The translations under genes were made by a program, and so were the position numbers. The notes beneath the pieces were generated by a model. The model was not told the DNA's origin. It did no database searches and saw only the letters and a list, made by a program, of their open reading frames with translations. From the IMG/VR virus record IMGVR_UViG_3300042939_000264, positions 1 through 53,393 of that record: a stretch of DNA of 53,393 bases; one strand, 5' to 3'. Source of the DNA: a virus. This document shows, one piece after another, positions 1 to 53,393 of the stretch (position 1 is the first letter of the stretch; each line of letters begins with the position of its first letter).

Positions 1-127
1 ACCCATCAAGAACTTGCGGCCAATGTCTTCAGCGCCTTCGGCAAGCGTGGCTTCGGGTGCTGGCTCTGCTGGCTGGGTGGCAAATCCTTCTGGGATTGGC
101 TGGCCGGAGATTGTAGATGTAATCTGC
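1..127. repeat. Terminal direct repeat, left copy
   Basis: Bases 1-127 are identical to 53267-53393. A length of exactly 127 is the usual largest k-mer of short-read assemblers, so this is best read as the overlap of a circular contig and not as a phage terminal repeat. The reading frame of the giant virion gene continues without a break through the join, which supports circular closure at 53,266 bp. Confidence 0.95.
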
Positions 128-255
128 TCTAGCGTAAAACCTTCTTTGAAGACATCTCCGATGCTACTATCATCTTCTGCTAGAACAGAGGCGATCTGAT
201 CATCTGTGTAGCCCTCGTCTCGGAGCGACTTAAGTTCATCGAAAGTGAAGGTCAT
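1..255 (-). CDS. N-terminal part of the giant polyvalent virion protein (wraps the junction)
   Basis: The gene begins with ATG at 255-253 and runs off base 1 into the fragment that ends at 47144. These 85 codons give an acidic N-terminus starting MTFTFDELKSLRDEGYTDDQ. They remain in frame through the 127-bp overlap. Joined to 53266-47144 the product is 2,125 residues. Any start inside the larger fragment, such as the TTG at 53275, is therefore an artefact of where the circle was cut. The stop of the preceding internal-virion gene lies 21 bp downstream at 277, so both belong to one late transcript. Confidence 0.85.
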   Translation of the reverse strand, partial: MTFTFDELKSLRDEGYTDDQIASVLAEDDSSIGDVFKEGFTLEQITSTISGQPIPEGFATQPAEPAPEATLAEGAEDIGRKFLMG

Positions 256-276
256 CTTTAACCTTTAACTAGAAGA

Positions 277-1929
277 TTAAAGCCCTTCAAGCTGTTTGTT
301 GATTTCGGTTATCTTTGCCAAGACTTCTTTCACGTCTGCGTCTTGCTTGGTCAATCCGGGTTTTAGCTTTCTTTGACCACCCCTTGGAGTTTCATAAATG
401 ATACGCTCAAGTCTTGTCTTTTCTGATTGAAGATTTGATTTTGTTTGAGATTGCCGTGTTCGCTCAAGTGTTGCTTGTTGTTGAGGCGTTGCTGTCCTTG
501 CAGGCATTGCGACAGACTTTGTTTTGGAGGCTATTCTTTCTTCAAGCGTTGCTTCTGGTGCTTGCGCTGCTGGAGCGGGTTGAGCGGCTGTGGGCTGTGC
601 TGCGCCTTCCTTCTTTCCATATTGGGCGCGGACTCGTTCTGCCACAGAGCCACCACCAGCGGCGGGGGCGGGGGCTTCTGCGGGAGCTTCTTGCCCGATA
701 AGTTTCCAGCCATTCTTGCCTGCAATGGGGACTATGCCCTTTACAAACTCAATCATTTGCACTTCTCCAAACGCTTCTGGTATTGTGTCTTTTTGAACCT
801 GCACAGTAGTTAGTGGCGTTTCAAATCTCTTTCCATTGACATAAGCAACGCCAATCGGCCTGCCTTCTTCGTCTGTTTCTTGTGCTGTTTGAACATTGTT
901 CCAGTTCCCGTTAGCAGCGGCGAACAAGTCCATCAATGTTTTATTGTTGCTTATCCGCGCCCCGATGACTGTTGCGTTATTTGTGAAAGCATCAAAGTCG
1001 CCAATCTGTTTAGTTGTCCTTTGGGATTCTCGGCCTTTAGGTGTAAATTTTTCTGTAGCTTCTACAGTAGCCTTGTTCTTACCAGCGATCCCGCCAAATG
1101 GTATTCCGGGGATATCTCCAAAGGAAACAACCGTGCTATCTTTTGGAACCTGATTTTCTGCAACAGTAATTTCCCGCTGTTGTGCATCTTGCTGTTCTGG
1201 GTTTTTTGCCCTAAATTCAGCGACAGCTTTGATGTCTTCTTTTTTTGGAGGAGTTGACGGAACTGTTAATTCACTTGATGAGATGAATGCTTCCGCTCCC
1301 CCACCATCGACAGGTAATGCAGCGGCAGCAGCGCGATCAGCCTGTTCGTATGTGCGGTATTCCTGATCTGCTTGCGCTTGCATCTGGCGTTGCGCTGGCG
1401 TTCCCTGTGTCATGTCTGTTCCGACAAATCGAGCCTCCATATCGCCACCGTTTGTGACATCAGTTACAGTTGTATCGACAACCGTTGTGTCGGGAGTGTA
1501 ATTTGGATCAGCTAGTTCTTGCGCTGTAGGAACGCGCATGCCGGGGAGCGTTGTTCGTGTAGTCGGCCCAACCATGCGGCTCCTTTGCAAATCATTCCAC
1601 ATCTGGTTCTGCTGGAACTCTGCGACATTCTTGATGCTATCCAAGTAGCTCTTGCTGGCTTGCGCGATCAATGGATTCTGCGACATCAATGGCAACCCGC
1701 TCACAGCTTCGGCATACCCGCCAGTATAGTCGCCAGCTTGAATCTTCTGGGTAGCCGAGCGCATCGCATTCTCAATCACAGGTAGCGCGGCTTGGTATTG
1801 CTTTTGATACTCGCGCATGGCTAGGCTCTGGCCCACTTGCTGGCCAAGTTGGCTCAGACTATTAGACAACGCAGAAAAGTTATTAGACTGCTGCTGCGTT
1901 CCCAACATGATTTGTTCAGCGATGCTCAT
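277..1929 (-). CDS. Probable internal virion (ejection) protein, 550 aa
   Basis: I do not recognise a named family. The protein has a Gln/Ala/Ser-rich N-terminus (about residues 1-120), an Ala/Pro/Glu low-complexity stretch around 410-470, and a charged C-terminus (about 480-550) that looks like a coiled coil. It lies directly between the membrane-segment protein at 1936-3159 and the giant polyvalent protein. That is where podoviruses of T7 organisation encode internal core proteins ejected with the DNA. The gap to the upstream gene is 6 bp, so the genes are co-transcribed. The internal-virion role rests on gene order and composition, not on a domain match. Confidence 0.5.
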   Translation of the reverse strand: MSIAEQIMLGTQQQSNNFSALSNSLSQLGQQVGQSLAMREYQKQYQAALPVIENAMRSATQKIQAGDYTGGYAEAVSGLPLMSQNPLIAQASKSYLDSIKNVAEFQQNQMWNDLQRSRMVGPTTRTTLPGMRVPTAQELADPNYTPDTTVVDTTVTDVTNGGDMEARFVGTDMTQGTPAQRQMQAQADQEYRTYEQADRAAAAALPVDGGGAEAFISSSELTVPSTPPKKEDIKAVAEFRAKNPEQQDAQQREITVAENQVPKDSTVVSFGDIPGIPFGGIAGKNKATVEATEKFTPKGRESQRTTKQIGDFDAFTNNATVIGARISNNKTLMDLFAAANGNWNNVQTAQETDEEGRPIGVAYVNGKRFETPLTTVQVQKDTIPEAFGEVQMIEFVKGIVPIAGKNGWKLIGQEAPAEAPAPAAGGGSVAERVRAQYGKKEGAAQPTAAQPAPAAQAPEATLEERIASKTKSVAMPARTATPQQQATLERTRQSQTKSNLQSEKTRLERIIYETPRGGQRKLKPGLTKQDADVKEVLAKITEINKQLEGL

Positions 1930-1935
1930 AGTTTT

Positions 1936-3159
1936 TTAAGCTCCAGTTCCTGATCCGTAATCAAAGTTACCCATGCCGGGGCTTGCCGAGCCATAGGTTG
2001 CAGGCCCGTATGCTTTTGTATAATCAAATCCCCCCGGACCAACGCTGCCACCACCCGCTTTCGCAGTAGTGTATTGGTTATATGCTCCAACACCAGCAGT
2101 AATCGCGCTTCCAGTTGCCGCTGCGCCTTGCGAAACCATTTGGGCTGTTTGTTGCTCGGCAGCAAGATTTGTTGCGGCGTTCTGCTGCGCCACATCATAA
2201 GCAGTCATTGCTTGTCCTGTTGCCGCATTGTAAAGATTAGTAGCATATTGAGACTGCGCTCCAAATGTGCTTGCATTTATATCTCCAATCATGCCAAGTT
2301 GATTAAACTCGGTATTGAGTTTGGAAATGTCTTGTGACCTACCAGCAAGAGAAAGCTCCATCGGGACTGCTGCGTTAGTAATGAAACTATTAGCTATTCC
2401 CATCCAATTCCCCATAACATTTGACAGGTTCGCTGAAGCTCCTGCTAGTGACGAAGTTGCACCAGCCAATTGCGTCCTTTGTGCAGTAATGTTGGGAGCG
2501 TATGAAAGTCCTTGCTGGATTCGCGCCTCGGAAGATTGCCTGATGCTTTCAGCAAGCATGGCTTGGGGCGATTGAATAAATGGGGCTTGCCCTGCGGCTT
2601 GCATTGAAAAGCCAGCGCCTCCGCGTTCAGCTAGCGAGCGTGAAATCTGATCCAATGTAACCTGCGGCAATTGCCCGCGCATCATTTCCGACACAACAGC
2701 TTCTTGCTGCTGGATTAGCGGAATGCCTTGCTGTAATTGGACATTTTGTTGCTGAAGATTGGCCTCCCATTGACCAAGTGTGCTTAGTGCATTCTGGATA
2801 ACTTCTGTAGGATTACGACCAGATACGTTTTGTATCTGCCTGATCGTATTGGCCGTCATTGCGTTTGCCGCATTTATTCCTTCTAGCGTTGCATCTTTCA
2901 GATTGTAATCTGGTATGCGGGCATTAACATCCAACTCGGATATAGCATTTTTTAACTCTTGTTGTTGTTGAATGAAAACATCCGTGGCATCTGAAATGTT
3001 ATCTTCATAAATGTCTGTTGCCTTCGCTTGTGTTTGCTTTAAACTTTTTCCTGCTGCGGCGGTGGCGCTGGCAGCTTTATCCGCAGACGACATTGCCATT
3101 GCGCCTCCAGCTACAGCGCCAGCGGCAGTAATTCCAGCAGCAGCGATTAAGGCTCCCAT
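1936..3159 (-). CDS. Probable internal virion protein with N-terminal membrane segment, 407 aa
   Basis: The first about 25 residues are Ala/Gly-rich and hydrophobic, followed by a long Ala/Gln/Asn-rich helical region and a Gly/Ser/Tyr-rich tail (about 365-407). This is the look of T7 gp14-like ejection proteins, which insert into the outer membrane, and of similar podovirus DNA-transfer proteins. Sequence identity to them is not evident. It is 1 bp from the citrate-synthase-like gene upstream and 6 bp from the 550-aa gene downstream, within the late minus-strand operon. The function is inferred from composition and position. Confidence 0.5.
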   Translation of the reverse strand: MGALIAAAGITAAGAVAGGAMAMSSADKAASATAAAGKSLKQTQAKATDIYEDNISDATDVFIQQQQELKNAISELDVNARIPDYNLKDATLEGINAANAMTANTIRQIQNVSGRNPTEVIQNALSTLGQWEANLQQQNVQLQQGIPLIQQQEAVVSEMMRGQLPQVTLDQISRSLAERGGAGFSMQAAGQAPFIQSPQAMLAESIRQSSEARIQQGLSYAPNITAQRTQLAGATSSLAGASANLSNVMGNWMGIANSFITNAAVPMELSLAGRSQDISKLNTEFNQLGMIGDINASTFGAQSQYATNLYNAATGQAMTAYDVAQQNAATNLAAEQQTAQMVSQGAAATGSAITAGVGAYNQYTTAKAGGGSVGPGGFDYTKAYGPATYGSASPGMGNFDYGSGTGA

Positions 3160-3160
3160 A

Positions 3161-3688
3161 TTATTTGCTCCTTTCTCTCATGTAGATTTGAAACCACGCT
3201 GGCAACCTTGAGCTTATAAAAACATAAGAGGCGGCATCGGCGGGAATATCGTTAACGATAGCAGTTATGGCGGTGTAACACGCTGGATTTGGGAAAATCA
3301 TTTTCCCATTATCGTGCAACAGTTTTGTGATCTCGTCAATCAAAGAAAACAAATCTGGAAAGTTTTTCTTTATATGCTCGTTAGCTTCATCCCATATTTG
3401 GTCTGGCTTTCCCTTCACAAATCCATTGCCCCACCCCGGAACTTTCGCCCCGTTCTCAATATACATTTTAGCAAAACCAATCGGGTCTTCACTTGAAAGC
3501 ATCTCCGTAACTTCTTGGACTGGTCCGTGTGGATTGCCTAGCATGGAAAGCGCAGCGATTACCGCATTGCCAAATCTTCCGCTGCTCTTTGCTGATAGGC
3601 TTACAGCGATAGATGATGGGTTGTCCCTAAATGAAGATTCAAAGTGGCACCGAGATACTATTTGGAGCAATTTAGTTGCAGATTCCAT
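3161..3688 (-). CDS. Citrate-synthase-fold protein, truncated and lacking two catalytic residues
   Basis: Three segments follow the order of the citrate synthase catalytic region. LGNPHGPVQEV matches the first catalytic-His motif (xGPxHGGANE; His54 from this start). VPGWGNGFVKGKPD matches GFGHxVYKxxDPR, with the catalytic His replaced by Asn88. FPNPACYTAI matches YPNVDFYSG, with the catalytic Asp replaced by Ala136, and the following SSRLPAW resembles the family's A-R-x-x-G-W. The product is about 175 aa against more than 370 for the enzyme, so the N-terminal half is missing. The start is uncertain: ATG 3688 was chosen, and ATG 3715 would overlap the upstream gene more. A palindrome site lies in the gene at 3247. 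It is probably a pseudoenzyme or has a changed activity. Confidence 0.55.
   Translation of the reverse strand: MESATKLLQIVSRCHFESSFRDNPSSIAVSLSAKSSGRFGNAVIAALSMLGNPHGPVQEVTEMLSSEDPIGFAKMYIENGAKVPGWGNGFVKGKPDQIWDEANEHIKKNFPDLFSLIDEITKLLHDNGKMIFPNPACYTAITAIVNDIPADAASYVFISSRLPAWFQIYMRERSK
3247..3260. promoter_or_regulatory. Palindrome site 1 (inner TTAA)
   Basis: Inside the citrate-synthase-like gene. Inner bases TTAA, perfectly symmetric. Confidence 0.75.
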
Positions 3689-4199
3689 AATTTTTAGATA
3701 TTTTTTCAACTCCATTGAAATGCGCGAAATGTGCAATATCAACTAGTTCAATCCTATAGTTCTTGCATATTTCATATTGCTCTTTTGGAAAGTTTCTGCC
3801 TCCAGAAACAATGCTCCATATCTCTTCTATTCTAGCATCTATCTCTGCATAGCTGAATGATGGATATAATTCCTTTTCTATATCAAGTTGTATTGCTTGC
3901 TTGTCAATCAACCAATCTGCATTTTCAATTCCACAATTGATAAGCGACTTCTTTACTTCTTCCTTGTCCCTATCAATGATAATGATGTTAATATCTTTTA
4001 CTTCACGTTTTATATCATTGATTCTGAATACCTGTCCAGTATCTACACTCCCTATTCCTTGACTCATTTTCTCTATAGCATGCTCAAATGAATCGCTTCT
4101 TGCTATTAGCTCATGCTCGCACCGGAGTCCTGCCGCATTAAAGAACGACGCCAACCAAGCCGTCCTCGATCTTGGGAGGCTCAACACGGCGAAGCTCAT
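3672..4199 (-). CDS. Sulfotransferase-like P-loop protein, 175 aa
   Basis: The N-terminus carries LPRSRTAWLASFF. This corresponds to the loop of PAPS-dependent sulfotransferases that binds the 5'-phosphosulfate, and short relatives occur in phages and bacteria. The body has alternating beta/alpha segments (VKDINIIIIDRD; a C-terminal ELVDIAHF). It starts in ATGA overlap with the tail adaptor gene upstream and overlaps the citrate-synthase-like gene by about 17 bp. The DNA looks visibly more AT-rich than its neighbours. It may modify a virion or host-surface component, but no substrate can be inferred. Other P-loop nucleotide-binding roles are possible. Confidence 0.55.
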   Translation of the reverse strand: MSFAVLSLPRSRTAWLASFFNAAGLRCEHELIARSDSFEHAIEKMSQGIGSVDTGQVFRINDIKREVKDINIIIIDRDKEEVKKSLINCGIENADWLIDKQAIQLDIEKELYPSFSYAEIDARIEEIWSIVSGGRNFPKEQYEICKNYRIELVDIAHFAHFNGVEKISKNYGICN

Positions 4200-5155
4200 G
4201 GCCAGAAGTAATAATCTTGCGCTCCAAAGAGGGCTTGCCTGTCAATCAGACCCTCCGGTCTGCGCGAGTCCACAAACTTGATCGGGCTTGCCGTTGGGAT
4301 TTCAGCGTCTTCAATTGTCTTCTCTTCTTCTCTGATCGCCAAATCCAGATTAGCCAAAAACTCGTTTTGTTTTCGGTTCTCTCTAGAATTAAGTGCCAGC
4401 ACAGCAAAGATCATGCTGTCCTTCTTGAACTCCACTAGATCGCTATCATCCTCAAGATCAAAATACTTGAGGCTGGCATAGATCGTCATGTAGTTGCATT
4501 GCTTTGGCAGGCGGAAGCGGCGGAACCACGGGTTGATATCCTGTGGTTGATAGATCGCCAATAGCAGGCTTGAGTTATTGTCTGGGTTGTAGGCATACAC
4601 CCTTACCCTACCTTTGGTTCTCGGCTTGCTCACGGCACGGAGTCCTTTAACTCGGATGCTGGAGAGCGCTCTGTTCGGCGGGTTAACTGTTGTGATAGGG
4701 ACTGTGTGGTATGTTGAATACTCGTCCTGCGCTTGGAATGTTAGCTCCACCCCAACATCGTCAGAATGTTCGACCATGACCGCTATCTGGTATGGTGCGG
4801 TAGTGTAGTCTTGGAAGACAACATGCCTCCCCCCGACCTCTGTGATCAGACGATGGCAGGATTGGTCGTAGGTATTAGCATACGCATCGGTGCTTGTGAA
4901 CCATTCATCGGCGAGGCTAATGTTGTGCTTGCCATACCATGCCAGCTTGATCTGCTCGTAGCGGTTTGGCAGCGTGAAGCAGTAGTTCGCGCAGCATACG
5001 CGAAAATACTCTGCCGTTGATAGCCAGCCGCGCTTGTCCCACAATAGCTCACGCGCAGCATTGACGGCTTTCTTTGCCCTCTCAATGTTGCACGATCCAC
5101 TATCGCCGACAAATCCGCGAACGGCCTCGGCCATCTCTAGAAAGGTAGATGGCAT
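4196..5155 (-). CDS. Probable tail tubular/adaptor protein (T7 gp11-like role), 319 aa
   Basis: The start MPSTFLEMAEAVRGFVGDSG, followed by a helical segment with many basic residues, a LPNRYEQIKLAW strand and a mixed beta region, resembles head-tail adaptor/tail-tube A proteins of podoviruses. It sits downstream of the nozzle-like 625-aa gene and a fibre-like gene. The start codon is immediately adjacent to the palindrome at 5156-5169, where a ribosome-binding site would normally lie, and no GGAGG is visible. The stop overlaps the sulfotransferase-like gene as ATGA. The assignment rests mainly on size and order. Confidence 0.55.
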   Translation of the reverse strand: MPSTFLEMAEAVRGFVGDSGSCNIERAKKAVNAARELLWDKRGWLSTAEYFRVCCANYCFTLPNRYEQIKLAWYGKHNISLADEWFTSTDAYANTYDQSCHRLITEVGGRHVVFQDYTTAPYQIAVMVEHSDDVGVELTFQAQDEYSTYHTVPITTVNPPNRALSSIRVKGLRAVSKPRTKGRVRVYAYNPDNNSSLLLAIYQPQDINPWFRRFRLPKQCNYMTIYASLKYFDLEDDSDLVEFKKDSMIFAVLALNSRENRKQNEFLANLDLAIREEEKTIEDAEIPTASPIKFVDSRRPEGLIDRQALFGAQDYYFWP

Positions 5156-5169
5156 TATCGGTAACGATA
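5156..5169. promoter_or_regulatory. Palindrome site 2 (inner GTAA)
   Basis: Directly adjoins the ATG (5155-5153) of the tail adaptor gene on the minus strand. Confidence 0.85.
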
Positions 5170-5170
5170 A

Positions 5171-5350
5171 TTAGTGAGGTCCGCCGACTTTGCTGACGGG
5201 CTTGCCGACAGTAGGAAGAGGAGCGGAGGAGTAGGCTTTGGGAGTCTTCGCGCCGAGATTGGGTTGATTCCCCATGCCCTCGCGGATCATGCCACGGGTG
5301 CTAACCCCGTCGTTGCTCAATTTAGGATCGGTTCCTTTTAGTGGTGTCAT
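5171..5350 (-). CDS. Small protein of unknown function, 59 aa
   Basis: An ATG at 5350-5348 opens a 59-codon frame ending TAA at 5173-5171, just before the palindrome at 5156. The protein is Pro/Gly/Lys-rich (starts MTPLKGTDPKLSNDGVST, ends VGKPVSKVGGPH). It fills the only gap between two late virion genes, with gaps of 22 bp upstream and 15 bp downstream. It is probably a small structural or assembly protein. I recognise no family. Confidence 0.6.
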   Translation of the reverse strand: MTPLKGTDPKLSNDGVSTRGMIREGMGNQPNLGAKTPKAYSSAPLPTVGKPVSKVGGPH

Positions 5351-5372
5351 AGTTTTAGGTTTTCTTTATGGT

Positions 5373-5849
5373 TTAGATGGATCGTATTGCGACCCACTCA
5401 ACTTCCGTTATCGCTGCGATGTTATTCTCAACAACAATTGAGAAACCGGAAGATGTCTTGCTGCCTGTTTGCAGCAAAAATGTTGGCAATGCAGATACTG
5501 TATTTGTTGCAATCAGGGGAGTTAATGCAACGGCGTATTGCGAATCTGGGAATGCACTAGAGAATGAAACTGGAACAATATTGTCTCCTGTTAACAACCC
5601 TGTTACGCTGCCTCTTTTAATCTGAACTTGGCTCAACGCATCAATCTGATTCTGAAGAGCCGTAAGCTGGTCGTTAATATTTTGAATCTCTTGCGGAGTT
5701 ACATCTCCAAGGCCGGGGACATTGATTGTTCCATTTGCAAGAACCTCATCAATAAACTCTTGAAGAATTTGAGTCCAATTCCCAGCGGGACAGAAATCGT
5801 CAGGAACATTTGGAAAGATGATTTGAGGGCTGCTTGCTTGATTGTCCAT
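5373..5849 (-). CDS. Tail-associated fibre-like protein, 158 aa
   Basis: A short N-terminal region is followed by a coiled-coil-like stretch (about 52-75, TPQEIQNINDQLTALQNQID) and a C-terminal beta domain with the alternating pattern VPVSFSSAFPDSQYAVALTP and VEWVAI. This resembles small receptor-binding (H-type-lectin-like) fibre tips that trimerise through the coiled coil. It follows the nozzle gene by 3 bp. A host-recognition role is plausible but unproven. Confidence 0.5.
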   Translation of the reverse strand: MDNQASSPQIIFPNVPDDFCPAGNWTQILQEFIDEVLANGTINVPGLGDVTPQEIQNINDQLTALQNQIDALSQVQIKRGSVTGLLTGDNIVPVSFSSAFPDSQYAVALTPLIATNTVSALPTFLLQTGSKTSSGFSIVVENNIAAITEVEWVAIRSI

Positions 5850-5852
5850 AGC

Positions 5853-7730
5853 TTACGATGTGGCAATAGAGTAGTCCCAATATCTTTCTTGGCAACATAA
5901 ATTTGTCGGGCACTCGTCTTGATCTTCTGGGCAGTCGCCAATCGGACTGTCCTCGTTGTTCTTGATATTCGCCATGATTCTAACGCGATCTACTGTGGCC
6001 ACACCTTCCAACGAGACTTTGATCTGAAACTCGCTTCCCTCGATTGATGGTATCTCTGCAATCTCGTTGCACTCTGATGGATCAGGGGTTGTGAACTTGT
6101 AGCGTTTGTAAAGGTTGCCTCCCACGCGAGGGGTGCATTCCGCCTTTAAAACTGGGGAGCATGGCGGACATCCAAAGGTTGTTTCTGGCTTTAACTCAGA
6201 CCAGCATGGGTTGCTATCGGACCTATACTCAACAGACGATGTGATGTTGCCGGGTATCTCGCTCATCCACATCTCTCCACCTGTGAGCCTTTTTCTTAGA
6301 AACTTGTTTGTCACTTCTGATTTGTCAAAATCATACCTTCCAGTTGTAAAGAAGCTCTTAATTTGGACTGTTCCATTCTGACCAAAATCATCTCCAATTT
6401 GGTTCGTGATTTCATATAGACGATTAATGTTGTCATCGTCAAAGCTAAATCCGAAACCCCGCTTCTCTGTATTAATCATTGCAGTAAGAAGCTGAGTTGG
6501 CCGTATGCCAGTCCAGATTCCATTCCAACGAAATGTGATCGCACTATCTGGGGCTGGCGTTGCGCTCTGATCTAGGTCAAGCACAACCATTCCTCTGTGA
6601 TACCTGTGCAGGCCGGGAGCGTCCGTTCTTTTTGTTTCTGGGGCTACCGTATTAATAAGATAGTTGTCTGAAAACATCGTGCTCGCAAACTGCTTCATCC
6701 ACGGCGTGTCTCTGCCAACCCATTTGTTAACTTCTCTGGAAAGTTTGCGGAGAGAAAAGTAGCTGTAGAACTCAGACTGACTATTGGAATAAAAAGCCCA
6801 TCCATCATGCGAGCGGAACCATAGCTCTGAATTTACCGTGGTCACATATGGACTCGCACAGCCTCTGCCAATAAGTGAGATAAGCTGGATATTTGATGTG
6901 TTCCATTCCACTCTAGGCAGACTTACATCCATCGAGAACGCGCCATTTTCACATAAGACCACCAATACTCCTTGCCCGCGCAGGTTGCCAGACAAGGTTG
7001 GCATAACCTTCATCCCTGTAATATTCCCCATGTTGGCTGGAGTTCCAAATGCGCCACCCTCTGCCCAATAGGTAATCTCGGTAAAGTTTTCTGTGTTTAG
7101 CGTATCGTTGAACCCATTGCCGTAGATAATGTCTGAGGCGTAGATCAGATTAAACTTGTCTGATACGAACACGCGACCAAACGCATATTCCATTACCGTT
7201 CCAATCGGCATCTTGTTGAGATACGGATTGAGTCTTCGCGCATTCTCTGACATCTTCCCGCCCCATGTAATCGCGTTCTGGTATCCGTTCTGGATATATA
7301 CACGATCTTCGGCTTGCACGAACCATGTGTGCATTAAGCTAGGGTCGTTCCAGCCGTTGTTTTGCTTGGACGGGTCTTCTATGCCGGGGATCAAATAGGC
7401 ATACGCAAGATTGTTTACTATCTTGAGAAAGTATATCTTCCCAGCTATTGAACAGATTATTCCGTCGTTCGTATCGAAGTTAGTTTTACGATATGGATAT
7501 GCCCCTTGGAAGTTACCGGTTTGAATATCGTTAACGATAGTCTCTGGCTGGTCTTCTCCTGCTACAATCTTAATCTCCCGTATGCTTGGTCGTGTCTTGT
7601 TTATTCCTCCACGGAATGTTCTGTTAACCGATTCACTAACATAGTTCTCAGGCAAATACGATGGATGTGTAGCGGCATCTTGGGCGACTACAGAAAGAAA
7701 TCCATCGAATACTGATCCTTCAGTTGCCAT
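5853..7730 (-). CDS. Probable tail tubular/nozzle protein (T7 gp12-like role), 625 aa
   Basis: The protein is long and almost entirely beta, with repeated aromatic/Gly turns (for example GGAFGTPANMGNITGMKV and SELWFRSHDGWAFYSN) that look like propeller blades, as in podovirus nozzle proteins. The C-terminus carries clustered cysteines (CPEDQDECPTNLCC). Its size and its place two genes from the adaptor gene fit tail tubular protein B. A palindrome site lies inside the gene at 7526-7539. The start codon overlaps the end of the 44-aa gene upstream. Confidence 0.6.
   Translation of the reverse strand: MATEGSVFDGFLSVVAQDAATHPSYLPENYVSESVNRTFRGGINKTRPSIREIKIVAGEDQPETIVNDIQTGNFQGAYPYRKTNFDTNDGIICSIAGKIYFLKIVNNLAYAYLIPGIEDPSKQNNGWNDPSLMHTWFVQAEDRVYIQNGYQNAITWGGKMSENARRLNPYLNKMPIGTVMEYAFGRVFVSDKFNLIYASDIIYGNGFNDTLNTENFTEITYWAEGGAFGTPANMGNITGMKVMPTLSGNLRGQGVLVVLCENGAFSMDVSLPRVEWNTSNIQLISLIGRGCASPYVTTVNSELWFRSHDGWAFYSNSQSEFYSYFSLRKLSREVNKWVGRDTPWMKQFASTMFSDNYLINTVAPETKRTDAPGLHRYHRGMVVLDLDQSATPAPDSAITFRWNGIWTGIRPTQLLTAMINTEKRGFGFSFDDDNINRLYEITNQIGDDFGQNGTVQIKSFFTTGRYDFDKSEVTNKFLRKRLTGGEMWMSEIPGNITSSVEYRSDSNPCWSELKPETTFGCPPCSPVLKAECTPRVGGNLYKRYKFTTPDPSECNEIAEIPSIEGSEFQIKVSLEGVATVDRVRIMANIKNNEDSPIGDCPEDQDECPTNLCCQERYWDYSIATS
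7526..7539. promoter_or_regulatory. Palindrome site 3 (inner TTAA)
   Basis: Inside the nozzle-like gene. Confidence 0.75.
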
Positions 7731-7854
7731 CTTCTGATGGGTTTTGTTGATTTAGACTTTTTTCCCACGCCCTATACTCTTCGCTCTGGTCATCTATTTC
7801 ATTCATTTTTTTCCCAGATTGTTTATTTGATGAAGAGCCAATTATTTCTCCCAT
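7720..7854 (-). CDS. Small acidic protein, 44 aa
   Basis: ATG at 7854-7852 opens a 44-codon frame whose stop overlaps the first codons of the nozzle gene by 11 bp. The sequence begins MGEIIGSSSNKQSGKKMNEI and is hydrophilic and helical in character. Tight overlap with a major late gene favours real coding. No clear ribosome-binding site is seen, and a nine-codon frame lies just upstream. Confidence 0.4.
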   Translation of the reverse strand: MGEIIGSSSNKQSGKKMNEIDDQSEEYRAWEKSLNQQNPSEDGN

Positions 7855-7877
7855 GAAATTTTTTTCCACATACCTAA

Positions 7878-9185
7878 TCACGGTTGCAACCTCCCACGAG
7901 TTTCAGCCCAACCATATGTGTCAATGTAAATTGTTGTTGCTGCGTTTGCTATAAATCCTAGTTGCCTAGATGTATTGGTTAAAGCGCCGTCATTTGCTGG
8001 CGATCCGCTGCTTGACGCATTTTGCAAAATAACTGATCCTGCGCCATTGTTAACGGAGTTAGGAAGATTTGTTGCCGCCCATGTGGAATCTGGATCATAA
8101 GATGTAATATACCTTATGCCAGCCCCAGATTGAAAGTTAATAAGTGGTCTAACTTTGATTCCAGTTGGAACAGTAAGTGTAATTGGAAGCGGGGTTGTCG
8201 AGATTGCTAATGCAGTAGCATCTGCAATCGGTTTTGCTGTATACAAAAATCTATCTCCAACTTGGACAAATCTGCGTATATTTGAGGAACTATCCGTCGT
8301 TACTGCTCCGATTCTGCGATATTCTGTATAACCTCCCGGCAATGCTGGAGAGGATGCGCTTTGAGAAAAGATTGCATCCACAGCCGAGCCGTTGCTGATG
8401 ATGTATACATGCAGCGTTCCATTTGTTGGCTTTGACCCTGTGTCCATTCCGCCCTGATTGTTTCCAGCGGCCCACGCAGCATCTGCTCGTTTGGTAATTG
8501 CAGAAGTCAAAAGTAAATCAACCGTATTAAGCTCAGAGCGGCATTCACCAATGGATATATCAATGTCGTTGTTGGGGTCTGCGCTATTGTTAGAAAGGAT
8601 CATCCCGTAAAGGTGTCCTCCGGGGAATTGATTCTGCGGGGCAGCGACGAATTGGATATTTGTTCCAACCATTTGCAGGCTTGAGCCGGACACCCCATTA
8701 GGGACAACAACAAGATTGTTCGATGTATCGCGGATAAATATGCCTTGACCTGAAGGAAGGAGATTGTTCAGAGTATTGATCCTCCAATCTGTTCCGTCCC
8801 AATATGCCAAAAAGTTATTTCCAACGCTGCTTGGGTCCCATTTCTTTACAGTTCCATCAGCAAGCATAACAATGACATTTGGTGCATTGTCTGGCGTGTG
8901 CGTTTGTAAAAGAGGAAACTCTAATGGCTTTGATGCAGAACCATCAACAAATTCAATTTCATTTGCCAGCGTGTATGCCAACACCGAACCAGTCGATCCG
9001 CCCTCCCATTCAAGATTTCCAGATGTAGACGATTTTAATATTTGTGGAGTGGATGGCGTTGGGATTGTTTTCTGGCAGGATGCAGAGTCTTCAACAACAA
9101 GGCGGCGACCATCATTGGTGGTTGGAAGTGGTTCGCAGAAGAGCGGGAAAGTTGGCTCGCAAGGAGGTGCTGGTTCGCAAGGCAT
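7878..9185 (-). CDS. Tail fibre-like protein, 435 aa
   Basis: The N-terminus is Cys/Pro-rich (MPCEPAPPCEPTFPLFCEPL). The rest is a Ser/Thr/Asn/Gly-rich beta protein with repeats typical of fibre shafts (WEGGSTGSVLAY, YWDGTDWRINTL, LPSGQGIFIRD). It lies between another fibre-like gene (9190) and the nozzle gene. The Cys-rich start recalls those of the 193-aa and 618-aa fibre proteins in this genome, which suggests a common way of docking onto the tail. A receptor-binding role is inferred. Confidence 0.6.
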   Translation of the reverse strand: MPCEPAPPCEPTFPLFCEPLPTTNDGRRLVVEDSASCQKTIPTPSTPQILKSSTSGNLEWEGGSTGSVLAYTLANEIEFVDGSASKPLEFPLLQTHTPDNAPNVIVMLADGTVKKWDPSSVGNNFLAYWDGTDWRINTLNNLLPSGQGIFIRDTSNNLVVVPNGVSGSSLQMVGTNIQFVAAPQNQFPGGHLYGMILSNNSADPNNDIDISIGECRSELNTVDLLLTSAITKRADAAWAAGNNQGGMDTGSKPTNGTLHVYIISNGSAVDAIFSQSASSPALPGGYTEYRRIGAVTTDSSSNIRRFVQVGDRFLYTAKPIADATALAISTTPLPITLTVPTGIKVRPLINFQSGAGIRYITSYDPDSTWAATNLPNSVNNGAGSVILQNASSSGSPANDGALTNTSRQLGFIANAATTIYIDTYGWAETRGRLQP

Positions 9186-9189
9186 AATA

Positions 9190-9771
9190 TTAGGTTGTTT
9201 GGGCTTTGATTACTGCGAAAGCAATTACTATGGCTTCGCTAAGATTTCCTGAGGTCACATTGCGGACACTAATCATTGCTGACCCACTAGATGACTGCGC
9301 GTTTAGTGTATAGGCTCCAGCGGTTCCGCCAGATATGTGATTTAGAATCAAAACATCTCCGGATGAAATAACTGAATTCGTTAATGTAAATGAAACAGTT
9401 GTTCCGGCATTCAATGCGCTTGCATCCATTGTAATTTGACCAGATGGTCTATTTAGAATAACAGCAGTCGCTTTGCTGCCTGATTGAGTAATTGTTCCTC
9501 CTGCCCCAATCCCATAACCAATCCCAGATGTATTTGCATTTGCTAATATGTTTGCTGTAACAATTAAGTTGCCAGTCATTGTGCTGCCTGATTTGAGGAC
9601 AGCATTTGCCAATGTGGTTGCGGAATCTTCGGCAGACTGCTCTGCGTTCTGTGCATTTGCAAAAGCAGACTGTGCCGAACTATAGGCGAAGCGTGACAGC
9701 GCAGCAACATCTGTGCAGCATTCATTATTAATGGACGGGTATCCGCTAGGTGAGCATCCGCAGTTTGACAT
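9190..9771 (-). CDS. Short tail fibre-like protein, 193 aa
   Basis: The Cys-rich N-terminus (MSNCGCSPSGYPSINNECC) is followed by an Ala/Ser/Gln-rich helix around 25-55 (YSSAQSAFANAQNAEQSAED), a likely trimeric coiled coil. Then come fibre-like beta repeats (GNLIVTANILANANTSGIGY) and a C-terminal region with strands. A palindrome begins 2 nt upstream of the ATG (9774-9787) in place of a normal Shine-Dalgarno. It ends 4 bp before the 435-aa fibre gene. Confidence 0.55.
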   Translation of the reverse strand: MSNCGCSPSGYPSINNECCTDVAALSRFAYSSAQSAFANAQNAEQSAEDSATTLANAVLKSGSTMTGNLIVTANILANANTSGIGYGIGAGGTITQSGSKATAVILNRPSGQITMDASALNAGTTVSFTLTNSVISSGDVLILNHISGGTAGAYTLNAQSSSGSAMISVRNVTSGNLSEAIVIAFAVIKAQTT

Positions 9772-9773
9772 AT

Positions 9774-9787
9774 TATCGTTAACGATA
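9774..9787. promoter_or_regulatory. Palindrome site 4 (inner TTAA)
   Basis: Two nt upstream of the start of the short fibre gene. Confidence 0.85.
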
Positions 9788-9817
9788 GGTTTAGTTTAGT
9801 TGGTGGCAAGTAATTTT

Positions 9818-10693
9818 TTACCTTGCCTCAAATAATTCGTATTCCGCTGGGAACATATTTCCCTTCATAGTTCCACTCGGCTGGTAGATTCGCAGCCACC
9901 ACGCTCCCGTTGGCTTCGGTGGTTTGCCTGTCTCGATGTGCCACCCTCCGTATCCATCTTCGTATTCTTCTTTGTAGCCTGCGATCTTCACATGGGTCTG
10001 CCTTTCCTGCACCACCTCGTCAGCTTGGTTGAGCCTGATTCTCTGAATGGCGACCTGCCAGCTTTCGTGGACATGGCCCGTAGCTACGATATCTGCGTCA
10101 CTCACATACACAGCTTGGCGGTTCGTCTGGATCACTCCGCGCGTGACTGGGCCTCCTCCTCCGCTACCGTGGAAATACCAGAGCTTGATGCTGTTGTTCT
10201 GGCGATTGCCGTTGCTCACATGGAACCTGACATAGCCCGAGTAGCCTCCCCGCCTTGCTAGGCTTCCGTTGATTCTTAGTCTCTCTGCAAGTCGTTCAGT
10301 TAAGTCGGTTTCGTGATTTTTGTGGATGGCCGATTCGTGATTGCCAGTCCCGCGAACCGTGAGCAATTCAGCATAAGGTTTAAGATATTCCGCCGCTGTG
10401 GTGACTAGCGAGTCGAGATAGCTGTCGTTCTGATGCTCTGGGCGGATGTCTTTCTTGCTGGCCCTGCGATCATACTTGCCCTGCATCGCGCAGAAGAAGT
10501 CGCCGAAGTCTAAGATAGGCGCGTTCTTCTTCACCGCTTCGTCTAAATGCTTCTTTAGCTTCTTCCGATCACACTTGGGGTTGTCCCAATGCACATCACT
10601 TTGTAGGAGGAACCATTGTTCATCCCCGACTTTGGGCAGGTTAATATCGAATATGTGGACATTCCTGCTCGATTCTCTGAATTTCCAACTCAT
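9818..10693 (-). CDS. Calcineurin-like metallophosphoesterase, 291 aa
   Basis: The metallophosphoesterase motifs occur in order: SDVHWD (about 33-38, D-x-H), LDFGDFF (about 60, GD), VRGTGNHESA (GNHE) and ATGHVHES (GHxH). These coordinate two metal ions that hydrolyse phosphate esters or diesters. The gene starts in ATGA overlap with the amidase and lies between the lysis cassette and the fibres, an odd place for a nucleotide-processing enzyme. The substrate is unknown; nucleic-acid or envelope phosphodiesters are possible. Confidence 0.85.
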   Translation of the reverse strand: MSWKFRESSRNVHIFDINLPKVGDEQWFLLQSDVHWDNPKCDRKKLKKHLDEAVKKNAPILDFGDFFCAMQGKYDRRASKKDIRPEHQNDSYLDSLVTTAAEYLKPYAELLTVRGTGNHESAIHKNHETDLTERLAERLRINGSLARRGGYSGYVRFHVSNGNRQNNSIKLWYFHGSGGGGPVTRGVIQTNRQAVYVSDADIVATGHVHESWQVAIQRIRLNQADEVVQERQTHVKIAGYKEEYEDGYGGWHIETGKPPKPTGAWWLRIYQPSGTMKGNMFPAEYELFEAR

Positions 10694-11280
10694 AGATGTA
10701 GTTTCAATTCTTGCATGAACCTGTCATATTCTGACGGCTTCAAGTCGTTTTTCCGATTCGGGCTGACTGTGCGGTGATCAGTCACATCCTTTATCGTTAA
10801 CGATAGTTTCTTCATTCTGGGGAGAAGATACTCTATGGCTGATTCAATCTGTTCTTTCGTTAGAGGCTTTTCGTAGGTATCCCCGGCGAATGCCACCCCG
10901 AGGCTCCAGCTATTCAAGTCTGGCTTGCCCCTCCAGAAGCTCCTGCCTGCATGCCATGTCCTCTGGTTGTCGCCTGCCAGCACCGTGCGCTCTCCATTCT
11001 CTGCGATGATCACGTGGTAGCTGACCATGCTCTCTGGACGTGTGCACCAATCGACACTCCCTGCGTAGCTCCCTGATGTGTGGTGGAGGACTACAGCCTT
11101 GGGGGTGAGTATCCTTCCCCTAGAGAAGTTAGGGGTTTGCCGACTAACTTCTTTATACTTTGGCTTCACTTGTCGCGGAGTGTCCGTGTCGGGATTTCGT
11201 AGCTGAATGTCCCGTAGTCTGTCGCGAGACCTATTCGCAAGGTTTCGCAGCCAGTCAGCAATAATATGACCAACATGCAT
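10690..11280 (-). CDS. Endolysin: N-acetylmuramoyl-L-alanine amidase (Amidase_2), 196 aa
   Basis: The zinc-amidase signature is clear from about residue 60: VVLHHTSGS (first zinc His), SYHVIIAENG, TWHAGRSFW, SLGVAFAG and a terminal DHRTVSPNRKNDL with the second His and catalytic Lys. It cleaves the bond between muramic acid and the stem peptide to lyse the host. The first about 55 residues are basic and carry no clear signal peptide, so release is expected to depend on the holin-like proteins encoded upstream. A palindrome lies in the gene (10792-10805). Confidence 0.9.
   Translation of the reverse strand: MHVGHIIADWLRNLANRSRDRLRDIQLRNPDTDTPRQVKPKYKEVSRQTPNFSRGRILTPKAVVLHHTSGSYAGSVDWCTRPESMVSYHVIIAENGERTVLAGDNQRTWHAGRSFWRGKPDLNSWSLGVAFAGDTYEKPLTKEQIESAIEYLLPRMKKLSLTIKDVTDHRTVSPNRKNDLKPSEYDRFMQELKLHL
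10792..10805. promoter_or_regulatory. Palindrome site 5 (inner TTAA)
   Basis: Inside the endolysin gene. Confidence 0.75.
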
Positions 11281-11315
11281 AGCGCACAGAGTGCTATCAA
11301 TGCGCGGTCGTTCAT
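11166..11315 (-). CDS. Small lipoprotein, candidate o-spanin-like lysis protein, 49 aa
   Basis: ATG 11315 opens a 49-residue protein with a hydrophobic helix (ALIALCALCMLVILLL) ending in the lipobox LLTG-C at about residue 21. It is predicted to be lipidated at Cys after signal-peptidase II cleavage. It begins in ATGA overlap with the holin-like gene, and its 3' two-thirds lie inside the endolysin start region in another frame. Rz1-type outer-membrane spanins are often tiny nested lipoproteins in lysis cassettes, but no inner-membrane partner is obvious. Confidence 0.55.
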   Translation of the reverse strand: MNDRALIALCALCMLVILLLTGCETLRIGLATDYGTFSYEIPTRTLRDK

Positions 11316-11485
11316 TTCTCTTTGCGGAACACTTCGTATGCTCCGATGAGGCCGATGACCGCTGTGCTGATCGCCGTGAATTGCTCTGGCTCCAGCTTCA
11401 AGCCAACAAGCGCGGCGATGGTAGTAAGCCCAGCCCATGTGGATTTCTCTTTCAGTTTACCGAGGATCAAGTTTAGAATTTTCAT
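11312..11485 (-). CDS. Holin-like small membrane protein, 57 aa
   Basis: The product begins MKILNLILGKLKEKSTWAGL and has two hydrophobic stretches (TWAGLTTIAALVGL and TAISTAVIGLIGAYEV) with a short Glu/Pro hinge and a charged tail FRKEK. Size, composition and ATGA overlap with the genes on both sides of the lysis cassette fit a holin that times release of the amidase. Confidence 0.6.
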   Translation of the reverse strand: MKILNLILGKLKEKSTWAGLTTIAALVGLKLEPEQFTAISTAVIGLIGAYEVFRKEK

Positions 11486-11658
11486 AGTTTCGATATCTTC
11501 TTCCACATATACACACATGTCAAGCAGCCAGCGATCAAGCCGACGAAAGCGCCTCCGATTCGGAGTCCTGTCTCTAGGTGGGGTAGCATACTCACCAGCA
11601 CACCCGATAGACTGGTGGCGGTCCCAAGTATACCTGTGGCTGTAGGATGGTCGCTCAT
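11482..11658 (-). CDS. Second small membrane protein, holin/antiholin-like, 58 aa
   Basis: Starting at ATG 11658 (in ATGA overlap with the gene before it), the protein has two hydrophobic segments (TGILGTATSLSGVLVSML and GGAFVGLIAGCLTCVYMW) and a basic end KKISKL. The adjacent 57-aa gene has the same size and design. Such pairs often act as holin and antiholin, though which is which cannot be told. Confidence 0.5.
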   Translation of the reverse strand: MSDHPTATGILGTATSLSGVLVSMLPHLETGLRIGGAFVGLIAGCLTCVYMWKKISKL

Positions 11659-11891
11659 GCCTTCGGCTCCCATTGTCTCTCCACGCGGTCTTCAAACCAC
11701 ACGACTTTCGGCTCCCACTCACCGTCTGCGGGCTTCTCGATCTTGACCAGCGGGACGATAGTGGGCGTGACCCAATCTTCCGGCGTGGGGTAGGGCGCGA
11801 GCGTGTCGAGGCGTGGCTCGTCGTTCTCGTCCAGCACGATGCTGACGAGTTCTTTCCTGCCATCTGTGTAGATTACTCCGTATGTTTTCAT
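11655..11891 (-). CDS. Small hypothetical protein, 78 aa
   Basis: A hydrophilic, Pro/Glu/Asp/Trp-rich protein beginning MKTYGVIYTDGRKELVSIVL. It lies 3 bp after the 907-aa fibre gene and its stop overlaps the next start as ATGA. The 139-aa product at 23336 also starts MKTY and is of similar composition, but similarity beyond that is weak. It could be a fibre-assembly factor. No family is recognised. Confidence 0.5.
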   Translation of the reverse strand: MKTYGVIYTDGRKELVSIVLDENDEPRLDTLAPYPTPEDWVTPTIVPLVKIEKPADGEWEPKVVWFEDRVERQWEPKA

Positions 11892-11894
11892 AGA

Positions 11895-14618
11895 TTATAG
11901 TCCGTAGGCGATTTCGACTGCATCCACGCTTGCCACCCAGCGCCATGTTTCACCAGCAATTCCGGTGACTTCCACGCGAAGGGCTTCCGTGGCTCCGACA
12001 TCGTATGCGCTCAAGGCAATGCTAGTGCCTGCTGCGTTATCGGAACCGATAGTGACGGGAGCATAGACTTCCGTGCAAGTGCCTGCGACATTCTTGAGCG
12101 CATACTGGCGCAGGTAGTGGGCTACTGCGGAGCCGTCGCTCTTGATGCCCGTGATGTTGATCGTGAGGCCGAGGACTTTCCCGCTGGGGATCGTGAGGCG
12201 GGTCGCGCTGCCGTCCAAAAATAGCTCGACTGCGGCGTTCGTCGTGGTCTTGTTCCGAAGAACGAACCGGGCGCGTTGGGCATCGCCTGCGGCTGCAAAG
12301 CCTCCAGAAGCATGGGACTGTTGCCCAAATCTATCTGCCAAACCACGGCGACCTCCTAAAATACTACCAATAGTTGCAGTAACAGAGTTTCCTTGCCCTG
12401 TTTCCCCTCCACCACCAATAAACCCTTCTTGTCCGCTTACCGCGTTAGAATGACCGCCAACAATGGCTGATCGGACGCCAGATGCCGCATTGCTCTGCCC
12501 GCCACCAATAAACGCATTTGCCTGCGAGGCATTATTGGATGAGCCGCAAACAACTCCAGAGTTTGTGAGTGAAGCTTGATTGCTTGATCCTGCTCCGATA
12601 AAAACAGAACCGGTTCCGCCCGTGCCAGTCACATTACTGCTGCCAGCACAAATTACGCTTGTCCCGTTTTCCGCGATACATTGATTGGATGATCCTCCGC
12701 CAATGAAATTGTCAATTCCATTACCGTTCGGATGACCAACGATATTTCCTGTTCCTCCGCAAATTATACCCCTCTGTGATCGAACTGTATTGTTTGTTCC
12801 AGAGCCAATAAATGAATTTGCCCCCAACGCTACTTGAGTGTTTAATGTTCTTGAAACTTGCAAGTCGATTGCATTGTTTCCCCTCGCATTCCCGCCAGTC
12901 GCCGTGCCGTCTGGTTTCGGGCCGAGGATGAACGCCCCCGTGCCTTTCGGCGTGAGGACGAGATCGGAATTAGTCGCGGTGGTGTTCTCGGAGAGGGTGA
13001 CATTCGTGCTGACGCTGTGACCTGTGAGGAGCGTTCCAGCGGTGATGTTGGTGGTGAAGTTGATCGCTCCGCCTCCAATGCTGGTTTCTACTTTGAATGT
13101 AGCTCCAGAGACTTCACGCACGAAGTAGTTCGTTGTCGTGTTGAGTCCTGCGCCACCCGTGAGCGCGGTGAAGCGGATTGGCTGTCCATTGGCGAATGCT
13201 GTTCCGGGTGCGGTAATTACATCCGTGCCTGCATCGCCCGTGATACCTGTGACGGAGACAATCGCATCTTCCACGATGAGTCCGCTGCCCTGCACAGTAA
13301 ACCCACCCGTCCCATCTGCGCGGGGGACTGCGTTGTCCACAGTTCCGACTGTTCCGCCGATACCTGTGATGTTGCCGCCAGAGACTGTGATGCCGACTGG
13401 GGTGAGTTGCTCCATCACACCCGTGCCTGCGGTGCTGCGGCCTACGATGCGGTTCGTGGCGATGCTGGTCGAGATGTCGGGTGTTGCGCCTCCCGAGCTT
13501 GTGAGCGGGGCGGTAGCGGTGACATTGGTGACTGCTGCGCCAGCGGTGGCGGTGAGTGTTCCTCCGGTAAGCGACAAGCCTACGCCTACGGTGATCTCTT
13601 CTGCTGCGCCGACTCCTGCGGTAGTCCGACCCAGCAGCCGGGCAGTATTCATCGTCAGCCCAGTCGTAGCGGTATACAGCCCTGCGCCGATCTTACCATT
13701 GAAGGCAGTCCAGTCTGAACTAGAGAGCGCACCGCGATTGGCTGCGCTTGCTGTGGGAATATTGAAGGTGTGGGTAGCGGCTGTGCTAGCAATGTTGAAG
13801 TCGGTGCCAGTAGTGCCAGTCGCAAAGAACTGAATTTGGTCGGTCAGACCATTGAGCGCGGCCAATCCCGTCGAGAAGGTGGTGATGATCTGGCTCTGGG
13901 TATTGCCTTCAGTATTCAGAGTGATCGTGTGCCCGCCCAAGCTGCTGCCAATCACGCGCACGGCCAAGCGGTCTGTGAGTGCGAGAGTGGTGCTAGCGGG
14001 GATGGCTACCGTGAGAAGGTGGATGTCTGAAGTGGTATTGGCGATAGTCGCCGCAGGGCTGGTCGTGCCGATCTGCGTGAAGGTGGCTCCGTCATACTTG
14101 TAGAGTTCCACCGCCAATTGCGGGTTGCCACTAGAGGTAAGGCAGTAAAGCTGAAAGGTGAAGTTGCCTTGCGGGATCAAGAGCCGATTCGGGTCGCCCG
14201 CATCCGTGATGAAGTAGGCGGTTGTATTGCCAGCGTTGATCGTAAAGTTGGTCTGCGCTGCGCCAGCAGGAACCTTGTTGATCTCGTAATACGGGTTACC
14301 AAGTATCGTGCCTTGGCTCACCGATCCGTTTAAGTAGTAGCTGACCGAGCTTCCTCCACCCGCTGCCACAGGGAAGTTCGCAATCGTGGCATCTCCCCGA
14401 ATATACTGATTTGCCAATCCATACCCAATCGCCACAGGACCGCTGACATCTTGGATGTTCAGAGTGCGCGTGGTCGTGGGGCTGATCGCGCTGGCTTCAA
14501 ACTTGAACCGCTTCGTCTTGTTCCCATCATCAAAGATCGTAAACTTGTTGTCGGGGAAGACTGGCGCACCCGGCGCGTTGTCGAGCTTACCTGTGAATGG
14601 ATTGAATTTGTAAGGCAT
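11895..14618 (-). CDS. Large tail fibre/adhesin with YadA-like beta-roll, 907 aa
   Basis: The N-terminus (MPYKFNPFTGKLDNAPGAPV) is a typical fibre attachment region ('FNPFTGKLD'). The middle has fibre repeats (RLLGRTTAGVGAAEEITVGV and IVGRSTAGTGVMEQLT are related). Around 615-760 there are irregular repeats of the type FIGGGSSN, VICAGSSN, FIGAGSSN, VVCGSSNN, FIGGGQSN and IVGGHSN. These are the hallmark of the left-handed beta-roll of YadA-type trimeric adhesins. The C-terminal about 150 residues form a compact beta domain. It is probably the long receptor-binding fibre. A palindrome lies at 12038. Confidence 0.75.
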   Translation of the reverse strand: MPYKFNPFTGKLDNAPGAPVFPDNKFTIFDDGNKTKRFKFEASAISPTTTRTLNIQDVSGPVAIGYGLANQYIRGDATIANFPVAAGGGSSVSYYLNGSVSQGTILGNPYYEINKVPAGAAQTNFTINAGNTTAYFITDAGDPNRLLIPQGNFTFQLYCLTSSGNPQLAVELYKYDGATFTQIGTTSPAATIANTTSDIHLLTVAIPASTTLALTDRLAVRVIGSSLGGHTITLNTEGNTQSQIITTFSTGLAALNGLTDQIQFFATGTTGTDFNIASTAATHTFNIPTASAANRGALSSSDWTAFNGKIGAGLYTATTGLTMNTARLLGRTTAGVGAAEEITVGVGLSLTGGTLTATAGAAVTNVTATAPLTSSGGATPDISTSIATNRIVGRSTAGTGVMEQLTPVGITVSGGNITGIGGTVGTVDNAVPRADGTGGFTVQGSGLIVEDAIVSVTGITGDAGTDVITAPGTAFANGQPIRFTALTGGAGLNTTTNYFVREVSGATFKVETSIGGGAINFTTNITAGTLLTGHSVSTNVTLSENTTATNSDLVLTPKGTGAFILGPKPDGTATGGNARGNNAIDLQVSRTLNTQVALGANSFIGSGTNNTVRSQRGIICGGTGNIVGHPNGNGIDNFIGGGSSNQCIAENGTSVICAGSSNVTGTGGTGSVFIGAGSSNQASLTNSGVVCGSSNNASQANAFIGGGQSNAASGVRSAIVGGHSNAVSGQEGFIGGGGETGQGNSVTATIGSILGGRRGLADRFGQQSHASGGFAAAGDAQRARFVLRNKTTTNAAVELFLDGSATRLTIPSGKVLGLTINITGIKSDGSAVAHYLRQYALKNVAGTCTEVYAPVTIGSDNAAGTSIALSAYDVGATEALRVEVTGIAGETWRWVASVDAVEIAYGL
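12038..12051. promoter_or_regulatory. Palindrome site 6 (inner GAAC)
   Basis: Near the 3' end of the 907-aa fibre gene. Confidence 0.7.
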
Positions 14619-14619
14619 C

Positions 14620-14910
14620 TTATGTCAAAGTTACGGTGTCGAGCAAAGCGTCGTCATCAGTTGGCACTCCACCCACATAAGTAAGCGTAAGTGTGCCGAC
14701 TGTAGTTCCTCCAGAACCTCCTTCTTTGAAGATAACAGTTCCGATATTGTTTGTCGAACCGATATAGTTGAGGTCGATGAAGTCGTAAGTAGGAATCGGG
14801 AATCCGCCCTCCGCTTCAACTGCGGCCTCGATGGCCTCTAGTTGTTGGAGGATTTCCCAGTTCTGCACATCAGGTGTGCTTTCCTTGAAGCAGTTTTCAG
14901 AGAGTGCCAT
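14620..14910 (-). CDS. Small virion-region protein, 96 aa
   Basis: Begins MALSENCFKESTPDVQNWEI and ends in a Thr/Gly-rich beta segment (GGTTVGTLTLTYVGG). The SENCF...NWEILQQLEAIE stretch resembles part of the 95-aa product of the preceding gene (ISENCFVQMTEDMQWYHLNE), so the two may be related or partners. It is 1 bp before the 907-aa fibre gene and is likely a small fibre-attachment or decoration protein. Confidence 0.5.
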   Translation of the reverse strand: MALSENCFKESTPDVQNWEILQQLEAIEAAVEAEGGFPIPTYDFIDLNYIGSTNNIGTVIFKEGGSGGTTVGTLTLTYVGGVPTDDDALLDTVTLT

Positions 14911-14958
14911 ATATTAAAATTGGTTTGAGTAGTGAAGGATTGAACTTCTGCTACTCGT

Positions 14959-14972
14959 TATCGTTTCCGATA
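14959..14972. promoter_or_regulatory. Palindrome site 7 (inner TTTC)
   Basis: In the intergenic gap after the 95-aa gene, two bases past its stop. Confidence 0.75.
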
Positions 14973-14974
14973 AT

Positions 14975-15262
14975 TTAGATTTCTGGTGGTGGAACGGGGT
15001 TGTAGGAATACTCCAACGCCTCGTTCAGGTGATACCATTGCATGTCCTCAGTCATTTGGACAAAGCAGTTTTCGGAGATTGGTTCGATTGAGCCGCCAAT
15101 ATAATGGAGGTTCACATAGAACTGATACATCTGGTTGGCTGGGGGCATTGCTTGGTAGCACCCCAAGGAAACCGTGACTGCATTTTCTCCTGCCGCTGCG
15201 TAGAGGGTGCGGAGCAACTGGTAGCTCCAGTTTGCGTAAGGTAGATCGGTAAAACAAGCCAT
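14975..15262 (-). CDS. Small virion-region protein, 95 aa
   Basis: Aromatic-rich, beginning MACFTDLPYANWSYQLLRTL, with an internal SENCF motif near residue 64 shared with the next gene. It follows the capsid gene by about 70 bp, and its stop is followed at once by a palindrome (14959-14972). The position just after the major capsid gene suggests a head or neck component. No family is recognised. Confidence 0.5.
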   Translation of the reverse strand: MACFTDLPYANWSYQLLRTLYAAAGENAVTVSLGCYQAMPPANQMYQFYVNLHYIGGSIEPISENCFVQMTEDMQWYHLNEALEYSYNPVPPPEI

Positions 15263-15331
15263 AGATTTTATTCTGGTTTGCCCCGCTTGGAGGAGCCGGG
15301 GTGTCCCGACTCCTCCTTTGGAGCGTTTGGC

Positions 15332-16729
15332 TTAAGCGCCGGGGATGTCACCAACACCTTCGCAGTTGTAGCAATCCGTAGGATCGACAGGCGGGGTGTA
15401 TTCGTTCAGCGGGCAGCAGGAACCGTAGAGGTTCTTGGTGCGGGGCAGACGATGCAGGAAGACGTGGATCAGGGTCGGGTCTTTAACCTGCGCAGCGAGG
15501 CGGAATTGGGCTTGATAGTAGCCCATCTTGCGCCAGCGGTTGCACTCCCAATCGGGGTTCTTCCACTCCCAGTCACCAGCGTAGTTCTGGGCCATCTGCT
15601 GGGCTTTGCCGTATCCAGTAGCGGAAGGCATTGTCCATTTGACCATGGCTTTGTTGACCATAGCGACAGAGATGGCGAAGTCGGCGTTCTGGTAGTCCTT
15701 GTTCGGGACATACGAGCAACCGTTCTCCTGCACGACTTTGACGTAGCGAGGAACGCGCACAAGCACGGCCCAAGTGTCGGGGTCGGACGGGCTGAAGGGA
15801 CCAGCGGGTTGATCAGGAGCCGCGTTGAAGCGAGCCGCATTGATGTCATACCCGAAGGCGTAGTCGCCGATGACGCGGTTGACTCCGAGCTTGAGGCTGG
15901 AGAGGCGGGCGTCGAAGTCGGTGTTGGCATCCCAGTAGCCGTTGTTGCGCTTCGCTTGGAAGTAAAGGGCGCGGCCCACGCGAGGATCAGGGATAACAAT
16001 GTCGAGAAGCTGCATGCCAGTCGCTTCGTTGATGTCGAGGCGGAAGGCATCGTCTTCGTTCTGAAGCTCGATAAGAGCGTCATCCAACATGTCGAGCGAG
16101 AGGTAGGCGATCTTAACGAGATCGGCGGGTGCAACCTTCACTTTAACTTGGCAGAGGTCGTAACCAGCAGTAGAGCCTTCGCTGTGCTGCGGGATGAACC
16201 ACGCTTGATCGTCAAGGAGACCGCAGTAGGTGCCGTCATCGGTGGTAAGACCAACCCATTTGTGGCCAGCCTGACCAATGTAGTTCGCACGAAGGAACTC
16301 TTCATGGACGTTCTTGGTGATGCGGGCGTTGGACTCCTCGAACTGAAGAATCTCTTCGGCTGGGAACAAGCGATAGAGAAGGCTCTCCACGCAAATCCAG
16401 TCGGTGTGCATCTCTTTACGCAGAAGCTCGAAAGTGTAGCTCTCGGTGCCGGGGCGTTGGATGAGGGTGCTGTTCGTAGCGCAGCTATCGGTTTCGCAGT
16501 AGGTGTCCGTGATCTTGTTGAAGGGGGTGCAGGGATCGTAGAACCCACGGCCAAAGCGGAAGGCTTTTTGCTCGGTGGTGTGGTTGAGCGGCCAAGGCTG
16601 CTCCTCGAAGCGTTGGAAATAAACGCTGTTAGTGACGAGCTTCTTCACATAGAGATCGTTGAAATACTCACGACCTTCGCGGAAAAAGCTGTCGATCTCT
16701 TCACAGGAATTGAAGATGATTTGTGACAT
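15332..16729 (-). CDS. Major capsid protein, 465 aa
   Basis: The gene follows the scaffold gene, has its own terminator-promoter-leader arrangement upstream (16730-17019) and encodes a 465-residue protein with little low complexity, as expected of an HK97-fold capsid subunit. The N-terminus is acidic and helical (MSQIIFNSCEEIDSFFREGR). The C-terminus carries several cysteines (YGSCCPLNEY, DCYNCEGVGD). A separate promoter fits the need for hundreds of copies per virion. The fold itself is inferred from context. Confidence 0.7.
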   Translation of the reverse strand: MSQIIFNSCEEIDSFFREGREYFNDLYVKKLVTNSVYFQRFEEQPWPLNHTTEQKAFRFGRGFYDPCTPFNKITDTYCETDSCATNSTLIQRPGTESYTFELLRKEMHTDWICVESLLYRLFPAEEILQFEESNARITKNVHEEFLRANYIGQAGHKWVGLTTDDGTYCGLLDDQAWFIPQHSEGSTAGYDLCQVKVKVAPADLVKIAYLSLDMLDDALIELQNEDDAFRLDINEATGMQLLDIVIPDPRVGRALYFQAKRNNGYWDANTDFDARLSSLKLGVNRVIGDYAFGYDINAARFNAAPDQPAGPFSPSDPDTWAVLVRVPRYVKVVQENGCSYVPNKDYQNADFAISVAMVNKAMVKWTMPSATGYGKAQQMAQNYAGDWEWKNPDWECNRWRKMGYYQAQFRLAAQVKDPTLIHVFLHRLPRTKNLYGSCCPLNEYTPPVDPTDCYNCEGVGDIPGA

Positions 16730-16946
16730 ATGATTGATTTAGTTAGGTTTAATTTTTGGTTTTGTTAAACCCGCGTGGCAACCCAGAGGACCGCCAAGCG
16801 AGTGCTTGGTTCTCTGAGGCCGGATTCTACCCCTCTTTGGCTTGCGCCCAGTCCGGAAACAGCTTTTCATGCGAGTGCTGTTACTCGCCAGTCAGGATGC
16901 GACTGAATCCCTAATTGCTCGCGCTTTCGGATATCCCTATGCTCGC
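16730..16946 (-). promoter_or_regulatory. Structured 5' leader RNA of the major capsid gene
   Basis: Between a promoter and the capsid ATG lie about 210 nt with four stable hairpins (minus strand): 16905-16889 (CAGTC/GACTG); 16882-16858 (AACAGC/GCTGTT); 16856-16820 (CCGGA/TCCGG) enclosing GGC-GCAA-GCC; and 16816-16784 (CAGAG/CTCTG) around CCAAGC-ACTC-GCTTGG. The second hairpin competes with GCGAGT/ACTCGC (16888-16871). This suggests a two-state leader controlling stability or translation. I match it to no known RNA family. Confidence 0.6.
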
Positions 16947-16974
16947 AACTTAATCCTCACGCAAATGCTGTCAA
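16947..16974 (-). promoter_or_regulatory. Promoter of the major capsid gene
   Basis: Minus-strand -35 TTGACA (16974-16969), 16-bp spacer, weak -10 TAAGTT (16952-16947). It lies just downstream of a strong terminator, so capsid synthesis is re-initiated here. Confidence 0.5.
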
Positions 16975-16986
16975 ATGTTTTTTTAC

Positions 16987-17019
16987 AAAAAAAGAGGAGG
17001 AGCTTTTACACTCCTCCCC
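16987..17019 (-). terminator. Rho-independent terminator after the scaffold gene
   Basis: Minus strand: 9-bp stem GGGGAGGAG/CTCCTCCTC (one G-U pair) with an 8-nt loop, followed by seven T (16993-16987). It separates portal-scaffold transcription from the capsid unit. Confidence 0.85.
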
Positions 17020-17040
17020 TTTCATGGTGTGGGATGGGAA

Positions 17041-18333
17041 TCAGACAGTAGCCAACCGTGGTCCGAACTTAGCTAGCTTTGCAGCCAAACCTTCTGGGAT
17101 GCTCACTCGTTGCTTGGTCTCTGTGGTGGCGGGAGCCGAGGTGGTCTTAGATGCACCCTTGAGCTTGTTGATATAATCGTCCTTTTCTTTCAACATCTCT
17201 GCCTGCGCTTTTACAAGTGCCTGTAGTTTTTTATAACTGCGGCCCTGATTGATAAGACGGTTCATCTCGTCCACGCTGGCTACCTCGTCACTCTGCTGAG
17301 TGGCGGCGAGGGCGATGGCATCATCTCGGCTAGTATCGAACTTGATGCCTTTCTCTTTCATGTATTCGGCGATGTCTTCGGCAATCTGAATCTCGCCCTC
17401 CACAGCTTGCGCTTGCTCCTTGTAGGAGTTGCGCCATGTGTTCAGGAACTCTGTGCGAGTTTTTAGCTCTTTCTCTTTCGCCTTGCGGGAGATTTCTTGC
17501 TTGGTGGTTTGGTAGTTGTAGAGAGCGTTGGCGTGGTTATCAATCGCTTTAAGATAGCTATTCAACTGGTCGGCGAAGCGGACCTGCTTGAAAGTATTGA
17601 GTTGGTTTGTCAATTCTTCCAATGCTTCATCTCGTTCTTGAAATGATTGCTGCCTATCTGCTTGATTATTGTTACTGTAAGCCGCAGCATTTGCTGTAAT
17701 GGCCCTATTGAATAATGCTTGGAGTTGCTGATCGCTCCCAAGAATCTTCTTGGCTTCATTATAACTTTCTTGGATTGGCGCGACATAGATGCGCTGAAAG
17801 TCTTCGCTGGCCGTGATGTCGTAGAACTCCACCTTACTCTTAAGGTCGGCGATTTCCTTTGATAGCTGTGACTCCAATTCAACTTTAGCCTCGTTGGCTT
17901 TATTAAGTTGATCTTGGTAGTGGTTGGCTTCTGCCGTTGTCTGGCTGTTCTTTACCAGTTCCTCAAGCTCGGCGATCTTCTGGGTATACTTGGGAACTTC
18001 GTCGGTCTTGAACTTCTCCAATTCTTCCTTGAGGCGTTTGTTCTCCTCAATCTGTTTTTGCACGAACCCCGGCTTTTTCTTTTCAATGCTGATCAAGGGC
18101 TTCTTCTCTTCGTTATCGTTACCGATAATTTCTTCCTCAGTATCATTTGATACATCCTCTTGCTGGCGACCCAACATAGGATCGTTGATGTTATCCGCGC
18201 TAGGCTTACCTTCGTCGGTTTGCTTTTGCGTGAACTTCGCAAGGAAGTCCGCCGTGTTTCCCTTGATCGGGATGCTTGCTTTGGCTTTGAGATCATTAAT
18301 GATCTCCGCTGTTTCGTTGTTGGTGTCGCTCAT
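17041..18333 (-). CDS. Head scaffolding protein, 430 aa
   Basis: The protein is highly charged with an unstructured acidic N-terminal third (NDTEEEIIGNDNEEKKPLIS) and long heptad-like coiled coils from about 85 to 390 (QKQIEENKRLKEELEKF; ELEELVKNSQTT). It ends in a short basic C-terminus (LAAKLAKFGPRLATV). This is typical of scaffolds that hold capsid subunits during assembly through a basic tail. It lies between the portal and capsid genes. The start overlaps the 81-aa gene as ATGA. A palindrome is at 18114-18127. Confidence 0.75.
   Translation of the reverse strand: MSDTNNETAEIINDLKAKASIPIKGNTADFLAKFTQKQTDEGKPSADNINDPMLGRQQEDVSNDTEEEIIGNDNEEKKPLISIEKKKPGFVQKQIEENKRLKEELEKFKTDEVPKYTQKIAELEELVKNSQTTAEANHYQDQLNKANEAKVELESQLSKEIADLKSKVEFYDITASEDFQRIYVAPIQESYNEAKKILGSDQQLQALFNRAITANAAAYSNNNQADRQQSFQERDEALEELTNQLNTFKQVRFADQLNSYLKAIDNHANALYNYQTTKQEISRKAKEKELKTRTEFLNTWRNSYKEQAQAVEGEIQIAEDIAEYMKEKGIKFDTSRDDAIALAATQQSDEVASVDEMNRLINQGRSYKKLQALVKAQAEMLKEKDDYINKLKGASKTTSAPATTETKQRVSIPEGLAAKLAKFGPRLATV
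18114..18127. promoter_or_regulatory. Palindrome site 8 (inner TTAC)
   Basis: In the acidic N-terminal part of the scaffold gene, encoding part of IIGNDNEE. Confidence 0.75.
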
Positions 18334-18575
18334 AATTCTTTAAGGTCAGGGTCTTCGTTGGGATCAATCGCCGTTTGGGTGACGCCTTGCTTGGTTTTCT
18401 TAAACTGTTTAGGCACATCTTCGCCGAGTGAGCTAATTGAGTTTAAGATATACCTCACAGCGTCTATACCCGAAGAGGGCTGGGCTGTAAGTAACAAGTA
18501 GGCTTGTAATGCGTTCCAATCTTCGTGGTTAGCTATTGAACCACAAAGACTCTTGAGTTTGTTTGAATCTATCAT
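18330..18575 (-). CDS. Small head-region protein, 81 aa
   Basis: A helical protein (MIDSNKLKSLCGSIANHEDW) linked by ATGA overlaps to the portal gene upstream and the scaffold gene downstream. All three are therefore translationally coupled. Small proteins at this place often assist portal or scaffold incorporation. No family is recognised. Confidence 0.55.
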   Translation of the reverse strand: MIDSNKLKSLCGSIANHEDWNALQAYLLLTAQPSSGIDAVRYILNSISSLGEDVPKQFKKTKQGVTQTAIDPNEDPDLKEL

Positions 18576-21055
18576 TCAGTTGGTTGTGTTGTGTTCTGCA
18601 TTCCCGCTCGGGTATTTTCTGGCATTTCGCCTTCTGTGGCGACTTGCGCTTCCCGCTCGGGAAGTTCTTCTTCCTCGATTTCCATCTCTTCTTCTTCCAT
18701 GCCACGGGCTTCCGCCATCTTCTTCTGGATTTCGGCGCGGGCTTTGGCTTTCTGCAAGGCGAGTTGTGTGATGCCTTGGCGTTCGCGTTGCTCGGTGCGC
18801 TGGGCGTGGCTGATGGAGGCTTTTCCGATGGAGATGTCTGCCAGCTTCTGCTTGGTGTCGATCTCGATGCCGGACTTGGCGGCGAGGTATTGGAGCTTGA
18901 TGTCCTCTTCGCTCATACCTTGGCCCTGCTGTCCCTGCTTTGCTTGAGCCATGTCTTGGTAAACTTGGACGATTTGATCGCCGAGCTTGCCCGCCTCGCC
19001 CATGCCTTGCATGAACTGCTTGAGGAAATCTTTCTTGCCTTGATCTTTTGCAATGAATTCGACATGCGCCATGATGTGACCACCCTTGAACTGGATGGAG
19101 CGGACGGCCTTTGCAAGCTCGTTGATATCTGGCTGGCCAGCTTGAATCGCCTGCATGTTGGTCTGAATCTGCAACATGAGGTCGTTGAAGTGACCAGTCG
19201 CGTGTTCGATGTGCGGATCGGTGGGCAGCACAGGGAAGTTCTGCGGGTTGACGAACACATCGGTCATGCCTGCGTTCTCGAATCCAATGATGCGATCCGT
19301 ATCGTCAATCTTCGCTACCTTGGTGTTGCGATACCGCTCCACGTTGTCCCTGCCTGCTAGCGCGGCGATGGCGTCTTTGACCGCATTCTCTTGCCCTTCG
19401 TTCGCGGGAGTAATGCTCGTAAGGTTGACCAGCCTCTCCGCAGTAATGAGCTTGAAGCTCGGGCTTCCCGCCCCGTTGATGAGGTTGCTTCGGACGCTGG
19501 TGATGTTCTTAAAGGAAGCAGCCTCCTTCGGCGTTCCAAGCTCCTCAAGAATCTCGTAGAATCGTTTGACATACTGATACCCGTCGTCGTTGCGGGTGGA
19601 AGAAACAAAGCGTCGGTAGAGTTCGCGGAAGTATAGCGTTTCGCACTCGTTGAACCGTCTAATTTGTGTGCCAGACAGCTTGGCGGATTCGGCGGCATCT
19701 AACTCTGCTTCGCCTTTTGTGCGCTGTTTTCCTCCTTTGGTTGGAGCGTTGATGCGATACTGCCCCATCCCGCGATAGAGATCGCCCATGTAGAACTGCA
19801 TGAACTGCATAGACTCAGCAACCGGAAGCTGGATTCTGTTTTGTGCAAACTTTGCTCCGTCCGGCATGATGCTCATGGGGAGCCATTCCATTTGCTTTAG
19901 CGTTTTGGTTGAGTCTGGTGATTGGCCTTCCAAAAGAAGCATAGAGTTGAGCCGCACCGCATCCACAAGGCTGTTCATCGTGAAGTCATACTGGCGACAC
20001 GCAACGAAACACGCCTCCGCTTGGCTCTTGATGTCGTGGAAGAGTCCCGACCCAACTGAGTCTGTAACCATGTAAAGAATCTGATCCCAGCTATCGAACA
20101 ACCCGATGTTGAGTTGCATGAACCCATGCTGGTCGCGGACTTCGGCATCGGTGATTTTCTCCGCTCCGCGCAACTTGCTTTTGATATTGCTGACAATCGG
20201 GGTATAGTCTTGCAACACGACTGCCTTGCTGATACTGCCGTCAAACTCCTGCCAGTAAATCTCGTAGAGGTCAATGGTCTGGTTAACCGACAAGTTCCAA
20301 TTGAAGCTACCTTCGCTGATCGTGCGGTAGAACTCTTCGCGTGTGCGGTTGGATTCTTGGAAGCTCCTTTGGAAACGGATCGCGTCTATGACTGCATCAA
20401 CATTCCACCCAAGCGTCTCGGCGGCTTCCCTATTCTTGATGACCTTGTAGAGTTGGTAGGGGGTGAGTCGAACTCGCCGCACAAACTCTTCCAGATTAGA
20501 GAAATCCACTTTCGTATTGTCTGGGAAAAGCAGGTCGGAAAGCGGCACGGCTTCTGGCATCCACCCAAGCGGGCTTGTCCACATGCCGATTCCTTTTCCA
20601 TACAACAGCATGGAAGTGATGTCTTGTTCTTTGTTGTAAAGGTAACCGGGCCATTCGCGGATCGCGTGGTCGAACGCTTTCGTGATGTTCTCTGAGTGGA
20701 CGAGCCTTTCCCTTTCGTTCCCGTATTTTGTTTTGATTTCCGCACACGCTTGGCGTTCTGTGATAACATCATAGTAGCTTGATTTTTGATTGTTTACGAT
20801 GAATTCCATCTGGCCCCAGTTCGTATTGGATTGCCAAGGAAGCGACTTCTGCGCCATCTTACTATACTCTGTCGGGGCAAATCTTGAGTAGGCTTTAAAA
20901 ATACGAATCCTTTTCTGTTCCCTTCCGACATTATCTCGCGCAAGCTGATCAGCTATGTTCCAAGCCATGTTTGCCGAGGTTATCCTAGTTGCTGGCACTT
21001 CCCCATCGGGACCAAGAGTTGCGAGCGTAAAATTGTCAGAGCCAGCGTCGATCAT
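18572..21055 (-). CDS. Portal protein, 827 aa
   Basis: The length and architecture fit large podovirus portals. There is a mixed N-terminal domain (about 1-260, including DITSMLLYGKGIGMWTSPLG and EAVPLSDLLFPDNTKVDFSN), a central wing, and a long helical C-terminal barrel region. The last about 100 residues are rich in Gln/Glu/Met/Ala (QKMAEARGMEEEEMEIEEEE). It is followed by scaffold and capsid genes. It forms the dodecameric ring for DNA packaging. A palindrome lies 11 bp upstream of the start (21066-21079). Confidence 0.75.
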   Translation of the reverse strand: MIDAGSDNFTLATLGPDGEVPATRITSANMAWNIADQLARDNVGREQKRIRIFKAYSRFAPTEYSKMAQKSLPWQSNTNWGQMEFIVNNQKSSYYDVITERQACAEIKTKYGNERERLVHSENITKAFDHAIREWPGYLYNKEQDITSMLLYGKGIGMWTSPLGWMPEAVPLSDLLFPDNTKVDFSNLEEFVRRVRLTPYQLYKVIKNREAAETLGWNVDAVIDAIRFQRSFQESNRTREEFYRTISEGSFNWNLSVNQTIDLYEIYWQEFDGSISKAVVLQDYTPIVSNIKSKLRGAEKITDAEVRDQHGFMQLNIGLFDSWDQILYMVTDSVGSGLFHDIKSQAEACFVACRQYDFTMNSLVDAVRLNSMLLLEGQSPDSTKTLKQMEWLPMSIMPDGAKFAQNRIQLPVAESMQFMQFYMGDLYRGMGQYRINAPTKGGKQRTKGEAELDAAESAKLSGTQIRRFNECETLYFRELYRRFVSSTRNDDGYQYVKRFYEILEELGTPKEAASFKNITSVRSNLINGAGSPSFKLITAERLVNLTSITPANEGQENAVKDAIAALAGRDNVERYRNTKVAKIDDTDRIIGFENAGMTDVFVNPQNFPVLPTDPHIEHATGHFNDLMLQIQTNMQAIQAGQPDINELAKAVRSIQFKGGHIMAHVEFIAKDQGKKDFLKQFMQGMGEAGKLGDQIVQVYQDMAQAKQGQQGQGMSEEDIKLQYLAAKSGIEIDTKQKLADISIGKASISHAQRTEQRERQGITQLALQKAKARAEIQKKMAEARGMEEEEMEIEEEELPEREAQVATEGEMPENTRAGMQNTTQPTE

Positions 21056-21065
21056 AGTTGAGTAT

Positions 21066-21079
21066 TATCGTTAACGATA
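21066..21079. promoter_or_regulatory. Palindrome site 9 (inner TTAA)
   Basis: In the 32-bp gap upstream of the portal gene. It is the longest perfect version (ATTATCG...CGATAAT). Confidence 0.85.
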
Positions 21080-21087
21080 ATCATAAG

Positions 21088-21459
21088 TCAAAGTATCTTG
21101 TTGAGTTTTTCTCGGCGCTTCCCGCAAGATAAACATCCCTTCGCCTTCTTCTCCAGCTTTGTCCCTGCGATACTGTCGATGAGTCTAGCTGCCCCGTGGA
21201 TAAGATTTGCGGTAACATCACCGCTTTGCTGCCAGCATCGGTCTGCTGGTTGGCTCGCACAGATTTGCTGTTCCACTTGATACTCAAGATCATTGGGAAC
21301 AGGGTGCGCGTTGCTAACCATGTCCTTCTTGATATTCGCTATGAGACGGGTCCACGAATCCCCGTAGACTGTGGCGGGGAAGTCTAGATTGAAGCGATGT
21401 ATCGTATAACGATACTTCCAGCCACCTACAGGGGCGCGATTGCGATCTTTAAGTTTCAT
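21088..21459 (-). CDS. Hypothetical protein with C-terminal CxxC, 123 aa
   Basis: ATG 21459 is chosen over a TTG at 21504 because it leaves room for the divergent terminase start. The protein begins MKLKDRNRAPVGGWKYRYTI and ends with a motif KGCLSCGKRREKLNKIL, a possible half zinc-binding site. A similar CxxCgxRRxxLN ending is common in small phage proteins next to portal genes. It precedes the portal by 32 bp. A relaxed 15-bp version of the palindrome is inside (21400-21414). Confidence 0.55.
   Translation of the reverse strand: MKLKDRNRAPVGGWKYRYTIHRFNLDFPATVYGDSWTRLIANIKKDMVSNAHPVPNDLEYQVEQQICASQPADRCWQQSGDVTANLIHGAARLIDSIAGTKLEKKAKGCLSCGKRREKLNKIL
21400..21414. promoter_or_regulatory. 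Relaxed palindrome (5-nt spacer)
   Basis: TATCGTATAACGATA has the same arms as the others but one extra central base. It is in the 123-aa gene and may be a weak or chance site. Confidence 0.35.
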
Positions 21460-21497
21460 GCTTGATCTGGGCAAGAAGATGTGGTCTTCTATATCGG

Positions 21498-23339
21498 ATG
21501 TCAAGCAAAAAAGGTATACAACGCTACGGCATGTTATTCCCCGATAACATGGATGATCTTCAGATTGAGCTATACTGCTACGCCCTCACTCGCGGGCAGT
21601 ATGGCAAGACGCTCTGCATCGAGAAGAATGTCGATCTCTCGCAGTTCAAGCTCATGTCCCCCTTTGAGCATTTTATCAAGGCGGTCCAACTCCAATGGCC
21701 GACCGATGTGATTATCAAGAATCGCGGGTATACCAACCACTCAATGCTCCGCACCTTTGAGGCTCTCTGCAACGAAGACGATGTGGTTCTCGCTGGCGCG
21801 GCGTCTGCTGGCAAGTCGTTCCCTGTCTCTGTCTGGATTTACCTTGATTGGTGCGCGGCCCCACATTGCACATCCTCATGGGTGGCGACTACCACACTCG
21901 GCGCTTCGGAGGATCGTATCTGGGGTATCATCTCGAAACTCTACAAGTGTGCCAGACATCGCATTGGAAACCTAATCGACTACCGCCACATGATCGTGTG
22001 GGGTGGAGCAAGTGGACAAGATGAAAAAGAATACCAAAATGCTATCAAGGCCTTGGCCTTTCCTCAAGGTAATGAGGGGCAAAAAGCCATCGACACTACG
22101 CGTGGTCGTAAGAATAAGCGCATCCGTCTTGCTATGGATGAGTTGCCGGAAATGGAGATGGGGGCGCTAAGTGCCAGACAGAACCTTTCTTCCAACAACG
22201 ATAAAGTGTTCATCGGTATCGGCAACCCTTCTACGGGCGACAATCCCCATACCCGCTGGTGTATGCCCAAAGGTGCCTCGACCTTTGATAGTGTGAATGC
22301 CGATATGCTGCAATGGGAGACAGAGACGGGGATATGCCTCTTCTACAATGGTAATAAGTCTCCGAACTTCGACGCTCCTCCCAGCGAGCCGCCGCCCTTC
22401 CCGTTCCTCATGGATCGCCAGAAGCAGGCCGACATGCTCAAGATGTCCTACGGCGACGAGAATGCCGTGGACTATGTGCGTAATGCTATCGGTTGGTGGC
22501 CGAAGTCTGGCTTCAATCAGACGATTCTCACCGCAGATGTGATCAGAAATGCCGATACTCTTGAGGAGCCGATCTGGTCAGCCGATGGGTTCGTGAAGGT
22601 GGCTGGGTTCGATACGGCCTTTACCGTTGGAGGGGATCGCTGTGTTCTCTCTATCGGTAAGCTCGGTAATGTTCGTGGCACCAGCGCGAAGGTTCTCTAC
22701 CTCCAGCATCAAGAGGTGATCCAGCTCTCTGCCAACGCGGCCCAAGAATTCGATGTCCAGCTTGCGGAGAAAGTGGTCGATATTTGCCGCAGGTATGGGG
22801 TGGAACCGAAACGCTTCGGTATGGATGTGAGCGGCGATGGCGGGCGAGTAGGCCAAGCGATCATCCGCGAGTGGCTGCGCTTTGACACCAATGGGCACTC
22901 TATCGCTCTTATCTCTTCCATGGGCAAACCTACCGACCGGATCGCGGCGGATGTGGATAAGCGGCCATGTAATGAGGTCTATGATCGCCTTGTCTCGGAA
23001 TTTTGGTTTAGCATCTACCACGGGTTGAAGGCCAAGGTGATCTATGGGCTGGACCCGGCTAGCGATCTCGGGCGCGAGCTATGCCTGCGTAGGTGGCGCA
23101 CCAAGAATAAGAAGATGTCCATCGAAACGAAAGATGACCTTAAGGGCAGAACTGGTTACTCACCAGACCTTTCCGACAGCTTCATCTATATGGTCGAGAT
23201 GGCTCGCCGCTACGGACTTGCTTTTATCGGAACCGATAAAGTTGTGCCCACCGACCGCTTCTGGGCTAGACCAGAGAATAAGCTCCAGCCCGATACCGAA
23301 GAGGATGCCTACTCTTCAGATGATTGGGGCGAGGATTAG
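21498..23339 (+). CDS. Terminase large subunit, 613 aa
   Basis: This is the ATP-driven packaging motor with nuclease. The Walker A is AGAASAGKS at about 99-107, and the Walker B is RLAMDE near 210. The C-terminal RNase H-like nuclease carries acidic motifs AGFDTAF (about 370), FGMDVSGDG (about 440) and SPDLSDSF (about 555). The start is taken as ATG 21498 (MSSKKGIQRYGMLFPDN); ATG 21531 is possible. It is transcribed away from the portal block and its stop overlaps the stop of the convergent 139-aa gene by 4 bp. A palindrome lies at 23225. Confidence 0.9.
   Translation: MSSKKGIQRYGMLFPDNMDDLQIELYCYALTRGQYGKTLCIEKNVDLSQFKLMSPFEHFIKAVQLQWPTDVIIKNRGYTNHSMLRTFEALCNEDDVVLAGAASAGKSFPVSVWIYLDWCAAPHCTSSWVATTTLGASEDRIWGIISKLYKCARHRIGNLIDYRHMIVWGGASGQDEKEYQNAIKALAFPQGNEGQKAIDTTRGRKNKRIRLAMDELPEMEMGALSARQNLSSNNDKVFIGIGNPSTGDNPHTRWCMPKGASTFDSVNADMLQWETETGICLFYNGNKSPNFDAPPSEPPPFPFLMDRQKQADMLKMSYGDENAVDYVRNAIGWWPKSGFNQTILTADVIRNADTLEEPIWSADGFVKVAGFDTAFTVGGDRCVLSIGKLGNVRGTSAKVLYLQHQEVIQLSANAAQEFDVQLAEKVVDICRRYGVEPKRFGMDVSGDGGRVGQAIIREWLRFDTNGHSIALISSMGKPTDRIAADVDKRPCNEVYDRLVSEFWFSIYHGLKAKVIYGLDPASDLGRELCLRRWRTKNKKMSIETKDDLKGRTGYSPDLSDSFIYMVEMARRYGLAFIGTDKVVPTDRFWARPENKLQPDTEEDAYSSDDWGED
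23225..23238. promoter_or_regulatory. Palindrome site 10 (inner GAAC)
   Basis: Near the 3' end of the terminase gene. Confidence 0.7.
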
Positions 23340-23755
23340 GCGAGCAACCCGTAGGCTTCGATCACCGTCTCATTGAAGCTGAATGGCGCAGCACCCCAGT
23401 CCTCTTTGGGCTGGCTGTTCTGCACATACTCTGCAAGGATGGCGTTCGTCCATGCCTTCACCGCATCGAGCTTGGGCGATACCTTGGCGGCAGCGGTAAG
23501 CTCGGCGTAGAGGTCGAGGAGCGTGACAAGCTGGGTAGCTCCGTAGCCTTCTTTGGCGAGCCATTGCTCTGCGGTGTAGAGTGTCGGAGGAATCGGAGTG
23601 ACTACCCACGCGCCATCGACCCACTCGCATTGCTGGGTGGCGGGATCGTGGGCGGGTTGCGGTGCAGGAACCCAGCCTTTGCGCTCAAGGTTGGCGATGA
23701 TCGCGGGGTCGATTTCAGAACGGAGTTGTTTGTCGAGAGTGAGATATGTTTTCAT
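23336..23755 (-). CDS. Tail fibre assembly-like protein, 139 aa
   Basis: Begins MKTYLTLDKQLRSEIDPAII. A central PAPQPAHDPATQQCEWVDGAW segment looks like the 'VDGxW' region of fibre chaperones, followed by helices. It follows lectin-like and other virion genes (23761-25157) and is convergent with the terminase gene. A chaperone role is inferred from layout and the WVDGAW-type motif, not from a firm match. Confidence 0.4.
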   Translation of the reverse strand: MKTYLTLDKQLRSEIDPAIIANLERKGWVPAPQPAHDPATQQCEWVDGAWVVTPIPPTLYTAEQWLAKEGYGATQLVTLLDLYAELTAAAKVSPKLDAVKAWTNAILAEYVQNSQPKEDWGAAPFSFNETVIEAYGLLA

Positions 23756-23760
23756 GTTGT

Positions 23761-24486
23761 TTATGAGCAGGCGATTTTGAAGGAAAAGGCGGATGCGTGT
23801 TCGCAGCGTTTGCGGAGAGATGCGGCGATTTGTTCATTCTGCCAAGAATGCACACTAAAAATTAAACCGTTCCATTGTTGAATTGAACTTGCTGCAGTAT
23901 AGCCAATTTCTCCTAACCGATAACCATTAGTTGTTGGAGTGCTTGTCGCTACAGGAGGATTATCAAGAACTGTTTGCGTTGCTCCATCAACCTCCATTGA
24001 AACATTTCTGCTTGAATCTGAACTCCATGAACCTATTTTTGCGGATGTTGCTCCAGAAGGTGTAACTGAAAGGCGCTGGTTTGTTGTCGTTCCGTCACCG
24101 CTAATGAAAAAATTTCCAGAGGATAAACCCCACCGCGCATTCCATGAGCTTTGATTTGGGGTTTGGGGAACTTGAAAAATATTTCTTACATCCGTCACAT
24201 CCGATTTAAAGACAGAATGAACCGTGCGTGGCACAGCGGTTGGATTATAGGTTCCAATCATAAAATCATTAGTCCCGTCAAAATCCACACCACCGTTGCC
24301 GCCTTGCTCCCCTGCTTGAAAAGTCGGCTGGTTGGTTGCATTCGCTTGCGTAGCATCGAAGCCATTACCGCTGCGATCCGACCAAGTGCTGACCGCCGTG
24401 TTGTCACTTTGGTTTATGTAGCGGGAATCAAGCACAAGGTCTGCCCCTGCGAAGCGTGGATTAAAATGCCTGTGCCGCGCTCTCAT
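23761..24486 (-). CDS. Concanavalin A/LamG-like lectin-fold virion protein, 241 aa
   Basis: The pattern LVLDSRYI...VSTWSDRSGNGFDATQ...PTFQAG...GGVDFDGTNDFM is the characteristic start of the laminin-G/ConA-like jelly roll found in phage fibre and adhesion proteins. The remainder alternates beta strands with Asn/Gly/Ser turns. It probably binds glycans or decorates the tail. It overlaps the upstream 223-aa gene by 1 bp. Confidence 0.65.
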   Translation of the reverse strand: MRARHRHFNPRFAGADLVLDSRYINQSDNTAVSTWSDRSGNGFDATQANATNQPTFQAGEQGGNGGVDFDGTNDFMIGTYNPTAVPRTVHSVFKSDVTDVRNIFQVPQTPNQSSWNARWGLSSGNFFISGDGTTTNQRLSVTPSGATSAKIGSWSSDSSRNVSMEVDGATQTVLDNPPVATSTPTTNGYRLGEIGYTAASSIQQWNGLIFSVHSWQNEQIAASLRKRCEHASAFSFKIACS

Positions 24487-25157
24487 TAGATTGCCGTGTA
24501 GCTTATTTCGACTCCGAGGAGCCTTGCATCATGCCCGTAGTTGTCGCCGACTGCGTCTGCATCGCGGTAGATTTGGAAGAGAATCGGGCGGTTGGCTGCG
24601 GGTGTTCCACCAATCGTGACCGCGCTGGTCGCTGCGCTAATCTGCATATCGTTGATCACGGCAAGCGTGTCGGTGACTGTCTGGGCAGTTCCGAAGGCGA
24701 TGTCCAAGTCATCGGCATCCGCGAAGGCGCGACCTTGGATTCCCCAAATGACATCATCGCTGCCATCCGTGGCTCCGCTTCCTGTCCAATAGAAGCGAGC
24801 CGTAATGGTTCCAAAATTGTAATTGGAAGGAAGCATGATAAATGCTTGAGCAAATTTATCTGTTCCTGCATCAAATAAAAGCTCATCCCAGTTCGTGCGG
24901 TTGGTGGCAAGCTCGCGGGAGTCTACGCCACAGCCATTTGTGGTTCGTGGAATCCAAAGAGATGCTGGAATCCATCCAGTCGTCCATGCACCTGTTGCTG
25001 TGGTTGGTCCTACCAAAGTTTCGGCTCCAGTAGAATCTTTGATGTAAGCCTTGTTATCACTCTTGATGTAGAGGGCTGCGTCACCGCTGTTCGGAGTGAG
25101 TCCCGTGCTGTGCGTGAAGATCGCTGCGTTTGCAAAATGTCTGTCTGGAGATGGCAT
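24486..25157 (-). CDS. Virion-associated beta protein, 223 aa
   Basis: The N-terminal 50 residues (HSTGLTPNSGDAALYIKSDN, YIKDSTGAETLVG) form a short fibre-like repeat module, followed by an all-beta domain (GTITARFYWTGSG, RPILFQIYRDADA). Similar two-part proteins occur beside fibre genes. It lies directly before the lectin-like gene. Function and position in the particle are unknown. Confidence 0.5.
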   Translation of the reverse strand: MPSPDRHFANAAIFTHSTGLTPNSGDAALYIKSDNKAYIKDSTGAETLVGPTTATGAWTTGWIPASLWIPRTTNGCGVDSRELATNRTNWDELLFDAGTDKFAQAFIMLPSNYNFGTITARFYWTGSGATDGSDDVIWGIQGRAFADADDLDIAFGTAQTVTDTLAVINDMQISAATSAVTIGGTPAANRPILFQIYRDADAVGDNYGHDARLLGVEISYTAI

Positions 25158-25204
25158 AGTTCTTTACACTATTCTCGCGGAAAATCTATTCTGCAAGCAC
25201 AATT

Positions 25205-25218
25205 TATCGGTAACGATA
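25205..25218. promoter_or_regulatory. Palindrome site 11 (inner GTAA)
   Basis: Between the 223-aa virion gene and the 76-aa gene. Confidence 0.8.
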
Positions 25219-25220
25219 AT

Positions 25221-25451
25221 TTAAGCTAGTTCCCCGTCAAGCTCAAGCTCGTTCGCCACTTCTTCGCGGACTGTGAGGAAGGATAGCCAGTAGCCTTCGC
25301 TGGTCTTCTCCACTCGCTCGATGTTCGTAATATCTTTTCTTTTGATCCAGCAGTCGTTGTAGGTCTGCATGAAGCGAATCTTATATGGGTTCTCCGCGCA
25401 GATATACCCGCGCACTTTGACTAGGGACTCGAATGGTTGGTTGTAGCTCAT
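25221..25451 (-). CDS. Small hypothetical protein, 76 aa
   Basis: Starts MSYNQPFESLVKVRGYICAE in ATGA overlap with the HNH gene. Its stop lies 3 bp from a palindrome (25205-25218). It is a compact alpha/beta protein with aromatic residues (YNDCWIKRKDITNIERVEKT). Its coupling to the HNH gene suggests a shared operon with the repressor-like gene. No family is recognised. Confidence 0.5.
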   Translation of the reverse strand: MSYNQPFESLVKVRGYICAENPYKIRFMQTYNDCWIKRKDITNIERVEKTSEGYWLSFLTVREEVANELELDGELA

Positions 25452-25765
25452 GGTTTGTAATCGTATTGGATGTAGCCGCGCTCTCTGGCCCAAGCTACAT
25501 TATGGTGGACGCTATCGTGACACAAACGGCAAAGGGCCATGAATGTGTTCATGTTACAGAGATTCTTCCCCCGCCCGCATTTGTGGTGAAGGTCGTGTGC
25601 CACTTTCCCGCATATCTCGCAGTTAGGATGTTCAAACATATACATCTGCTTCGCGGCTCGGTAAATCTCGTTCACCTTCGCCCGACTCTTGCTTACCGCT
25701 CGTAGCCTTCCCCCTCGCTTCTTGAATCCGCTTTTTGCTCTGATTGGTGTTTTCCGTTTAAGCAT
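25448..25765 (-). CDS. HNH nuclease-like protein, 105 aa
   Basis: A basic N-terminus (about 1-35, many Arg/Lys) precedes a zinc-bound HNH core: CEICGK (49-54), DLHHKCGRGKN with the catalytic HH (58-68), MALCRLC (76-82) and a final HDSVHH. Such proteins nick or cut DNA, and in phages many act in packaging or recombination. It overlaps the end of the XRE gene by 73 bp in another frame and couples to the 76-aa gene downstream. It lies far from the terminase large subunit start but on the same side of the genome. Confidence 0.75.
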   Translation of the reverse strand: MLKRKTPIRAKSGFKKRGGRLRAVSKSRAKVNEIYRAAKQMYMFEHPNCEICGKVAHDLHHKCGRGKNLCNMNTFMALCRLCHDSVHHNVAWARERGYIQYDYKP

Positions 25766-26007
25766 AGCTCCACGATTTTCTTGACCTGATCCAGCTTCAA
25801 GATAGATCGGCTGCTGGTCTCGATCTGGTTGATTAACGCTCCTGTTGTCCCCACCACGCTGCCCATCTCCCTCACGGTCATGCCAAGATTTTTTCTCGCC
25901 AACTTCAACTCTTTGCCGAATACGGACCTCCCGGCCTGCCGCAACATCCGACTTCTCTCGTAGGCTTCCATGCAGGCCTCGTAGGCTCCTAGTAGTGGGT
26001 GATCCAT
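25693..26007 (-). CDS. XRE-family (lambda CI/Cro-like) helix-turn-helix regulator, 104 aa
   Basis: Residues about 30-82 form a classic HTH_3 domain: ELKLARKNLGMTVREMGSVV-GTTGALINQIETSSR, with the recognition helix around TTGALINQIE. There is no peptidase or dimerisation domain, so it is Cro/SinR-sized. The -10 of its promoter (26021-26016) lies only 8 bp before the ATG, so the mRNA would be leaderless, as lambda cI is from PRM. The gene is divergent from the 131-aa gene, and one palindrome sits between them. It is the best candidate to bind the 24 palindromes. Confidence 0.8.
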   Translation of the reverse strand: MDHPLLGAYEACMEAYERSRMLRQAGRSVFGKELKLARKNLGMTVREMGSVVGTTGALINQIETSSRSILKLDQVKKIVELCLNGKHQSEQKADSRSEGEGYER

Positions 26008-26015
26008 CGCGGGGG

Positions 26016-26043
26016 AGTATAGAAACTTTTATTGACAAGTCAA
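26016..26043 (-). promoter_or_regulatory. Promoter of the XRE regulator gene
   Basis: Minus strand -35 TTGACT (26043-26038), 16-bp spacer, -10 TATACT (26021-26016). Transcription would start at or next to the ATG at 26007, giving a leaderless message. Confidence 0.65.
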
Positions 26044-26060
26044 GCGCAGATTCGTTATCG
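26032..26060 (+). promoter_or_regulatory. Divergent promoter of the 131-aa gene with operator over the -10
   Basis: -35 TTGACA (26032-26037) directly abuts the -35 of the opposing promoter. The -10 region (TTATCG, 26055-26060, 17-bp spacer) is part of the palindrome 26056-26069, so a protein bound there would block RNA polymerase. Confidence 0.5.
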
Positions 26061-26069
26061 TTACCGATA
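26056..26069. promoter_or_regulatory. Palindrome site 12 (inner TTAC)
   Basis: In the XRE divergent promoter region, overlapping the -10 and touching the ATG at 26070. Confidence 0.9.
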
Positions 26070-26465
26070 ATGAATGACGAAGAAGTAGGCCGATTTATCG
26101 CGACCGCCGCGCAGACGAGCATCATCATATCCAACCTCGCCTTCTCCAAGCTACTCGGTGAGGGCATCGTCATGGACTACAACATCCCGGCTCAAGTGGA
26201 CAAAGAGATCGTCCTCGCCTGCCGCCCGTCCGGCCACGCCCTCCTCGCCACTTTCCTTGGAGAAGCTCAAAAGGTCTACATGCTGGAGGTCTACATCAAC
26301 GATGAGGCGAGCAACTACGAGCGCAAACTCTCTGTGCTGGAACTAGAGAACAAGGAGGATGCCGAAGCTTTCTGGGTAGAAATGATGGACGAGATTGATG
26401 ACTGGGCGCAGGGGAAAGTAGAAAAGATTGTGATCGGCGAGAAAGATATATCAGACTTGTCCTAA
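26070..26465 (+). CDS. Hypothetical protein divergent from the repressor, 131 aa
   Basis: The ATG (26070) begins at the base after the palindrome. The product starts MNDEEVGRFIATAAQTSIII, has a mixed alpha/beta body (LACRPSGHALLATFLGEAQK) and an acidic helical C-terminus (DAEAFWVEMMDEIDDWAQGK). No family is recognised. It is the only plus-strand gene in this minus-strand stretch and sits where lambdoid phages keep cro-like or early genes, but it has no HTH. It converges with the 64-aa gene, overlapping by 15 bp. Confidence 0.55.
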   Translation: MNDEEVGRFIATAAQTSIIISNLAFSKLLGEGIVMDYNIPAQVDKEIVLACRPSGHALLATFLGEAQKVYMLEVYINDEASNYERKLSVLELENKEDAEAFWVEMMDEIDDWAQGKVEKIVIGEKDISDLS

Positions 26466-26645
26466 CCAAGATATCCATCGCTCATATTCTTGATCGGCTA
26501 TTTCTTTTGCATCCACATTATATTTTACAACCTCGCCGTCTTCTGATTTTTCTTGTTGCTTTTCAATTGTAATAATACGAACTGAAGTTCCGTTTGTGAA
26601 TTCGTATTCGGCGATGTCGTTAGTTTCTTTGATTAAATTTATCAT
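26451..26645 (-). CDS. Small hypothetical protein, 64 aa
   Basis: Starts MINLIKETNDIAEYEFTNGT and overlaps the tailspike stop by 4 bp (26642-26645). Acidic and hydrophilic, with a Trp-containing C-terminus. It could be a tailspike-associated protein by position. Confidence 0.45.
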   Translation of the reverse strand: MINLIKETNDIAEYEFTNGTSVRIITIEKQQEKSEDGEVVKYNVDAKEIADQEYERWISWLGQV

Positions 26646-28498
26646 GTTGCGTAGTATGGTATTTTTCTGCTTGTCCCGTTAATTGACACTACAAGAAATC
26701 CAACTGGATTTGCTGGCAATGTTTCAACCCCGGCGGTTGCGGTATTTGCAGTTGTTGCTGTGCTTAATGTAACATCCCCATCAACATGCAATTTACTTAA
26801 TGGCGATGTTGCTCCAACCCCGACATACCCAGATGTTCCGTCAATTGAGACTCTTTGCGTTGCACCGTCAGAAATTGAAAAATTGTCATTTGATCTTGAA
26901 ATTAATCCCCATGTTTTAGGGGTTCCATTTGTTAGAAGCAACGCACTGCTATTTACTCCGCTTTTTGCTCGGAGATCAAGAGATTGGGCTGCTCCAGAAA
27001 ATATATCTGCTTCGTTTGCGATAAGCCTTGAATCTACACTTATTAAAGTCCCGCCATTTGAATTAACAATATTCAAAAAGTTAATTCCACTTGTCCCGTC
27101 TTCTAGCACATCGCTGTTCGCAAAAGCATTTTCTGGATTTACTGTTCCTGTATAAGTAAATCTATTTGTATTTAATAGATAAATAGCTTCTTTTGCAGTA
27201 TTAGAAAAATTAAATCGAAGCGTTTGGCATCCGGTAAATGTGATCCTATTGCTGTTTCTTGCGCTTATTGCGTAATTATTGGATTTTATAATTATACAAT
27301 TAGAAAATATTAAGTCTTGTGCTTGTGATATATATATTAGTTCGTTGCCGCTATTCCCTGCCCAGCATCCAGTAAATTGCATTTGAGAAAGTTCAGATGC
27401 ATTTCCTTTCGCGATTTTCCAAGCGTATTGCGAGTTTGAGTCTGCCAAGCAATTGCTGAAGTGCAACCATTGGCACAATGTTGTTCCTGTTGGTGGTTCG
27501 CCAATATGGAATCCAATCGGGGTTGCGCCAGCCTCACATTCGGAAAACTTTGATCCTTGGCCATTGATAATTCTGAATCCGCAAGTTATGCAATTTTTTA
27601 CTGTAATGTTGAATGCTGTTATTGCATTATTTATATCAGTAAGAAGACTTGTTGGCCCCATGAAAACACCAATATCACAGCGATCAACGCCGCCTCCGTG
27701 CATGTCAACATTGCTAATTTGATATTGCCATGAATGATTAAGATTTAATCCATATTTGCAAGAAAAGATTAAAACATTGTCAATCAAACATCCATTCGTA
27801 AAAATTGTGTGAATTCCGTGAGCATTCGGATTTGTATTTCCTCCTCCGCGAATTGTCATATCGCGAACTTGTCCATCAATCCATGGCTCTGTTATGACAT
27901 TAAAACTTTTTATTACAGGGAAATCTCCTGTTGCAAAAATTTCCGTTGATTGCACTCCAGAGCCTATGAAATGAAGCCCATGCTTTCCGCTCATATCCAA
28001 TGAGGATGTAATTCTGTATCTTCCGGGTGGAAGGAAAACTAGTCCTCCATCAGTTACAAATGGCTGGTAAGGAATCCAAGAATCAATTGCGGCCTGCAAC
28101 GCGGCCGTATCATCGGCAATTCCATCACCCACCGCGCCGAAGTCCTTAACATTGTGTATGTCAGAGAAGCGAGTAACCAAATCTCTTGCGGTCGTGGTTC
28201 CGTTGGCGATGAAATCCGTAAACTCATTGAAGTCTGTGGTAGTCGCCCATGTTGTTCCATTCCACACGAACATCTGATTGCTAGTGCTGTTCCAGTATAA
28301 GGCTCCCTCAATGAACGAAGGAGCGGGCGGGAATGGTTGGGTTGGCGCGGAAGGAAACGAGCCTAGGTATCTAGCCTTGAAGTTAGCCAATGAAAGTGCC
28401 GCCGAATTCGCTGCGTTCTGTGCTTGGGCTGCACATTGGCAAGCCTTGTTTGTGGAGGAATTCGACCGCTCGTAGAATGAACCTTGGCAAAGCGACAT
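26642..28498 (-). CDS. Tailspike with pectate-lyase-like beta-helix, 618 aa
   Basis: An N-terminal Cys/Ala/Asn-rich segment (ACQCAAQAQNAANSAALSLA) is followed by a fibre region ('PPAPSFIEGALYWNST'). From about 116 comes the Pectate_lyase_3 signature VKDFGAVGDGIADDTAALQA with GGLVFLPPGRYRITSSL. The following right-handed beta-helix runs to about 480, and the C-terminus holds GVGATSPLSKLHVDGDV-type fibre repeats. Such spikes depolymerise surface polysaccharide. A palindrome starts 2 nt upstream of the ATG (28501-28514). The DNA looks AT-rich compared with neighbouring genes. Confidence 0.8.
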   Translation of the reverse strand: MSLCQGSFYERSNSSTNKACQCAAQAQNAANSAALSLANFKARYLGSFPSAPTQPFPPAPSFIEGALYWNSTSNQMFVWNGTTWATTTDFNEFTDFIANGTTTARDLVTRFSDIHNVKDFGAVGDGIADDTAALQAAIDSWIPYQPFVTDGGLVFLPPGRYRITSSLDMSGKHGLHFIGSGVQSTEIFATGDFPVIKSFNVITEPWIDGQVRDMTIRGGGNTNPNAHGIHTIFTNGCLIDNVLIFSCKYGLNLNHSWQYQISNVDMHGGGVDRCDIGVFMGPTSLLTDINNAITAFNITVKNCITCGFRIINGQGSKFSECEAGATPIGFHIGEPPTGTTLCQWLHFSNCLADSNSQYAWKIAKGNASELSQMQFTGCWAGNSGNELIYISQAQDLIFSNCIIIKSNNYAISARNSNRITFTGCQTLRFNFSNTAKEAIYLLNTNRFTYTGTVNPENAFANSDVLEDGTSGINFLNIVNSNGGTLISVDSRLIANEADIFSGAAQSLDLRAKSGVNSSALLLTNGTPKTWGLISRSNDNFSISDGATQRVSIDGTSGYVGVGATSPLSKLHVDGDVTLSTATTANTATAGVETLPANPVGFLVVSINGTSRKIPYYAT

Positions 28499-28500
28499 AT

Positions 28501-28514
28501 TATCGTTGACGATA
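28501..28514. promoter_or_regulatory. Palindrome site 13 (inner TTGA)
   Basis: Two nt upstream of the tailspike ATG (minus strand) and 35 bp before the replication promoter. Confidence 0.85.
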
Positions 28515-28548
28515 AACTATACCCCAGCCTTTGCAAATAAAAAAAGTA

Positions 28549-28576
28549 TTGACACCCTCCAGCAGTAGGGTAGTCT
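28549..28576 (+). promoter_or_regulatory. Promoter of the replication operon
   Basis: -35 TTGACA (28549-28554) behind an A-rich tract (AAAAAAAGTA), 16-bp spacer, weak -10 TAGTCT (28571-28576). A palindrome lies 35 bp upstream at 28501. Confidence 0.5.
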
Positions 28577-28583
28577 GATCAGC

Positions 28584-28734
28584 GTAGGGAGCAATCCCTG
28601 CCTCGGGGTGAGAGCCGAAGTAAACAGAGCAGAATTAAGTAAACAATAATATATGATCCCTTGTGGTGGTTTCACCACTCTCATGCGTCAGTTGCCGCTT
28701 CTGCTCGCCACCACAAGGGGTCGCCTTTGTTTAC
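28584..28734 (+). promoter_or_regulatory. Two-state leader RNA of the replication operon
   Basis: The leader first forms a hairpin with a GCAA loop (28584-28601, GUAGGGA/UCCCUGC). It then holds a 15-bp stem between 28655-28669 and 28708-28722 (one G-U pair) that hides the only AAGGGG before the ATG at 28735. The 5' arm can instead fold locally as GTGGTG-GTTT-CACCAC (28663-28678), which frees AAGGGG. Mutually exclusive folds of this kind are typical of translational switches or attenuators. Confidence 0.6.
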
Positions 28735-28748
28735 ATGAAAAAAATTAA
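28653..28748 (+). CDS. Possible leader-peptide ORF, 31 aa
   Basis: ATG 28653 opens a 31-codon frame (MIPCGGFTTLMRQLPLLLAT...) that runs through the 15-bp stem and ends inside the first codons of the next gene. Translation would melt the stem, so it could couple or regulate the initiator operon. Coding is uncertain because the frame is short and lacks a clear Shine-Dalgarno. Confidence 0.3.
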   Translation: MIPCGGFTTLMRQLPLLLATTRGRLCLHEKN

Positions 28749-28995
28749 TCGACTGAATGCGAATTATACAGTCATTCCCCTTGAGTTGCTTGAAGACCAG
28801 AAGTTGTCTTGGAAGGCAAAAGGACTAGCGGCATACATCTGCCATCTGGATTCGGCGAAAATAGAACCTTCGGCGAAGACGCTTGATCTCTGGAGGACCT
28901 GCGTGTATACCGAAAGCCTCGATGCCTACGATGAATTGGTTGCTGCTGGCTACATAGAAGATGTGATCTCCAAGCACGGGGAGGCTCCACAATGA
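28735..28995 (+). CDS. Winged-helix protein, replisome-organiser-like, 86 aa
   Basis: Starts MKKINRLNANYTVIPLELLE; ATG 28735 is chosen over upstream GTG codons because it gives a clean N-terminus. The pattern YTVIPLELLEDQKLSWKAKG-LAAYICHL is the start of helix-turn-helix domains in phage replication initiators (DnaD/HTH_36 type). TLDLWRTC...YDELVAAGYIE is the following wing. It is coupled by a 4-bp overlap to the larger initiator. It probably helps bind the origin. Confidence 0.6.
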   Translation: MKKINRLNANYTVIPLELLEDQKLSWKAKGLAAYICHLDSAKIEPSAKTLDLWRTCVYTESLDAYDELVAAGYIEDVISKHGEAPQ

Positions 28996-29903
28996 GCCTA
29001 AAATTGATGTCCGCAGTTTTTGAGAAATCGAAGACTAAAGGCAATGCGCGGCTGGTGCTTCTTGCTTTGGCTGATGCGTGTGGCGATCAGGGAGATTGCT
29101 GGCCATCGGTCAGGTCAATAGCCAAGAAAGCGAATGTCTCTCCAATCATTGCGAGGAAGTATATCAACGCCCTTGTCGATGTGGGTGTGCTGATCAAAGA
29201 GCATAGCGGAGATATGTCGGGACGGCAGACTAGCAACACCTACACGCTCGTAGAGGAGAAGATTGGCGAAGATTTTATTTCCAAAGATCAACTCCTTTTG
29301 GCTATGTCACCAAGTAGAGTAAAAACAAAGGACATGGTAACCCGGGTTAACACCCCGGATGGTAACCCGGGTTATCAGGGGGAGGTGGTAACCGGGGTTA
29401 ACAGGGCTTATATGAACCATCATAAGGAACCGTCAAAAGAACCATCAGATGGTTTTGTCGCTAACGCTCCGAAAACCATGGCTACTGATTTGTTCCCTAC
29501 CGATTCAATTTCGACTCACTCTACCACAGGTGACTCACTCGGTCGGTCATCAATGGATTCCCGACCTTCCGCATCCACAGATTACATGGCGCGGTTTAAG
29601 GTGCGAGCCAACCGCCTGCTCGGTCGCCGCGATACCACGGCATGGTCTACCGCCGAATTGCGAGCGGCCAAGCCTCACCTCGACACCTGCGATGAGGACT
29701 GGCAGTTACTCGAAAAGCTCTACGCCAAACGAGGGGAGAAGGATGTCTTCACCCGCCGCTCCATGCTTACCTTGCTCAACAACTGGGCTGGTGAGATCGA
29801 CAAGGCCCGCGCAATGTTCCCGCCAGCCCCAGAAATCCCCGACGAGAAACTAGACCCGGTAGCCGCTGGCAAATACTGGGCCAATGTGAAACCCAACGAG
29901 TAA
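28992..29903 (+). CDS. Replication initiator (lambda O-like role), 303 aa
   Basis: A winged-helix domain at about 10-90 (NARLVLLALADACGDQGDCW, SVRSIAKKANVSPIIARKYI, NALVDVGVLI) precedes a linker and a C-terminal helical domain (about 195-300, STAELRAAKPHLDTCDEDWQ) that would contact the helicase. It precedes the DnaB-like gene, as O/P or initiator/loader pairs do. Three iterons lie within its coding sequence (29336-29403), the situation of lambda ori in O. The stop overlaps the palindrome flank at 29905. Confidence 0.7.
   Translation: MSLKLMSAVFEKSKTKGNARLVLLALADACGDQGDCWPSVRSIAKKANVSPIIARKYINALVDVGVLIKEHSGDMSGRQTSNTYTLVEEKIGEDFISKDQLLLAMSPSRVKTKDMVTRVNTPDGNPGYQGEVVTGVNRAYMNHHKEPSKEPSDGFVANAPKTMATDLFPTDSISTHSTTGDSLGRSSMDSRPSASTDYMARFKVRANRLLGRRDTTAWSTAELRAAKPHLDTCDEDWQLLEKLYAKRGEKDVFTRRSMLTLLNNWAGEIDKARAMFPPAPEIPDEKLDPVAAGKYWANVKPNE
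29336..29403 (+). repeat. Three iterons inside the initiator gene; candidate replication origin
   Basis: Copies GGTAACCCGGGTTAACA (29336-29352), GGTAACCCGGGTTATCA (29361-29377) and GGTAACCGGGGTTAACA (29387-29403) repeat every 25-26 bp. Each contains a near-palindrome centred on CCGG. They fall in two reading frames (VTRVN, GNPGYQ, VTGVN), so conservation is of DNA and not of protein. Confidence 0.7.
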
Positions 29904-29904
29904 T

Positions 29905-29918
29905 TATCGTTACCGATA
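29905..29918. promoter_or_regulatory. Palindrome site 14 (inner TTAC)
   Basis: Fills the 18-bp gap between the initiator gene and the DnaB-like gene. Confidence 0.85.
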
Positions 29919-29921
29919 ACC

Positions 29922-31148
29922 ATGAAAAAAGTCCCAATAGCCACACACACCGAGATCAGCGCACTCTCGCTCATCTGCATCCAGCCAGAAATCTTGGGAG
30001 TCCAAGTCTGGGAACCCGATTATTTCGCGCTACAAGACCACAGAACGATCTTTATCGCCATGCAAAGGGTCTACCAGCGGAACCCCGACTTCAACGCGTT
30101 TATGGTCATTTCTGAGCTAGAAGCCATGGGAGAGCTAGAAAAGATCGGCGGGTCCACGCCTGTCACCGACATTCTGGAAGCCCACAGGTTCTTGCGGAGT
30201 GATATTGTGCTGGAGATCGCCAATGACGAGCGGTTAACCTTGCTCAAGTATCGTGCTTATCGCAAAACCATCCAGCTTATGGAAGAGCATGAGGATCAAC
30301 TTCGGAATGCCCAAGGGAATATCCGCGAGCTAGCTGATAAAATATCCCATACTTGTTGTGAAAAGAATACAGAATTTTCAACAGCGAAAGAGATCGCGGC
30401 CCAGCTTATCGACCAGATGGAGGGTAAAGACCAGCGGCCATGCTTCTCTACTGGGTTGGTTTACTTGGATCGCACCCTCAAAGGTGGGATGCACGGCGGG
30501 GAGCTTCTTACTGTAGCTTCTGAATCAGGGGGAGGTAAGTCGATCTTCATGGTGCAGACTGCTGTAGCCAACCTTCTCGACAACAAGTCGGTGGTCTACT
30601 TCTCCCTAGAGATGGACAAGACCGATGTGTTTGAGCGCATGGTCGCCCACCACGCCAATCTGCCAGTCCGCACGGCAGAGGAGTATAAGACTTCACACGG
30701 GCGTGAACTAGGAACAATCAGCAACTCGATCCTCGCGCTCCAGAAGTATCCCTTGATTATCGTTGACGATATTCTCGACCTCCCAGCCATTCTCGCCGAG
30801 TCCGAGAGACTACACATGCTAGGGAAAGCCGATGTGATTATCATCGACTACCTCCAGATTATTGAGAGCGAGAACAACGACAACCGCGAGCAGCAGGTCT
30901 CCGACATCGCTAGAAGGCTCAAGAACCTCGCCACCAAGCTCAAGGTGCCCGTAGTCACAGGTAGCCAATTGAACGACGAAGGTAAGGTGCGTGAGTCCAG
31001 AGCGATCAAGCAGCACAGCAACCAGCTAATCTTCATTAAGCACACGAACGACAAGTCCATGATCTTCGTGGACAAGAACCGCCGTGGGCCAAGGAACTAC
31101 ACCTTCCAAGTCACAATGGACGGGGAGATCAGCAAGCTAAAAGAATGA
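29922..31148 (+). CDS. dnaB: DnaB-like replicative helicase, 408 aa
   Basis: The N-terminal about 110 residues resemble the DnaB N-domain (ISALSLICIQPEIL...DHRTIFIAMQ). The RecA-like core has Walker A ESGGGKS near 200-206 (preceded by RTLKGGMHGGELLTVAS), Walker B VIIIDYLQII near 305, and TGSQLNDEGKVRESRAIKQ followed by HTNDKSMIFVDKNRRGP with the arginine finger. It unwinds the fork ahead of host polymerase, since the phage encodes none. The start is 3 bp after a palindrome (29905-29918); another lies at 30758. Confidence 0.9.
   Translation: MKKVPIATHTEISALSLICIQPEILGVQVWEPDYFALQDHRTIFIAMQRVYQRNPDFNAFMVISELEAMGELEKIGGSTPVTDILEAHRFLRSDIVLEIANDERLTLLKYRAYRKTIQLMEEHEDQLRNAQGNIRELADKISHTCCEKNTEFSTAKEIAAQLIDQMEGKDQRPCFSTGLVYLDRTLKGGMHGGELLTVASESGGGKSIFMVQTAVANLLDNKSVVYFSLEMDKTDVFERMVAHHANLPVRTAEEYKTSHGRELGTISNSILALQKYPLIIVDDILDLPAILAESERLHMLGKADVIIIDYLQIIESENNDNREQQVSDIARRLKNLATKLKVPVVTGSQLNDEGKVRESRAIKQHSNQLIFIKHTNDKSMIFVDKNRRGPRNYTFQVTMDGEISKLKE
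30758..30771. promoter_or_regulatory. Palindrome site 15 (inner TTGA)
   Basis: Inside the DnaB-like gene. Confidence 0.7.
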
Positions 31149-31330
31149 CAACCGACGAAGCATTTAAAGAAGCCGAGAAGCAGATTCTGCGAGCTAGTGA
31201 GATATGGAGAAATAGGATTAAATCTAAATATCCCGAAGCGAAGCGATGCTATGAAGAAGCGGTGAGATTGAGAGACGAATACTTCTCTGATAACAAAAAA
31301 GTCTTGACAGAGGAAGCGAACCCATTCTAG
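31145..31330 (+). CDS. Small helical protein, 61 aa
   Basis: Starts MTTDEAFKEAEKQILRASEI in ATGA overlap with the helicase. It is charged and helical throughout. Its 3' end contains a promoter-like TTGACA for the next gene. It may be a helicase-associated protein. No family is recognised. Confidence 0.5.
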   Translation: MTTDEAFKEAEKQILRASEIWRNRIKSKYPEAKRCYEEAVRLRDEYFSDNKKVLTEEANPF

Positions 31331-31333
31331 GAT
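31304..31333 (+). promoter_or_regulatory. Internal promoter before the resolvase-like gene
   Basis: -35 TTGACA (31304-31309) behind AAAAAAGTC, 18-bp spacer, -10 TAGGAT (31328-31333), 9 bp before ATG 31342. Confidence 0.45.
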
Positions 31334-31341
31334 TACACGCG

Positions 31342-31671
31342 ATGAACTCACGCGCTAAAGGAGCAGCCGGGGAAAGGGAGTGGCGGGACCAACTCCGCGA
31401 GCAAGGCTTCACGGCGCGTAGGGGACAGCAGTTTTCTGGCGGGCCGGATAGCCCAGATGTGATCTGCGAAGAACTCGCTGGACTCCACATGGAGGTCAAG
31501 AGAGTGCAGAACCTCAACCTTGACAAAGCCTGCGAACAGGCTGAAAGAGACTCACGCGGGAAGCGATGGATAGTCGCACACCGCAAGAACAACAAACCGT
31601 GGAAAGTGACTATGCCATCGGACACTTTTTTCGCATTACTAAGAGATGGCATCGAAGCACTTAAGAAATGA
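31342..31671 (+). CDS. Holliday-junction-resolvase-like PD-(D/E)XK nuclease, 109 aa
   Basis: The KGAAGEREWRDQLREQGFTA start, GPDSPDVICEELAGLHMEVKRV with the D...ExK catalytic pattern, and a basic C-terminal half are typical of archaeal-type Hjc/VRR-like resolvases found in phages. It would resolve branched DNA before packaging or repair. The -10 of the promoter lies 9 bp upstream. It is followed directly by a cluster of Lys-rich small proteins. Confidence 0.65.
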   Translation: MNSRAKGAAGEREWRDQLREQGFTARRGQQFSGGPDSPDVICEELAGLHMEVKRVQNLNLDKACEQAERDSRGKRWIVAHRKNNKPWKVTMPSDTFFALLRDGIEALKK

Positions 31672-31856
31672 AGAAACCAACTACTAAAGCAGGTAAAGCC
31701 AACAAAGTGGCTAAAGTCATGCGCGAGTTCAAGGCCGGAACGCTGCACTCTGGTCGAGATCCCAAGGGACCAAAGAAAGCTCCCATCGTGAAGAGCCGTC
31801 GTCAGGCGGTGGCTATTGCAATGAGTTCAGCGGGAATGAAAAAGAAAAAGAAATGA
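31668..31856 (+). CDS. Lys-rich small protein (DUF6496-like), 62 aa
   Basis: The pattern KVAKVMREFKAGTLHSGRDP...IVKSRRQAVAIAMSSAGMKK matches the small Lys-rich phage family usually labelled DUF6496, which ends in AGMxKKKK. The function of that family is not established. ATGA-type overlaps link it to the resolvase-like gene and the next small basic protein. Confidence 0.6.
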   Translation: MKKPTTKAGKANKVAKVMREFKAGTLHSGRDPKGPKKAPIVKSRRQAVAIAMSSAGMKKKKK

Positions 31857-31999
31857 AACCGGGACTCTATGCCAATATCGCCGCTAAACGTCGTCGTATC
31901 AAGGCGGGTAGCGGTGAGAAGATGAGGAAGCCGGGGAGTAAGGGCGCCCCGACTGCGAAGGCATTCAAGCAATCAGCTAAAACCGCCAAGAAAAAGTAA
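31853..31999 (+). CDS. Lys/Arg-rich small protein, 48 aa
   Basis: Starts MKPGLYANIAAKRRRIKAGS; the segment EKMRKPGSKGAPTAKAFKQS is common in small phage proteins, though no function is known to me. It overlaps both neighbours by a few bases. The strong positive charge suggests binding of DNA or the capsid interior. Confidence 0.6.
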   Translation: MKPGLYANIAAKRRRIKAGSGEKMRKPGSKGAPTAKAFKQSAKTAKKK

Positions 32000-32223
32000 T
32001 GGAAAAGAAATTTTCAAAAACGGTAGTCAACCCGAAAACCGGGCGCAAGAAGACTGTCAAGTATGGTCAGAAAGGCGCGACGATCTCGCCGGGAACGAAG
32101 CGTGGTGATTCATACTGCGCCCGATCCGCCAAGATCAAGGGCGACTGGAAATCAGACCCAAACTCGCCGAATAACCTTTCACGTAAAAAGTGGAAGTGTC
32201 GCGGCAGCAAGTCTATGCGATGA
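31999..32223 (+). CDS. Lys-rich small protein, 74 aa
   Basis: Starts MEKKFSKTVVNPKTGRKKTV and carries KGATISPGTKRGDSYCARSA and LSRKKWKCRGSKSMR, a conserved basic phage protein layout. It is the third consecutive small basic gene, overlapping the previous stop (TAATG) and the next start (ATGA). Confidence 0.6.
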   Translation: MEKKFSKTVVNPKTGRKKTVKYGQKGATISPGTKRGDSYCARSAKIKGDWKSDPNSPNNLSRKKWKCRGSKSMR

Positions 32224-32780
32224 TCTTCTCCAAGATCGGCCAATTACCAAGACACCTTTACTGCTGGGTTGACTCACGCTTTACACATGAAGAACCAATC
32301 GGATTCGTGGAAGCTATCTGGGTCGGCCTCACCTCAATCCCCGGCAGAACATGGGGTATCTCCGTCCTACTACGCGATGGCGGGATGCTCTACAGAAACC
32401 TACCACCACACGCAATCTACTTCCATGATCCACAAGAAAAATTCAGACCAAACAAATGGACAATTCACCAAGCGCAGCTTTGGGATTGTTACAGCTATCA
32501 CTTCACTCTTCTTCGCAATGATCATCTCTGCCTCGGCTTACGGGCCAAGGTGGGAAACGATGTATTGTCAGGGGAATACCTATTTTCAGCAGCCCACTTA
32601 CTGGACGGATATTCAGATAGTCCAGATCAGGACAAGGAATTCATTTTCGCCAAGCTGGACAATGGTAGACTTACCATTCAGCCCACAAATCGGGTGGTAT
32701 TCACCGACAATTCCTTCACCCTATCAACCAATAACCTTCCCCGCCTTAAGCTATCCGAGATAATCTACTCATGCGAATGA
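32220..32780 (+). CDS. Hypothetical protein, 186 aa
   Basis: Start chosen at ATG 32220 (ATGA overlap). A mixed protein beginning MIFSKIGQLPRHLYCWVDSR with several aromatic-rich strands (GRTWGISVLLRDGGMLYRNL, IHQAQLWDCYSYHFTLLRND). It is conspicuously larger than its neighbours in the small-gene block. No family is recognised. Confidence 0.5.
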   Translation: MIFSKIGQLPRHLYCWVDSRFTHEEPIGFVEAIWVGLTSIPGRTWGISVLLRDGGMLYRNLPPHAIYFHDPQEKFRPNKWTIHQAQLWDCYSYHFTLLRNDHLCLGLRAKVGNDVLSGEYLFSAAHLLDGYSDSPDQDKEFIFAKLDNGRLTIQPTNRVVFTDNSFTLSTNNLPRLKLSEIIYSCE

Positions 32781-32935
32781 CACGAATAGAAGCCCAGAGG
32801 AGGCTCAATGACAAGTATGCCCACGGGGAGATTACCCAAGAGGAGTGGAGCCGCGAGTTTGACGAACTATCCAGCCAACGCTGGACCGCCGAGGGAAAAC
32901 TGCCCGAGAAAAAGGAGGAGAAATGCAAACAGTAG
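32777..32935 (+). CDS. Small SHOCT-like protein, 52 aa
   Basis: ATG 32777 overlaps the previous TGA. The core RLNDKYAHGEITQEEWSREF-DEL has the L-x-x-KYxxGEITxEEfxxxxxxL pattern of SHOCT motifs, usually found at the ends of membrane or DNA-associated proteins. It ends 12 bp into the next gene. Confidence 0.6.
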   Translation: MTRIEAQRRLNDKYAHGEITQEEWSREFDELSSQRWTAEGKLPEKKEEKCKQ

Positions 32936-33105
32936 ACGCAATGCTTAAAGAGGATAGCGAGACAATCGAGTTGCTTATCAAGGAGAACGATCAACTCCAA
33001 GCGGAGATCGAGAGGCTTCTTAAGGAACTCCAACAAACCAAGGAACGGGCATTATTCTACAAAACCATCCTAGATCAAATCAAAAATGAGCGAACAGAAG
33101 TGTGA
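32923..33105 (+). CDS. Coiled-coil small protein, 60 aa
   Basis: Starts MQTVDAMLKEDSETIELLIK; almost the whole chain forms a heptad coiled coil (ENDQLQAEIERLLKELQQTK). The ribosome-binding site AAAGGAGGAGAA lies directly before the ATG. Likely a dimeric adaptor. No family is recognised. Confidence 0.55.
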   Translation: MQTVDAMLKEDSETIELLIKENDQLQAEIERLLKELQQTKERALFYKTILDQIKNERTEV

Positions 33106-33289
33106 AGCCTGCGGAATAAAGCTTACCGACCACTTTGGACTATACGGCACCTGCGCCCAGAGATGCGCGTGGGAACATATCGCCAACAAATTAGCCGAAG
33201 CCCTCTACGAAGCCGACTGCGGCCCAATAGGAGACGATGCGCTAGCTATGTATGAACGGTTCAAATTCCTAGAATCTCGCCCAAAATGA
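33086..33289 (+). CDS. Small zinc-ribbon protein, 67 aa
   Basis: Starts MSEQKCEACGIKLTDHFGLY with CxxC at 6-9 and a second Cys pair (GTCAQRC). The remainder is helical. It overlaps the coiled-coil gene by 20 bp and the NrdR-like gene by 4 bp. Confidence 0.55.
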   Translation: MSEQKCEACGIKLTDHFGLYGTCAQRCAWEHIANKLAEALYEADCGPIGDDALAMYERFKFLESRPK

Positions 33290-33576
33290 ACTGCCCACGC
33301 TGTAAATCCAGAAAGACGGAAGTGATAGACTCCCGCCCAAATGAACGGTTCAACGGAGCCACTAGACGCAGGCGGTCATGCCTGAAGTGTTTCCACCTTT
33401 GGACTACCTACGAAATTCAACAAAATTATCTTGACACGATGGTCAGCCTTCCGCTAGAAAAGGTCGCCAGATTCAAGGAACTCACCGATGAACTCACCGA
33501 ACTTCAAACACTATTCAGTCGAAACGGGAATCATATTCCTGCTGATCTTTCTGACAATCGCCGGGGTGGTCTATAA
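33286..33576 (+). CDS. NrdR-like zinc-ribbon protein, 96 aa
   Basis: The N-terminus MNCPRCKSRKTEVIDSRPN...GATRRRRSCLKCFHLWTTYE matches the zinc ribbon of NrdR, the repressor of ribonucleotide reductase genes: CPxC, VxDSR, RRRRxCxxC and TTYE are all present. The ATP-cone that NrdR carries after it is absent, and only a short helix follows. It may act on transcription, possibly of host nucleotide genes. Its 3' third overlaps a membrane-peptide gene in another frame. Confidence 0.7.
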   Translation: MNCPRCKSRKTEVIDSRPNERFNGATRRRRSCLKCFHLWTTYEIQQNYLDTMVSLPLEKVARFKELTDELTELQTLFSRNGNHIPADLSDNRRGGL

Positions 33577-33649
33577 CCTAGCCGCTTGGAACGAACCTAA
33601 CTTCAACATCTGCCCGCTATGCGAAGAGGAGGTAAGCCATGGCCGGTAA
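33488..33649 (+). CDS. Single-pass membrane protein nested in the NrdR-like gene, 53 aa
   Basis: ATG 33488 gives MNSPNFKHYSVETGIIFLLI, with a membrane helix GIIFLLIFLTIAGVVYNLAA and a short CPLCEEE end. It overlaps the NrdR-like gene by 89 bp and extends to the next gene, whose Shine-Dalgarno lies in its 3' end. A continuous hydrophobic helix argues for real coding. Confidence 0.5.
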   Translation: MNSPNFKHYSVETGIIFLLIFLTIAGVVYNLAAWNEPNFNICPLCEEEVSHGR

Positions 33650-33824
33650 AGGAGACAAACCAAGACCAGTAAACTACAAGAAATATTGCGAGAACTTCGA
33701 TGAGATTTTCCGCAAGAAACAACCAAAGGAGGAAAATGCAAGACTGGAGACAAATACTATTCGACATGGCATTCATGGTGGCAGCGTTCCTGCTGCTCCT
33801 TTACATAGCCCTAAACTGGGTTAG
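33639..33824 (+). CDS. Small phage protein (MAGKGDKPRPV family), 61 aa
   Basis: The start MAGKGDKPRPVNYKKYCENF...IFRK is a recurrent phage sequence of unknown function. A good Shine-Dalgarno (GAGGAGG) precedes the ATG. The last about 25 residues overlap the next membrane-peptide gene and look non-conserved, as if the frame merely runs on. Confidence 0.6.
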   Translation: MAGKGDKPRPVNYKKYCENFDEIFRKKQPKEENARLETNTIRHGIHGGSVPAAPLHSPKLG

Positions 33825-33834
33825 CTTTGAATAG
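33736..33834 (+). CDS. Tiny membrane peptide, 32 aa
   Basis: ATG 33736, preceded by AAAGGAGGAAA at ideal spacing, encodes MQDWRQILFDMAFMVAAFLL and one membrane helix through residue about 27. It overlaps the MAGKGD gene in another frame. Confidence 0.55.
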   Translation: MQDWRQILFDMAFMVAAFLLLLYIALNWVSFE

Positions 33835-33836
33835 TT

Positions 33837-34022
33837 ATGGACGAGAAAGACCAAATCGGGCACTTTGACGACGATCTGCAACGCTTGCTCGACAAGTATG
33901 CTGATGAGTTTGAGATGAGCCTCGCCAGCCAAGTCGGCACCCTCATGTGCAAGGTTCACCAACTAATCTCAGCCTCCTACGAGGACGATGACGATCTGGA
34001 AGTGGAACTGGACGACGAATAA
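33837..34022 (+). CDS. Acidic small protein, 61 aa
   Basis: Starts MDEKDQIGHFDDDLQRLLDK and ends in a run of Asp/Glu (YEDDDDLEVELDDE). It is strongly acidic and could mimic DNA or bind basic proteins. The stop is immediately followed by a palindrome (34024-34037). Confidence 0.5.
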   Translation: MDEKDQIGHFDDDLQRLLDKYADEFEMSLASQVGTLMCKVHQLISASYEDDDDLEVELDDE

Positions 34023-34023
34023 T

Positions 34024-34037
34024 TATCGTTAACGATA
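34024..34037. promoter_or_regulatory. Palindrome site 16 (inner TTAA)
   Basis: Fills the gap between the acidic 61-aa gene and the zinc-ribbon gene, 2 nt before its ATG. Confidence 0.85.
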
Positions 34038-34039
34038 GA

Positions 34040-34225
34040 ATGAAACCATACCCAAAATGGGCCTGCGCTCCCTGTGGAGCCAAGCACGGCACTAAGAAAG
34101 CAGTCTTGAAATACCAAGACGATTGGAGCTACGGGAAGTGTGAAGTGTGCGGGAAGAACGCCATGCTCACCGATCCCGAAGAATACGGAAACTTTATAAA
34201 CTGGTTTAACAAGACCAAGAAATGA
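34040..34225 (+). CDS. Small zinc-ribbon protein, 61 aa
   Basis: Two CxxC knuckles (ACAPCGAKHGT and KCEVCGKNA) frame a short strand region, giving a zinc ribbon. ATG lies 2 nt after the palindrome. The gene ends 1 nt before the structured RNA at 34227. Confidence 0.6.
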   Translation: MKPYPKWACAPCGAKHGTKKAVLKYQDDWSYGKCEVCGKNAMLTDPEEYGNFINWFNKTKK

Positions 34226-34226
34226 T

Positions 34227-34418
34227 TTGCCGCAGGCAGGCGAGAGACACGGATGGCTCCGTATGGTGCACATCGAGGTCGGGAGACCCCAATCGGCCCC
34301 GTGAAGCGCAATTCACCGCGTATGATTTTCGCGGTGCGCCTCTCCGGGGAGAATGATGGGATCGCAACCTTGGCAACCCGGCGTCTGAAAAGGAGGCATG
34401 CACCCGTCCCTGCGGTAA
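34227..34418 (+). ncRNA. Candidate structured RNA of about 192 nt
   Basis: The two ends of this gap pair as a 10-bp closing stem (34227-34236 with 34409-34418, one G-U pair). Inside are hairpins ACGGA-TGGC-TCCGT (34249-34262), GGTC-GGGA-GACC (34277-34288), CACCGCG/CGCGGTG (34314-34336) and TCTC-CGGG-GAGA (34341-34352). No ORF fills the gap. A closed multi-branch fold in such a compact gene block suggests a functional RNA. An AAGGAGG and a six-codon ORF lie near its 3' end. Confidence 0.65.
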
Positions 34419-34428
34419 CCTTTAACAC

Positions 34429-34713
34429 ATGAAAGCCACACTTACCTTTGATTTACCAGAAGAGGAGCCAGAACACAAATACGCCCTAGCCGGGACAGAC
34501 GCGCTACTCCTCATTGAAGACCTATGCAGCGAGATCAGAGCCAAACTGAAACATGATACGGGGGAGTTCAAAGAGTTTAAGGCAGAAACGTGGGATGAGG
34601 AAACCAACGAGTTCAAGAAGATCGCCGCCAAGGGGGACGACCATACGCTAGAGAAGGTGTTTGATTGGATCATCGACCAAAAACAACGCAGAAACCTACC
34701 TGAATTGATATGA
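34429..34713 (+). CDS. Conserved phage protein (MKATLTFDLPEE family), 94 aa
   Basis: MKATLTFDLPEEEPEHKYAL is the start of a small protein family found in many phages; its function is not established. The rest is helical and acidic. The ATG lies 10 nt after the structured RNA, so the RNA may regulate it. It couples (ATGA) to the next membrane-peptide gene. Confidence 0.65.
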   Translation: MKATLTFDLPEEEPEHKYALAGTDALLLIEDLCSEIRAKLKHDTGEFKEFKAETWDEETNEFKKIAAKGDDHTLEKVFDWIIDQKQRRNLPELI

Positions 34714-34808
34714 AAATCATTATAGCACTCATTATCGCCCTAACCTTCGCTGGCATCTACCTCTACGCTAGCCAGCAAGAAAAGCCTAAGATTACAGTAG
34801 TGATATGA
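34710..34808 (+). CDS. Tiny membrane or secreted peptide, 32 aa
   Basis: Starts MKIIIALIIALTFAGIYLYA, one membrane helix, with a short polar tail. It is joined by ATGA overlaps on both sides. Confidence 0.55.
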   Translation: MKIIIALIIALTFAGIYLYASQQEKPKITVVI

Positions 34809-35023
34809 GGAAAGAGGAAAAAGAGCTTAAGGATGAGGTTAAGACCTTGCTCTCCCATAGCAATATGCTGGGAAGAATCTCGGTCGCCGTGGAACCCTTC
34901 TGCCGCACCGAGGAGGATACGACCTACCTAGCCGTAAGAAGATTACTTGCCGAGTATTATTCACTCAAAGCAGATGAGGCGTGGCAATACCTAAGTGAGG
35001 AGGAAAAGCGATGCGCTTCCTAG
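34805..35023 (+). CDS. Small helical protein, 72 aa
   Basis: Starts MRKEEKELKDEVKTLLSHSN; helical and charged. Its last codons overlap the lipoprotein gene by 13 bp. No family is recognised. Confidence 0.5.
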   Translation: MRKEEKELKDEVKTLLSHSNMLGRISVAVEPFCRTEEDTTYLAVRRLLAEYYSLKADEAWQYLSEEEKRCAS

Positions 35024-35370
35024 CATTATCGTTAACGATAATCCTGCTCGTCGGGTGTGCCCACATTGAGGAACCTGAGATAGCAGGGAAGTATAAGAAC
35101 GCCTGCCTGCCAGAGGCGATAATGATGACGAACGCCCTCAAGAAGTCAGGAGTGGACGCAAGGGTGCTAGGGATATACACCCCGAATCTAGGTCACGCGA
35201 TCTGCGTCTACCTCTATCCCCAAGGCAAGAACCAACTCTGGGGCTGGGATAGTTACTGGAAGAGCCTGAGACTCCGCGCCTACACAGACAACCCAGAAGG
35301 GGTGGCCAAAGCGTGGCTGCGCTGGACCCACCCAACAGATACCTTAACCCGCGCAATCTACATAGAATGA
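35011..35370 (+). CDS. Lipoprotein with transglutaminase-like Cys/His/Asp pattern, 119 aa
   Basis: A signal peptide (MRFLALSLTIILLVG) ends in lipobox LVG-C at residue 16. The mature part has CLPEAIMMTNALKKSGVDAR, GHAICVYLYP and LWGWDSYWK, the Cys-His-Asp order of small papain/transglutaminase-fold enzymes. It is predicted to be in the periplasm or outer membrane. The palindrome 35027-35040 encodes part of the signal peptide. A role in superinfection exclusion or wall processing is possible; the fold is inferred. Confidence 0.5.
   Translation: MRFLALSLTIILLVGCAHIEEPEIAGKYKNACLPEAIMMTNALKKSGVDARVLGIYTPNLGHAICVYLYPQGKNQLWGWDSYWKSLRLRAYTDNPEGVAKAWLRWTHPTDTLTRAIYIE
35027..35040. promoter_or_regulatory. 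Palindrome site 17 (inner TTAA)
   Basis: Encodes part of the lipoprotein signal peptide. Confidence 0.75.
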
Positions 35371-35567
35371 TTGCGTCACAATGCTGCGGAGCCGGGGTAA
35401 GGATAGAAGGCAAAACAACAAAGTGGTATGAGTGCCGCCTCTGCAACAAACCCTGCGATGTGACAATAACACAGGAACCAAGCTGCAATTTCTGCGGTGG
35501 TCCGCTAGCCTCAAACTGGAGGGAAGGTAAAGAAGTATTATACTGCTGGGAACACGGAGACCAATGA
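35367..35567 (+). CDS. Double zinc-ribbon small protein, 66 aa
   Basis: ATG 35367 overlaps the lipoprotein stop. It has CCGAG, CRLCNKPC, CNFCGG and a final CWEHGD, enough cysteines for two zinc knuckles. Likely binds nucleic acid or protein. No family is recognised. Confidence 0.55.
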   Translation: MIASQCCGAGVRIEGKTTKWYECRLCNKPCDVTITQEPSCNFCGGPLASNWREGKEVLYCWEHGDQ

Positions 35568-35794
35568 CCAAACAAGAACTCTGGAAAGTCTATGTGAAGC
35601 GCAATCCCTCATTCGAGGGGGAAGGAAACATCACACTCTCCAAACGGGGGCTAAGAAAACTCTTCGATACAACTTGGGACACCGCCTACTTCGACGGGGA
35701 ACCAGACCATATTGGTGACGCCAACAATATGGTAGGGGCGGATCGGGACTCCATCGCAGTAGAACAACTCAAGTCCATCTTCGGCTTCCGCTAA
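35564..35794 (+). CDS. Conserved phage small protein, 76 aa
   Basis: Starts MTKQELWKVYVKRNPSFEGE with SKRGLRKLFDTTWDTAYFDG, a recurrent layout of small phage proteins of unknown role. It is the last gene of the small-gene block before the 1.2-kb gap. Confidence 0.6.
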   Translation: MTKQELWKVYVKRNPSFEGEGNITLSKRGLRKLFDTTWDTAYFDGEPDHIGDANNMVGADRDSIAVEQLKSIFGFR

Positions 35795-35831
35795 AAGGAA
35801 GCTAAGATAAAAAAGATTACCTTACCTCTCA

Positions 35832-35855
35832 GTTCCCCCAAATGTTCCCCCAAGA
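35832..35855 (+). repeat. Tandem 12-bp repeat
   Basis: GTTCCCCCAAAT is followed directly by GTTCCCCCAAGA, just after the last gene of the block. Confidence 0.6.
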
Positions 35856-36231
35856 CATCTGATTAGAATAAGAGCAGTAGTTCAAGCCACACTAGACCTG
35901 CGGCCCCAAAGCTAAACATTATATCAGAAACTCGTAGGCATTTTTCGGACATATATCCAGCGTAACCTTCGCGAGTCCGTATAAGGGTTAATGTATGCTA
36001 TAGCCAACAAACAAGATTGTATGCGATAAACCACATTCCCCGCGTCATTCCGCATACAGATAGGTAAAAGCAAACACCCGCCAAAGTATGCGTAACCCAC
36101 TGTTCGCCCCGGTGATCAATCGGAACTACTTTATCGCGGGCAGAGGCATGGCGGGTCTGCTAAAAGAATACTACCATAAGGGAAGAGAGAGTCAAACACG
36201 ATACAGGGCTTCCTAGAGCAAAAGAAAGCCA

Positions 36232-36264
36232 TACGACATAGCTTACGACATTAGCATACGACAT
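36232..36264 (+). repeat. Three TACGACAT iterons
   Basis: TACGACAT occurs at 36232, 36244 and 36257 (period 12-13 bp) with similar flanks (CATACGACATTG-type). Spacing near one helical turn suggests side-by-side protein binding. Confidence 0.55.
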
Positions 36265-36316
36265 TGATGCGAAGCCAACCGAGGACAGGGGAGAGCAGAG
36301 GAACAGTAGGGAGCTA

Positions 36317-36348
36317 GGGGCAGGCTGGGGAGCGTGGGGAGCGTGGGG
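36317..36348 (+). other. G-quadruplex-like motif
   Basis: Four GGGG runs (36317, 36327, 36336, 36345) are separated by 6, 5 and 5 nt, including tandem GGGGAGCGT. This meets the canonical G4 pattern on the plus strand. A second G-rich cluster follows at about 36360-36400. Confidence 0.6.
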
Positions 36349-36756
36349 AGAACCGAGGAGCTAGGGGGCTATGGACAGGCGGGGGACGAAAGGGAGGGGG
36401 CAAACTGGGTTTCTTTCAGAGGGGAGGGAATTGTTTTATGTGTGATAAGCTGTAGTTGGGCTGTGTGGTGGTGGGTGGAGGGACGGTCGGCTGTGTGCTA
36501 GGAAAGAGATTCCTTAGACGCTACAGGCTAGGCTAGGGATGCATGAGAGACTAGTGTTGCATGGCTAGCTTATTGAGATAGGATCGTCGCCACTATCTCC
36601 TCTATGCAGTTATCTGAAGATATCAATCGCAACAAGCGGACGGGGTGGATGGGCGTTTGAATCAGGGGATGCCGGGTGGATTGGCAAGCAAGGGGCGGGG
36701 ATTGGCGCGGTGGCGGTGCGTTTGGCTTGGCATGATAACAGCTACGCATCCCGCTT

Positions 36757-36820
36757 CAGTCTCAATAAGGTAGGTGTTTTGCCGCCTTTTGCCGCATTTG
36801 GGGCAATATTATTGAGACTG
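36757..36820. repeat. 12-bp inverted repeat with 40-nt loop
   Basis: CAGTCTCAATAA (36757-36768) and TTATTGAGACTG (36809-36820) are perfect complements. The loop contains TTTTGCCGC twice (36777 and 36787). Confidence 0.6.
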
Positions 36821-36870
36821 GACTGGGGGTTATTGGAATGAGACTAGGCATGAATTACCGCATGAGGAAA

Positions 36871-36903
36871 GATTTGCCTAGCTAGTGGGAAGGATTTGCC
36901 TAG
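36871..36903 (+). repeat. Direct repeat of 11 bp
   Basis: GATTTGCCTAG occurs at 36871-36881 and 36893-36903, two helical turns apart. Confidence 0.5.
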
Positions 36904-36974
36904 TGGAATGGGATTTGAACGGTTCAATGGGGCTTTTCAGGGTTGGCACGGGCCGTGCTATGCATGAATCCGCC

Positions 36975-37049
36975 ATGATTCACAACATAAATCCGAACGA
37001 GACTCGCTCTCTCATGGCAAGCGGTCTCGTTCAATCTCTTCAAAAATAA
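36975..37049 (+). CDS. Possible leader ORF (24 aa) containing a strong hairpin
   Basis: ATG 36975 to TAA 37049 encodes MIHNINPNETRSLMASGLVQ..., ending at the base before the next ATG. Its RNA folds into a 13-bp stem with one bulge (36995-37008 with 37020-37032). The stop-start adjacency suggests translational coupling. The ORF has no evident Shine-Dalgarno. Confidence 0.35.
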   Translation: MIHNINPNETRSLMASGLVQSLQK

Positions 37050-37286
37050 ATGAAAACTCCACCATCTAACTTGTCCCCATATTCGGAGGATTCGCCTCCT
37101 CCGTCATTCCTTGTCCGTTGCGCTAATGGCGGCGGCTTTACTGTCCTTCACAATGGCGTTCCAATCTGTGCGGAAACCACGCGTGAATCGGCTTTAATTT
37201 GCGCTTCTCGTGCCCGCTTAGATTTGCCCGCTGTCTTTTGGGATGGCGATTCCGCTTCATTCCTTCCCGTGGCTTCTCTCTCTTAA
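37050..37286 (+). CDS. Small hypothetical protein, 78 aa
   Basis: Starts MKTPPSNLSPYSEDSPPPSF; Pro/Ser-rich at the N-terminus and beta-like afterwards (NGGGFTVLHNGVPICAETTR). The start follows directly after a leader ORF stop. Base composition and looser packing differ from the preceding gene block. No family is recognised. Confidence 0.45.
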   Translation: MKTPPSNLSPYSEDSPPPSFLVRCANGGGFTVLHNGVPICAETTRESALICASRARLDLPAVFWDGDSASFLPVASLS

Positions 37287-37288
37287 TC

Positions 37289-37429
37289 ATGCGCGCTCTC
37301 TTCTCTCTCCTCTCTCATGTCGGGGTGTTTGCCATTGGCGCATTCCTAATCTCGTTCGCTCTTCTACTAGCGGGCGCGGTTGCTCAGCTTGTCTACAAAA
37401 TCAATCTTCAATATTTCAACCAATTATGA
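37289..37429 (+). CDS. Single-pass membrane peptide, 46 aa
   Basis: ATG 37289 encodes MRALFSLLSHVGVFAIGAFL, then a long hydrophobic helix to about residue 36. The stop overlaps the next start as ATGA. Confidence 0.5.
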   Translation: MRALFSLLSHVGVFAIGAFLISFALLLAGAVAQLVYKINLQYFNQL

Positions 37430-38112
37430 ATATTCACCTCACTCTTAAATCATCGAACGTTAAAACTGGACCAATTCCGGTGACAACCAGCGAAGCATCT
37501 ACGTGTCCCGATGCCTGCCCCTTGAAAGCGGGCGGGTGCTACGCTAAAGGCGGTCCCCTTGGCATGCACTGGCAAAAGGTGTCGCGTAAACAAAGGGGCG
37601 GGACACTCCGGGTATTGGAGCATCAAATCCGATCCTTTCCCGCTGGCCAATTGTGGCGCCATAATCAAGCGGGTGATTTGCCGGGCTTGTCAGATTCCAT
37701 CGATGTTCTGGCCTTGTCCCGGCTTGTGTCCGCGAATGAGGGAAAGCGGGGATTCACATACACCCACAAGCCATGTGAGGGCGATTCCAATATGGAGACG
37801 GCAAACCGCGCCGCCGTTCGTCATGCGAATCTTTCGGGATTCACGGTCAATCTCTCAGCGAATAGTCTTTCCCACGCGGACCGTCTTGTCGATTTGGATG
37901 CGGGCCCGGTTGTCGCCGTTGTCCCTGAAAATGCACCCGATACCATGGAAACTCCCGCCGGGAGGAAAGCTATAGTTTGTCCTGCCCAACAAAGAGACGA
38001 TATCACGTGTGCAGATTGCCAATTGTGCTCTCGTTCAAAGCGTAGCGTCATTATTGCTTTTCGCGCACACGGTAGTTCAAAGCGTAAAGCGGAGGCTATT
38101 GCCAAATCCTAA
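37426..38112 (+). CDS. Cys-rich phage protein (DUF7227/Gp88-like), 228 aa
   Basis: The start MNIHLTLKSSNVKTGPIPVT...TCPDACPLKAGGCYAKGGP matches a phage family with the TCP-x-CP-xx-GCYA pattern. Later CEGDSNMETANRAAVRHANL and a final CxxCQLCSRSKR add more metal-ligand candidates. Family members are of unknown function; an iron-sulfur or zinc site is plausible. The DUF number is from memory and uncertain. Confidence 0.55.
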   Translation: MNIHLTLKSSNVKTGPIPVTTSEASTCPDACPLKAGGCYAKGGPLGMHWQKVSRKQRGGTLRVLEHQIRSFPAGQLWRHNQAGDLPGLSDSIDVLALSRLVSANEGKRGFTYTHKPCEGDSNMETANRAAVRHANLSGFTVNLSANSLSHADRLVDLDAGPVVAVVPENAPDTMETPAGRKAIVCPAQQRDDITCADCQLCSRSKRSVIIAFRAHGSSKRKAEAIAKS

Positions 38113-38160
38113 CCTTGTTCCCGTCAGAACATTAAAACTCAAAATAGAAAAAAACACACA

Positions 38161-38403
38161 ATGGAAAAGATCACAAAGAAAACCCTCGTCGCCCGTCTCG
38201 ATTATCTCGAAAACTGCACGGGTAGAAAATTCACCTTGTCCGCACAATGCTCTGGAAATGGCAGAGGTTATTCGTTCATCGATGACCAAGGGCGTCACGC
38301 GATGACCTACGGGCATGTCCCCGCTTCCGTCTTGGATGCATGCGTCACCGCATTCACTCGGGGTTTTTACCGTGGCGAAGAACATATACAAGCCAAATCC
38401 TAA
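38161..38403 (+). CDS. Small hypothetical protein, 80 aa
   Basis: Starts MEKITKKTLVARLDYLENCT and continues as an alpha/beta protein with an aromatic GYSFIDDQGRHAMTYGHVPA. It ends near the first copy of the 11-bp CCCTCCGC repeat family. No family is recognised. Confidence 0.5.
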   Translation: MEKITKKTLVARLDYLENCTGRKFTLSAQCSGNGRGYSFIDDQGRHAMTYGHVPASVLDACVTAFTRGFYRGEEHIQAKS

Positions 38404-38555
38404 TCCAACCCGGCGGGCACTGGTTCGATTCCCTTTCCCGCTATCTCTCCCCCCCGAACCTATCAAACGCAATTCTACGGCCTTTCTCGCGCAAATGCGG
38501 GCGGGCCTTCACATAAAACCAAACCCTCCGCAGCGGGTCAGCTGCGATTCACATA

Positions 38556-38732
38556 ATGAAAATCCGCACACTCACCGAAAAAATCCCAGCCATCCTTTTG
38601 CGCTGGGGAGCTGAAGCTCACCAGCATTTCGCATTTCCGGGCGAATATGTCAGAATCGCGCCCCGAACTTGGGCCTTATGGCTGGGGCAAGCGCCGTCCT
38701 CGAAATACATTTACAGGTTCGAGAAACGCTAA
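38556..38732 (+). CDS. Small hypothetical protein, 58 aa
   Basis: Starts MKIRTLTEKIPAILLRWGAE and has aromatic-rich helices (HFAFPGEYVRIAPRTWALWL). The TAA stop is the first part of an 11-bp repeat copy. No family is recognised. Confidence 0.5.
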   Translation: MKIRTLTEKIPAILLRWGAEAHQHFAFPGEYVRIAPRTWALWLGQAPSSKYIYRFEKR

Positions 38733-38802
38733 CCCTCCGCACCGTTCCTCACAGAACAATCCAAACCTAACCCGCGCCGGACGGTTTCCGGTATTTGATA
38801 GC

Positions 38803-39123
38803 ATGAAAAACACACACACTCCCGGTCCTTGGTCTATCTTGGACCGCCCCGAAAACGCACTTGAGGATGCCCGCATCCTCACACATATCAGCAACGGCGC
38901 ACACATCGTTTGCACCCTCGGCTCCACTTGCACGGACGGATCGCCCGCGCACTCTGCTAATGCCGCCCTCATCTCCTCAGCGCCCGACCTTCTCTCCGCT
39001 TTGGAGCAGGCATATAACGCAATTGCATGGAATATTCCGGGCGGAACCCTGTCCGATGAGGAAGAAGAGGCATTGCTGGACACTATCCGCGCATCCATCG
39101 CGAAAGCAAAGGGGGAAGCATGA
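38803..39123 (+). CDS. Phage protein with HTPGPW and NAALISSAPDLL motifs, 106 aa
   Basis: The start MKNTHTPGPWSILDRPENAL and the segment ANAALISSAPDLLSALEQAY are shared by many small phage and prophage proteins; their role is unknown. ATG 38803 is chosen as it begins with that conserved start. It couples to the next gene (ATGA). Confidence 0.65.
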   Translation: MKNTHTPGPWSILDRPENALEDARILTHISNGAHIVCTLGSTCTDGSPAHSANAALISSAPDLLSALEQAYNAIAWNIPGGTLSDEEEEALLDTIRASIAKAKGEA

Positions 39124-39308
39124 GCGCCGAATTTCACGCCCTATCCGGCAAGATCAAGAAGGCCGATTGCAAAGATAAGCTGGCGCGGCTGGAAAGGTCT
39201 TGCGAACGAATCTTTGAACTGGGATTCCTCTCCACGCATGAGTTTTGTCTTCTCGATGATATGATCATGCGTCGATATGTGAAAATGGAATATCCCGAAC
39301 TATCCTAA
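39120..39308 (+). CDS. Small helical protein, 62 aa
   Basis: Starts MSAEFHALSGKIKKADCKDK; helical and Lys/Glu-rich. Its stop is part of a repeat copy. It ends near a hairpin (39317-39348) that may act as terminator. No family is recognised. Confidence 0.5.
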   Translation: MSAEFHALSGKIKKADCKDKLARLERSCERIFELGFLSTHEFCLLDDMIMRRYVKMEYPELS

Positions 39309-39316
39309 CCCTCCGC

Positions 39317-39348
39317 ATCGGGCGTGAAGTTCGACCCTTCCGCCCGAT
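39317..39348. terminator. Hairpin between convergent genes
   Basis: ATCGGGCG/CGCCCGAT (8 bp) with a 16-nt loop lies between the ends of the plus 62-aa and minus 39348 genes, next to the palindrome at 39349. There is no U-tract, so termination is tentative. Confidence 0.35.
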
Positions 39349-39998
39349 TATCGTTCCCGATACTCATCCTCATTGCCTGCGCTTAACAATGCGCCCGCTT
39401 TCTGCACATTTTCACCCTCCGCATCGGCCTCGAAACTTGATTGTGAACCCTCCGCATCACTACCCTTTTTCGCCTCCGAATGTTGATAGTCAACACGGAC
39501 GCTTTGAACCTCAATTTCCTCTGCTTTGGACGGCGGGGCTATGTGCAAAGCCACCATTGCGTTCAGGCTCACGGCTTGCGTCGATGCGACATCTGCGCCC
39601 TTTAGCCCGTATGATGTTTCGGCAGCTTCCAAATACTTTTGGAACAGGTCGATCATCTCGCGCAGTTCCTTCACCGATCCTTTCACCTGATGCTCCGCAA
39701 TAGCCCTCCGCAACTTTTCCAAGGTATCGAACGCGAACAGATGGTGCTCCTCCACACCAGCGGTCCTTCTCTCCACGATTGTCTTATCTGTGGCGGCTTT
39801 CGCTTTAGCCAGAACCTCGTCCCTTTTGTCGAGCAGCTTCCGAATCGCCACTTGATTCTTCAGATAGGCAAGGCTCATCCCTCGCCCTCCGAACTCTTCC
39901 ATCGCGTGAACCTCGCGAACCGTTTTCCCGGCCATGAGGAGCCGCTCGATCAAATCCCAGTCCCACTTTGGGGCGCTGCCTGTTGTGCATTTAGCCAT
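39348..39998 (-). CDS. Candidate terminase small subunit (orphan), about 216 aa
   Basis: Residues about 8-55 (WDLIERLLMAGKTVREVHAM, GGRGMSLAYLKNQVAIRKLL) read as an HTH of the kind in small terminases. A long helical stretch ELREMIDLFQKYLEAAETSY follows, then an acidic tail. The start at ATG 39998 is preferred; an in-frame ATG at 40022 lies inside the repeat. The tail contains repeated DAEG encoded by the 11-bp repeat. It is 16 kb from the large subunit, so the identity is tentative. Confidence 0.4.
   Translation of the reverse strand: MAKCTTGSAPKWDWDLIERLLMAGKTVREVHAMEEFGGRGMSLAYLKNQVAIRKLLDKRDEVLAKAKAATDKTIVERRTAGVEEHHLFAFDTLEKLRRAIAEHQVKGSVKELREMIDLFQKYLEAAETSYGLKGADVASTQAVSLNAMVALHIAPPSKAEEIEVQSVRVDYQHSEAKKGSDAEGSQSSFEADAEGENVQKAGALLSAGNEDEYRER
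39349..39362. promoter_or_regulatory. Palindrome site 18 (inner TTCC)
   Basis: At the 3' end of the minus-strand terminase-small-like gene, overlapping its stop codon. Confidence 0.75.
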
Positions 39999-40082
39999 GG
40001 GCGGGACGGTAACCCTCCGCATCGGCTCTGTCTACAAAATTTTGTTGTTCTCCCCGAACGCTAACCCTAAACTAAAAATGAA

Positions 40083-40274
40083 ATGAGAGACACATCGAAA
40101 AGCCAAATCAAAAAGCTCATGCGCTTGCTTGAGTGGGCCGACACCTACTTGCAGGCAATGGAAAACTGCACCTCTGGCGGTATCGGTGACGATATTACTA
40201 GGCTACGCCAGCAGATTGAGCAGGTTCTTGAATGCGACCCCAACGCAATCAGGGAGGACATCTACCATGACTAG
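40083..40274 (+). CDS. Small helical protein, 63 aa
   Basis: Starts MRDTSKSQIKKLMRLLEWAD; helical. A palindrome lies in the gene (40181-40194) and encodes part of GIGDDITR. It overlaps the next gene by 8 bp. Confidence 0.5.
   Translation: MRDTSKSQIKKLMRLLEWADTYLQAMENCTSGGIGDDITRLRQQIEQVLECDPNAIREDIYHD
40181..40194. promoter_or_regulatory. Palindrome site 19 (inner GTGA)
   Basis: Inside the 63-aa gene. Confidence 0.7.
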
Positions 40275-40485
40275 AGAACAATACGCACTCGAACGAGCAC
40301 AAAGAACAGGGGAGTCCCCGGTGACTCTTGCTTACATGCTAGAACCATTTGATGTCCTATGGGTCGAGCCTGCCCGCGATACCGATGGAGGCTGGTGCTT
40401 GTCCGACCTCCAGAACAATGTCCAATACGGGCCGTTTTACTATGAAGACCACGCATACGATTACGCTATCCAATTAAGACAATGA
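40267..40485 (+). CDS. Small hypothetical protein, 72 aa
   Basis: ATG 40267 gives MTREQYALERAQRTGESPVT; a central VLWVEPARDTDGGWCLSDLQ and a Tyr-rich end (FYYEDHAYDYAIQLRQ). Its stop overlaps the helicase start as ATGA, so they are likely co-expressed. No family is recognised. Confidence 0.5.
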   Translation: MTREQYALERAQRTGESPVTLAYMLEPFDVLWVEPARDTDGGWCLSDLQNNVQYGPFYYEDHAYDYAIQLRQ

Positions 40486-42104
40486 TCGCTAAAATACTTG
40501 AAACACTAGACTTCGCCGATCCTGTCCGGCTCAACACCAAATACGGCTTGCGGATGGTTCGCAAGTCTCCGCTCTCTTTGGACTTCTGGGGAGCGTGGAA
40601 CATGGCTAGCGATTCCGAGAAGGCTGCATTCAAGAAGGCCGGATTCTCGTTAGGCAAATACCGAGAGGTTTGGGAGATGTCGTGGTGGAGCGATAAGAAC
40701 CTCCGCTTTAATCAACCAGAATGTCCGGGACAGATTATTCATGAACCCGAACCCGAACCCGTGGTGGAACTGCCCGAACTTCAGTTCCCCGAGAAGCTAT
40801 TCCCCTATCAGGTCGATAGCGTTCGCCGGGGTGTGGCTACCATGTCCAAGTATGGCCGCGTTCTACTCGGGCACGGCACAGGCATGGGCAAGACGGCCAT
40901 CGCACTAGCTATTGCTCGGGAGCGTGGGCGCAGAGTTGCTGTGATCTGCCCCCTTTCTATAGTAACGGATTGGTTTCGGCTTGCGAAATACCTTGGCGTG
41001 GAAGTCTATGAAGCGGCTGGATGGGAAAGAGTAAAGACTGGTAAGACTAAAATCGGTAATTGGACCGACAAAGAAAAGAAGAGGTTCGTTTACACTCTGC
41101 CCGAAGATTGTGATCTGGTCATTGACGAGGCCCACAAGGCCAAAGCCCCCGGCGCGACACAGAACTCTCTGCTCCTGCGCGATGCGGTTGACCAGAACCT
41201 CCCTTGCATTGCGTTATCGGCGACGATAGCGAGCGATCCAACTCAGTTGTGGGCGATGGGTATGTTCCTTGGCCTGCACTCGGGCGGATCGGATTACTAT
41301 CGCTTCCTCTCTAGGAATGGATGCTACAAGACCCAATGGGGAATGCAGTTCCGTGGTGGTAAGCCTATCCTCAAGAAGCTCCACAGTCAGATATTCCCCG
41401 AGCGTGGCAATAGGCTGCGCCCGATTGATGCGGGAGACGCATTCCCAGAGACTCTGATCGCCGCCCGTGCATTCGATATGGACTCGGCCAAGGACATTGC
41501 CAACGAGTATGACGAACTCTCTGCCCGTATTGAGGAGCTTCGCATGTCAGAGAACTTCATGGCAGACAAGCTCGCAGCTATCACCAAGGCTCGCCAGCGC
41601 ATTGAATTGTTGAAAGCCCCATCCATTGCGTCTGTGGCTAAAGACCTAATCGAGGAAGGTAACTCGGTATTCATTGCGGTGAACTTCACCGAGACCCGTG
41701 AGTTCCTCATGCAGGAGTTGAAAACCAAGTGTGCGATCTACGGCGGGCAGAAGGACATGGATCGGCGGGGTGCTATCGACAGCTTCCAGCGTGACGATTC
41801 CCGTGTCCTTGTGGGTATCACCCAAGCATGTCGCGAAGGTATCAGCTTGCACGATACCAAGGGGGAATTCCCACGCGTGGCTCTGATTAGCCCGACCTAC
41901 TCTGCCCTAGACCTGATCCAAGTATTGGGCCGCGTCCACCGTGCAGGCGGGAAGACAAAGAGCATTCAGTATATCGCCTACTGTTCAGGGGTGCCAGTCG
42001 AGGAAAGAATCTGCAAGAAGTTGAACGAAAAGATGGCAAACCTATCATCCATCATGGACGGCGACCTCGACACCGCCGTTTACTTGGATACAGAAAAAGT
42101 TTGA
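40482..42104 (+). CDS. SNF2/SF2-like DNA helicase-translocase, 540 aa
   Basis: SF2 motifs occur in order: FPYQVDSVRRGVATM (Q-like), GHGTGMGKTAIALA (motif I near 130), DLVIDEAHKAK (motif II near 214), ALSATI (III), FIAVNFTETREFLM...AIYGGQKDMDRRGAI (IV-like) and LIQVLGRVHRAGG (motif VI). The QxxGRxxRxG form fits SNF2/UvsW-like phage remodelling helicases that move replication or recombination intermediates. A palindrome lies at 41215, and a promoter overlaps its stop. Confidence 0.85.
   Translation: MIAKILETLDFADPVRLNTKYGLRMVRKSPLSLDFWGAWNMASDSEKAAFKKAGFSLGKYREVWEMSWWSDKNLRFNQPECPGQIIHEPEPEPVVELPELQFPEKLFPYQVDSVRRGVATMSKYGRVLLGHGTGMGKTAIALAIARERGRRVAVICPLSIVTDWFRLAKYLGVEVYEAAGWERVKTGKTKIGNWTDKEKKRFVYTLPEDCDLVIDEAHKAKAPGATQNSLLLRDAVDQNLPCIALSATIASDPTQLWAMGMFLGLHSGGSDYYRFLSRNGCYKTQWGMQFRGGKPILKKLHSQIFPERGNRLRPIDAGDAFPETLIAARAFDMDSAKDIANEYDELSARIEELRMSENFMADKLAAITKARQRIELLKAPSIASVAKDLIEEGNSVFIAVNFTETREFLMQELKTKCAIYGGQKDMDRRGAIDSFQRDDSRVLVGITQACREGISLHDTKGEFPRVALISPTYSALDLIQVLGRVHRAGGKTKSIQYIAYCSGVPVEERICKKLNEKMANLSSIMDGDLDTAVYLDTEKV
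41215..41228. promoter_or_regulatory. Palindrome site 20 (inner GCGA)
   Basis: Inside the SNF2-like helicase gene, encoding part of the ALSATI motif. Confidence 0.7.
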
Positions 42105-42128
42105 CAACACGTTAGGCCGTGCTATTTA
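42101..42128 (+). promoter_or_regulatory. Promoter of the hairpin-rich RNA region
   Basis: -35 TTGACA (42101-42106), 16-bp spacer, extended -10 TGC-TATTTA (42120-42128), with an A-rich tract before the -35. It overlaps the helicase stop codon and would drive the RNA at 42135-42272. Confidence 0.55.
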
Positions 42129-42134
42129 GCGGAG

Positions 42135-42272
42135 GCTAGCCTAACATGACCGAGGGCCACGGAGGACTTACTCTCCCCCGTGGCTCTCAGCGTTTCTAGA
42201 GGGGAAGGGGAGCCGACCGCTACGCAATCGACTCCCCACACAACAGCCAAACAAGGCTGCGCTACTCTAGCG
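42135..42272 (+). ncRNA. Candidate small RNA with four successive hairpins
   Basis: Downstream of the promoter: GAGGGCCACGG/CCGTGGCTCTC (42152-42188), GGGGAGCCGA/TCGACTCCCC (42207-42237), CAGCC-AAACAA-GGCTG (42244-42259) and CGCTA-CTC-TAGCG (42260-42272). A palindrome follows at 42274. A 17-codon ORF with a fair Shine-Dalgarno starts at 42146 and overlaps the first hairpin. Confidence 0.5.
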
Positions 42273-42273
42273 T

Positions 42274-42287
42274 TATCGGTAACGATA
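42274..42287. promoter_or_regulatory. Palindrome site 21 (inner GTAA)
   Basis: In the hairpin-rich non-coding region just after the candidate small RNA. Confidence 0.8.
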
Positions 42288-42922
42288 CTCAAGCATTTTC
42301 TTCACTAGCTCTACACTTGTTTCCACTAGTGCTACACTAGCGTCTGCTATGCAGACCAGCGTAGGTGGAGTCTAGTGAGAGAAGAGTGAGCCAAATTGTT
42401 TTTGGCAGGGTGAACCCGAGCGACAAGTCACCCAAGGTATGGGGTAACTTGCCAAGCGTGAGACCACTATGTTTTTGTATAGGTGTGTCACCGTCGCTTC
42501 CGATCCTCGTCCAGAGGCCTACCTTTGCCTAGACTAGCCTAATATCGTTGGCTGATCGCAAGTCGCCCATAAGGGCAGCATTAAGATGGCAGGATGTCAT
42601 TGCCGTTCCATCTCCTCTCCTTCGCTGGCACTTATAGGCCTATGCCCCGGTGCGTCGTTCACGCATTCCCGCCAGCTACACGATTCAATGTTGGCAAAAA
42701 GGATTGAGCCTGTGGAGTGAACGATACTCACACAGGCCCAATTTTGAAAGGCTCATGCCGAAGATCGTTCCCTCGGTATTGAATACCAGAGAGGATAGTC
42801 AGCTTTCCGAGCCAGTCAAATCTTTTTTTTGAAAATAAAGTGTGGAGTTAACTAAGCGGTTCCTCCACTATGGGGCGAATGAATAACCAGCCACAACAAG
42901 CCGCCGCAATCCCCACTGAAGT
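42288..42922. other. Non-coding region with further repeats and hairpins
   Basis: Tandem CACTAG-type repeats (42303-42340, period 21) and GTCTGC-TAT-GCAGAC (42342-42356) come first. Next is a double helix TTGGCAGGGTGA closing with TCACCC and TGCCAA (42402-42455), and then an 11-bp hairpin (42708-42737, one bulge). A T-tract (about 42824-42831) precedes the convergent 42923 gene. One or more RNAs may be made here; I see no credible protein gene. Confidence 0.45.
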
Positions 42923-43228
42923 TTAGCTCGCGGGTTGCTCTTCTGCAACCTCAGTTTTCTCGTCACGCTTTACGGTTTGAGCAGAAATGTAGTAGAGGAG
43001 GGCTTGTTGCATGTGGCTGATCGCCTCCATACCCTCGCGCTGGCGGCTCTCACTCTTGATGACCATGGTAGCGGCGGCGTGGAGGAGGCTAGCCATTCCT
43101 GTGACAAGCTCGTTGGTCTTGTCGTTAGCGATGCGCGGGAAGCTGAACATCTCGCGCAGCCAGTCCTTCACGGCTTGCTGCTGTTTCATCTCTTCTGTGA
43201 TTTCGATTGTGTTATCTTTAGTTTCCAT
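42923..43228 (-). CDS. Small helical protein, 101 aa
   Basis: Starts METKDNTIEITEEMKQQQAV; helical with a central ASLLHAAATMVIKSESRQRE and an acidic end. It is the last gene of the early minus-strand operon. No family is recognised. Confidence 0.5.
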   Translation of the reverse strand: METKDNTIEITEEMKQQQAVKDWLREMFSFPRIANDKTNELVTGMASLLHAAATMVIKSESRQREGMEAISHMQQALLYYISAQTVKRDEKTEVAEEQPAS

Positions 43229-43258
43229 ATTGGTTTCTATTTGGTTTGTTTGTTAGGT

Positions 43259-43600
43259 TTAGTTTGCCAATGATTCGATCATTGCGTCTATGTCTTCCTC
43301 TGTGAGGTTGAACTTCTCCATGAGTTCGCGTTTCTTTTGATCGGCTTTGCGCCGTCTATCTGTCGCGAACATTGCTTCTTTCATAAATACGTCTAGACCA
43401 GCGAAGACTTCTTTGAAGTGAGCAGTCTTTGATCTGTCCCATTTTTTGATAGGCATGAGACGGGAAAACAAATAGTCGTATTCCCAATCAAGCAAATCAG
43501 CTAATTCTGTGACGTTATAGATGAAGGTTTGGTAGCTTGCAATGATGTCTTTCATTGCGCGGCGGGCTTCATCCCAGCTTTCGGGCAGTTCTTCTTTCAT
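43259..43600 (-). CDS. Small helical protein, 113 aa
   Basis: Starts MKEELPESWDEARRAMKDII; helical, basic in the middle (RRRKADQKKRELMEKFNL) and with a terminal NLTEEDIDAMIE motif. It follows the 320-aa gene by 1 bp. It could be an accessory to the DNA metabolism genes upstream. No family is recognised. Confidence 0.5.
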   Translation of the reverse strand: MKEELPESWDEARRAMKDIIASYQTFIYNVTELADLLDWEYDYLFSRLMPIKKWDRSKTAHFKEVFAGLDVFMKEAMFATDRRRKADQKKRELMEKFNLTEEDIDAMIESLAN

Positions 43601-43601
43601 G

Positions 43602-44564
43602 TTATTTCTCCTTCAAGAATGGCACCCATTGATCTTCAGCGGGGTCATACCAAGATTTCTGTGCTAGGTCAATAAGCAAGTGGTGAGGCTCCAGCTTGGC
43701 CGGGATGCTTCGTAGCACCTCCGAGTTGCTAGTGTTGCCTGCATTAAGACAAAGGTAGCGATGTCCTAATGGAGCTTGACCCTTACCTTGCTCTGCCTTC
43801 ACTCTGTCTCTCACCTCGCTGGAGGATAGCTTCTCTTCTTTGGCCTTCTCTAGTAGGTCTAGCTTCTTAGTCTCTGTGAGGTCAGCGTTGCCGATCTCGC
43901 GGTAGACTGTGAAGGGTAGCATAGGGTCTCTCTTTGCAGCAGGGAACGCCCTACAAGCCCGTGCGTAGCCGCTAACCGTGCTGTAGCTCTTCTTGAACTG
44001 CGAGCAGAGTTGGTTCACCACATCTTCATGCCCAGCGTTCTCAAGGGCGACCACCGAATCTCCGATGATCCATTGTGCGCCTGACTCTAAGGCGAGGCCG
44101 AAGCCAAAGGCTCCAACCCAGTCCTGCATAGTGACATCCCCGCGAGGAACGCATTGGGTCATACCTGCGCCCAAGTCGAACTTCTTACTGAAGCTACCGA
44201 GTTCGATACCTTGTGCTGAGTTGACTAGCTGGCTCTTCTCGCACTCCACTACAGGCTCATCGTCTTCGATCTCTTCTAGCTCATCATCCTCTGGCTCATC
44301 TGCCAAGTCAGCCTCTAGTTCGTTGGCATACTCCAAGTCAGAGAGGATGCGTTCAAAAACCATGACCACCTCATCCGGCACATCGTCGCCGGGATACTCG
44401 TCGTTCATGGCCATCAAGAAGAGCTTCTTCACCTTGTCCAGCGTCCACTTGATTCCCTTGTATTCTTGTAGTGCCCACTCTACCAACTCCTGCTGGTAGA
44501 CTTTGGCTGTGACTATCTCGCCCGCCCGATCATCGAGAGGGGACATTAACATGAGTTCTTTCAT
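43602..44564 (-). CDS. Candidate DNA-binding protein with HTH-like region, 320 aa
   Basis: Residues about 1-125 are acidic and include EADLADEPEDDELEEIEDDE. From about 145 a helical domain WIIGDSVVALENAGHEDVVN... with KKSYSTVSGYARACRAFPAA looks like the winged or HTH segment of plasmid or phage regulators. The C-terminus is mixed. By position it is early and coupled to the small HTH gene upstream, so it is an alternative candidate for recognising the genome-wide palindrome. Confidence 0.4.
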   Translation of the reverse strand: MKELMLMSPLDDRAGEIVTAKVYQQELVEWALQEYKGIKWTLDKVKKLFLMAMNDEYPGDDVPDEVVMVFERILSDLEYANELEADLADEPEDDELEEIEDDEPVVECEKSQLVNSAQGIELGSFSKKFDLGAGMTQCVPRGDVTMQDWVGAFGFGLALESGAQWIIGDSVVALENAGHEDVVNQLCSQFKKSYSTVSGYARACRAFPAAKRDPMLPFTVYREIGNADLTETKKLDLLEKAKEEKLSSSEVRDRVKAEQGKGQAPLGHRYLCLNAGNTSNSEVLRSIPAKLEPHHLLIDLAQKSWYDPAEDQWVPFLKEK

Positions 44565-44773
44565 AGTTCTGCGAAGTTTTGTAATGCGAGGGCGATACTC
44601 CCTCTAGGTTCCACTTCCCCCGAGAGCCAGCGCGATACCTGCACCGCGCCAGCTTTGTCTTGGGATATCCATTCTTCTTTGGGAAGAAACTTATTAAGAT
44701 GCTGCGGCATGTCTTTGACCATGATGTCATTTCTGACCATCGAGTCTAATACCGCGTTAAGTAGTTCATTCAT
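44561..44773 (-). CDS. Small HTH regulator, 70 aa
   Basis: ATG 44773 gives MNELLNAVLDSMVRNDIMVK. The segment AGAVQVSRWLSGEVEPRGSI has the helix-3 look of Cro/XRE domains (VSRWxSGxxxP), although it is compact. It overlaps the SSB-like gene by 8 bp and the next gene by 4 bp. Likely a second DNA-binding regulator in the early operon. Confidence 0.55.
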   Translation of the reverse strand: MNELLNAVLDSMVRNDIMVKDMPQHLNKFLPKEEWISQDKAGAVQVSRWLSGEVEPRGSIALALQNFAEL

Positions 44774-45596
44774 CCCAAGGAATCTCTGGTTGGTTCTCAA
44801 GGTCTTCGGGATCACCGCCAAGTTGGAGGTCGTTTCCGGCCTGCTCTACGCACTTCGCGAATGGCGTATCAAAGCCTTTGGCAAGGTAATGCTCATAGAG
44901 TTTGGTCAATGCTGGCTTGCCTACCTCTCCAAGTTTCTTGCCTTTGTTGCTACCACTCGGCACGATGGCTGATGCCCAGTCTTTTGGATCGGGTGTCTCT
45001 TCTTTCTTCGGAAGGATAGTAATGCCCTTCTTGTTGGCTTCGATGAAGACAGAGGACACATAGCTACGAAGGGTCTCTTCGTTGTATGCGAGCGACGTGT
45101 AGCCCAACCGGACCAGCTTGTTACAGAGCATATGCAACTCAACGATCTTCTCGATAGCTTCCACAGGGTCTTTCACCATCTGGACTACCTGAGTGAAGGT
45201 TGTGTTGGTTTGGGTAGAAACGGGTGTGTTTGCGGGCATCTCCTGATTATCGTCACCGATAACGATGTTCGCGCTCTTGGTTACTTTGATCAGGTCGCGG
45301 TCTACCTTAGTCCCATCCTTCTTGCTGTAGCTCTCATGCTCAAGTGAGACTCCATGCAGACCATGCTTGCTGCGGGTGCTAACGAGCGTGACCATTTGCT
45401 TCTCTAGGCGGGCCGGGTCTTCCTCTCGGTCGAAGAACTTGAGTCCGTAGGTATCCCCGTCGATCTCAATCTCTCCACCTTGAATCTTAAACTCGCCTTT
45501 CGGCCCTTTGAATGTGCGGGGTTCCCACAGTTTTGTGATCTTGCCCGTGACTTTCTTGATGATGTCTTTCTGTTCTATGTTTTCTAGTTGTTTCAT
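44766..45596 (-). CDS. SSB-like OB-fold protein, 276 aa
   Basis: N-terminal VTGKITKLWEPRTFKGPKGE...GGEIEIDGDTYGLKFF with a final beta region reads as an OB fold for single-stranded DNA. The middle is helical, and the C-terminus ends PEDLENQPEIPWDE. This acidic hydrophobic tip resembles the SSB tail that recruits partner proteins. It is followed by a nuclease gene. It contains a palindrome (45248-45261). The family is not certain. Confidence 0.55.
   Translation of the reverse strand: MKQLENIEQKDIIKKVTGKITKLWEPRTFKGPKGEFKIQGGEIEIDGDTYGLKFFDREEDPARLEKQMVTLVSTRSKHGLHGVSLEHESYSKKDGTKVDRDLIKVTKSANIVIGDDNQEMPANTPVSTQTNTTFTQVVQMVKDPVEAIEKIVELHMLCNKLVRLGYTSLAYNEETLRSYVSSVFIEANKKGITILPKKEETPDPKDWASAIVPSGSNKGKKLGEVGKPALTKLYEHYLAKGFDTPFAKCVEQAGNDLQLGGDPEDLENQPEIPWDE
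45248..45261. promoter_or_regulatory. Palindrome site 22 (inner TCAC)
   Basis: Inside the SSB-like gene. Confidence 0.7.
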
Positions 45597-46354
45597 TTCT
45601 TTGGTTTGTAGTTGTTAATGTGTTGCCAGAGAGCGCAGACGTGTTTGAACGCCTCAAACTCTTTGTCTATTGTTGCTTCGTCATACCACGCCTCGCCGAT
45701 TCTGCCCGGTTCAGTAGTGGATATGTAGAGGTTTACACCACGGCGGGCTTCCGCAATCACAGCATAAGCCGCAATCTGCATAGGTTCCTTACCCCATGGC
45801 GTGATCTTGTATTCGGGTTTGGTCTTTCTGCTCTTGTAGTCCAGCACATGGAGAACCCCATCTTTCTCGATGAGAGCGTCTGTTGTGCCAGCGTATCCAA
45901 TGATTGAGTTGACCAGCCTTAACTCATGTTTAATGAACTTAACGTTATTTTCTGCCACCCACTTTTTCACAGGTGATACATACGGCTCCATGTCTGGATC
46001 GTAGACCATACCTTGGAAGTGGTTCTCTAGTGCCTTGTGGATTTGCGTTCCCAGATCGGCGGCTTCCTCCACTTGCTTGAAGGCATCCTCCATTATGCGG
46101 GAGCAATACTGCTCGTCGCTCTCGCCGGGGTTCCGTGGCAAGGTGAGGCTAGCCATGAGAACCTGTTGTTGTTTCCAGCGGTCAAGCTCCGGTGCTGCCA
46201 TCACCTTCATCACCGTGGTCACGCTGGGAAGCCAGTTGAACTTCTTCGCGTCCCGTAGTGTGGTTGGGCGGGGTTCGCCTTTCGCGGAAAGGATCGTGTG
46301 CCGAGCCTCCCCGTCGAAGTCATACCAATGTCCTCCCTCCTTCATGCTAGGCAT
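45593..46354 (-). CDS. PD-(D/E)XK nuclease, RecB/Cas4-like, 253 aa
   Basis: Motifs in order: DLGTQIHKALE (about 99-109), GYAGTTDALIE (about 153-163) and LHVLDYKSRKTKPE (about 168-181; the D...DYK core), followed by PMQIAAYAVI, the helical QxxxY motif. This is the exonuclease layout of RecB-type and Cas4-like proteins that process DNA ends in phage recombination. It partners the SSB-like protein downstream (4-bp overlap). Confidence 0.75.
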   Translation of the reverse strand: MPSMKEGGHWYDFDGEARHTILSAKGEPRPTTLRDAKKFNWLPSVTTVMKVMAAPELDRWKQQQVLMASLTLPRNPGESDEQYCSRIMEDAFKQVEEAADLGTQIHKALENHFQGMVYDPDMEPYVSPVKKWVAENNVKFIKHELRLVNSIIGYAGTTDALIEKDGVLHVLDYKSRKTKPEYKITPWGKEPMQIAAYAVIAEARRGVNLYISTTEPGRIGEAWYDEATIDKEFEAFKHVCALWQHINNYKPKK

Positions 46355-46575
46355 CTCCTTCTAACCCGGCAAGCGGGGATGTCGATGGCATCGCACACCA
46401 CGTCAAACGCCCGTGAGCGCATGAATGCAAGCGCACCGTCTTGGTTTAGCATCCGCGCCTGCTGGTTCTCTTTTGTCTTTGGCTCACGCTCGTTGATCAA
46501 ATCATCGACGGTATACTCTACCATCGCGATGAGAATGCGGCGGAGATATTGCAACTCCAGTTCTTCGGGTGTCAT
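46342..46575 (-). CDS. Small hypothetical protein, 77 aa
   Basis: ATG 46575 gives MTPEELELQYLRRILIAMVE; helical, ending in a basic run CRVRRRC. It overlaps the nuclease start by 13 bp. No family is recognised. Confidence 0.5.
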   Translation of the reverse strand: MTPEELELQYLRRILIAMVEYTVDDLINEREPKTKENQQARMLNQDGALAFMRSRAFDVVCDAIDIPACRVRRRCLA

Positions 46576-46576
46576 G

Positions 46577-46717
46577 TCAGCGCACCCTTTCATCTATCAT
46601 TGCGTCTGCTGCGAGGTATGCCATCTCGGCATATTCAACCCATCCTACCTCAAGGCTAGTCCCGCGACTTGCAAGCCCAGCTAGAGCTTGCCCGGCGAAG
46701 TAGTCTCGGAGCGTCAT
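46577..46717 (-). CDS. Small phage protein (MTLRDYFAGQALA family), 46 aa
   Basis: MTLRDYFAGQALAGLASRGT ...MAYLAADAMIDERVR is a very common small phage sequence of unknown role, usually the C-terminal part of a longer protein with an N-terminal 'GGPAFP' region. Here the N-terminal half seems to be the upstream 91-aa gene (MSITGGHAVSPTE...), so the two could be a split version. Confidence 0.55.
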   Translation of the reverse strand: MTLRDYFAGQALAGLASRGTSLEVGWVEYAEMAYLAADAMIDERVR

Positions 46718-46989
46718 TCCGCTTCCCCCTGATAGGTGGTAGCGATGATCTCCGCGACTCCACGGAGGTGCTTGGCATGGCTCTGGGCTTCCTTGCCACT
46801 CTTGAGTTGGCCGAGATTGAAGACACCTTCGGCTGCTGCTGCGCTGACGAGTCGCAGGAATACCTCATCCTGCATTTTGTTCCTTACCATTTTCTGTGCT
46901 GCGTTCATTTCTTCTTTCCCTTCTGTGTTGTTTCTGTTGTTGGCCGGAGTTTCAGTTGGAGATACTGCATGACCACCGGTGATTGACAT
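46714..46989 (-). CDS. Small hypothetical protein, 91 aa
   Basis: ATG 46989 gives MSITGGHAVSPTETPANNRN, with GGAG 8 nt upstream; ATG 46908 is a later alternative. The C-terminal half is helical (KMVRNKMQDEVFLRLVSAAA). It is the first gene after the early promoter at 47049-47076 and couples (ATGA) to the 46-aa gene. Confidence 0.5.
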   Translation of the reverse strand: MSITGGHAVSPTETPANNRNNTEGKEEMNAAQKMVRNKMQDEVFLRLVSAAAAEGVFNLGQLKSGKEAQSHAKHLRGVAEIIATTYQGEAE

Positions 46990-47048
46990 GGACGATCTCC
47001 ACGATACTCGCGGACCTCGTATTTCTTTGCGTTGTTCATGCGGGACGA

Positions 47049-47076
47049 GAGATAGCATTTTTGTTACCTGCGTCAA
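47049..47076 (-). promoter_or_regulatory. Promoter of the minus-strand early operon
   Basis: Minus strand -35 TTGACG (47076-47071) behind AAAAAAAGTA, 16-bp spacer, extended -10 TGC-TATCTC (47057-47049). A palindrome lies 19 bp upstream (47096-47109). Confidence 0.65.
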
Positions 47077-47095
47077 TACTTTTTTTGTGATTGAC

Positions 47096-47109
47096 TATCG
47101 GTAACGATA
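47096..47109. promoter_or_regulatory. Palindrome site 23 (inner GTAA)
   Basis: Upstream of the early-operon promoter, 19 bp before its -35. Confidence 0.85.
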
Positions 47110-47116
47110 ACGAGTA

Positions 47117-47142
47117 GCCCGCAGAGCTAGGATTCATGCGGG
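47117..47142 (-). terminator. Possible terminator hairpin after the giant gene
   Basis: CCCGCA/TGCGGG pair across about 13 nt just downstream of the stop codon at 47144. There is no T-run, so termination would be weak. Confidence 0.3.
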
Positions 47143-47143
47143 T

Positions 47144-50100
47144 CTAGCGGTTCGGAAGCATCCTCAAAAATTTCTTGTAGTCGCGCTGGTATTGCTTGTC
47201 CATTTCAGCAATTCGCGCATACCGCTCCTCGCTCACCTTGTCTTTAAGCCACCTCAAGAATGCCTTTCTTTCGACCTCATCCATAGGTCCGCTGCCGAGT
47301 CGGAGAGGCTGTCTGTTCCTAGCTCCAGTCGAGATGGATTGGATGGCATTTAAGCGATCAGCTTTCGGCAATCCTTTGAGATATTCCTTGGCGAAGACTG
47401 CCGCCATTTGAGGCTCGCCTCTTTGTAGGTAGGAAGCAATCTTGCGGTTGATTGGGGTTCTCTCGCTTGGCGTAACCTCAGTCGGCCTACGCATACGGAA
47501 CTCGATGCCCGCTTCCTCTGCCCAACGGCGGGAATACTTGTTAATGTTAGCCACCTCCCTGCGGAACATTTCTTCTTTCACTCCGGGGATGTCTTCTCTC
47601 CCAGTCCAGCCAGCAATGGTCTGGCCTAACTTCTGTGTGGTGCGGTATGCAGAAAGAGTGCTTTTGGTGAAGTTGTCGATGTCTCCAGCGGTAATCGTTT
47701 TCTGGTCGTAAAGATTCTGGATGAATGTGGCGGCCTCTTTCAGCACTCCGAGAGCCGGGGGATCGAGAGGATTCTTCACGCGCTCGCGGTCCTGCCAATC
47801 AAAGAAGAACTGTGCATAGTTTCCAATGAGTCCAAGCGCACCGATACCGATTAGGTTATACCACGCCCGCTCTGATGCGAGGTAGAGCGCCGCAGCTTTA
47901 TCGTCATCCTCCAACTCCTTGAGCATGTCTTCGTATTCCGGTCCTTTCATCAGAACCCCGAATAGAATGTCTCTCAAGCGGAGAAGAACTTCGCCTCCAA
48001 CATAGGCCGAGCCGAGCCACATCATTGCAGGAATCAAGGCCAACGCCCTGCCCTGCGCCTTGGTGACTGTGGTTGGAATCTGCGAAATATCTATCCTACG
48101 CTCGTCTCCAAGCTCTCGGCGAAGCGTAAGTGTGGCGCGGTATAGGGCTTGTCTTGTTGCGTCTGGCAACTGCATCGTCTCGCCTTTTCCCGTCATCGCC
48201 TTGAACAATGGCTCAAAGGTATTCTTCCAAGCCATTCGCATGACCTGTGTTGAGAACTTCTGATACTTGAATAAGAACTTGCCAATCGGATTGTCGATGA
48301 AGACTGGCACTTGGTCTACCGTATAGCTGCCTTGGGATATGTTGGCAAAGTAGCGAAGCACACGAGAAGTCTCCGGTCCCGAGCCTTGCTCTACTAACAA
48401 CTTGTCCAAATCAAATTTGTTTCTTGTTAGCCAGAACGAGGATCGGCGAGCGTAAGAACTATTTGGATTCTTTGCGTAGGCATCAATCACGGAGTTGAGG
48501 AAAGCCTTTCCGATAATATAAGACTGCGTTCTTACCATCTGCTCTACGGGAGTGAATCCTGACCACTTGAGCAAGAAGTCTGTGACCTTCTGGCCAGCTT
48601 TGGCAACCTTGCTTTCATCTATGATCACTTGATGGTCACCAACGATGTTCATCAAGTCTCTGCTGGTCACAGCCAAGAGTTGCGCGTCTAACATCTGTCT
48701 CTTCAGATCGGTTGTCATTTCACCAAGGCTCTTGATGAACGAACCAAGCGAGCCGGGTTGGCCGATCATCGCATTAAGTGTGGAGCCACCAATAAAGTTA
48801 AGGATGGCAGATGCTGGGTTACCAAGCTGCAATCCAGTTGCCCAGATATTCATCGCCGCCATTCCTTTGATGTATGGATCATTCGGGAAGTAGTTCACTA
48901 CCCGCTCCCTAACGCTCTCAATGTAGTCGCGTGTTCTTTGGTCTGTAACCTTTTCCATCTCACGATCCCAGAGCGTCTTGGATTCTTGCGTGGTCTTCTG
49001 TCCGAACTGTTCAATTCGGGAGACATGTTGCGACCACCTTGCAACATAGTCGGTCATCACCTGCATGCTGTAATCGTAGAGTTTTTCAGGAAGCGCAGCG
49101 CCACGGCCCTTCTCAATACCAGAGAAGTAGTCATTTTCGTAGGCTTCCGGTCGATATGGACGCAGGTATTTCTCTGCCTCTTCCGGTGTGGCAATCTTCT
49201 TCTCATCGAGCAACGCTTGGACAATCTCATTGTATTCCTTTGCGTATTTCACATTGTCTGTGAGTGCCCGCTGATATTCTGGCTTGAGTTGGCGGGGCCA
49301 GAAATTCGGAACCCGCCCGATCTTCCTCCACGCTTTCTTGCCTTGGTCGTATACCTTAACTCCGATATTCTGGTTCTCTGTGCCTGATACCTCGCCAAAC
49401 TTCTGCCAAGCATCTACAATTTTGATAGCCACAGGATTCATCTTGGCGCGAACTTCTTCTGTGTTGCGGCCATTCTCTTGTGCAGCGAAGAACTCTTGCA
49501 CATCCTTGTCGATCTGTTCTCGATCCTTTTTGCGCTGGGATGAATATTCGCGGAAGGATGGGAGGAGAATCTTGTTTGCGGTTTCAAGTCTGCGCCTAGC
49601 TCCCTCAAAGTAATCAGCGACAGCATTGCCCAGCTTCGTGAATCCATTTCTGCGAAGGCGATCCACGGCAGACTCAAAGAACCCGCGAAGGAAAAGGAAG
49701 TTTTTAAGGTGGCTGTCGATCTTGCGGTTGATCGGCATGTTGTCTTCTGGCCCGATGTCGATGCCATTGGCGATTGCTTGCGGCACACTCTGTCCTTCGG
49801 GTGATTCGGGTGCTGGCCCCGTAGGTTGCTCTTCCGCCGCTGGCTTCCTTGGCTCTGCGGCCATCCTTCTTATGTCCGGCGAGGTGGCGCGGAACCTCTG
49901 CGAGAGAGGGATCAACTTACCTGCATCGTCGTAGGTGAAGGGGTCGGCGGATTTGATTTGCTCTGGTTGAAAAGCAACAATCTCATCCATAGAGTCATCA
50001 ATAACTCCATCATATCCGCGAGAAGTTAACCATTGCCTAGCTTCCTTTCCGCTTAATTTATAACCCATTTCACGCAATGTTTCTGTGGTCGCGGGGTTAT

Positions 50101-53100
50101 TGAATTTCAAGTAAACTCGCATCAAGCGGCTGCTTTTTAACCATCCACTCCAAGTTCCTTTCAGGTTTTTTGTAAAATAACTTCCTTGGACTCTACCGTA
50201 TGGGCTTGTGCTTGTATCGAAAACAGTAAATTCTTTTTCCGAGGAACTACCATGAATCGCTGGTGTATCATACCCCGCCTTCTTCGCCGCCTCATCCACC
50301 ATCCTCTGGGCAGTCTCCATATCCCCGCGCTCTACCGCTGCAAGATACTCGGCATCCATCGCAGTTAGATCGTCGATTATCTTTCTAGCCCCGCCTTCAC
50401 GCGAGATAGCCTCTCCTGCCTTGTATCGGTCAAGTGCTGCGGTAAAGACCGAGATAGCGTCTCTATCGCTGATGTTGAACTTAAATCCTAGCTTGTTCAG
50501 GAATCGCTTAATAGCGTCCAGCATACTGCGCCAAGCGGGAGCCTGCTCTTCGTTAATGAACTGATCCACGAAGGCTCTGACCATCTTCTCCTCCAAGCGG
50601 ATTTCGCCTGTCTCTTTGTTGTATGCCGTCTCGACATACGCATCTAATTCGGCTCTAGCTTCGGGAGATAGCGATGCAATAAACTGATCGAATGCTGCGC
50701 GGAACTCTGGATCGCCGAAGATGTAGTGTCCGAGTTCGTGTGTAATCGTATCGCGGATGTCGTCGTTCTTATTCAGGTAAGCGAGGTTGACGATGATCTC
50801 TCCCGACTCAGGGATATATGCTGCCTTGAACTCAAAGTCTTTATCCGTGCTGTCGTTGACGATTGTAAAGCCCTCTGGGATTTCCCCACCGAACATATCG
50901 TATGCGACATCGAAGACTTCCTCGAAAGTGTATTGCTGGTCTGGAGGCGTGATTAAGATGCCTTCCGGTGTAGTGTCGATTGCTTGGCGGCGAATGTCTG
51001 GAGATGTTGGCTGCGGAATAAATCGTGCGCTATACCAATTTGAAAGATTTGGAGGTATTTCAATTGGGTCAATTGACTGAATATTTGTTAAAGGATACCC
51101 ATATTTTTTCTCGCCAGATTTAATGTCGAATTTAGATCGCTCCTCAACAAGGTGTTTGTCTTGATCTGCTCTAAATTCATTTGCATTATTGTATACAATT
51201 GGCTCTCCAATATCTGCATATCCAACTAAAGTTGCCTTACCCTTACCAGTTCTTACAATGCCAATTCGCTGACCTACATATCGACGAAGACTATCTGTAT
51301 CCCTTGTCTCAATTGTTTTTTCTCCAGAAAGAATTTGGTCAGTAAAATTCTGCGTCTTGTCGTTTATGTTAATCCCAATTGTTGGATATTGATCCGCAGC
51401 AGTCTTCCTAGCTCCCTTGCCCTTTACCTGCTTCAAATCTCTTGCCTCGACAACCTGCGTCTCGCCTGTCCTCTCGTTCTTTACAGAGTAATACTGCTCG
51501 CCTAGCTCACGCTCTGTTGCGGACTGCGGAATCACCTCTTGGATTGTGTAAGTCTGCGGAGAACGCCCTAGCTTTACGCGGCTTCCTACTGCAATCTCCG
51601 CTGGAACCTCTGGAGCAGGCGCGGCTTCTGGAGTGGGTGCGGTTGGTGCGGCGGGTTGGTAGACATACAAGTCGCCTTGCTTGGTGTAGCCTTCGGGGAG
51701 TGGGACATTATTAGATTCTACGACTACGGCAGATACTGGTTGAGGGCTTACATCTTTAATAAATCCTTCAGATTGGAACGCTGGACCTGTTCTAACTCTG
51801 CCATTTTCTACTGTGTAGAATGTTCCTTTCTGTGAAACCTTAATATCATTACCCTCTATATCCTTCCATACAACAGGATCGGCTTCTGGAGTTATTGTTT
51901 CAAAAAGTCGGGAGCGATACTTTGGCAATAACTCATTGTATCGTGCCTCATCTTTTTTAGAGAACTTAACGCCCTTCACTTTACTTTGCGCTTGTCCTCG
52001 CCTTTCCATCAAGTTCTTTAGTTCAGCGAACTCGGATTCCTCTACAGGAGCAGGCGTGATAGCGGGAGCTTCTGCTGGCGCTGGCGTTACGGGTGCGGCC
52101 TCTCCAGCGGGCGTTATCGTTTCCGATACTGGCGCGGTCGTTACTGTGGGAGCTTCTGCTGTGGGTGCAGGCTCAACTGGCGCGGCGATCTCTCTGGCGA
52201 GGCGGGCTTGCTCGGTTTCTACGGTTTCGCCAGATTGCTTCTTGAGCGTGGAAAGTTCTGTCTCTACCTTCTTAATCGCCGTTGATAGCTCTTGTCCCTC
52301 TGGAGTATTGGGATTAATGCTAGATAGCGCAGAGCGGAGGTTATCAATCGCATTCTCCTTCTTGGTAATCTCGTCCACGATAACCTTGCTAGTCGTATCG
52401 GTTGGCGATACAGTTAGCTGCCTTGCCATTTGAGTTGATTGCTTCTCGATCTTGCGCTCGGCTTGCTGCTCTGGCGTCAGCACTTCTACCGCGCCAGCCA
52501 CACCGCCAAGAATAGCGGCAGGCCCGACAGCCATGCCAACTGCTTGCGGGACACCAGCGAATGTATCGACATCTGCCCCGAGATTTTGCAATGCAATATT
52601 GGTTGCGACCTTCTCTTGCCCTTCCTGCAATGTTTCAATAGGAACCTCGCCAGCAATTCCTTTAAGCCCTCCCTTGATCACATCCTTAATTGATCGTTCG
52701 GACACTTCCTTGCCCGTTCTGGTAAGCATACGGGTGATGATTCGTTCGGCACCTGTGCTAGCTGCTGCCGCCCCCAAACCCGCAGACAAGAAGATTTGCG
52801 GCAGGTTCTCCCCAAATGTAGCCTGCGCTTCAGTCGCTTTGCTCCTAGCCTCATCTTCTGGCACACCTTGATTAATCAAGTAATCGTAGGAGCCTTGGTA
52901 GATTTCTCCTTTAGCCGTGCCCATCCCTTGCGCCGCGCCAACGCCAGCCTGCAACGCCATCATCCCCCCACGGGTCAACTGCGCTGCCTTGCCAGCCAAT
53001 CCAGCGGCCAAGTTCGGGATCATGTAGCCTGCGGTCTGCGCCAAGGTTTCAGCGGGAGCCATCTTGAATGCTTCAAGACCAGCGAGAAACTTGTCCGTCA

Positions 53101-53393
53101 ATCCTTTGCTCTCTACTTCTTGGAAGAGTCGAGAGATAGCTTGCGAATCTTGCTTGCTCTCTGCCGACAAACCTTCAGCAATGTAGTCTTCTATCCCAGC
53201 GATTGATTGAGATACTGGGTTGTCTGCGCCAAGTAGGTCTGTGAATGCGCGAATACCACCCGCTCCACCCATCAAGAACTTGCGGCCAATGTCTTCAGCG
53301 CCTTCGGCAAGCGTGGCTTCGGGTGCTGGCTCTGCTGGCTGGGTGGCAAATCCTTCTGGGATTGGCTGGCCGGAGATTGTAGATGTAATCTGC
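47144..53393 (-). CDS. Giant polyvalent virion protein (ART, metallopeptidase, ASCH-like), 2,125 aa with the junction
   Basis: The protein (numbered from ATG 255 across the join) is built from many modules. There is an Ala/Gly-rich membrane-like N-terminal region (about 90-360), a Pro/Ala/Val/Thr linker (about 470-560) and an ASCH-like stretch PTIGININDKTQNFTDQILS near 710. A zinc peptidase HELGHYIFG follows near 930 (HExxH). An ADP-ribosyltransferase-like region near 1090-1195 holds AIHGSSSEKEFTVF and TSRGYDGVIDDSMDEIVAF. Long helical regions with a hydrophobic segment near 1557 complete it. Such 'polyvalent proteins' are injected with phage DNA and act on host proteins. A palindrome lies at 52115. 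Confidence 0.75.
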   Translation of the reverse strand, partial: QITSTISGQPIPEGFATQPAEPAPEATLAEGAEDIGRKFLMGGAGGIRAFTDLLGADNPVSQSIAGIEDYIAEGLSAESKQDSQAISRLFQEVESKGLTDKFLAGLEAFKMAPAETLAQTAGYMIPNLAAGLAGKAAQLTRGGMMALQAGVGAAQGMGTAKGEIYQGSYDYLINQGVPEDEARSKATEAQATFGENLPQIFLSAGLGAAAASTGAERIITRMLTRTGKEVSERSIKDVIKGGLKGIAGEVPIETLQEGQEKVATNIALQNLGADVDTFAGVPQAVGMAVGPAAILGGVAGAVEVLTPEQQAERKIEKQSTQMARQLTVSPTDTTSKVIVDEITKKENAIDNLRSALSSINPNTPEGQELSTAIKKVETELSTLKKQSGETVETEQARLAREIAAPVEPAPTAEAPTVTTAPVSETITPAGEAAPVTPAPAEAPAITPAPVEESEFAELKNLMERRGQAQSKVKGVKFSKKDEARYNELLPKYRSRLFETITPEADPVVWKDIEGNDIKVSQKGTFYTVENGRVRTGPAFQSEGFIKDVSPQPVSAVVVESNNVPLPEGYTKQGDLYVYQPAAPTAPTPEAAPAPEVPAEIAVGSRVKLGRSPQTYTIQEVIPQSATERELGEQYYSVKNERTGETQVVEARDLKQVKGKGARKTAADQYPTIGININDKTQNFTDQILSGEKTIETRDTDSLRRYVGQRIGIVRTGKGKATLVGYADIGEPIVYNNANEFRADQDKHLVEERSKFDIKSGEKKYGYPLTNIQSIDPIEIPPNLSNWYSARFIPQPTSPDIRRQAIDTTPEGILITPPDQQYTFEEVFDVAYDMFGGEIPEGFTIVNDSTDKDFEFKAAYIPESGEIIVNLAYLNKNDDIRDTITHELGHYIFGDPEFRAAFDQFIASLSPEARAELDAYVETAYNKETGEIRLEEKMVRAFVDQFINEEQAPAWRSMLDAIKRFLNKLGFKFNISDRDAISVFTAALDRYKAGEAISREGGARKIIDDLTAMDAEYLAAVERGDMETAQRMVDEAAKKAGYDTPAIHGSSSEKEFTVFDTSTSPYGRVQGSYFTKNLKGTWSGWLKSSRLMRVYLKFNNPATTETLREMGYKLSGKEARQWLTSRGYDGVIDDSMDEIVAFQPEQIKSADPFTYDDAGKLIPLSQRFRATSPDIRRMAAEPRKPAAEEQPTGPAPESPEGQSVPQAIANGIDIGPEDNMPINRKIDSHLKNFLFLRGFFESAVDRLRRNGFTKLGNAVADYFEGARRRLETANKILLPSFREYSSQRKKDREQIDKDVQEFFAAQENGRNTEEVRAKMNPVAIKIVDAWQKFGEVSGTENQNIGVKVYDQGKKAWRKIGRVPNFWPRQLKPEYQRALTDNVKYAKEYNEIVQALLDEKKIATPEEAEKYLRPYRPEAYENDYFSGIEKGRGAALPEKLYDYSMQVMTDYVARWSQHVSRIEQFGQKTTQESKTLWDREMEKVTDQRTRDYIESVRERVVNYFPNDPYIKGMAAMNIWATGLQLGNPASAILNFIGGSTLNAMIGQPGSLGSFIKSLGEMTTDLKRQMLDAQLLAVTSRDLMNIVGDHQVIIDESKVAKAGQKVTDFLLKWSGFTPVEQMVRTQSYIIGKAFLNSVIDAYAKNPNSSYARRSSFWLTRNKFDLDKLLVEQGSGPETSRVLRYFANISQGSYTVDQVPVFIDNPIGKFLFKYQKFSTQVMRMAWKNTFEPLFKAMTGKGETMQLPDATRQALYRATLTLRRELGDERRIDISQIPTTVTKAQGRALALIPAMMWLGSAYVGGEVLLRLRDILFGVLMKGPEYEDMLKELEDDDKAAALYLASERAWYNLIGIGALGLIGNYAQFFFDWQDRERVKNPLDPPALGVLKEAATFIQNLYDQKTITAGDIDNFTKSTLSAYRTTQKLGQTIAGWTGREDIPGVKEEMFRREVANINKYSRRWAEEAGIEFRMRRPTEVTPSERTPINRKIASYLQRGEPQMAAVFAKEYLKGLPKADRLNAIQSISTGARNRQPLRLGSGPMDEVERKAFLRWLKDKVSEERYARIAEMDKQYQRDYKKFLRMLPNR
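52115..52128. promoter_or_regulatory. Palindrome site 24 (inner TTTC)
   Basis: Inside the Pro/Ala/Val/Thr linker of the giant protein gene. Confidence 0.7.
53267..53393. repeat. Terminal direct repeat, right copy
   Basis: This is the second copy of the 127-bp overlap. It lies inside the coding sequence of the giant polyvalent protein, so removing one copy restores an intact gene. Confidence 0.95.

Follow-up and report, generated by a model that had tools for sequence, protein, structure and literature searches.

A dispersed palindrome on a circular phage replicon

What maintains a short palindrome at 24 positions around a phage genome, and which protein reads it? The viral record analyzed here (the window; 53,393 nucleotides) is circular, as marked by a 127-bp terminal direct repeat (positions 1–127 and 53267–53393), with a unit of 53,266 bp. 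The initial annotation had reported 24 exact copies of the palindrome, spaced 0.8–5.0 kb around the circle, and had proposed counting them in shuffled controls. Recounting bore this out: TATCGKNNMCGATA gives 24 exact matches in the window and none in 100 dinucleotide shuffles, with gaps of 832–5019 bp. A looser pattern, TATCGNNNNCGATA, recovers the same 24 sites and adds only 3 one-mismatch sites; the set is thus sharply defined.

The base adjoining the arm is T or G in 48/48 half-sites (31 T, 17 G), as counted before, and the two halves vary independently, also as claimed: the sites comprise 9 T/T, 7 T/G, 6 G/T and 2 G/G combinations, near the 10, 6, 5 and 3 that independence predicts. Two features had been overlooked, namely a longer site and a spacing more regular than random. 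The full site extends over approximately 16 bp (TTATCGKTAMCGATAA), i.e. beyond the 14-bp pattern; in relatives, the outer T flanking each arm occurs in 88% (both halves pooled), and T/A is preferred at the two central bases. The arms are separated by N4 in the window. The half-site of the family palindrome is TATCGKT (TTATCGKT in its 8-letter form), and written-out forms of the family site are TTATCGTTAACGATAA and TTATCGGTAACGATAA. Sequences beyond about 18 bp around the sites are unrelated between copies. A literature search using the motif sequence found nothing relevant.

Placement of the sites and selection at the DNA level

Several sites are wedged between stop and start codons. The site at 29905–29918 (TATCGTTACCGATA) occupies the gap from a stop codon to the DnaB start codon, the one at 34024–34037 (TATCGTTAACGATA) fills a 17-bp gap between a stop and a start codon, and that at 35027–35040 (TATCGTTAACGATA) follows right behind the stop of 34805–35023. 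Others precede minus-strand genes: 5156–5169 (TATCGGTAACGATA) lies immediately ahead of the ATG of 4196–5155 (in 17/20 genomes, the 150 bp ahead of the gene contain a site), 9774–9787 (TATCGTTAACGATA) and 28501–28514 (TATCGTTGACGATA) are each 2 bp ahead of the ATG of 9190–9771 and 26642–28498, respectively, and 21066–21079 (TATCGTTAACGATA) is 10 bp upstream of 18572–21055 (conserved in 10/15 genomes). The intergenic site 14959–14972 (TATCGTTTCCGATA) is upstream of 14620–14910, with a site ≤55 bp upstream in 11/11 genomes compared. The sites at 25205–25218, 42274–42287 and 47096–47109 (all TATCGGTAACGATA) are likewise intergenic.

The genic sites fall on both strands. They are located at 3247–3260 (TATCGTTAACGATA; within ORF 3161–3742), 7526–7539 (TATCGTTAACGATA; 5853–7730), 10792–10805 (TATCGTTAACGATA; 10690–11280), 12038–12051 (TATCGGAACCGATA; 11895–14618), 18114–18127 (TATCGTTACCGATA; 17041–18333), 23225–23238 (TATCGGAACCGATA; terminase-like 21462–23339, conserved in 12/13 genomes), 30758–30771 (TATCGTTGACGATA; DnaB-like 29922–31148), 39349–39362 (TATCGTTCCCGATA; 3′ end of 39348–40022, minus strand), 40181–40194 (TATCGGTGACGATA; 40083–40274), 41215–41228 (TATCGGCGACGATA; helicase 40482–42104, present in 8/20 genomes), 45248–45261 (TATCGTCACCGATA; 44766–45596, in which the site of most relatives occupies different codons) and 52115–52128 (TATCGTTTCCGATA; the 2043-aa ORF 47144–53275). 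The previous description of the sites as half genic and half intergenic holds as a count (11/24 are intergenic) but masks a strong intergenic preference, since only 10% of possible positions are intergenic (P ~1e-5). In the majority of near-complete genomes, the sites are spaced more evenly than random placement would give; the minimum gap of the window (832 bp) was matched by 0 of 5000 random placements.

Within gene 5853–7730 the 14 bases are identical, at the same codons, in 19/19 genomes, with a synonymous identity of 1.00 in the site compared to 0.55 in its flanks. At the LSATI codons of the helicase, site-bearing and site-less genomes differ only synonymously, the amino acids being unchanged. 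This synonymous constraint indicates that selection acts on the palindromes as DNA and maintains them where they are. The earlier proposal that the half-site pattern is one that a dimeric DNA-binding protein would select is supported. Bare repetition alone would also fit a spreading repeat or a chance product of base composition. Such an origin, which has next to no credibility given the shuffling result and the unrelated flanks, is refuted by the conserved placement together with the synonymous constraint.

Distribution in phages and bacteria

Counting was extended, as had also been proposed, to related phages and to bacteria. All 80 of 80 contigs chosen by terminase alone carry the palindrome (0.44/kb), at conserved places, and all multi-copy contigs belong to this one phage family, an uncultured, abundant lineage with 253 terminase relatives in IMG/VR. 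The 16 whole bacterial genomes examined contain 1–13 copies per 1–8 Mb and are thus at least 100-fold poorer, which supports the assignment of the motif to the phage lineage. These counts bear on the idea that the phage borrows a host chromosome-organizing protein, as the occurrence of the same motif in a distant cousin (G033, described below) could reflect a shared host. That idea is improbable in view of the low counts in these 16 genomes, of the restriction of multi-copy viral contigs to one family, and of a genome scan for the motif that gave scattered single matches only, among the matches listed.

No terminase relatives turned up among 84,980 species genomes of bacteria and archaea, and neither an integrase nor ParA was recognized in the phage, many genes of which are without annotation; a DNA-level search for annotated relatives of the phage found none. 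These results weaken the previously drawn parallel with the stoperators of phage L5. A role as roadblocks to transcription that silence a dormant genome, whatever protein binds them, would fit sites that are dispersed, evenly spaced and preferentially intergenic, several of them between stop and start codons, as the L5 stoperators are described (PMC9283540), and the clade-specific variants of the site recall immunity-type drift (PMC6550527). However, stoperators are asymmetric, monomer-bound and oriented with transcription (PMC9283540), whereas the present site is a palindrome, and half of its copies are genic, on both strands. A silencing role of this kind is therefore doubtful, and a true stoperator is disfavoured because the site is palindromic and neither an integrase nor a prophage was found.

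A related palindrome in a sister clade

A sister clade, gathered by the product of gene 43602–44564 alone and without using the motif, carries another dispersed palindrome, TTGTTNAACAA (written out, TATTGTTTAACAATA), with 4–9 copies in each record >40 kb, compared to 0–2 for a reversed-pattern control. Its half-site, TMTTGTT, resembles the TATCGKT of the family, 7 of 8 positions being alignable (TTATCGKT vs TTMTTGTT), and the dyad is even for TATCGKT but has one extra base for TMTTGTT. G033 retains TATCG; the family motif is its top dispersed palindrome (9 copies, vs ≤3 in shuffles). In the sister-clade genome G047, TTGCGN5CGCAA was ruled out as a dispersed palindrome, being a single tandem array.

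The 43602–44564 product is the only non-nuclease DNA-binding protein common to both clades and G033; clade-specific half-sites occur in lineages sharing this protein. One of its sister-clade homologs is encoded at L181:10293–11330. The correlation of motif and protein is drawn from three lineages and could coincide with phylogeny. A single recognition-helix residue (T vs A) does not explain the two motifs, because either A or H accompanies a single motif in the sister clade.

Candidate DNA-binding proteins

Three genes had been put forward as encoding the binding protein. The likeliest is 43602–44564 (minus strand), encoding a 320-aa protein with a predicted central LmbU-like/ParB-Noc-like helix-turn-helix (FKKSYSTVSGYARACR). 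The only curated protein family that it matches significantly is LmbU (NCBIfam NF038070; E = 2.5e-7, 30.8 bits, far under the cut-off of 125); LmbU binds a palindrome, and its helix-turn-helix has been modelled on Spo0J (PMC6510168). A Foldseek search with the structure model placed Noc (7nfu; probability 1.00), ParB (0.82) and Spo0J (0.75) in the top 8, with weak E-values (0.12–0.7; Noc 0.12), in agreement with the ParB parallel drawn initially. A sequence-level search of the PDB gave no match, and no homologs were found among annotated phages or plasmids.

The N-terminal part of the protein is absent from the G033 homolog, and the N-terminal CTP-binding domain ParBc (Pfam) was matched by none of the 21 family members. 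As neither this ParB-type domain nor ParA was found, the protein is not predicted to slide as a clamp or to mediate partition. Autoregulation is not indicated either, since the sequence directly upstream of the gene contains no site. The loose center of the site, compared to the conserved centers of ParB/Noc sites, counts against this protein as the reader.

The second candidate, 25693–26007 (minus strand), encodes a 104-aa protein whose Xre-type fold is indicated by a Pfam match (HTH_31, E = 1.5e-6) and a HipB-like structure model. If it bound as a HipB/434-like dimer, the palindromes would be operators of a genome-wide global repressor. HipB reads TATCCN8GGATA, with TTATCC half-sites (PMC3376134) close to TTATCG, although set 4 bp wider apart, and fixed arms around a loose, AT-leaning center are reminiscent of classical repressor operators. 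The gene is present in 41/44 terminase loci with enough flank, its recognition helix is nearly invariant, and a site (26056–26069; TATCGTTACCGATA) is located 48 bp upstream of it in the window, with a site in the corresponding region of relatives G005 and G013. In most relatives, however, the nearest upstream site is at least 439 bp away, and no homolog was detected in G033, which has the same motif, or in G047, which belongs to a clade with a related half-site. This repressor scheme is possible but rather unlikely. The three remaining loci (L216, L219 and L224), from which the gene is missing, do not serve as a test, as they are uninformative, rearranged or have too short a flank.

The third gene, 44561–44773, encodes a 70-aa helix-turn-helix protein and was rejected as the reader, being found in only 6 family genomes and G033. 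Bacteroidota-type promoters were also considered, but TANNTTTG occurred 33 times against 24.6 expected, which is unconvincing.

A predicted genome-wide binding system

Most likely, the palindromes are where a phage protein lands that is akin to the organizers of bacterial chromosomes and plasmids. Specifically, we infer, with a probability of about one half, that the 24 sites bind a dimer of the phage's own 43602–44564 protein, acting as a genome-wide organizer or silencer. The protein would bind through its ParB/Noc/LmbU-type helix-turn-helix and load at sites every 2–3 kb, so that the whole genome would be covered; the covered genome might then be organized or silenced, like the Bacillus chromosome by Noc or plasmid RK2 by KorB, and sites abutting start codons may exert local effects on transcription. 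Tentatively, one may go further and envisage a chromatin-like array over the whole genome of probably non-integrating tailed phages, formed by an LmbU/Noc-type protein without a CTPase domain at evenly spaced palindromes, with the clades diverging by drift of half-site and gap.

Comparison with known systems

A few chromosomes, plasmids and temperate phages are known to carry dispersed palindromes that bind proteins. The present case is one of abundant uncultured phages without a sign of lysogeny, which maintain about one site per 2–3 kb, also within genes. Should the reader be the Noc/LmbU-like protein, the system would be a phage counterpart of chromosome-organizing systems, and the two sister clades would show how such a reader and its site evolve apart.

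Among the closest parallels are such organizers. Noc of Bacillus subtilis (nucleoid occlusion) also uses palindromic 14–16 bp sites around a replicon, and the predicted helix-turn-helix of the candidate is Noc/Spo0J-like, but Noc has about 70 scattered sites per chromosome (PMC4331003), as opposed to one per 2–3 kb in a phage, and the present site has a loose center and its candidate reader no recognized ParB-type CTPase domain. KorB of plasmid RK2 combines a ParB-type helix-turn-helix with dispersed palindromes (OB) and affects distant promoters; unlike the phage, in which no such domain or partner was recognized, it is a CTP-dependent sliding clamp with the partner KorA. LmbU binds its palindrome via a Spo0J-like helix-turn-helix, but the candidate scores under the family cut-off, and LmbU regulates antibiotic genes in actinomycetes through an unrelated site (CGCCGGCG).

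Phage and operator systems are similar in other respects. Cluster A mycobacteriophages have >20 dispersed stoperators, often in short intergenic gaps and with clade-specific variants, yet these are asymmetric, oriented, monomer-bound sites of temperate phages. SPBRE of Bacillus phage SPbeta is likewise a dispersed phage repeat bound by one phage protein, MrpR, but it is a 15-bp promoter-region motif, and MrpR, which resembles tyrosine recombinases, represses a prophage (PMC10516654). The operators of HipB offer similar half-sites to an Xre dimer, the class of protein encoded by 25693–26007; they differ in their 8-bp gap (N4 in the phage) and in being four operators at one promoter.

Distribution of the palindrome

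An exact-match count of TATCGKNNMCGATA in the window returned the 24 copies reported by the initial annotation, at the same positions, and the shuffled controls agreed with this excess, as no copy occurred in 100 dinucleotide-preserving shuffles. Loosening of the K/M positions yielded no extra copy, and beyond the exact sites only three places lie within one mismatch of the arms (TATCG and CGATA). The sequences outside the sites show no relatedness among copies, hence the palindrome is not a copied repeat, and such an origin was ruled out. Alignment of the sites of relatives revealed T outside each arm (88%, both halves pooled) and a preference for T/A at the two central bases, which gives the extended consensus TTATCGKTAMCGATAA.

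The record carries a 127-bp direct repeat at its ends and therefore represents a circle of 53,266 bp. A 2043-aa ORF of unassigned function (47144–53275) has its 5′ end within this repeat and may extend over the join of the circle.

The gaps between sites range from 832 to 5019 bp. Their minimum was reached by none of 5000 random placements and their coefficient of variation is 0.54 (P = 0.0008), i.e. the spacing is more even than random. Even spacing was also found in most near-complete relatives, which are mutually non-independent (exceptions: G001, G024, G031 and the distant cousin G033). The sites had been described as lying half in genes and half between them; 11 of the 24 are indeed intergenic, but only 10% would be expected there (P about 1e-5). 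Several occupy the few bases separating a stop codon from the next start codon (e.g. 29905–29918 and 34024–34037). A site is located at most 150 bp upstream of 14620–14910 in 11/11 genomes, and of 4196–5155 in 17/20.

Occurrence in related phages and selection on the sites

IMG/VR was scanned with TATCGTTAACGATA, and copies were then counted over whole records. Many contigs bear several copies, and the counts fall into two sharply separate groups: records with 1 copy, which are chance occurrences, and records with 3–32 copies, whose number roughly scales with record length. All multi-copy loci encode homologues of window proteins except L047, which encodes homologues of those of G033 and is that cousin's own record. 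The density of the site in related phages, proposed earlier as a check, was determined in 80 loci chosen solely for their terminase, without regard to the motif. All 80 bear one or more sites (0.438 per kb). The palindrome is thus a lineage-wide family trait. The label of terminase for 21462–23339 is our own, judged from its sequence; comparison with family libraries gave no match. The protein of 37243–38112 matches DUF7227, a domain of unknown function, very strongly (E = 5.8e-89) and, among the family genomes compared, occurs only in the close relative G013.

Sites are found at matching places across genomes whose proteins share about 45–80% identity. In 5853–7730 an identical TATCGTTAACGATA is present in 19/19 genomes, with synonymous-position identity of 1.00 in the site versus 0.55 in the flanks; the corresponding values are 0.91 versus 0.42 for the terminase and 0.94 versus 0.57 for DnaB, in which the window's site lies at a different codon from the site of most relatives. 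The helicase residues LSATI are encoded by TTA TCG GCN ACG ATA in site-bearing genomes and by different codons in genomes lacking the site. Sites have been gained and lost among genomes, density remaining similar. The palindrome observation is real and lineage-wide, and the site DNA itself is under selection.

Palindromes of the distant cousin and the sister clade

G033 has few genes in common with the window family, yet it shares the window motif, with nine exact matches, and this palindrome ranked top in a blind scan (at most 3 copies in shuffles). The sister-clade genome G047 (IMGVR_UViG_3300010354_000003), with DnaB 59% identical, has 0 copies of the window motif and carries TTGTTNAACAA eight times. 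A search of IMG/VR with homologues of 43602–44564, blind to any palindrome, identified about two dozen contigs of this clade (L389–L391, L393–L413 and L468, in addition to G047). TATCG sites are absent from the sister-clade loci read, save 1 copy in L410. Each record >40 kb contains 4–9 exact copies of TTGTTNAACAA (0–2 for a reversed-pattern control), the sister clade having a dispersed palindrome of its own (TMTTGTTNAACAAKA), with additional one-mismatch copies in G047.

The half-sites of the window family (TTATCGKT) and the sister clade (TTMTTGTT) match at 7/8 aligned positions, the latter site having one extra base at the dyad. By our estimate, agreement of this degree would arise by chance in roughly one of a thousand cases. 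The relatedness of the half-sites suggests that the readers of both sites are homologous.

G047 also contains a tandem array of TTGCGN5CGCAA units (31183–31527; spacings of 33 or 66 bp). An unrelated viral contig, L104 (IMGVR_UViG_3300043787_000001), has five copies of CGTTANTAACG within 10.4 kb and may represent a further system of dispersed palindromes.

Candidate reader proteins

Binding of the sites, the identity of the reader and the function of the palindromes are predicted here from sequences and models. The proteins common to the family, G033 and G047 are structural/packaging proteins, an HNH nuclease, an exonuclease and the 320-aa product of 43602–44564 (− strand), the favoured candidate, which was found in every family genome covering that region. 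Conservation is highest in its central part, which includes FKKSYSTVSGYARACR, a stretch that aligns by eye with the recognition region of ParB/Noc. Contact residues of this region have been described (PMC7383237). The protein matches the LmbU family of NCBIfam at E = 2.5e-7, under the curated cut-off, and the best fold match of its AlphaFold2 model (pLDDT 79) is Noc (prob 1.00, E 0.12), followed by Spo0J, with ParB at rank 8. Independent support for this grouping comes from LmbU: Spo0J served as the template for a model of its HTH, and LmbU binds a palindrome (PMC6510168). No ParB N-terminal domain was found in the 43602–44564 product; we therefore neither predict CTP-driven sliding nor assign this product to the ParB family. 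A small HTH protein (44561–44773), encoded between this gene and 44766–45596, was found in just six family genomes, plus G033.

The 104-aa Xre-type protein of 25693–26007 (− strand) is the main alternative: its model resembles HipB and P22 c2, and since HipB recognises TATCCN8GGATA (PMC3376134), an Xre dimer could plausibly read TTATCG. It is conserved within the family, with a window site 48 bp upstream of its gene. However, G033 retains the motif and yielded no homologue of this protein. That cousin does encode an unrelated HTH_3 protein (likely L167:16859–17053), so a reader of Xre type could also act there.

Possible function, host and comparison with known systems

The sites are spread evenly over the entire genome, in genes for replication as well as for structural proteins, which speaks for a whole-molecule role such as organisation, tethering or global silencing. 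The initial annotation had drawn a parallel with stoperators. In the strict sense a stoperator system is disfavoured by the palindromic nature of the site and by the lack of evidence for lysogeny, as no terminase relatives were found in 84,980 species genomes. Where sites directly border start codons, local repression or roadblocks would be possible as well.

The bacterial genomes sampled, taken from among the matches listed in a genome scan, contain 1–13 copies per 1–8 Mb. The highest number, 13 copies of the pattern (mostly TATCGTTGACGATA) in 2.9 Mb, was recorded in the Lentisphaeria genome G083, to which L326 belongs; these copies may form a small cellular regulon whose operator is similar. 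Start codons of the window lack Shine-Dalgarno signals (13/66 starts, and 24/227 in orthologues, versus 14% at random positions), and translation in the host probably starts independently of such signals.

Dispersed palindromes with one reader are a kind of system already known, and no description of the variant in this phage lineage, with its candidate reader 43602–44564, was found in the literature searched. Parallels for whole-molecule action are provided by Noc, with about 70 scattered sites (PMC4331003), and by KorB on RK2 (PMC11790492).
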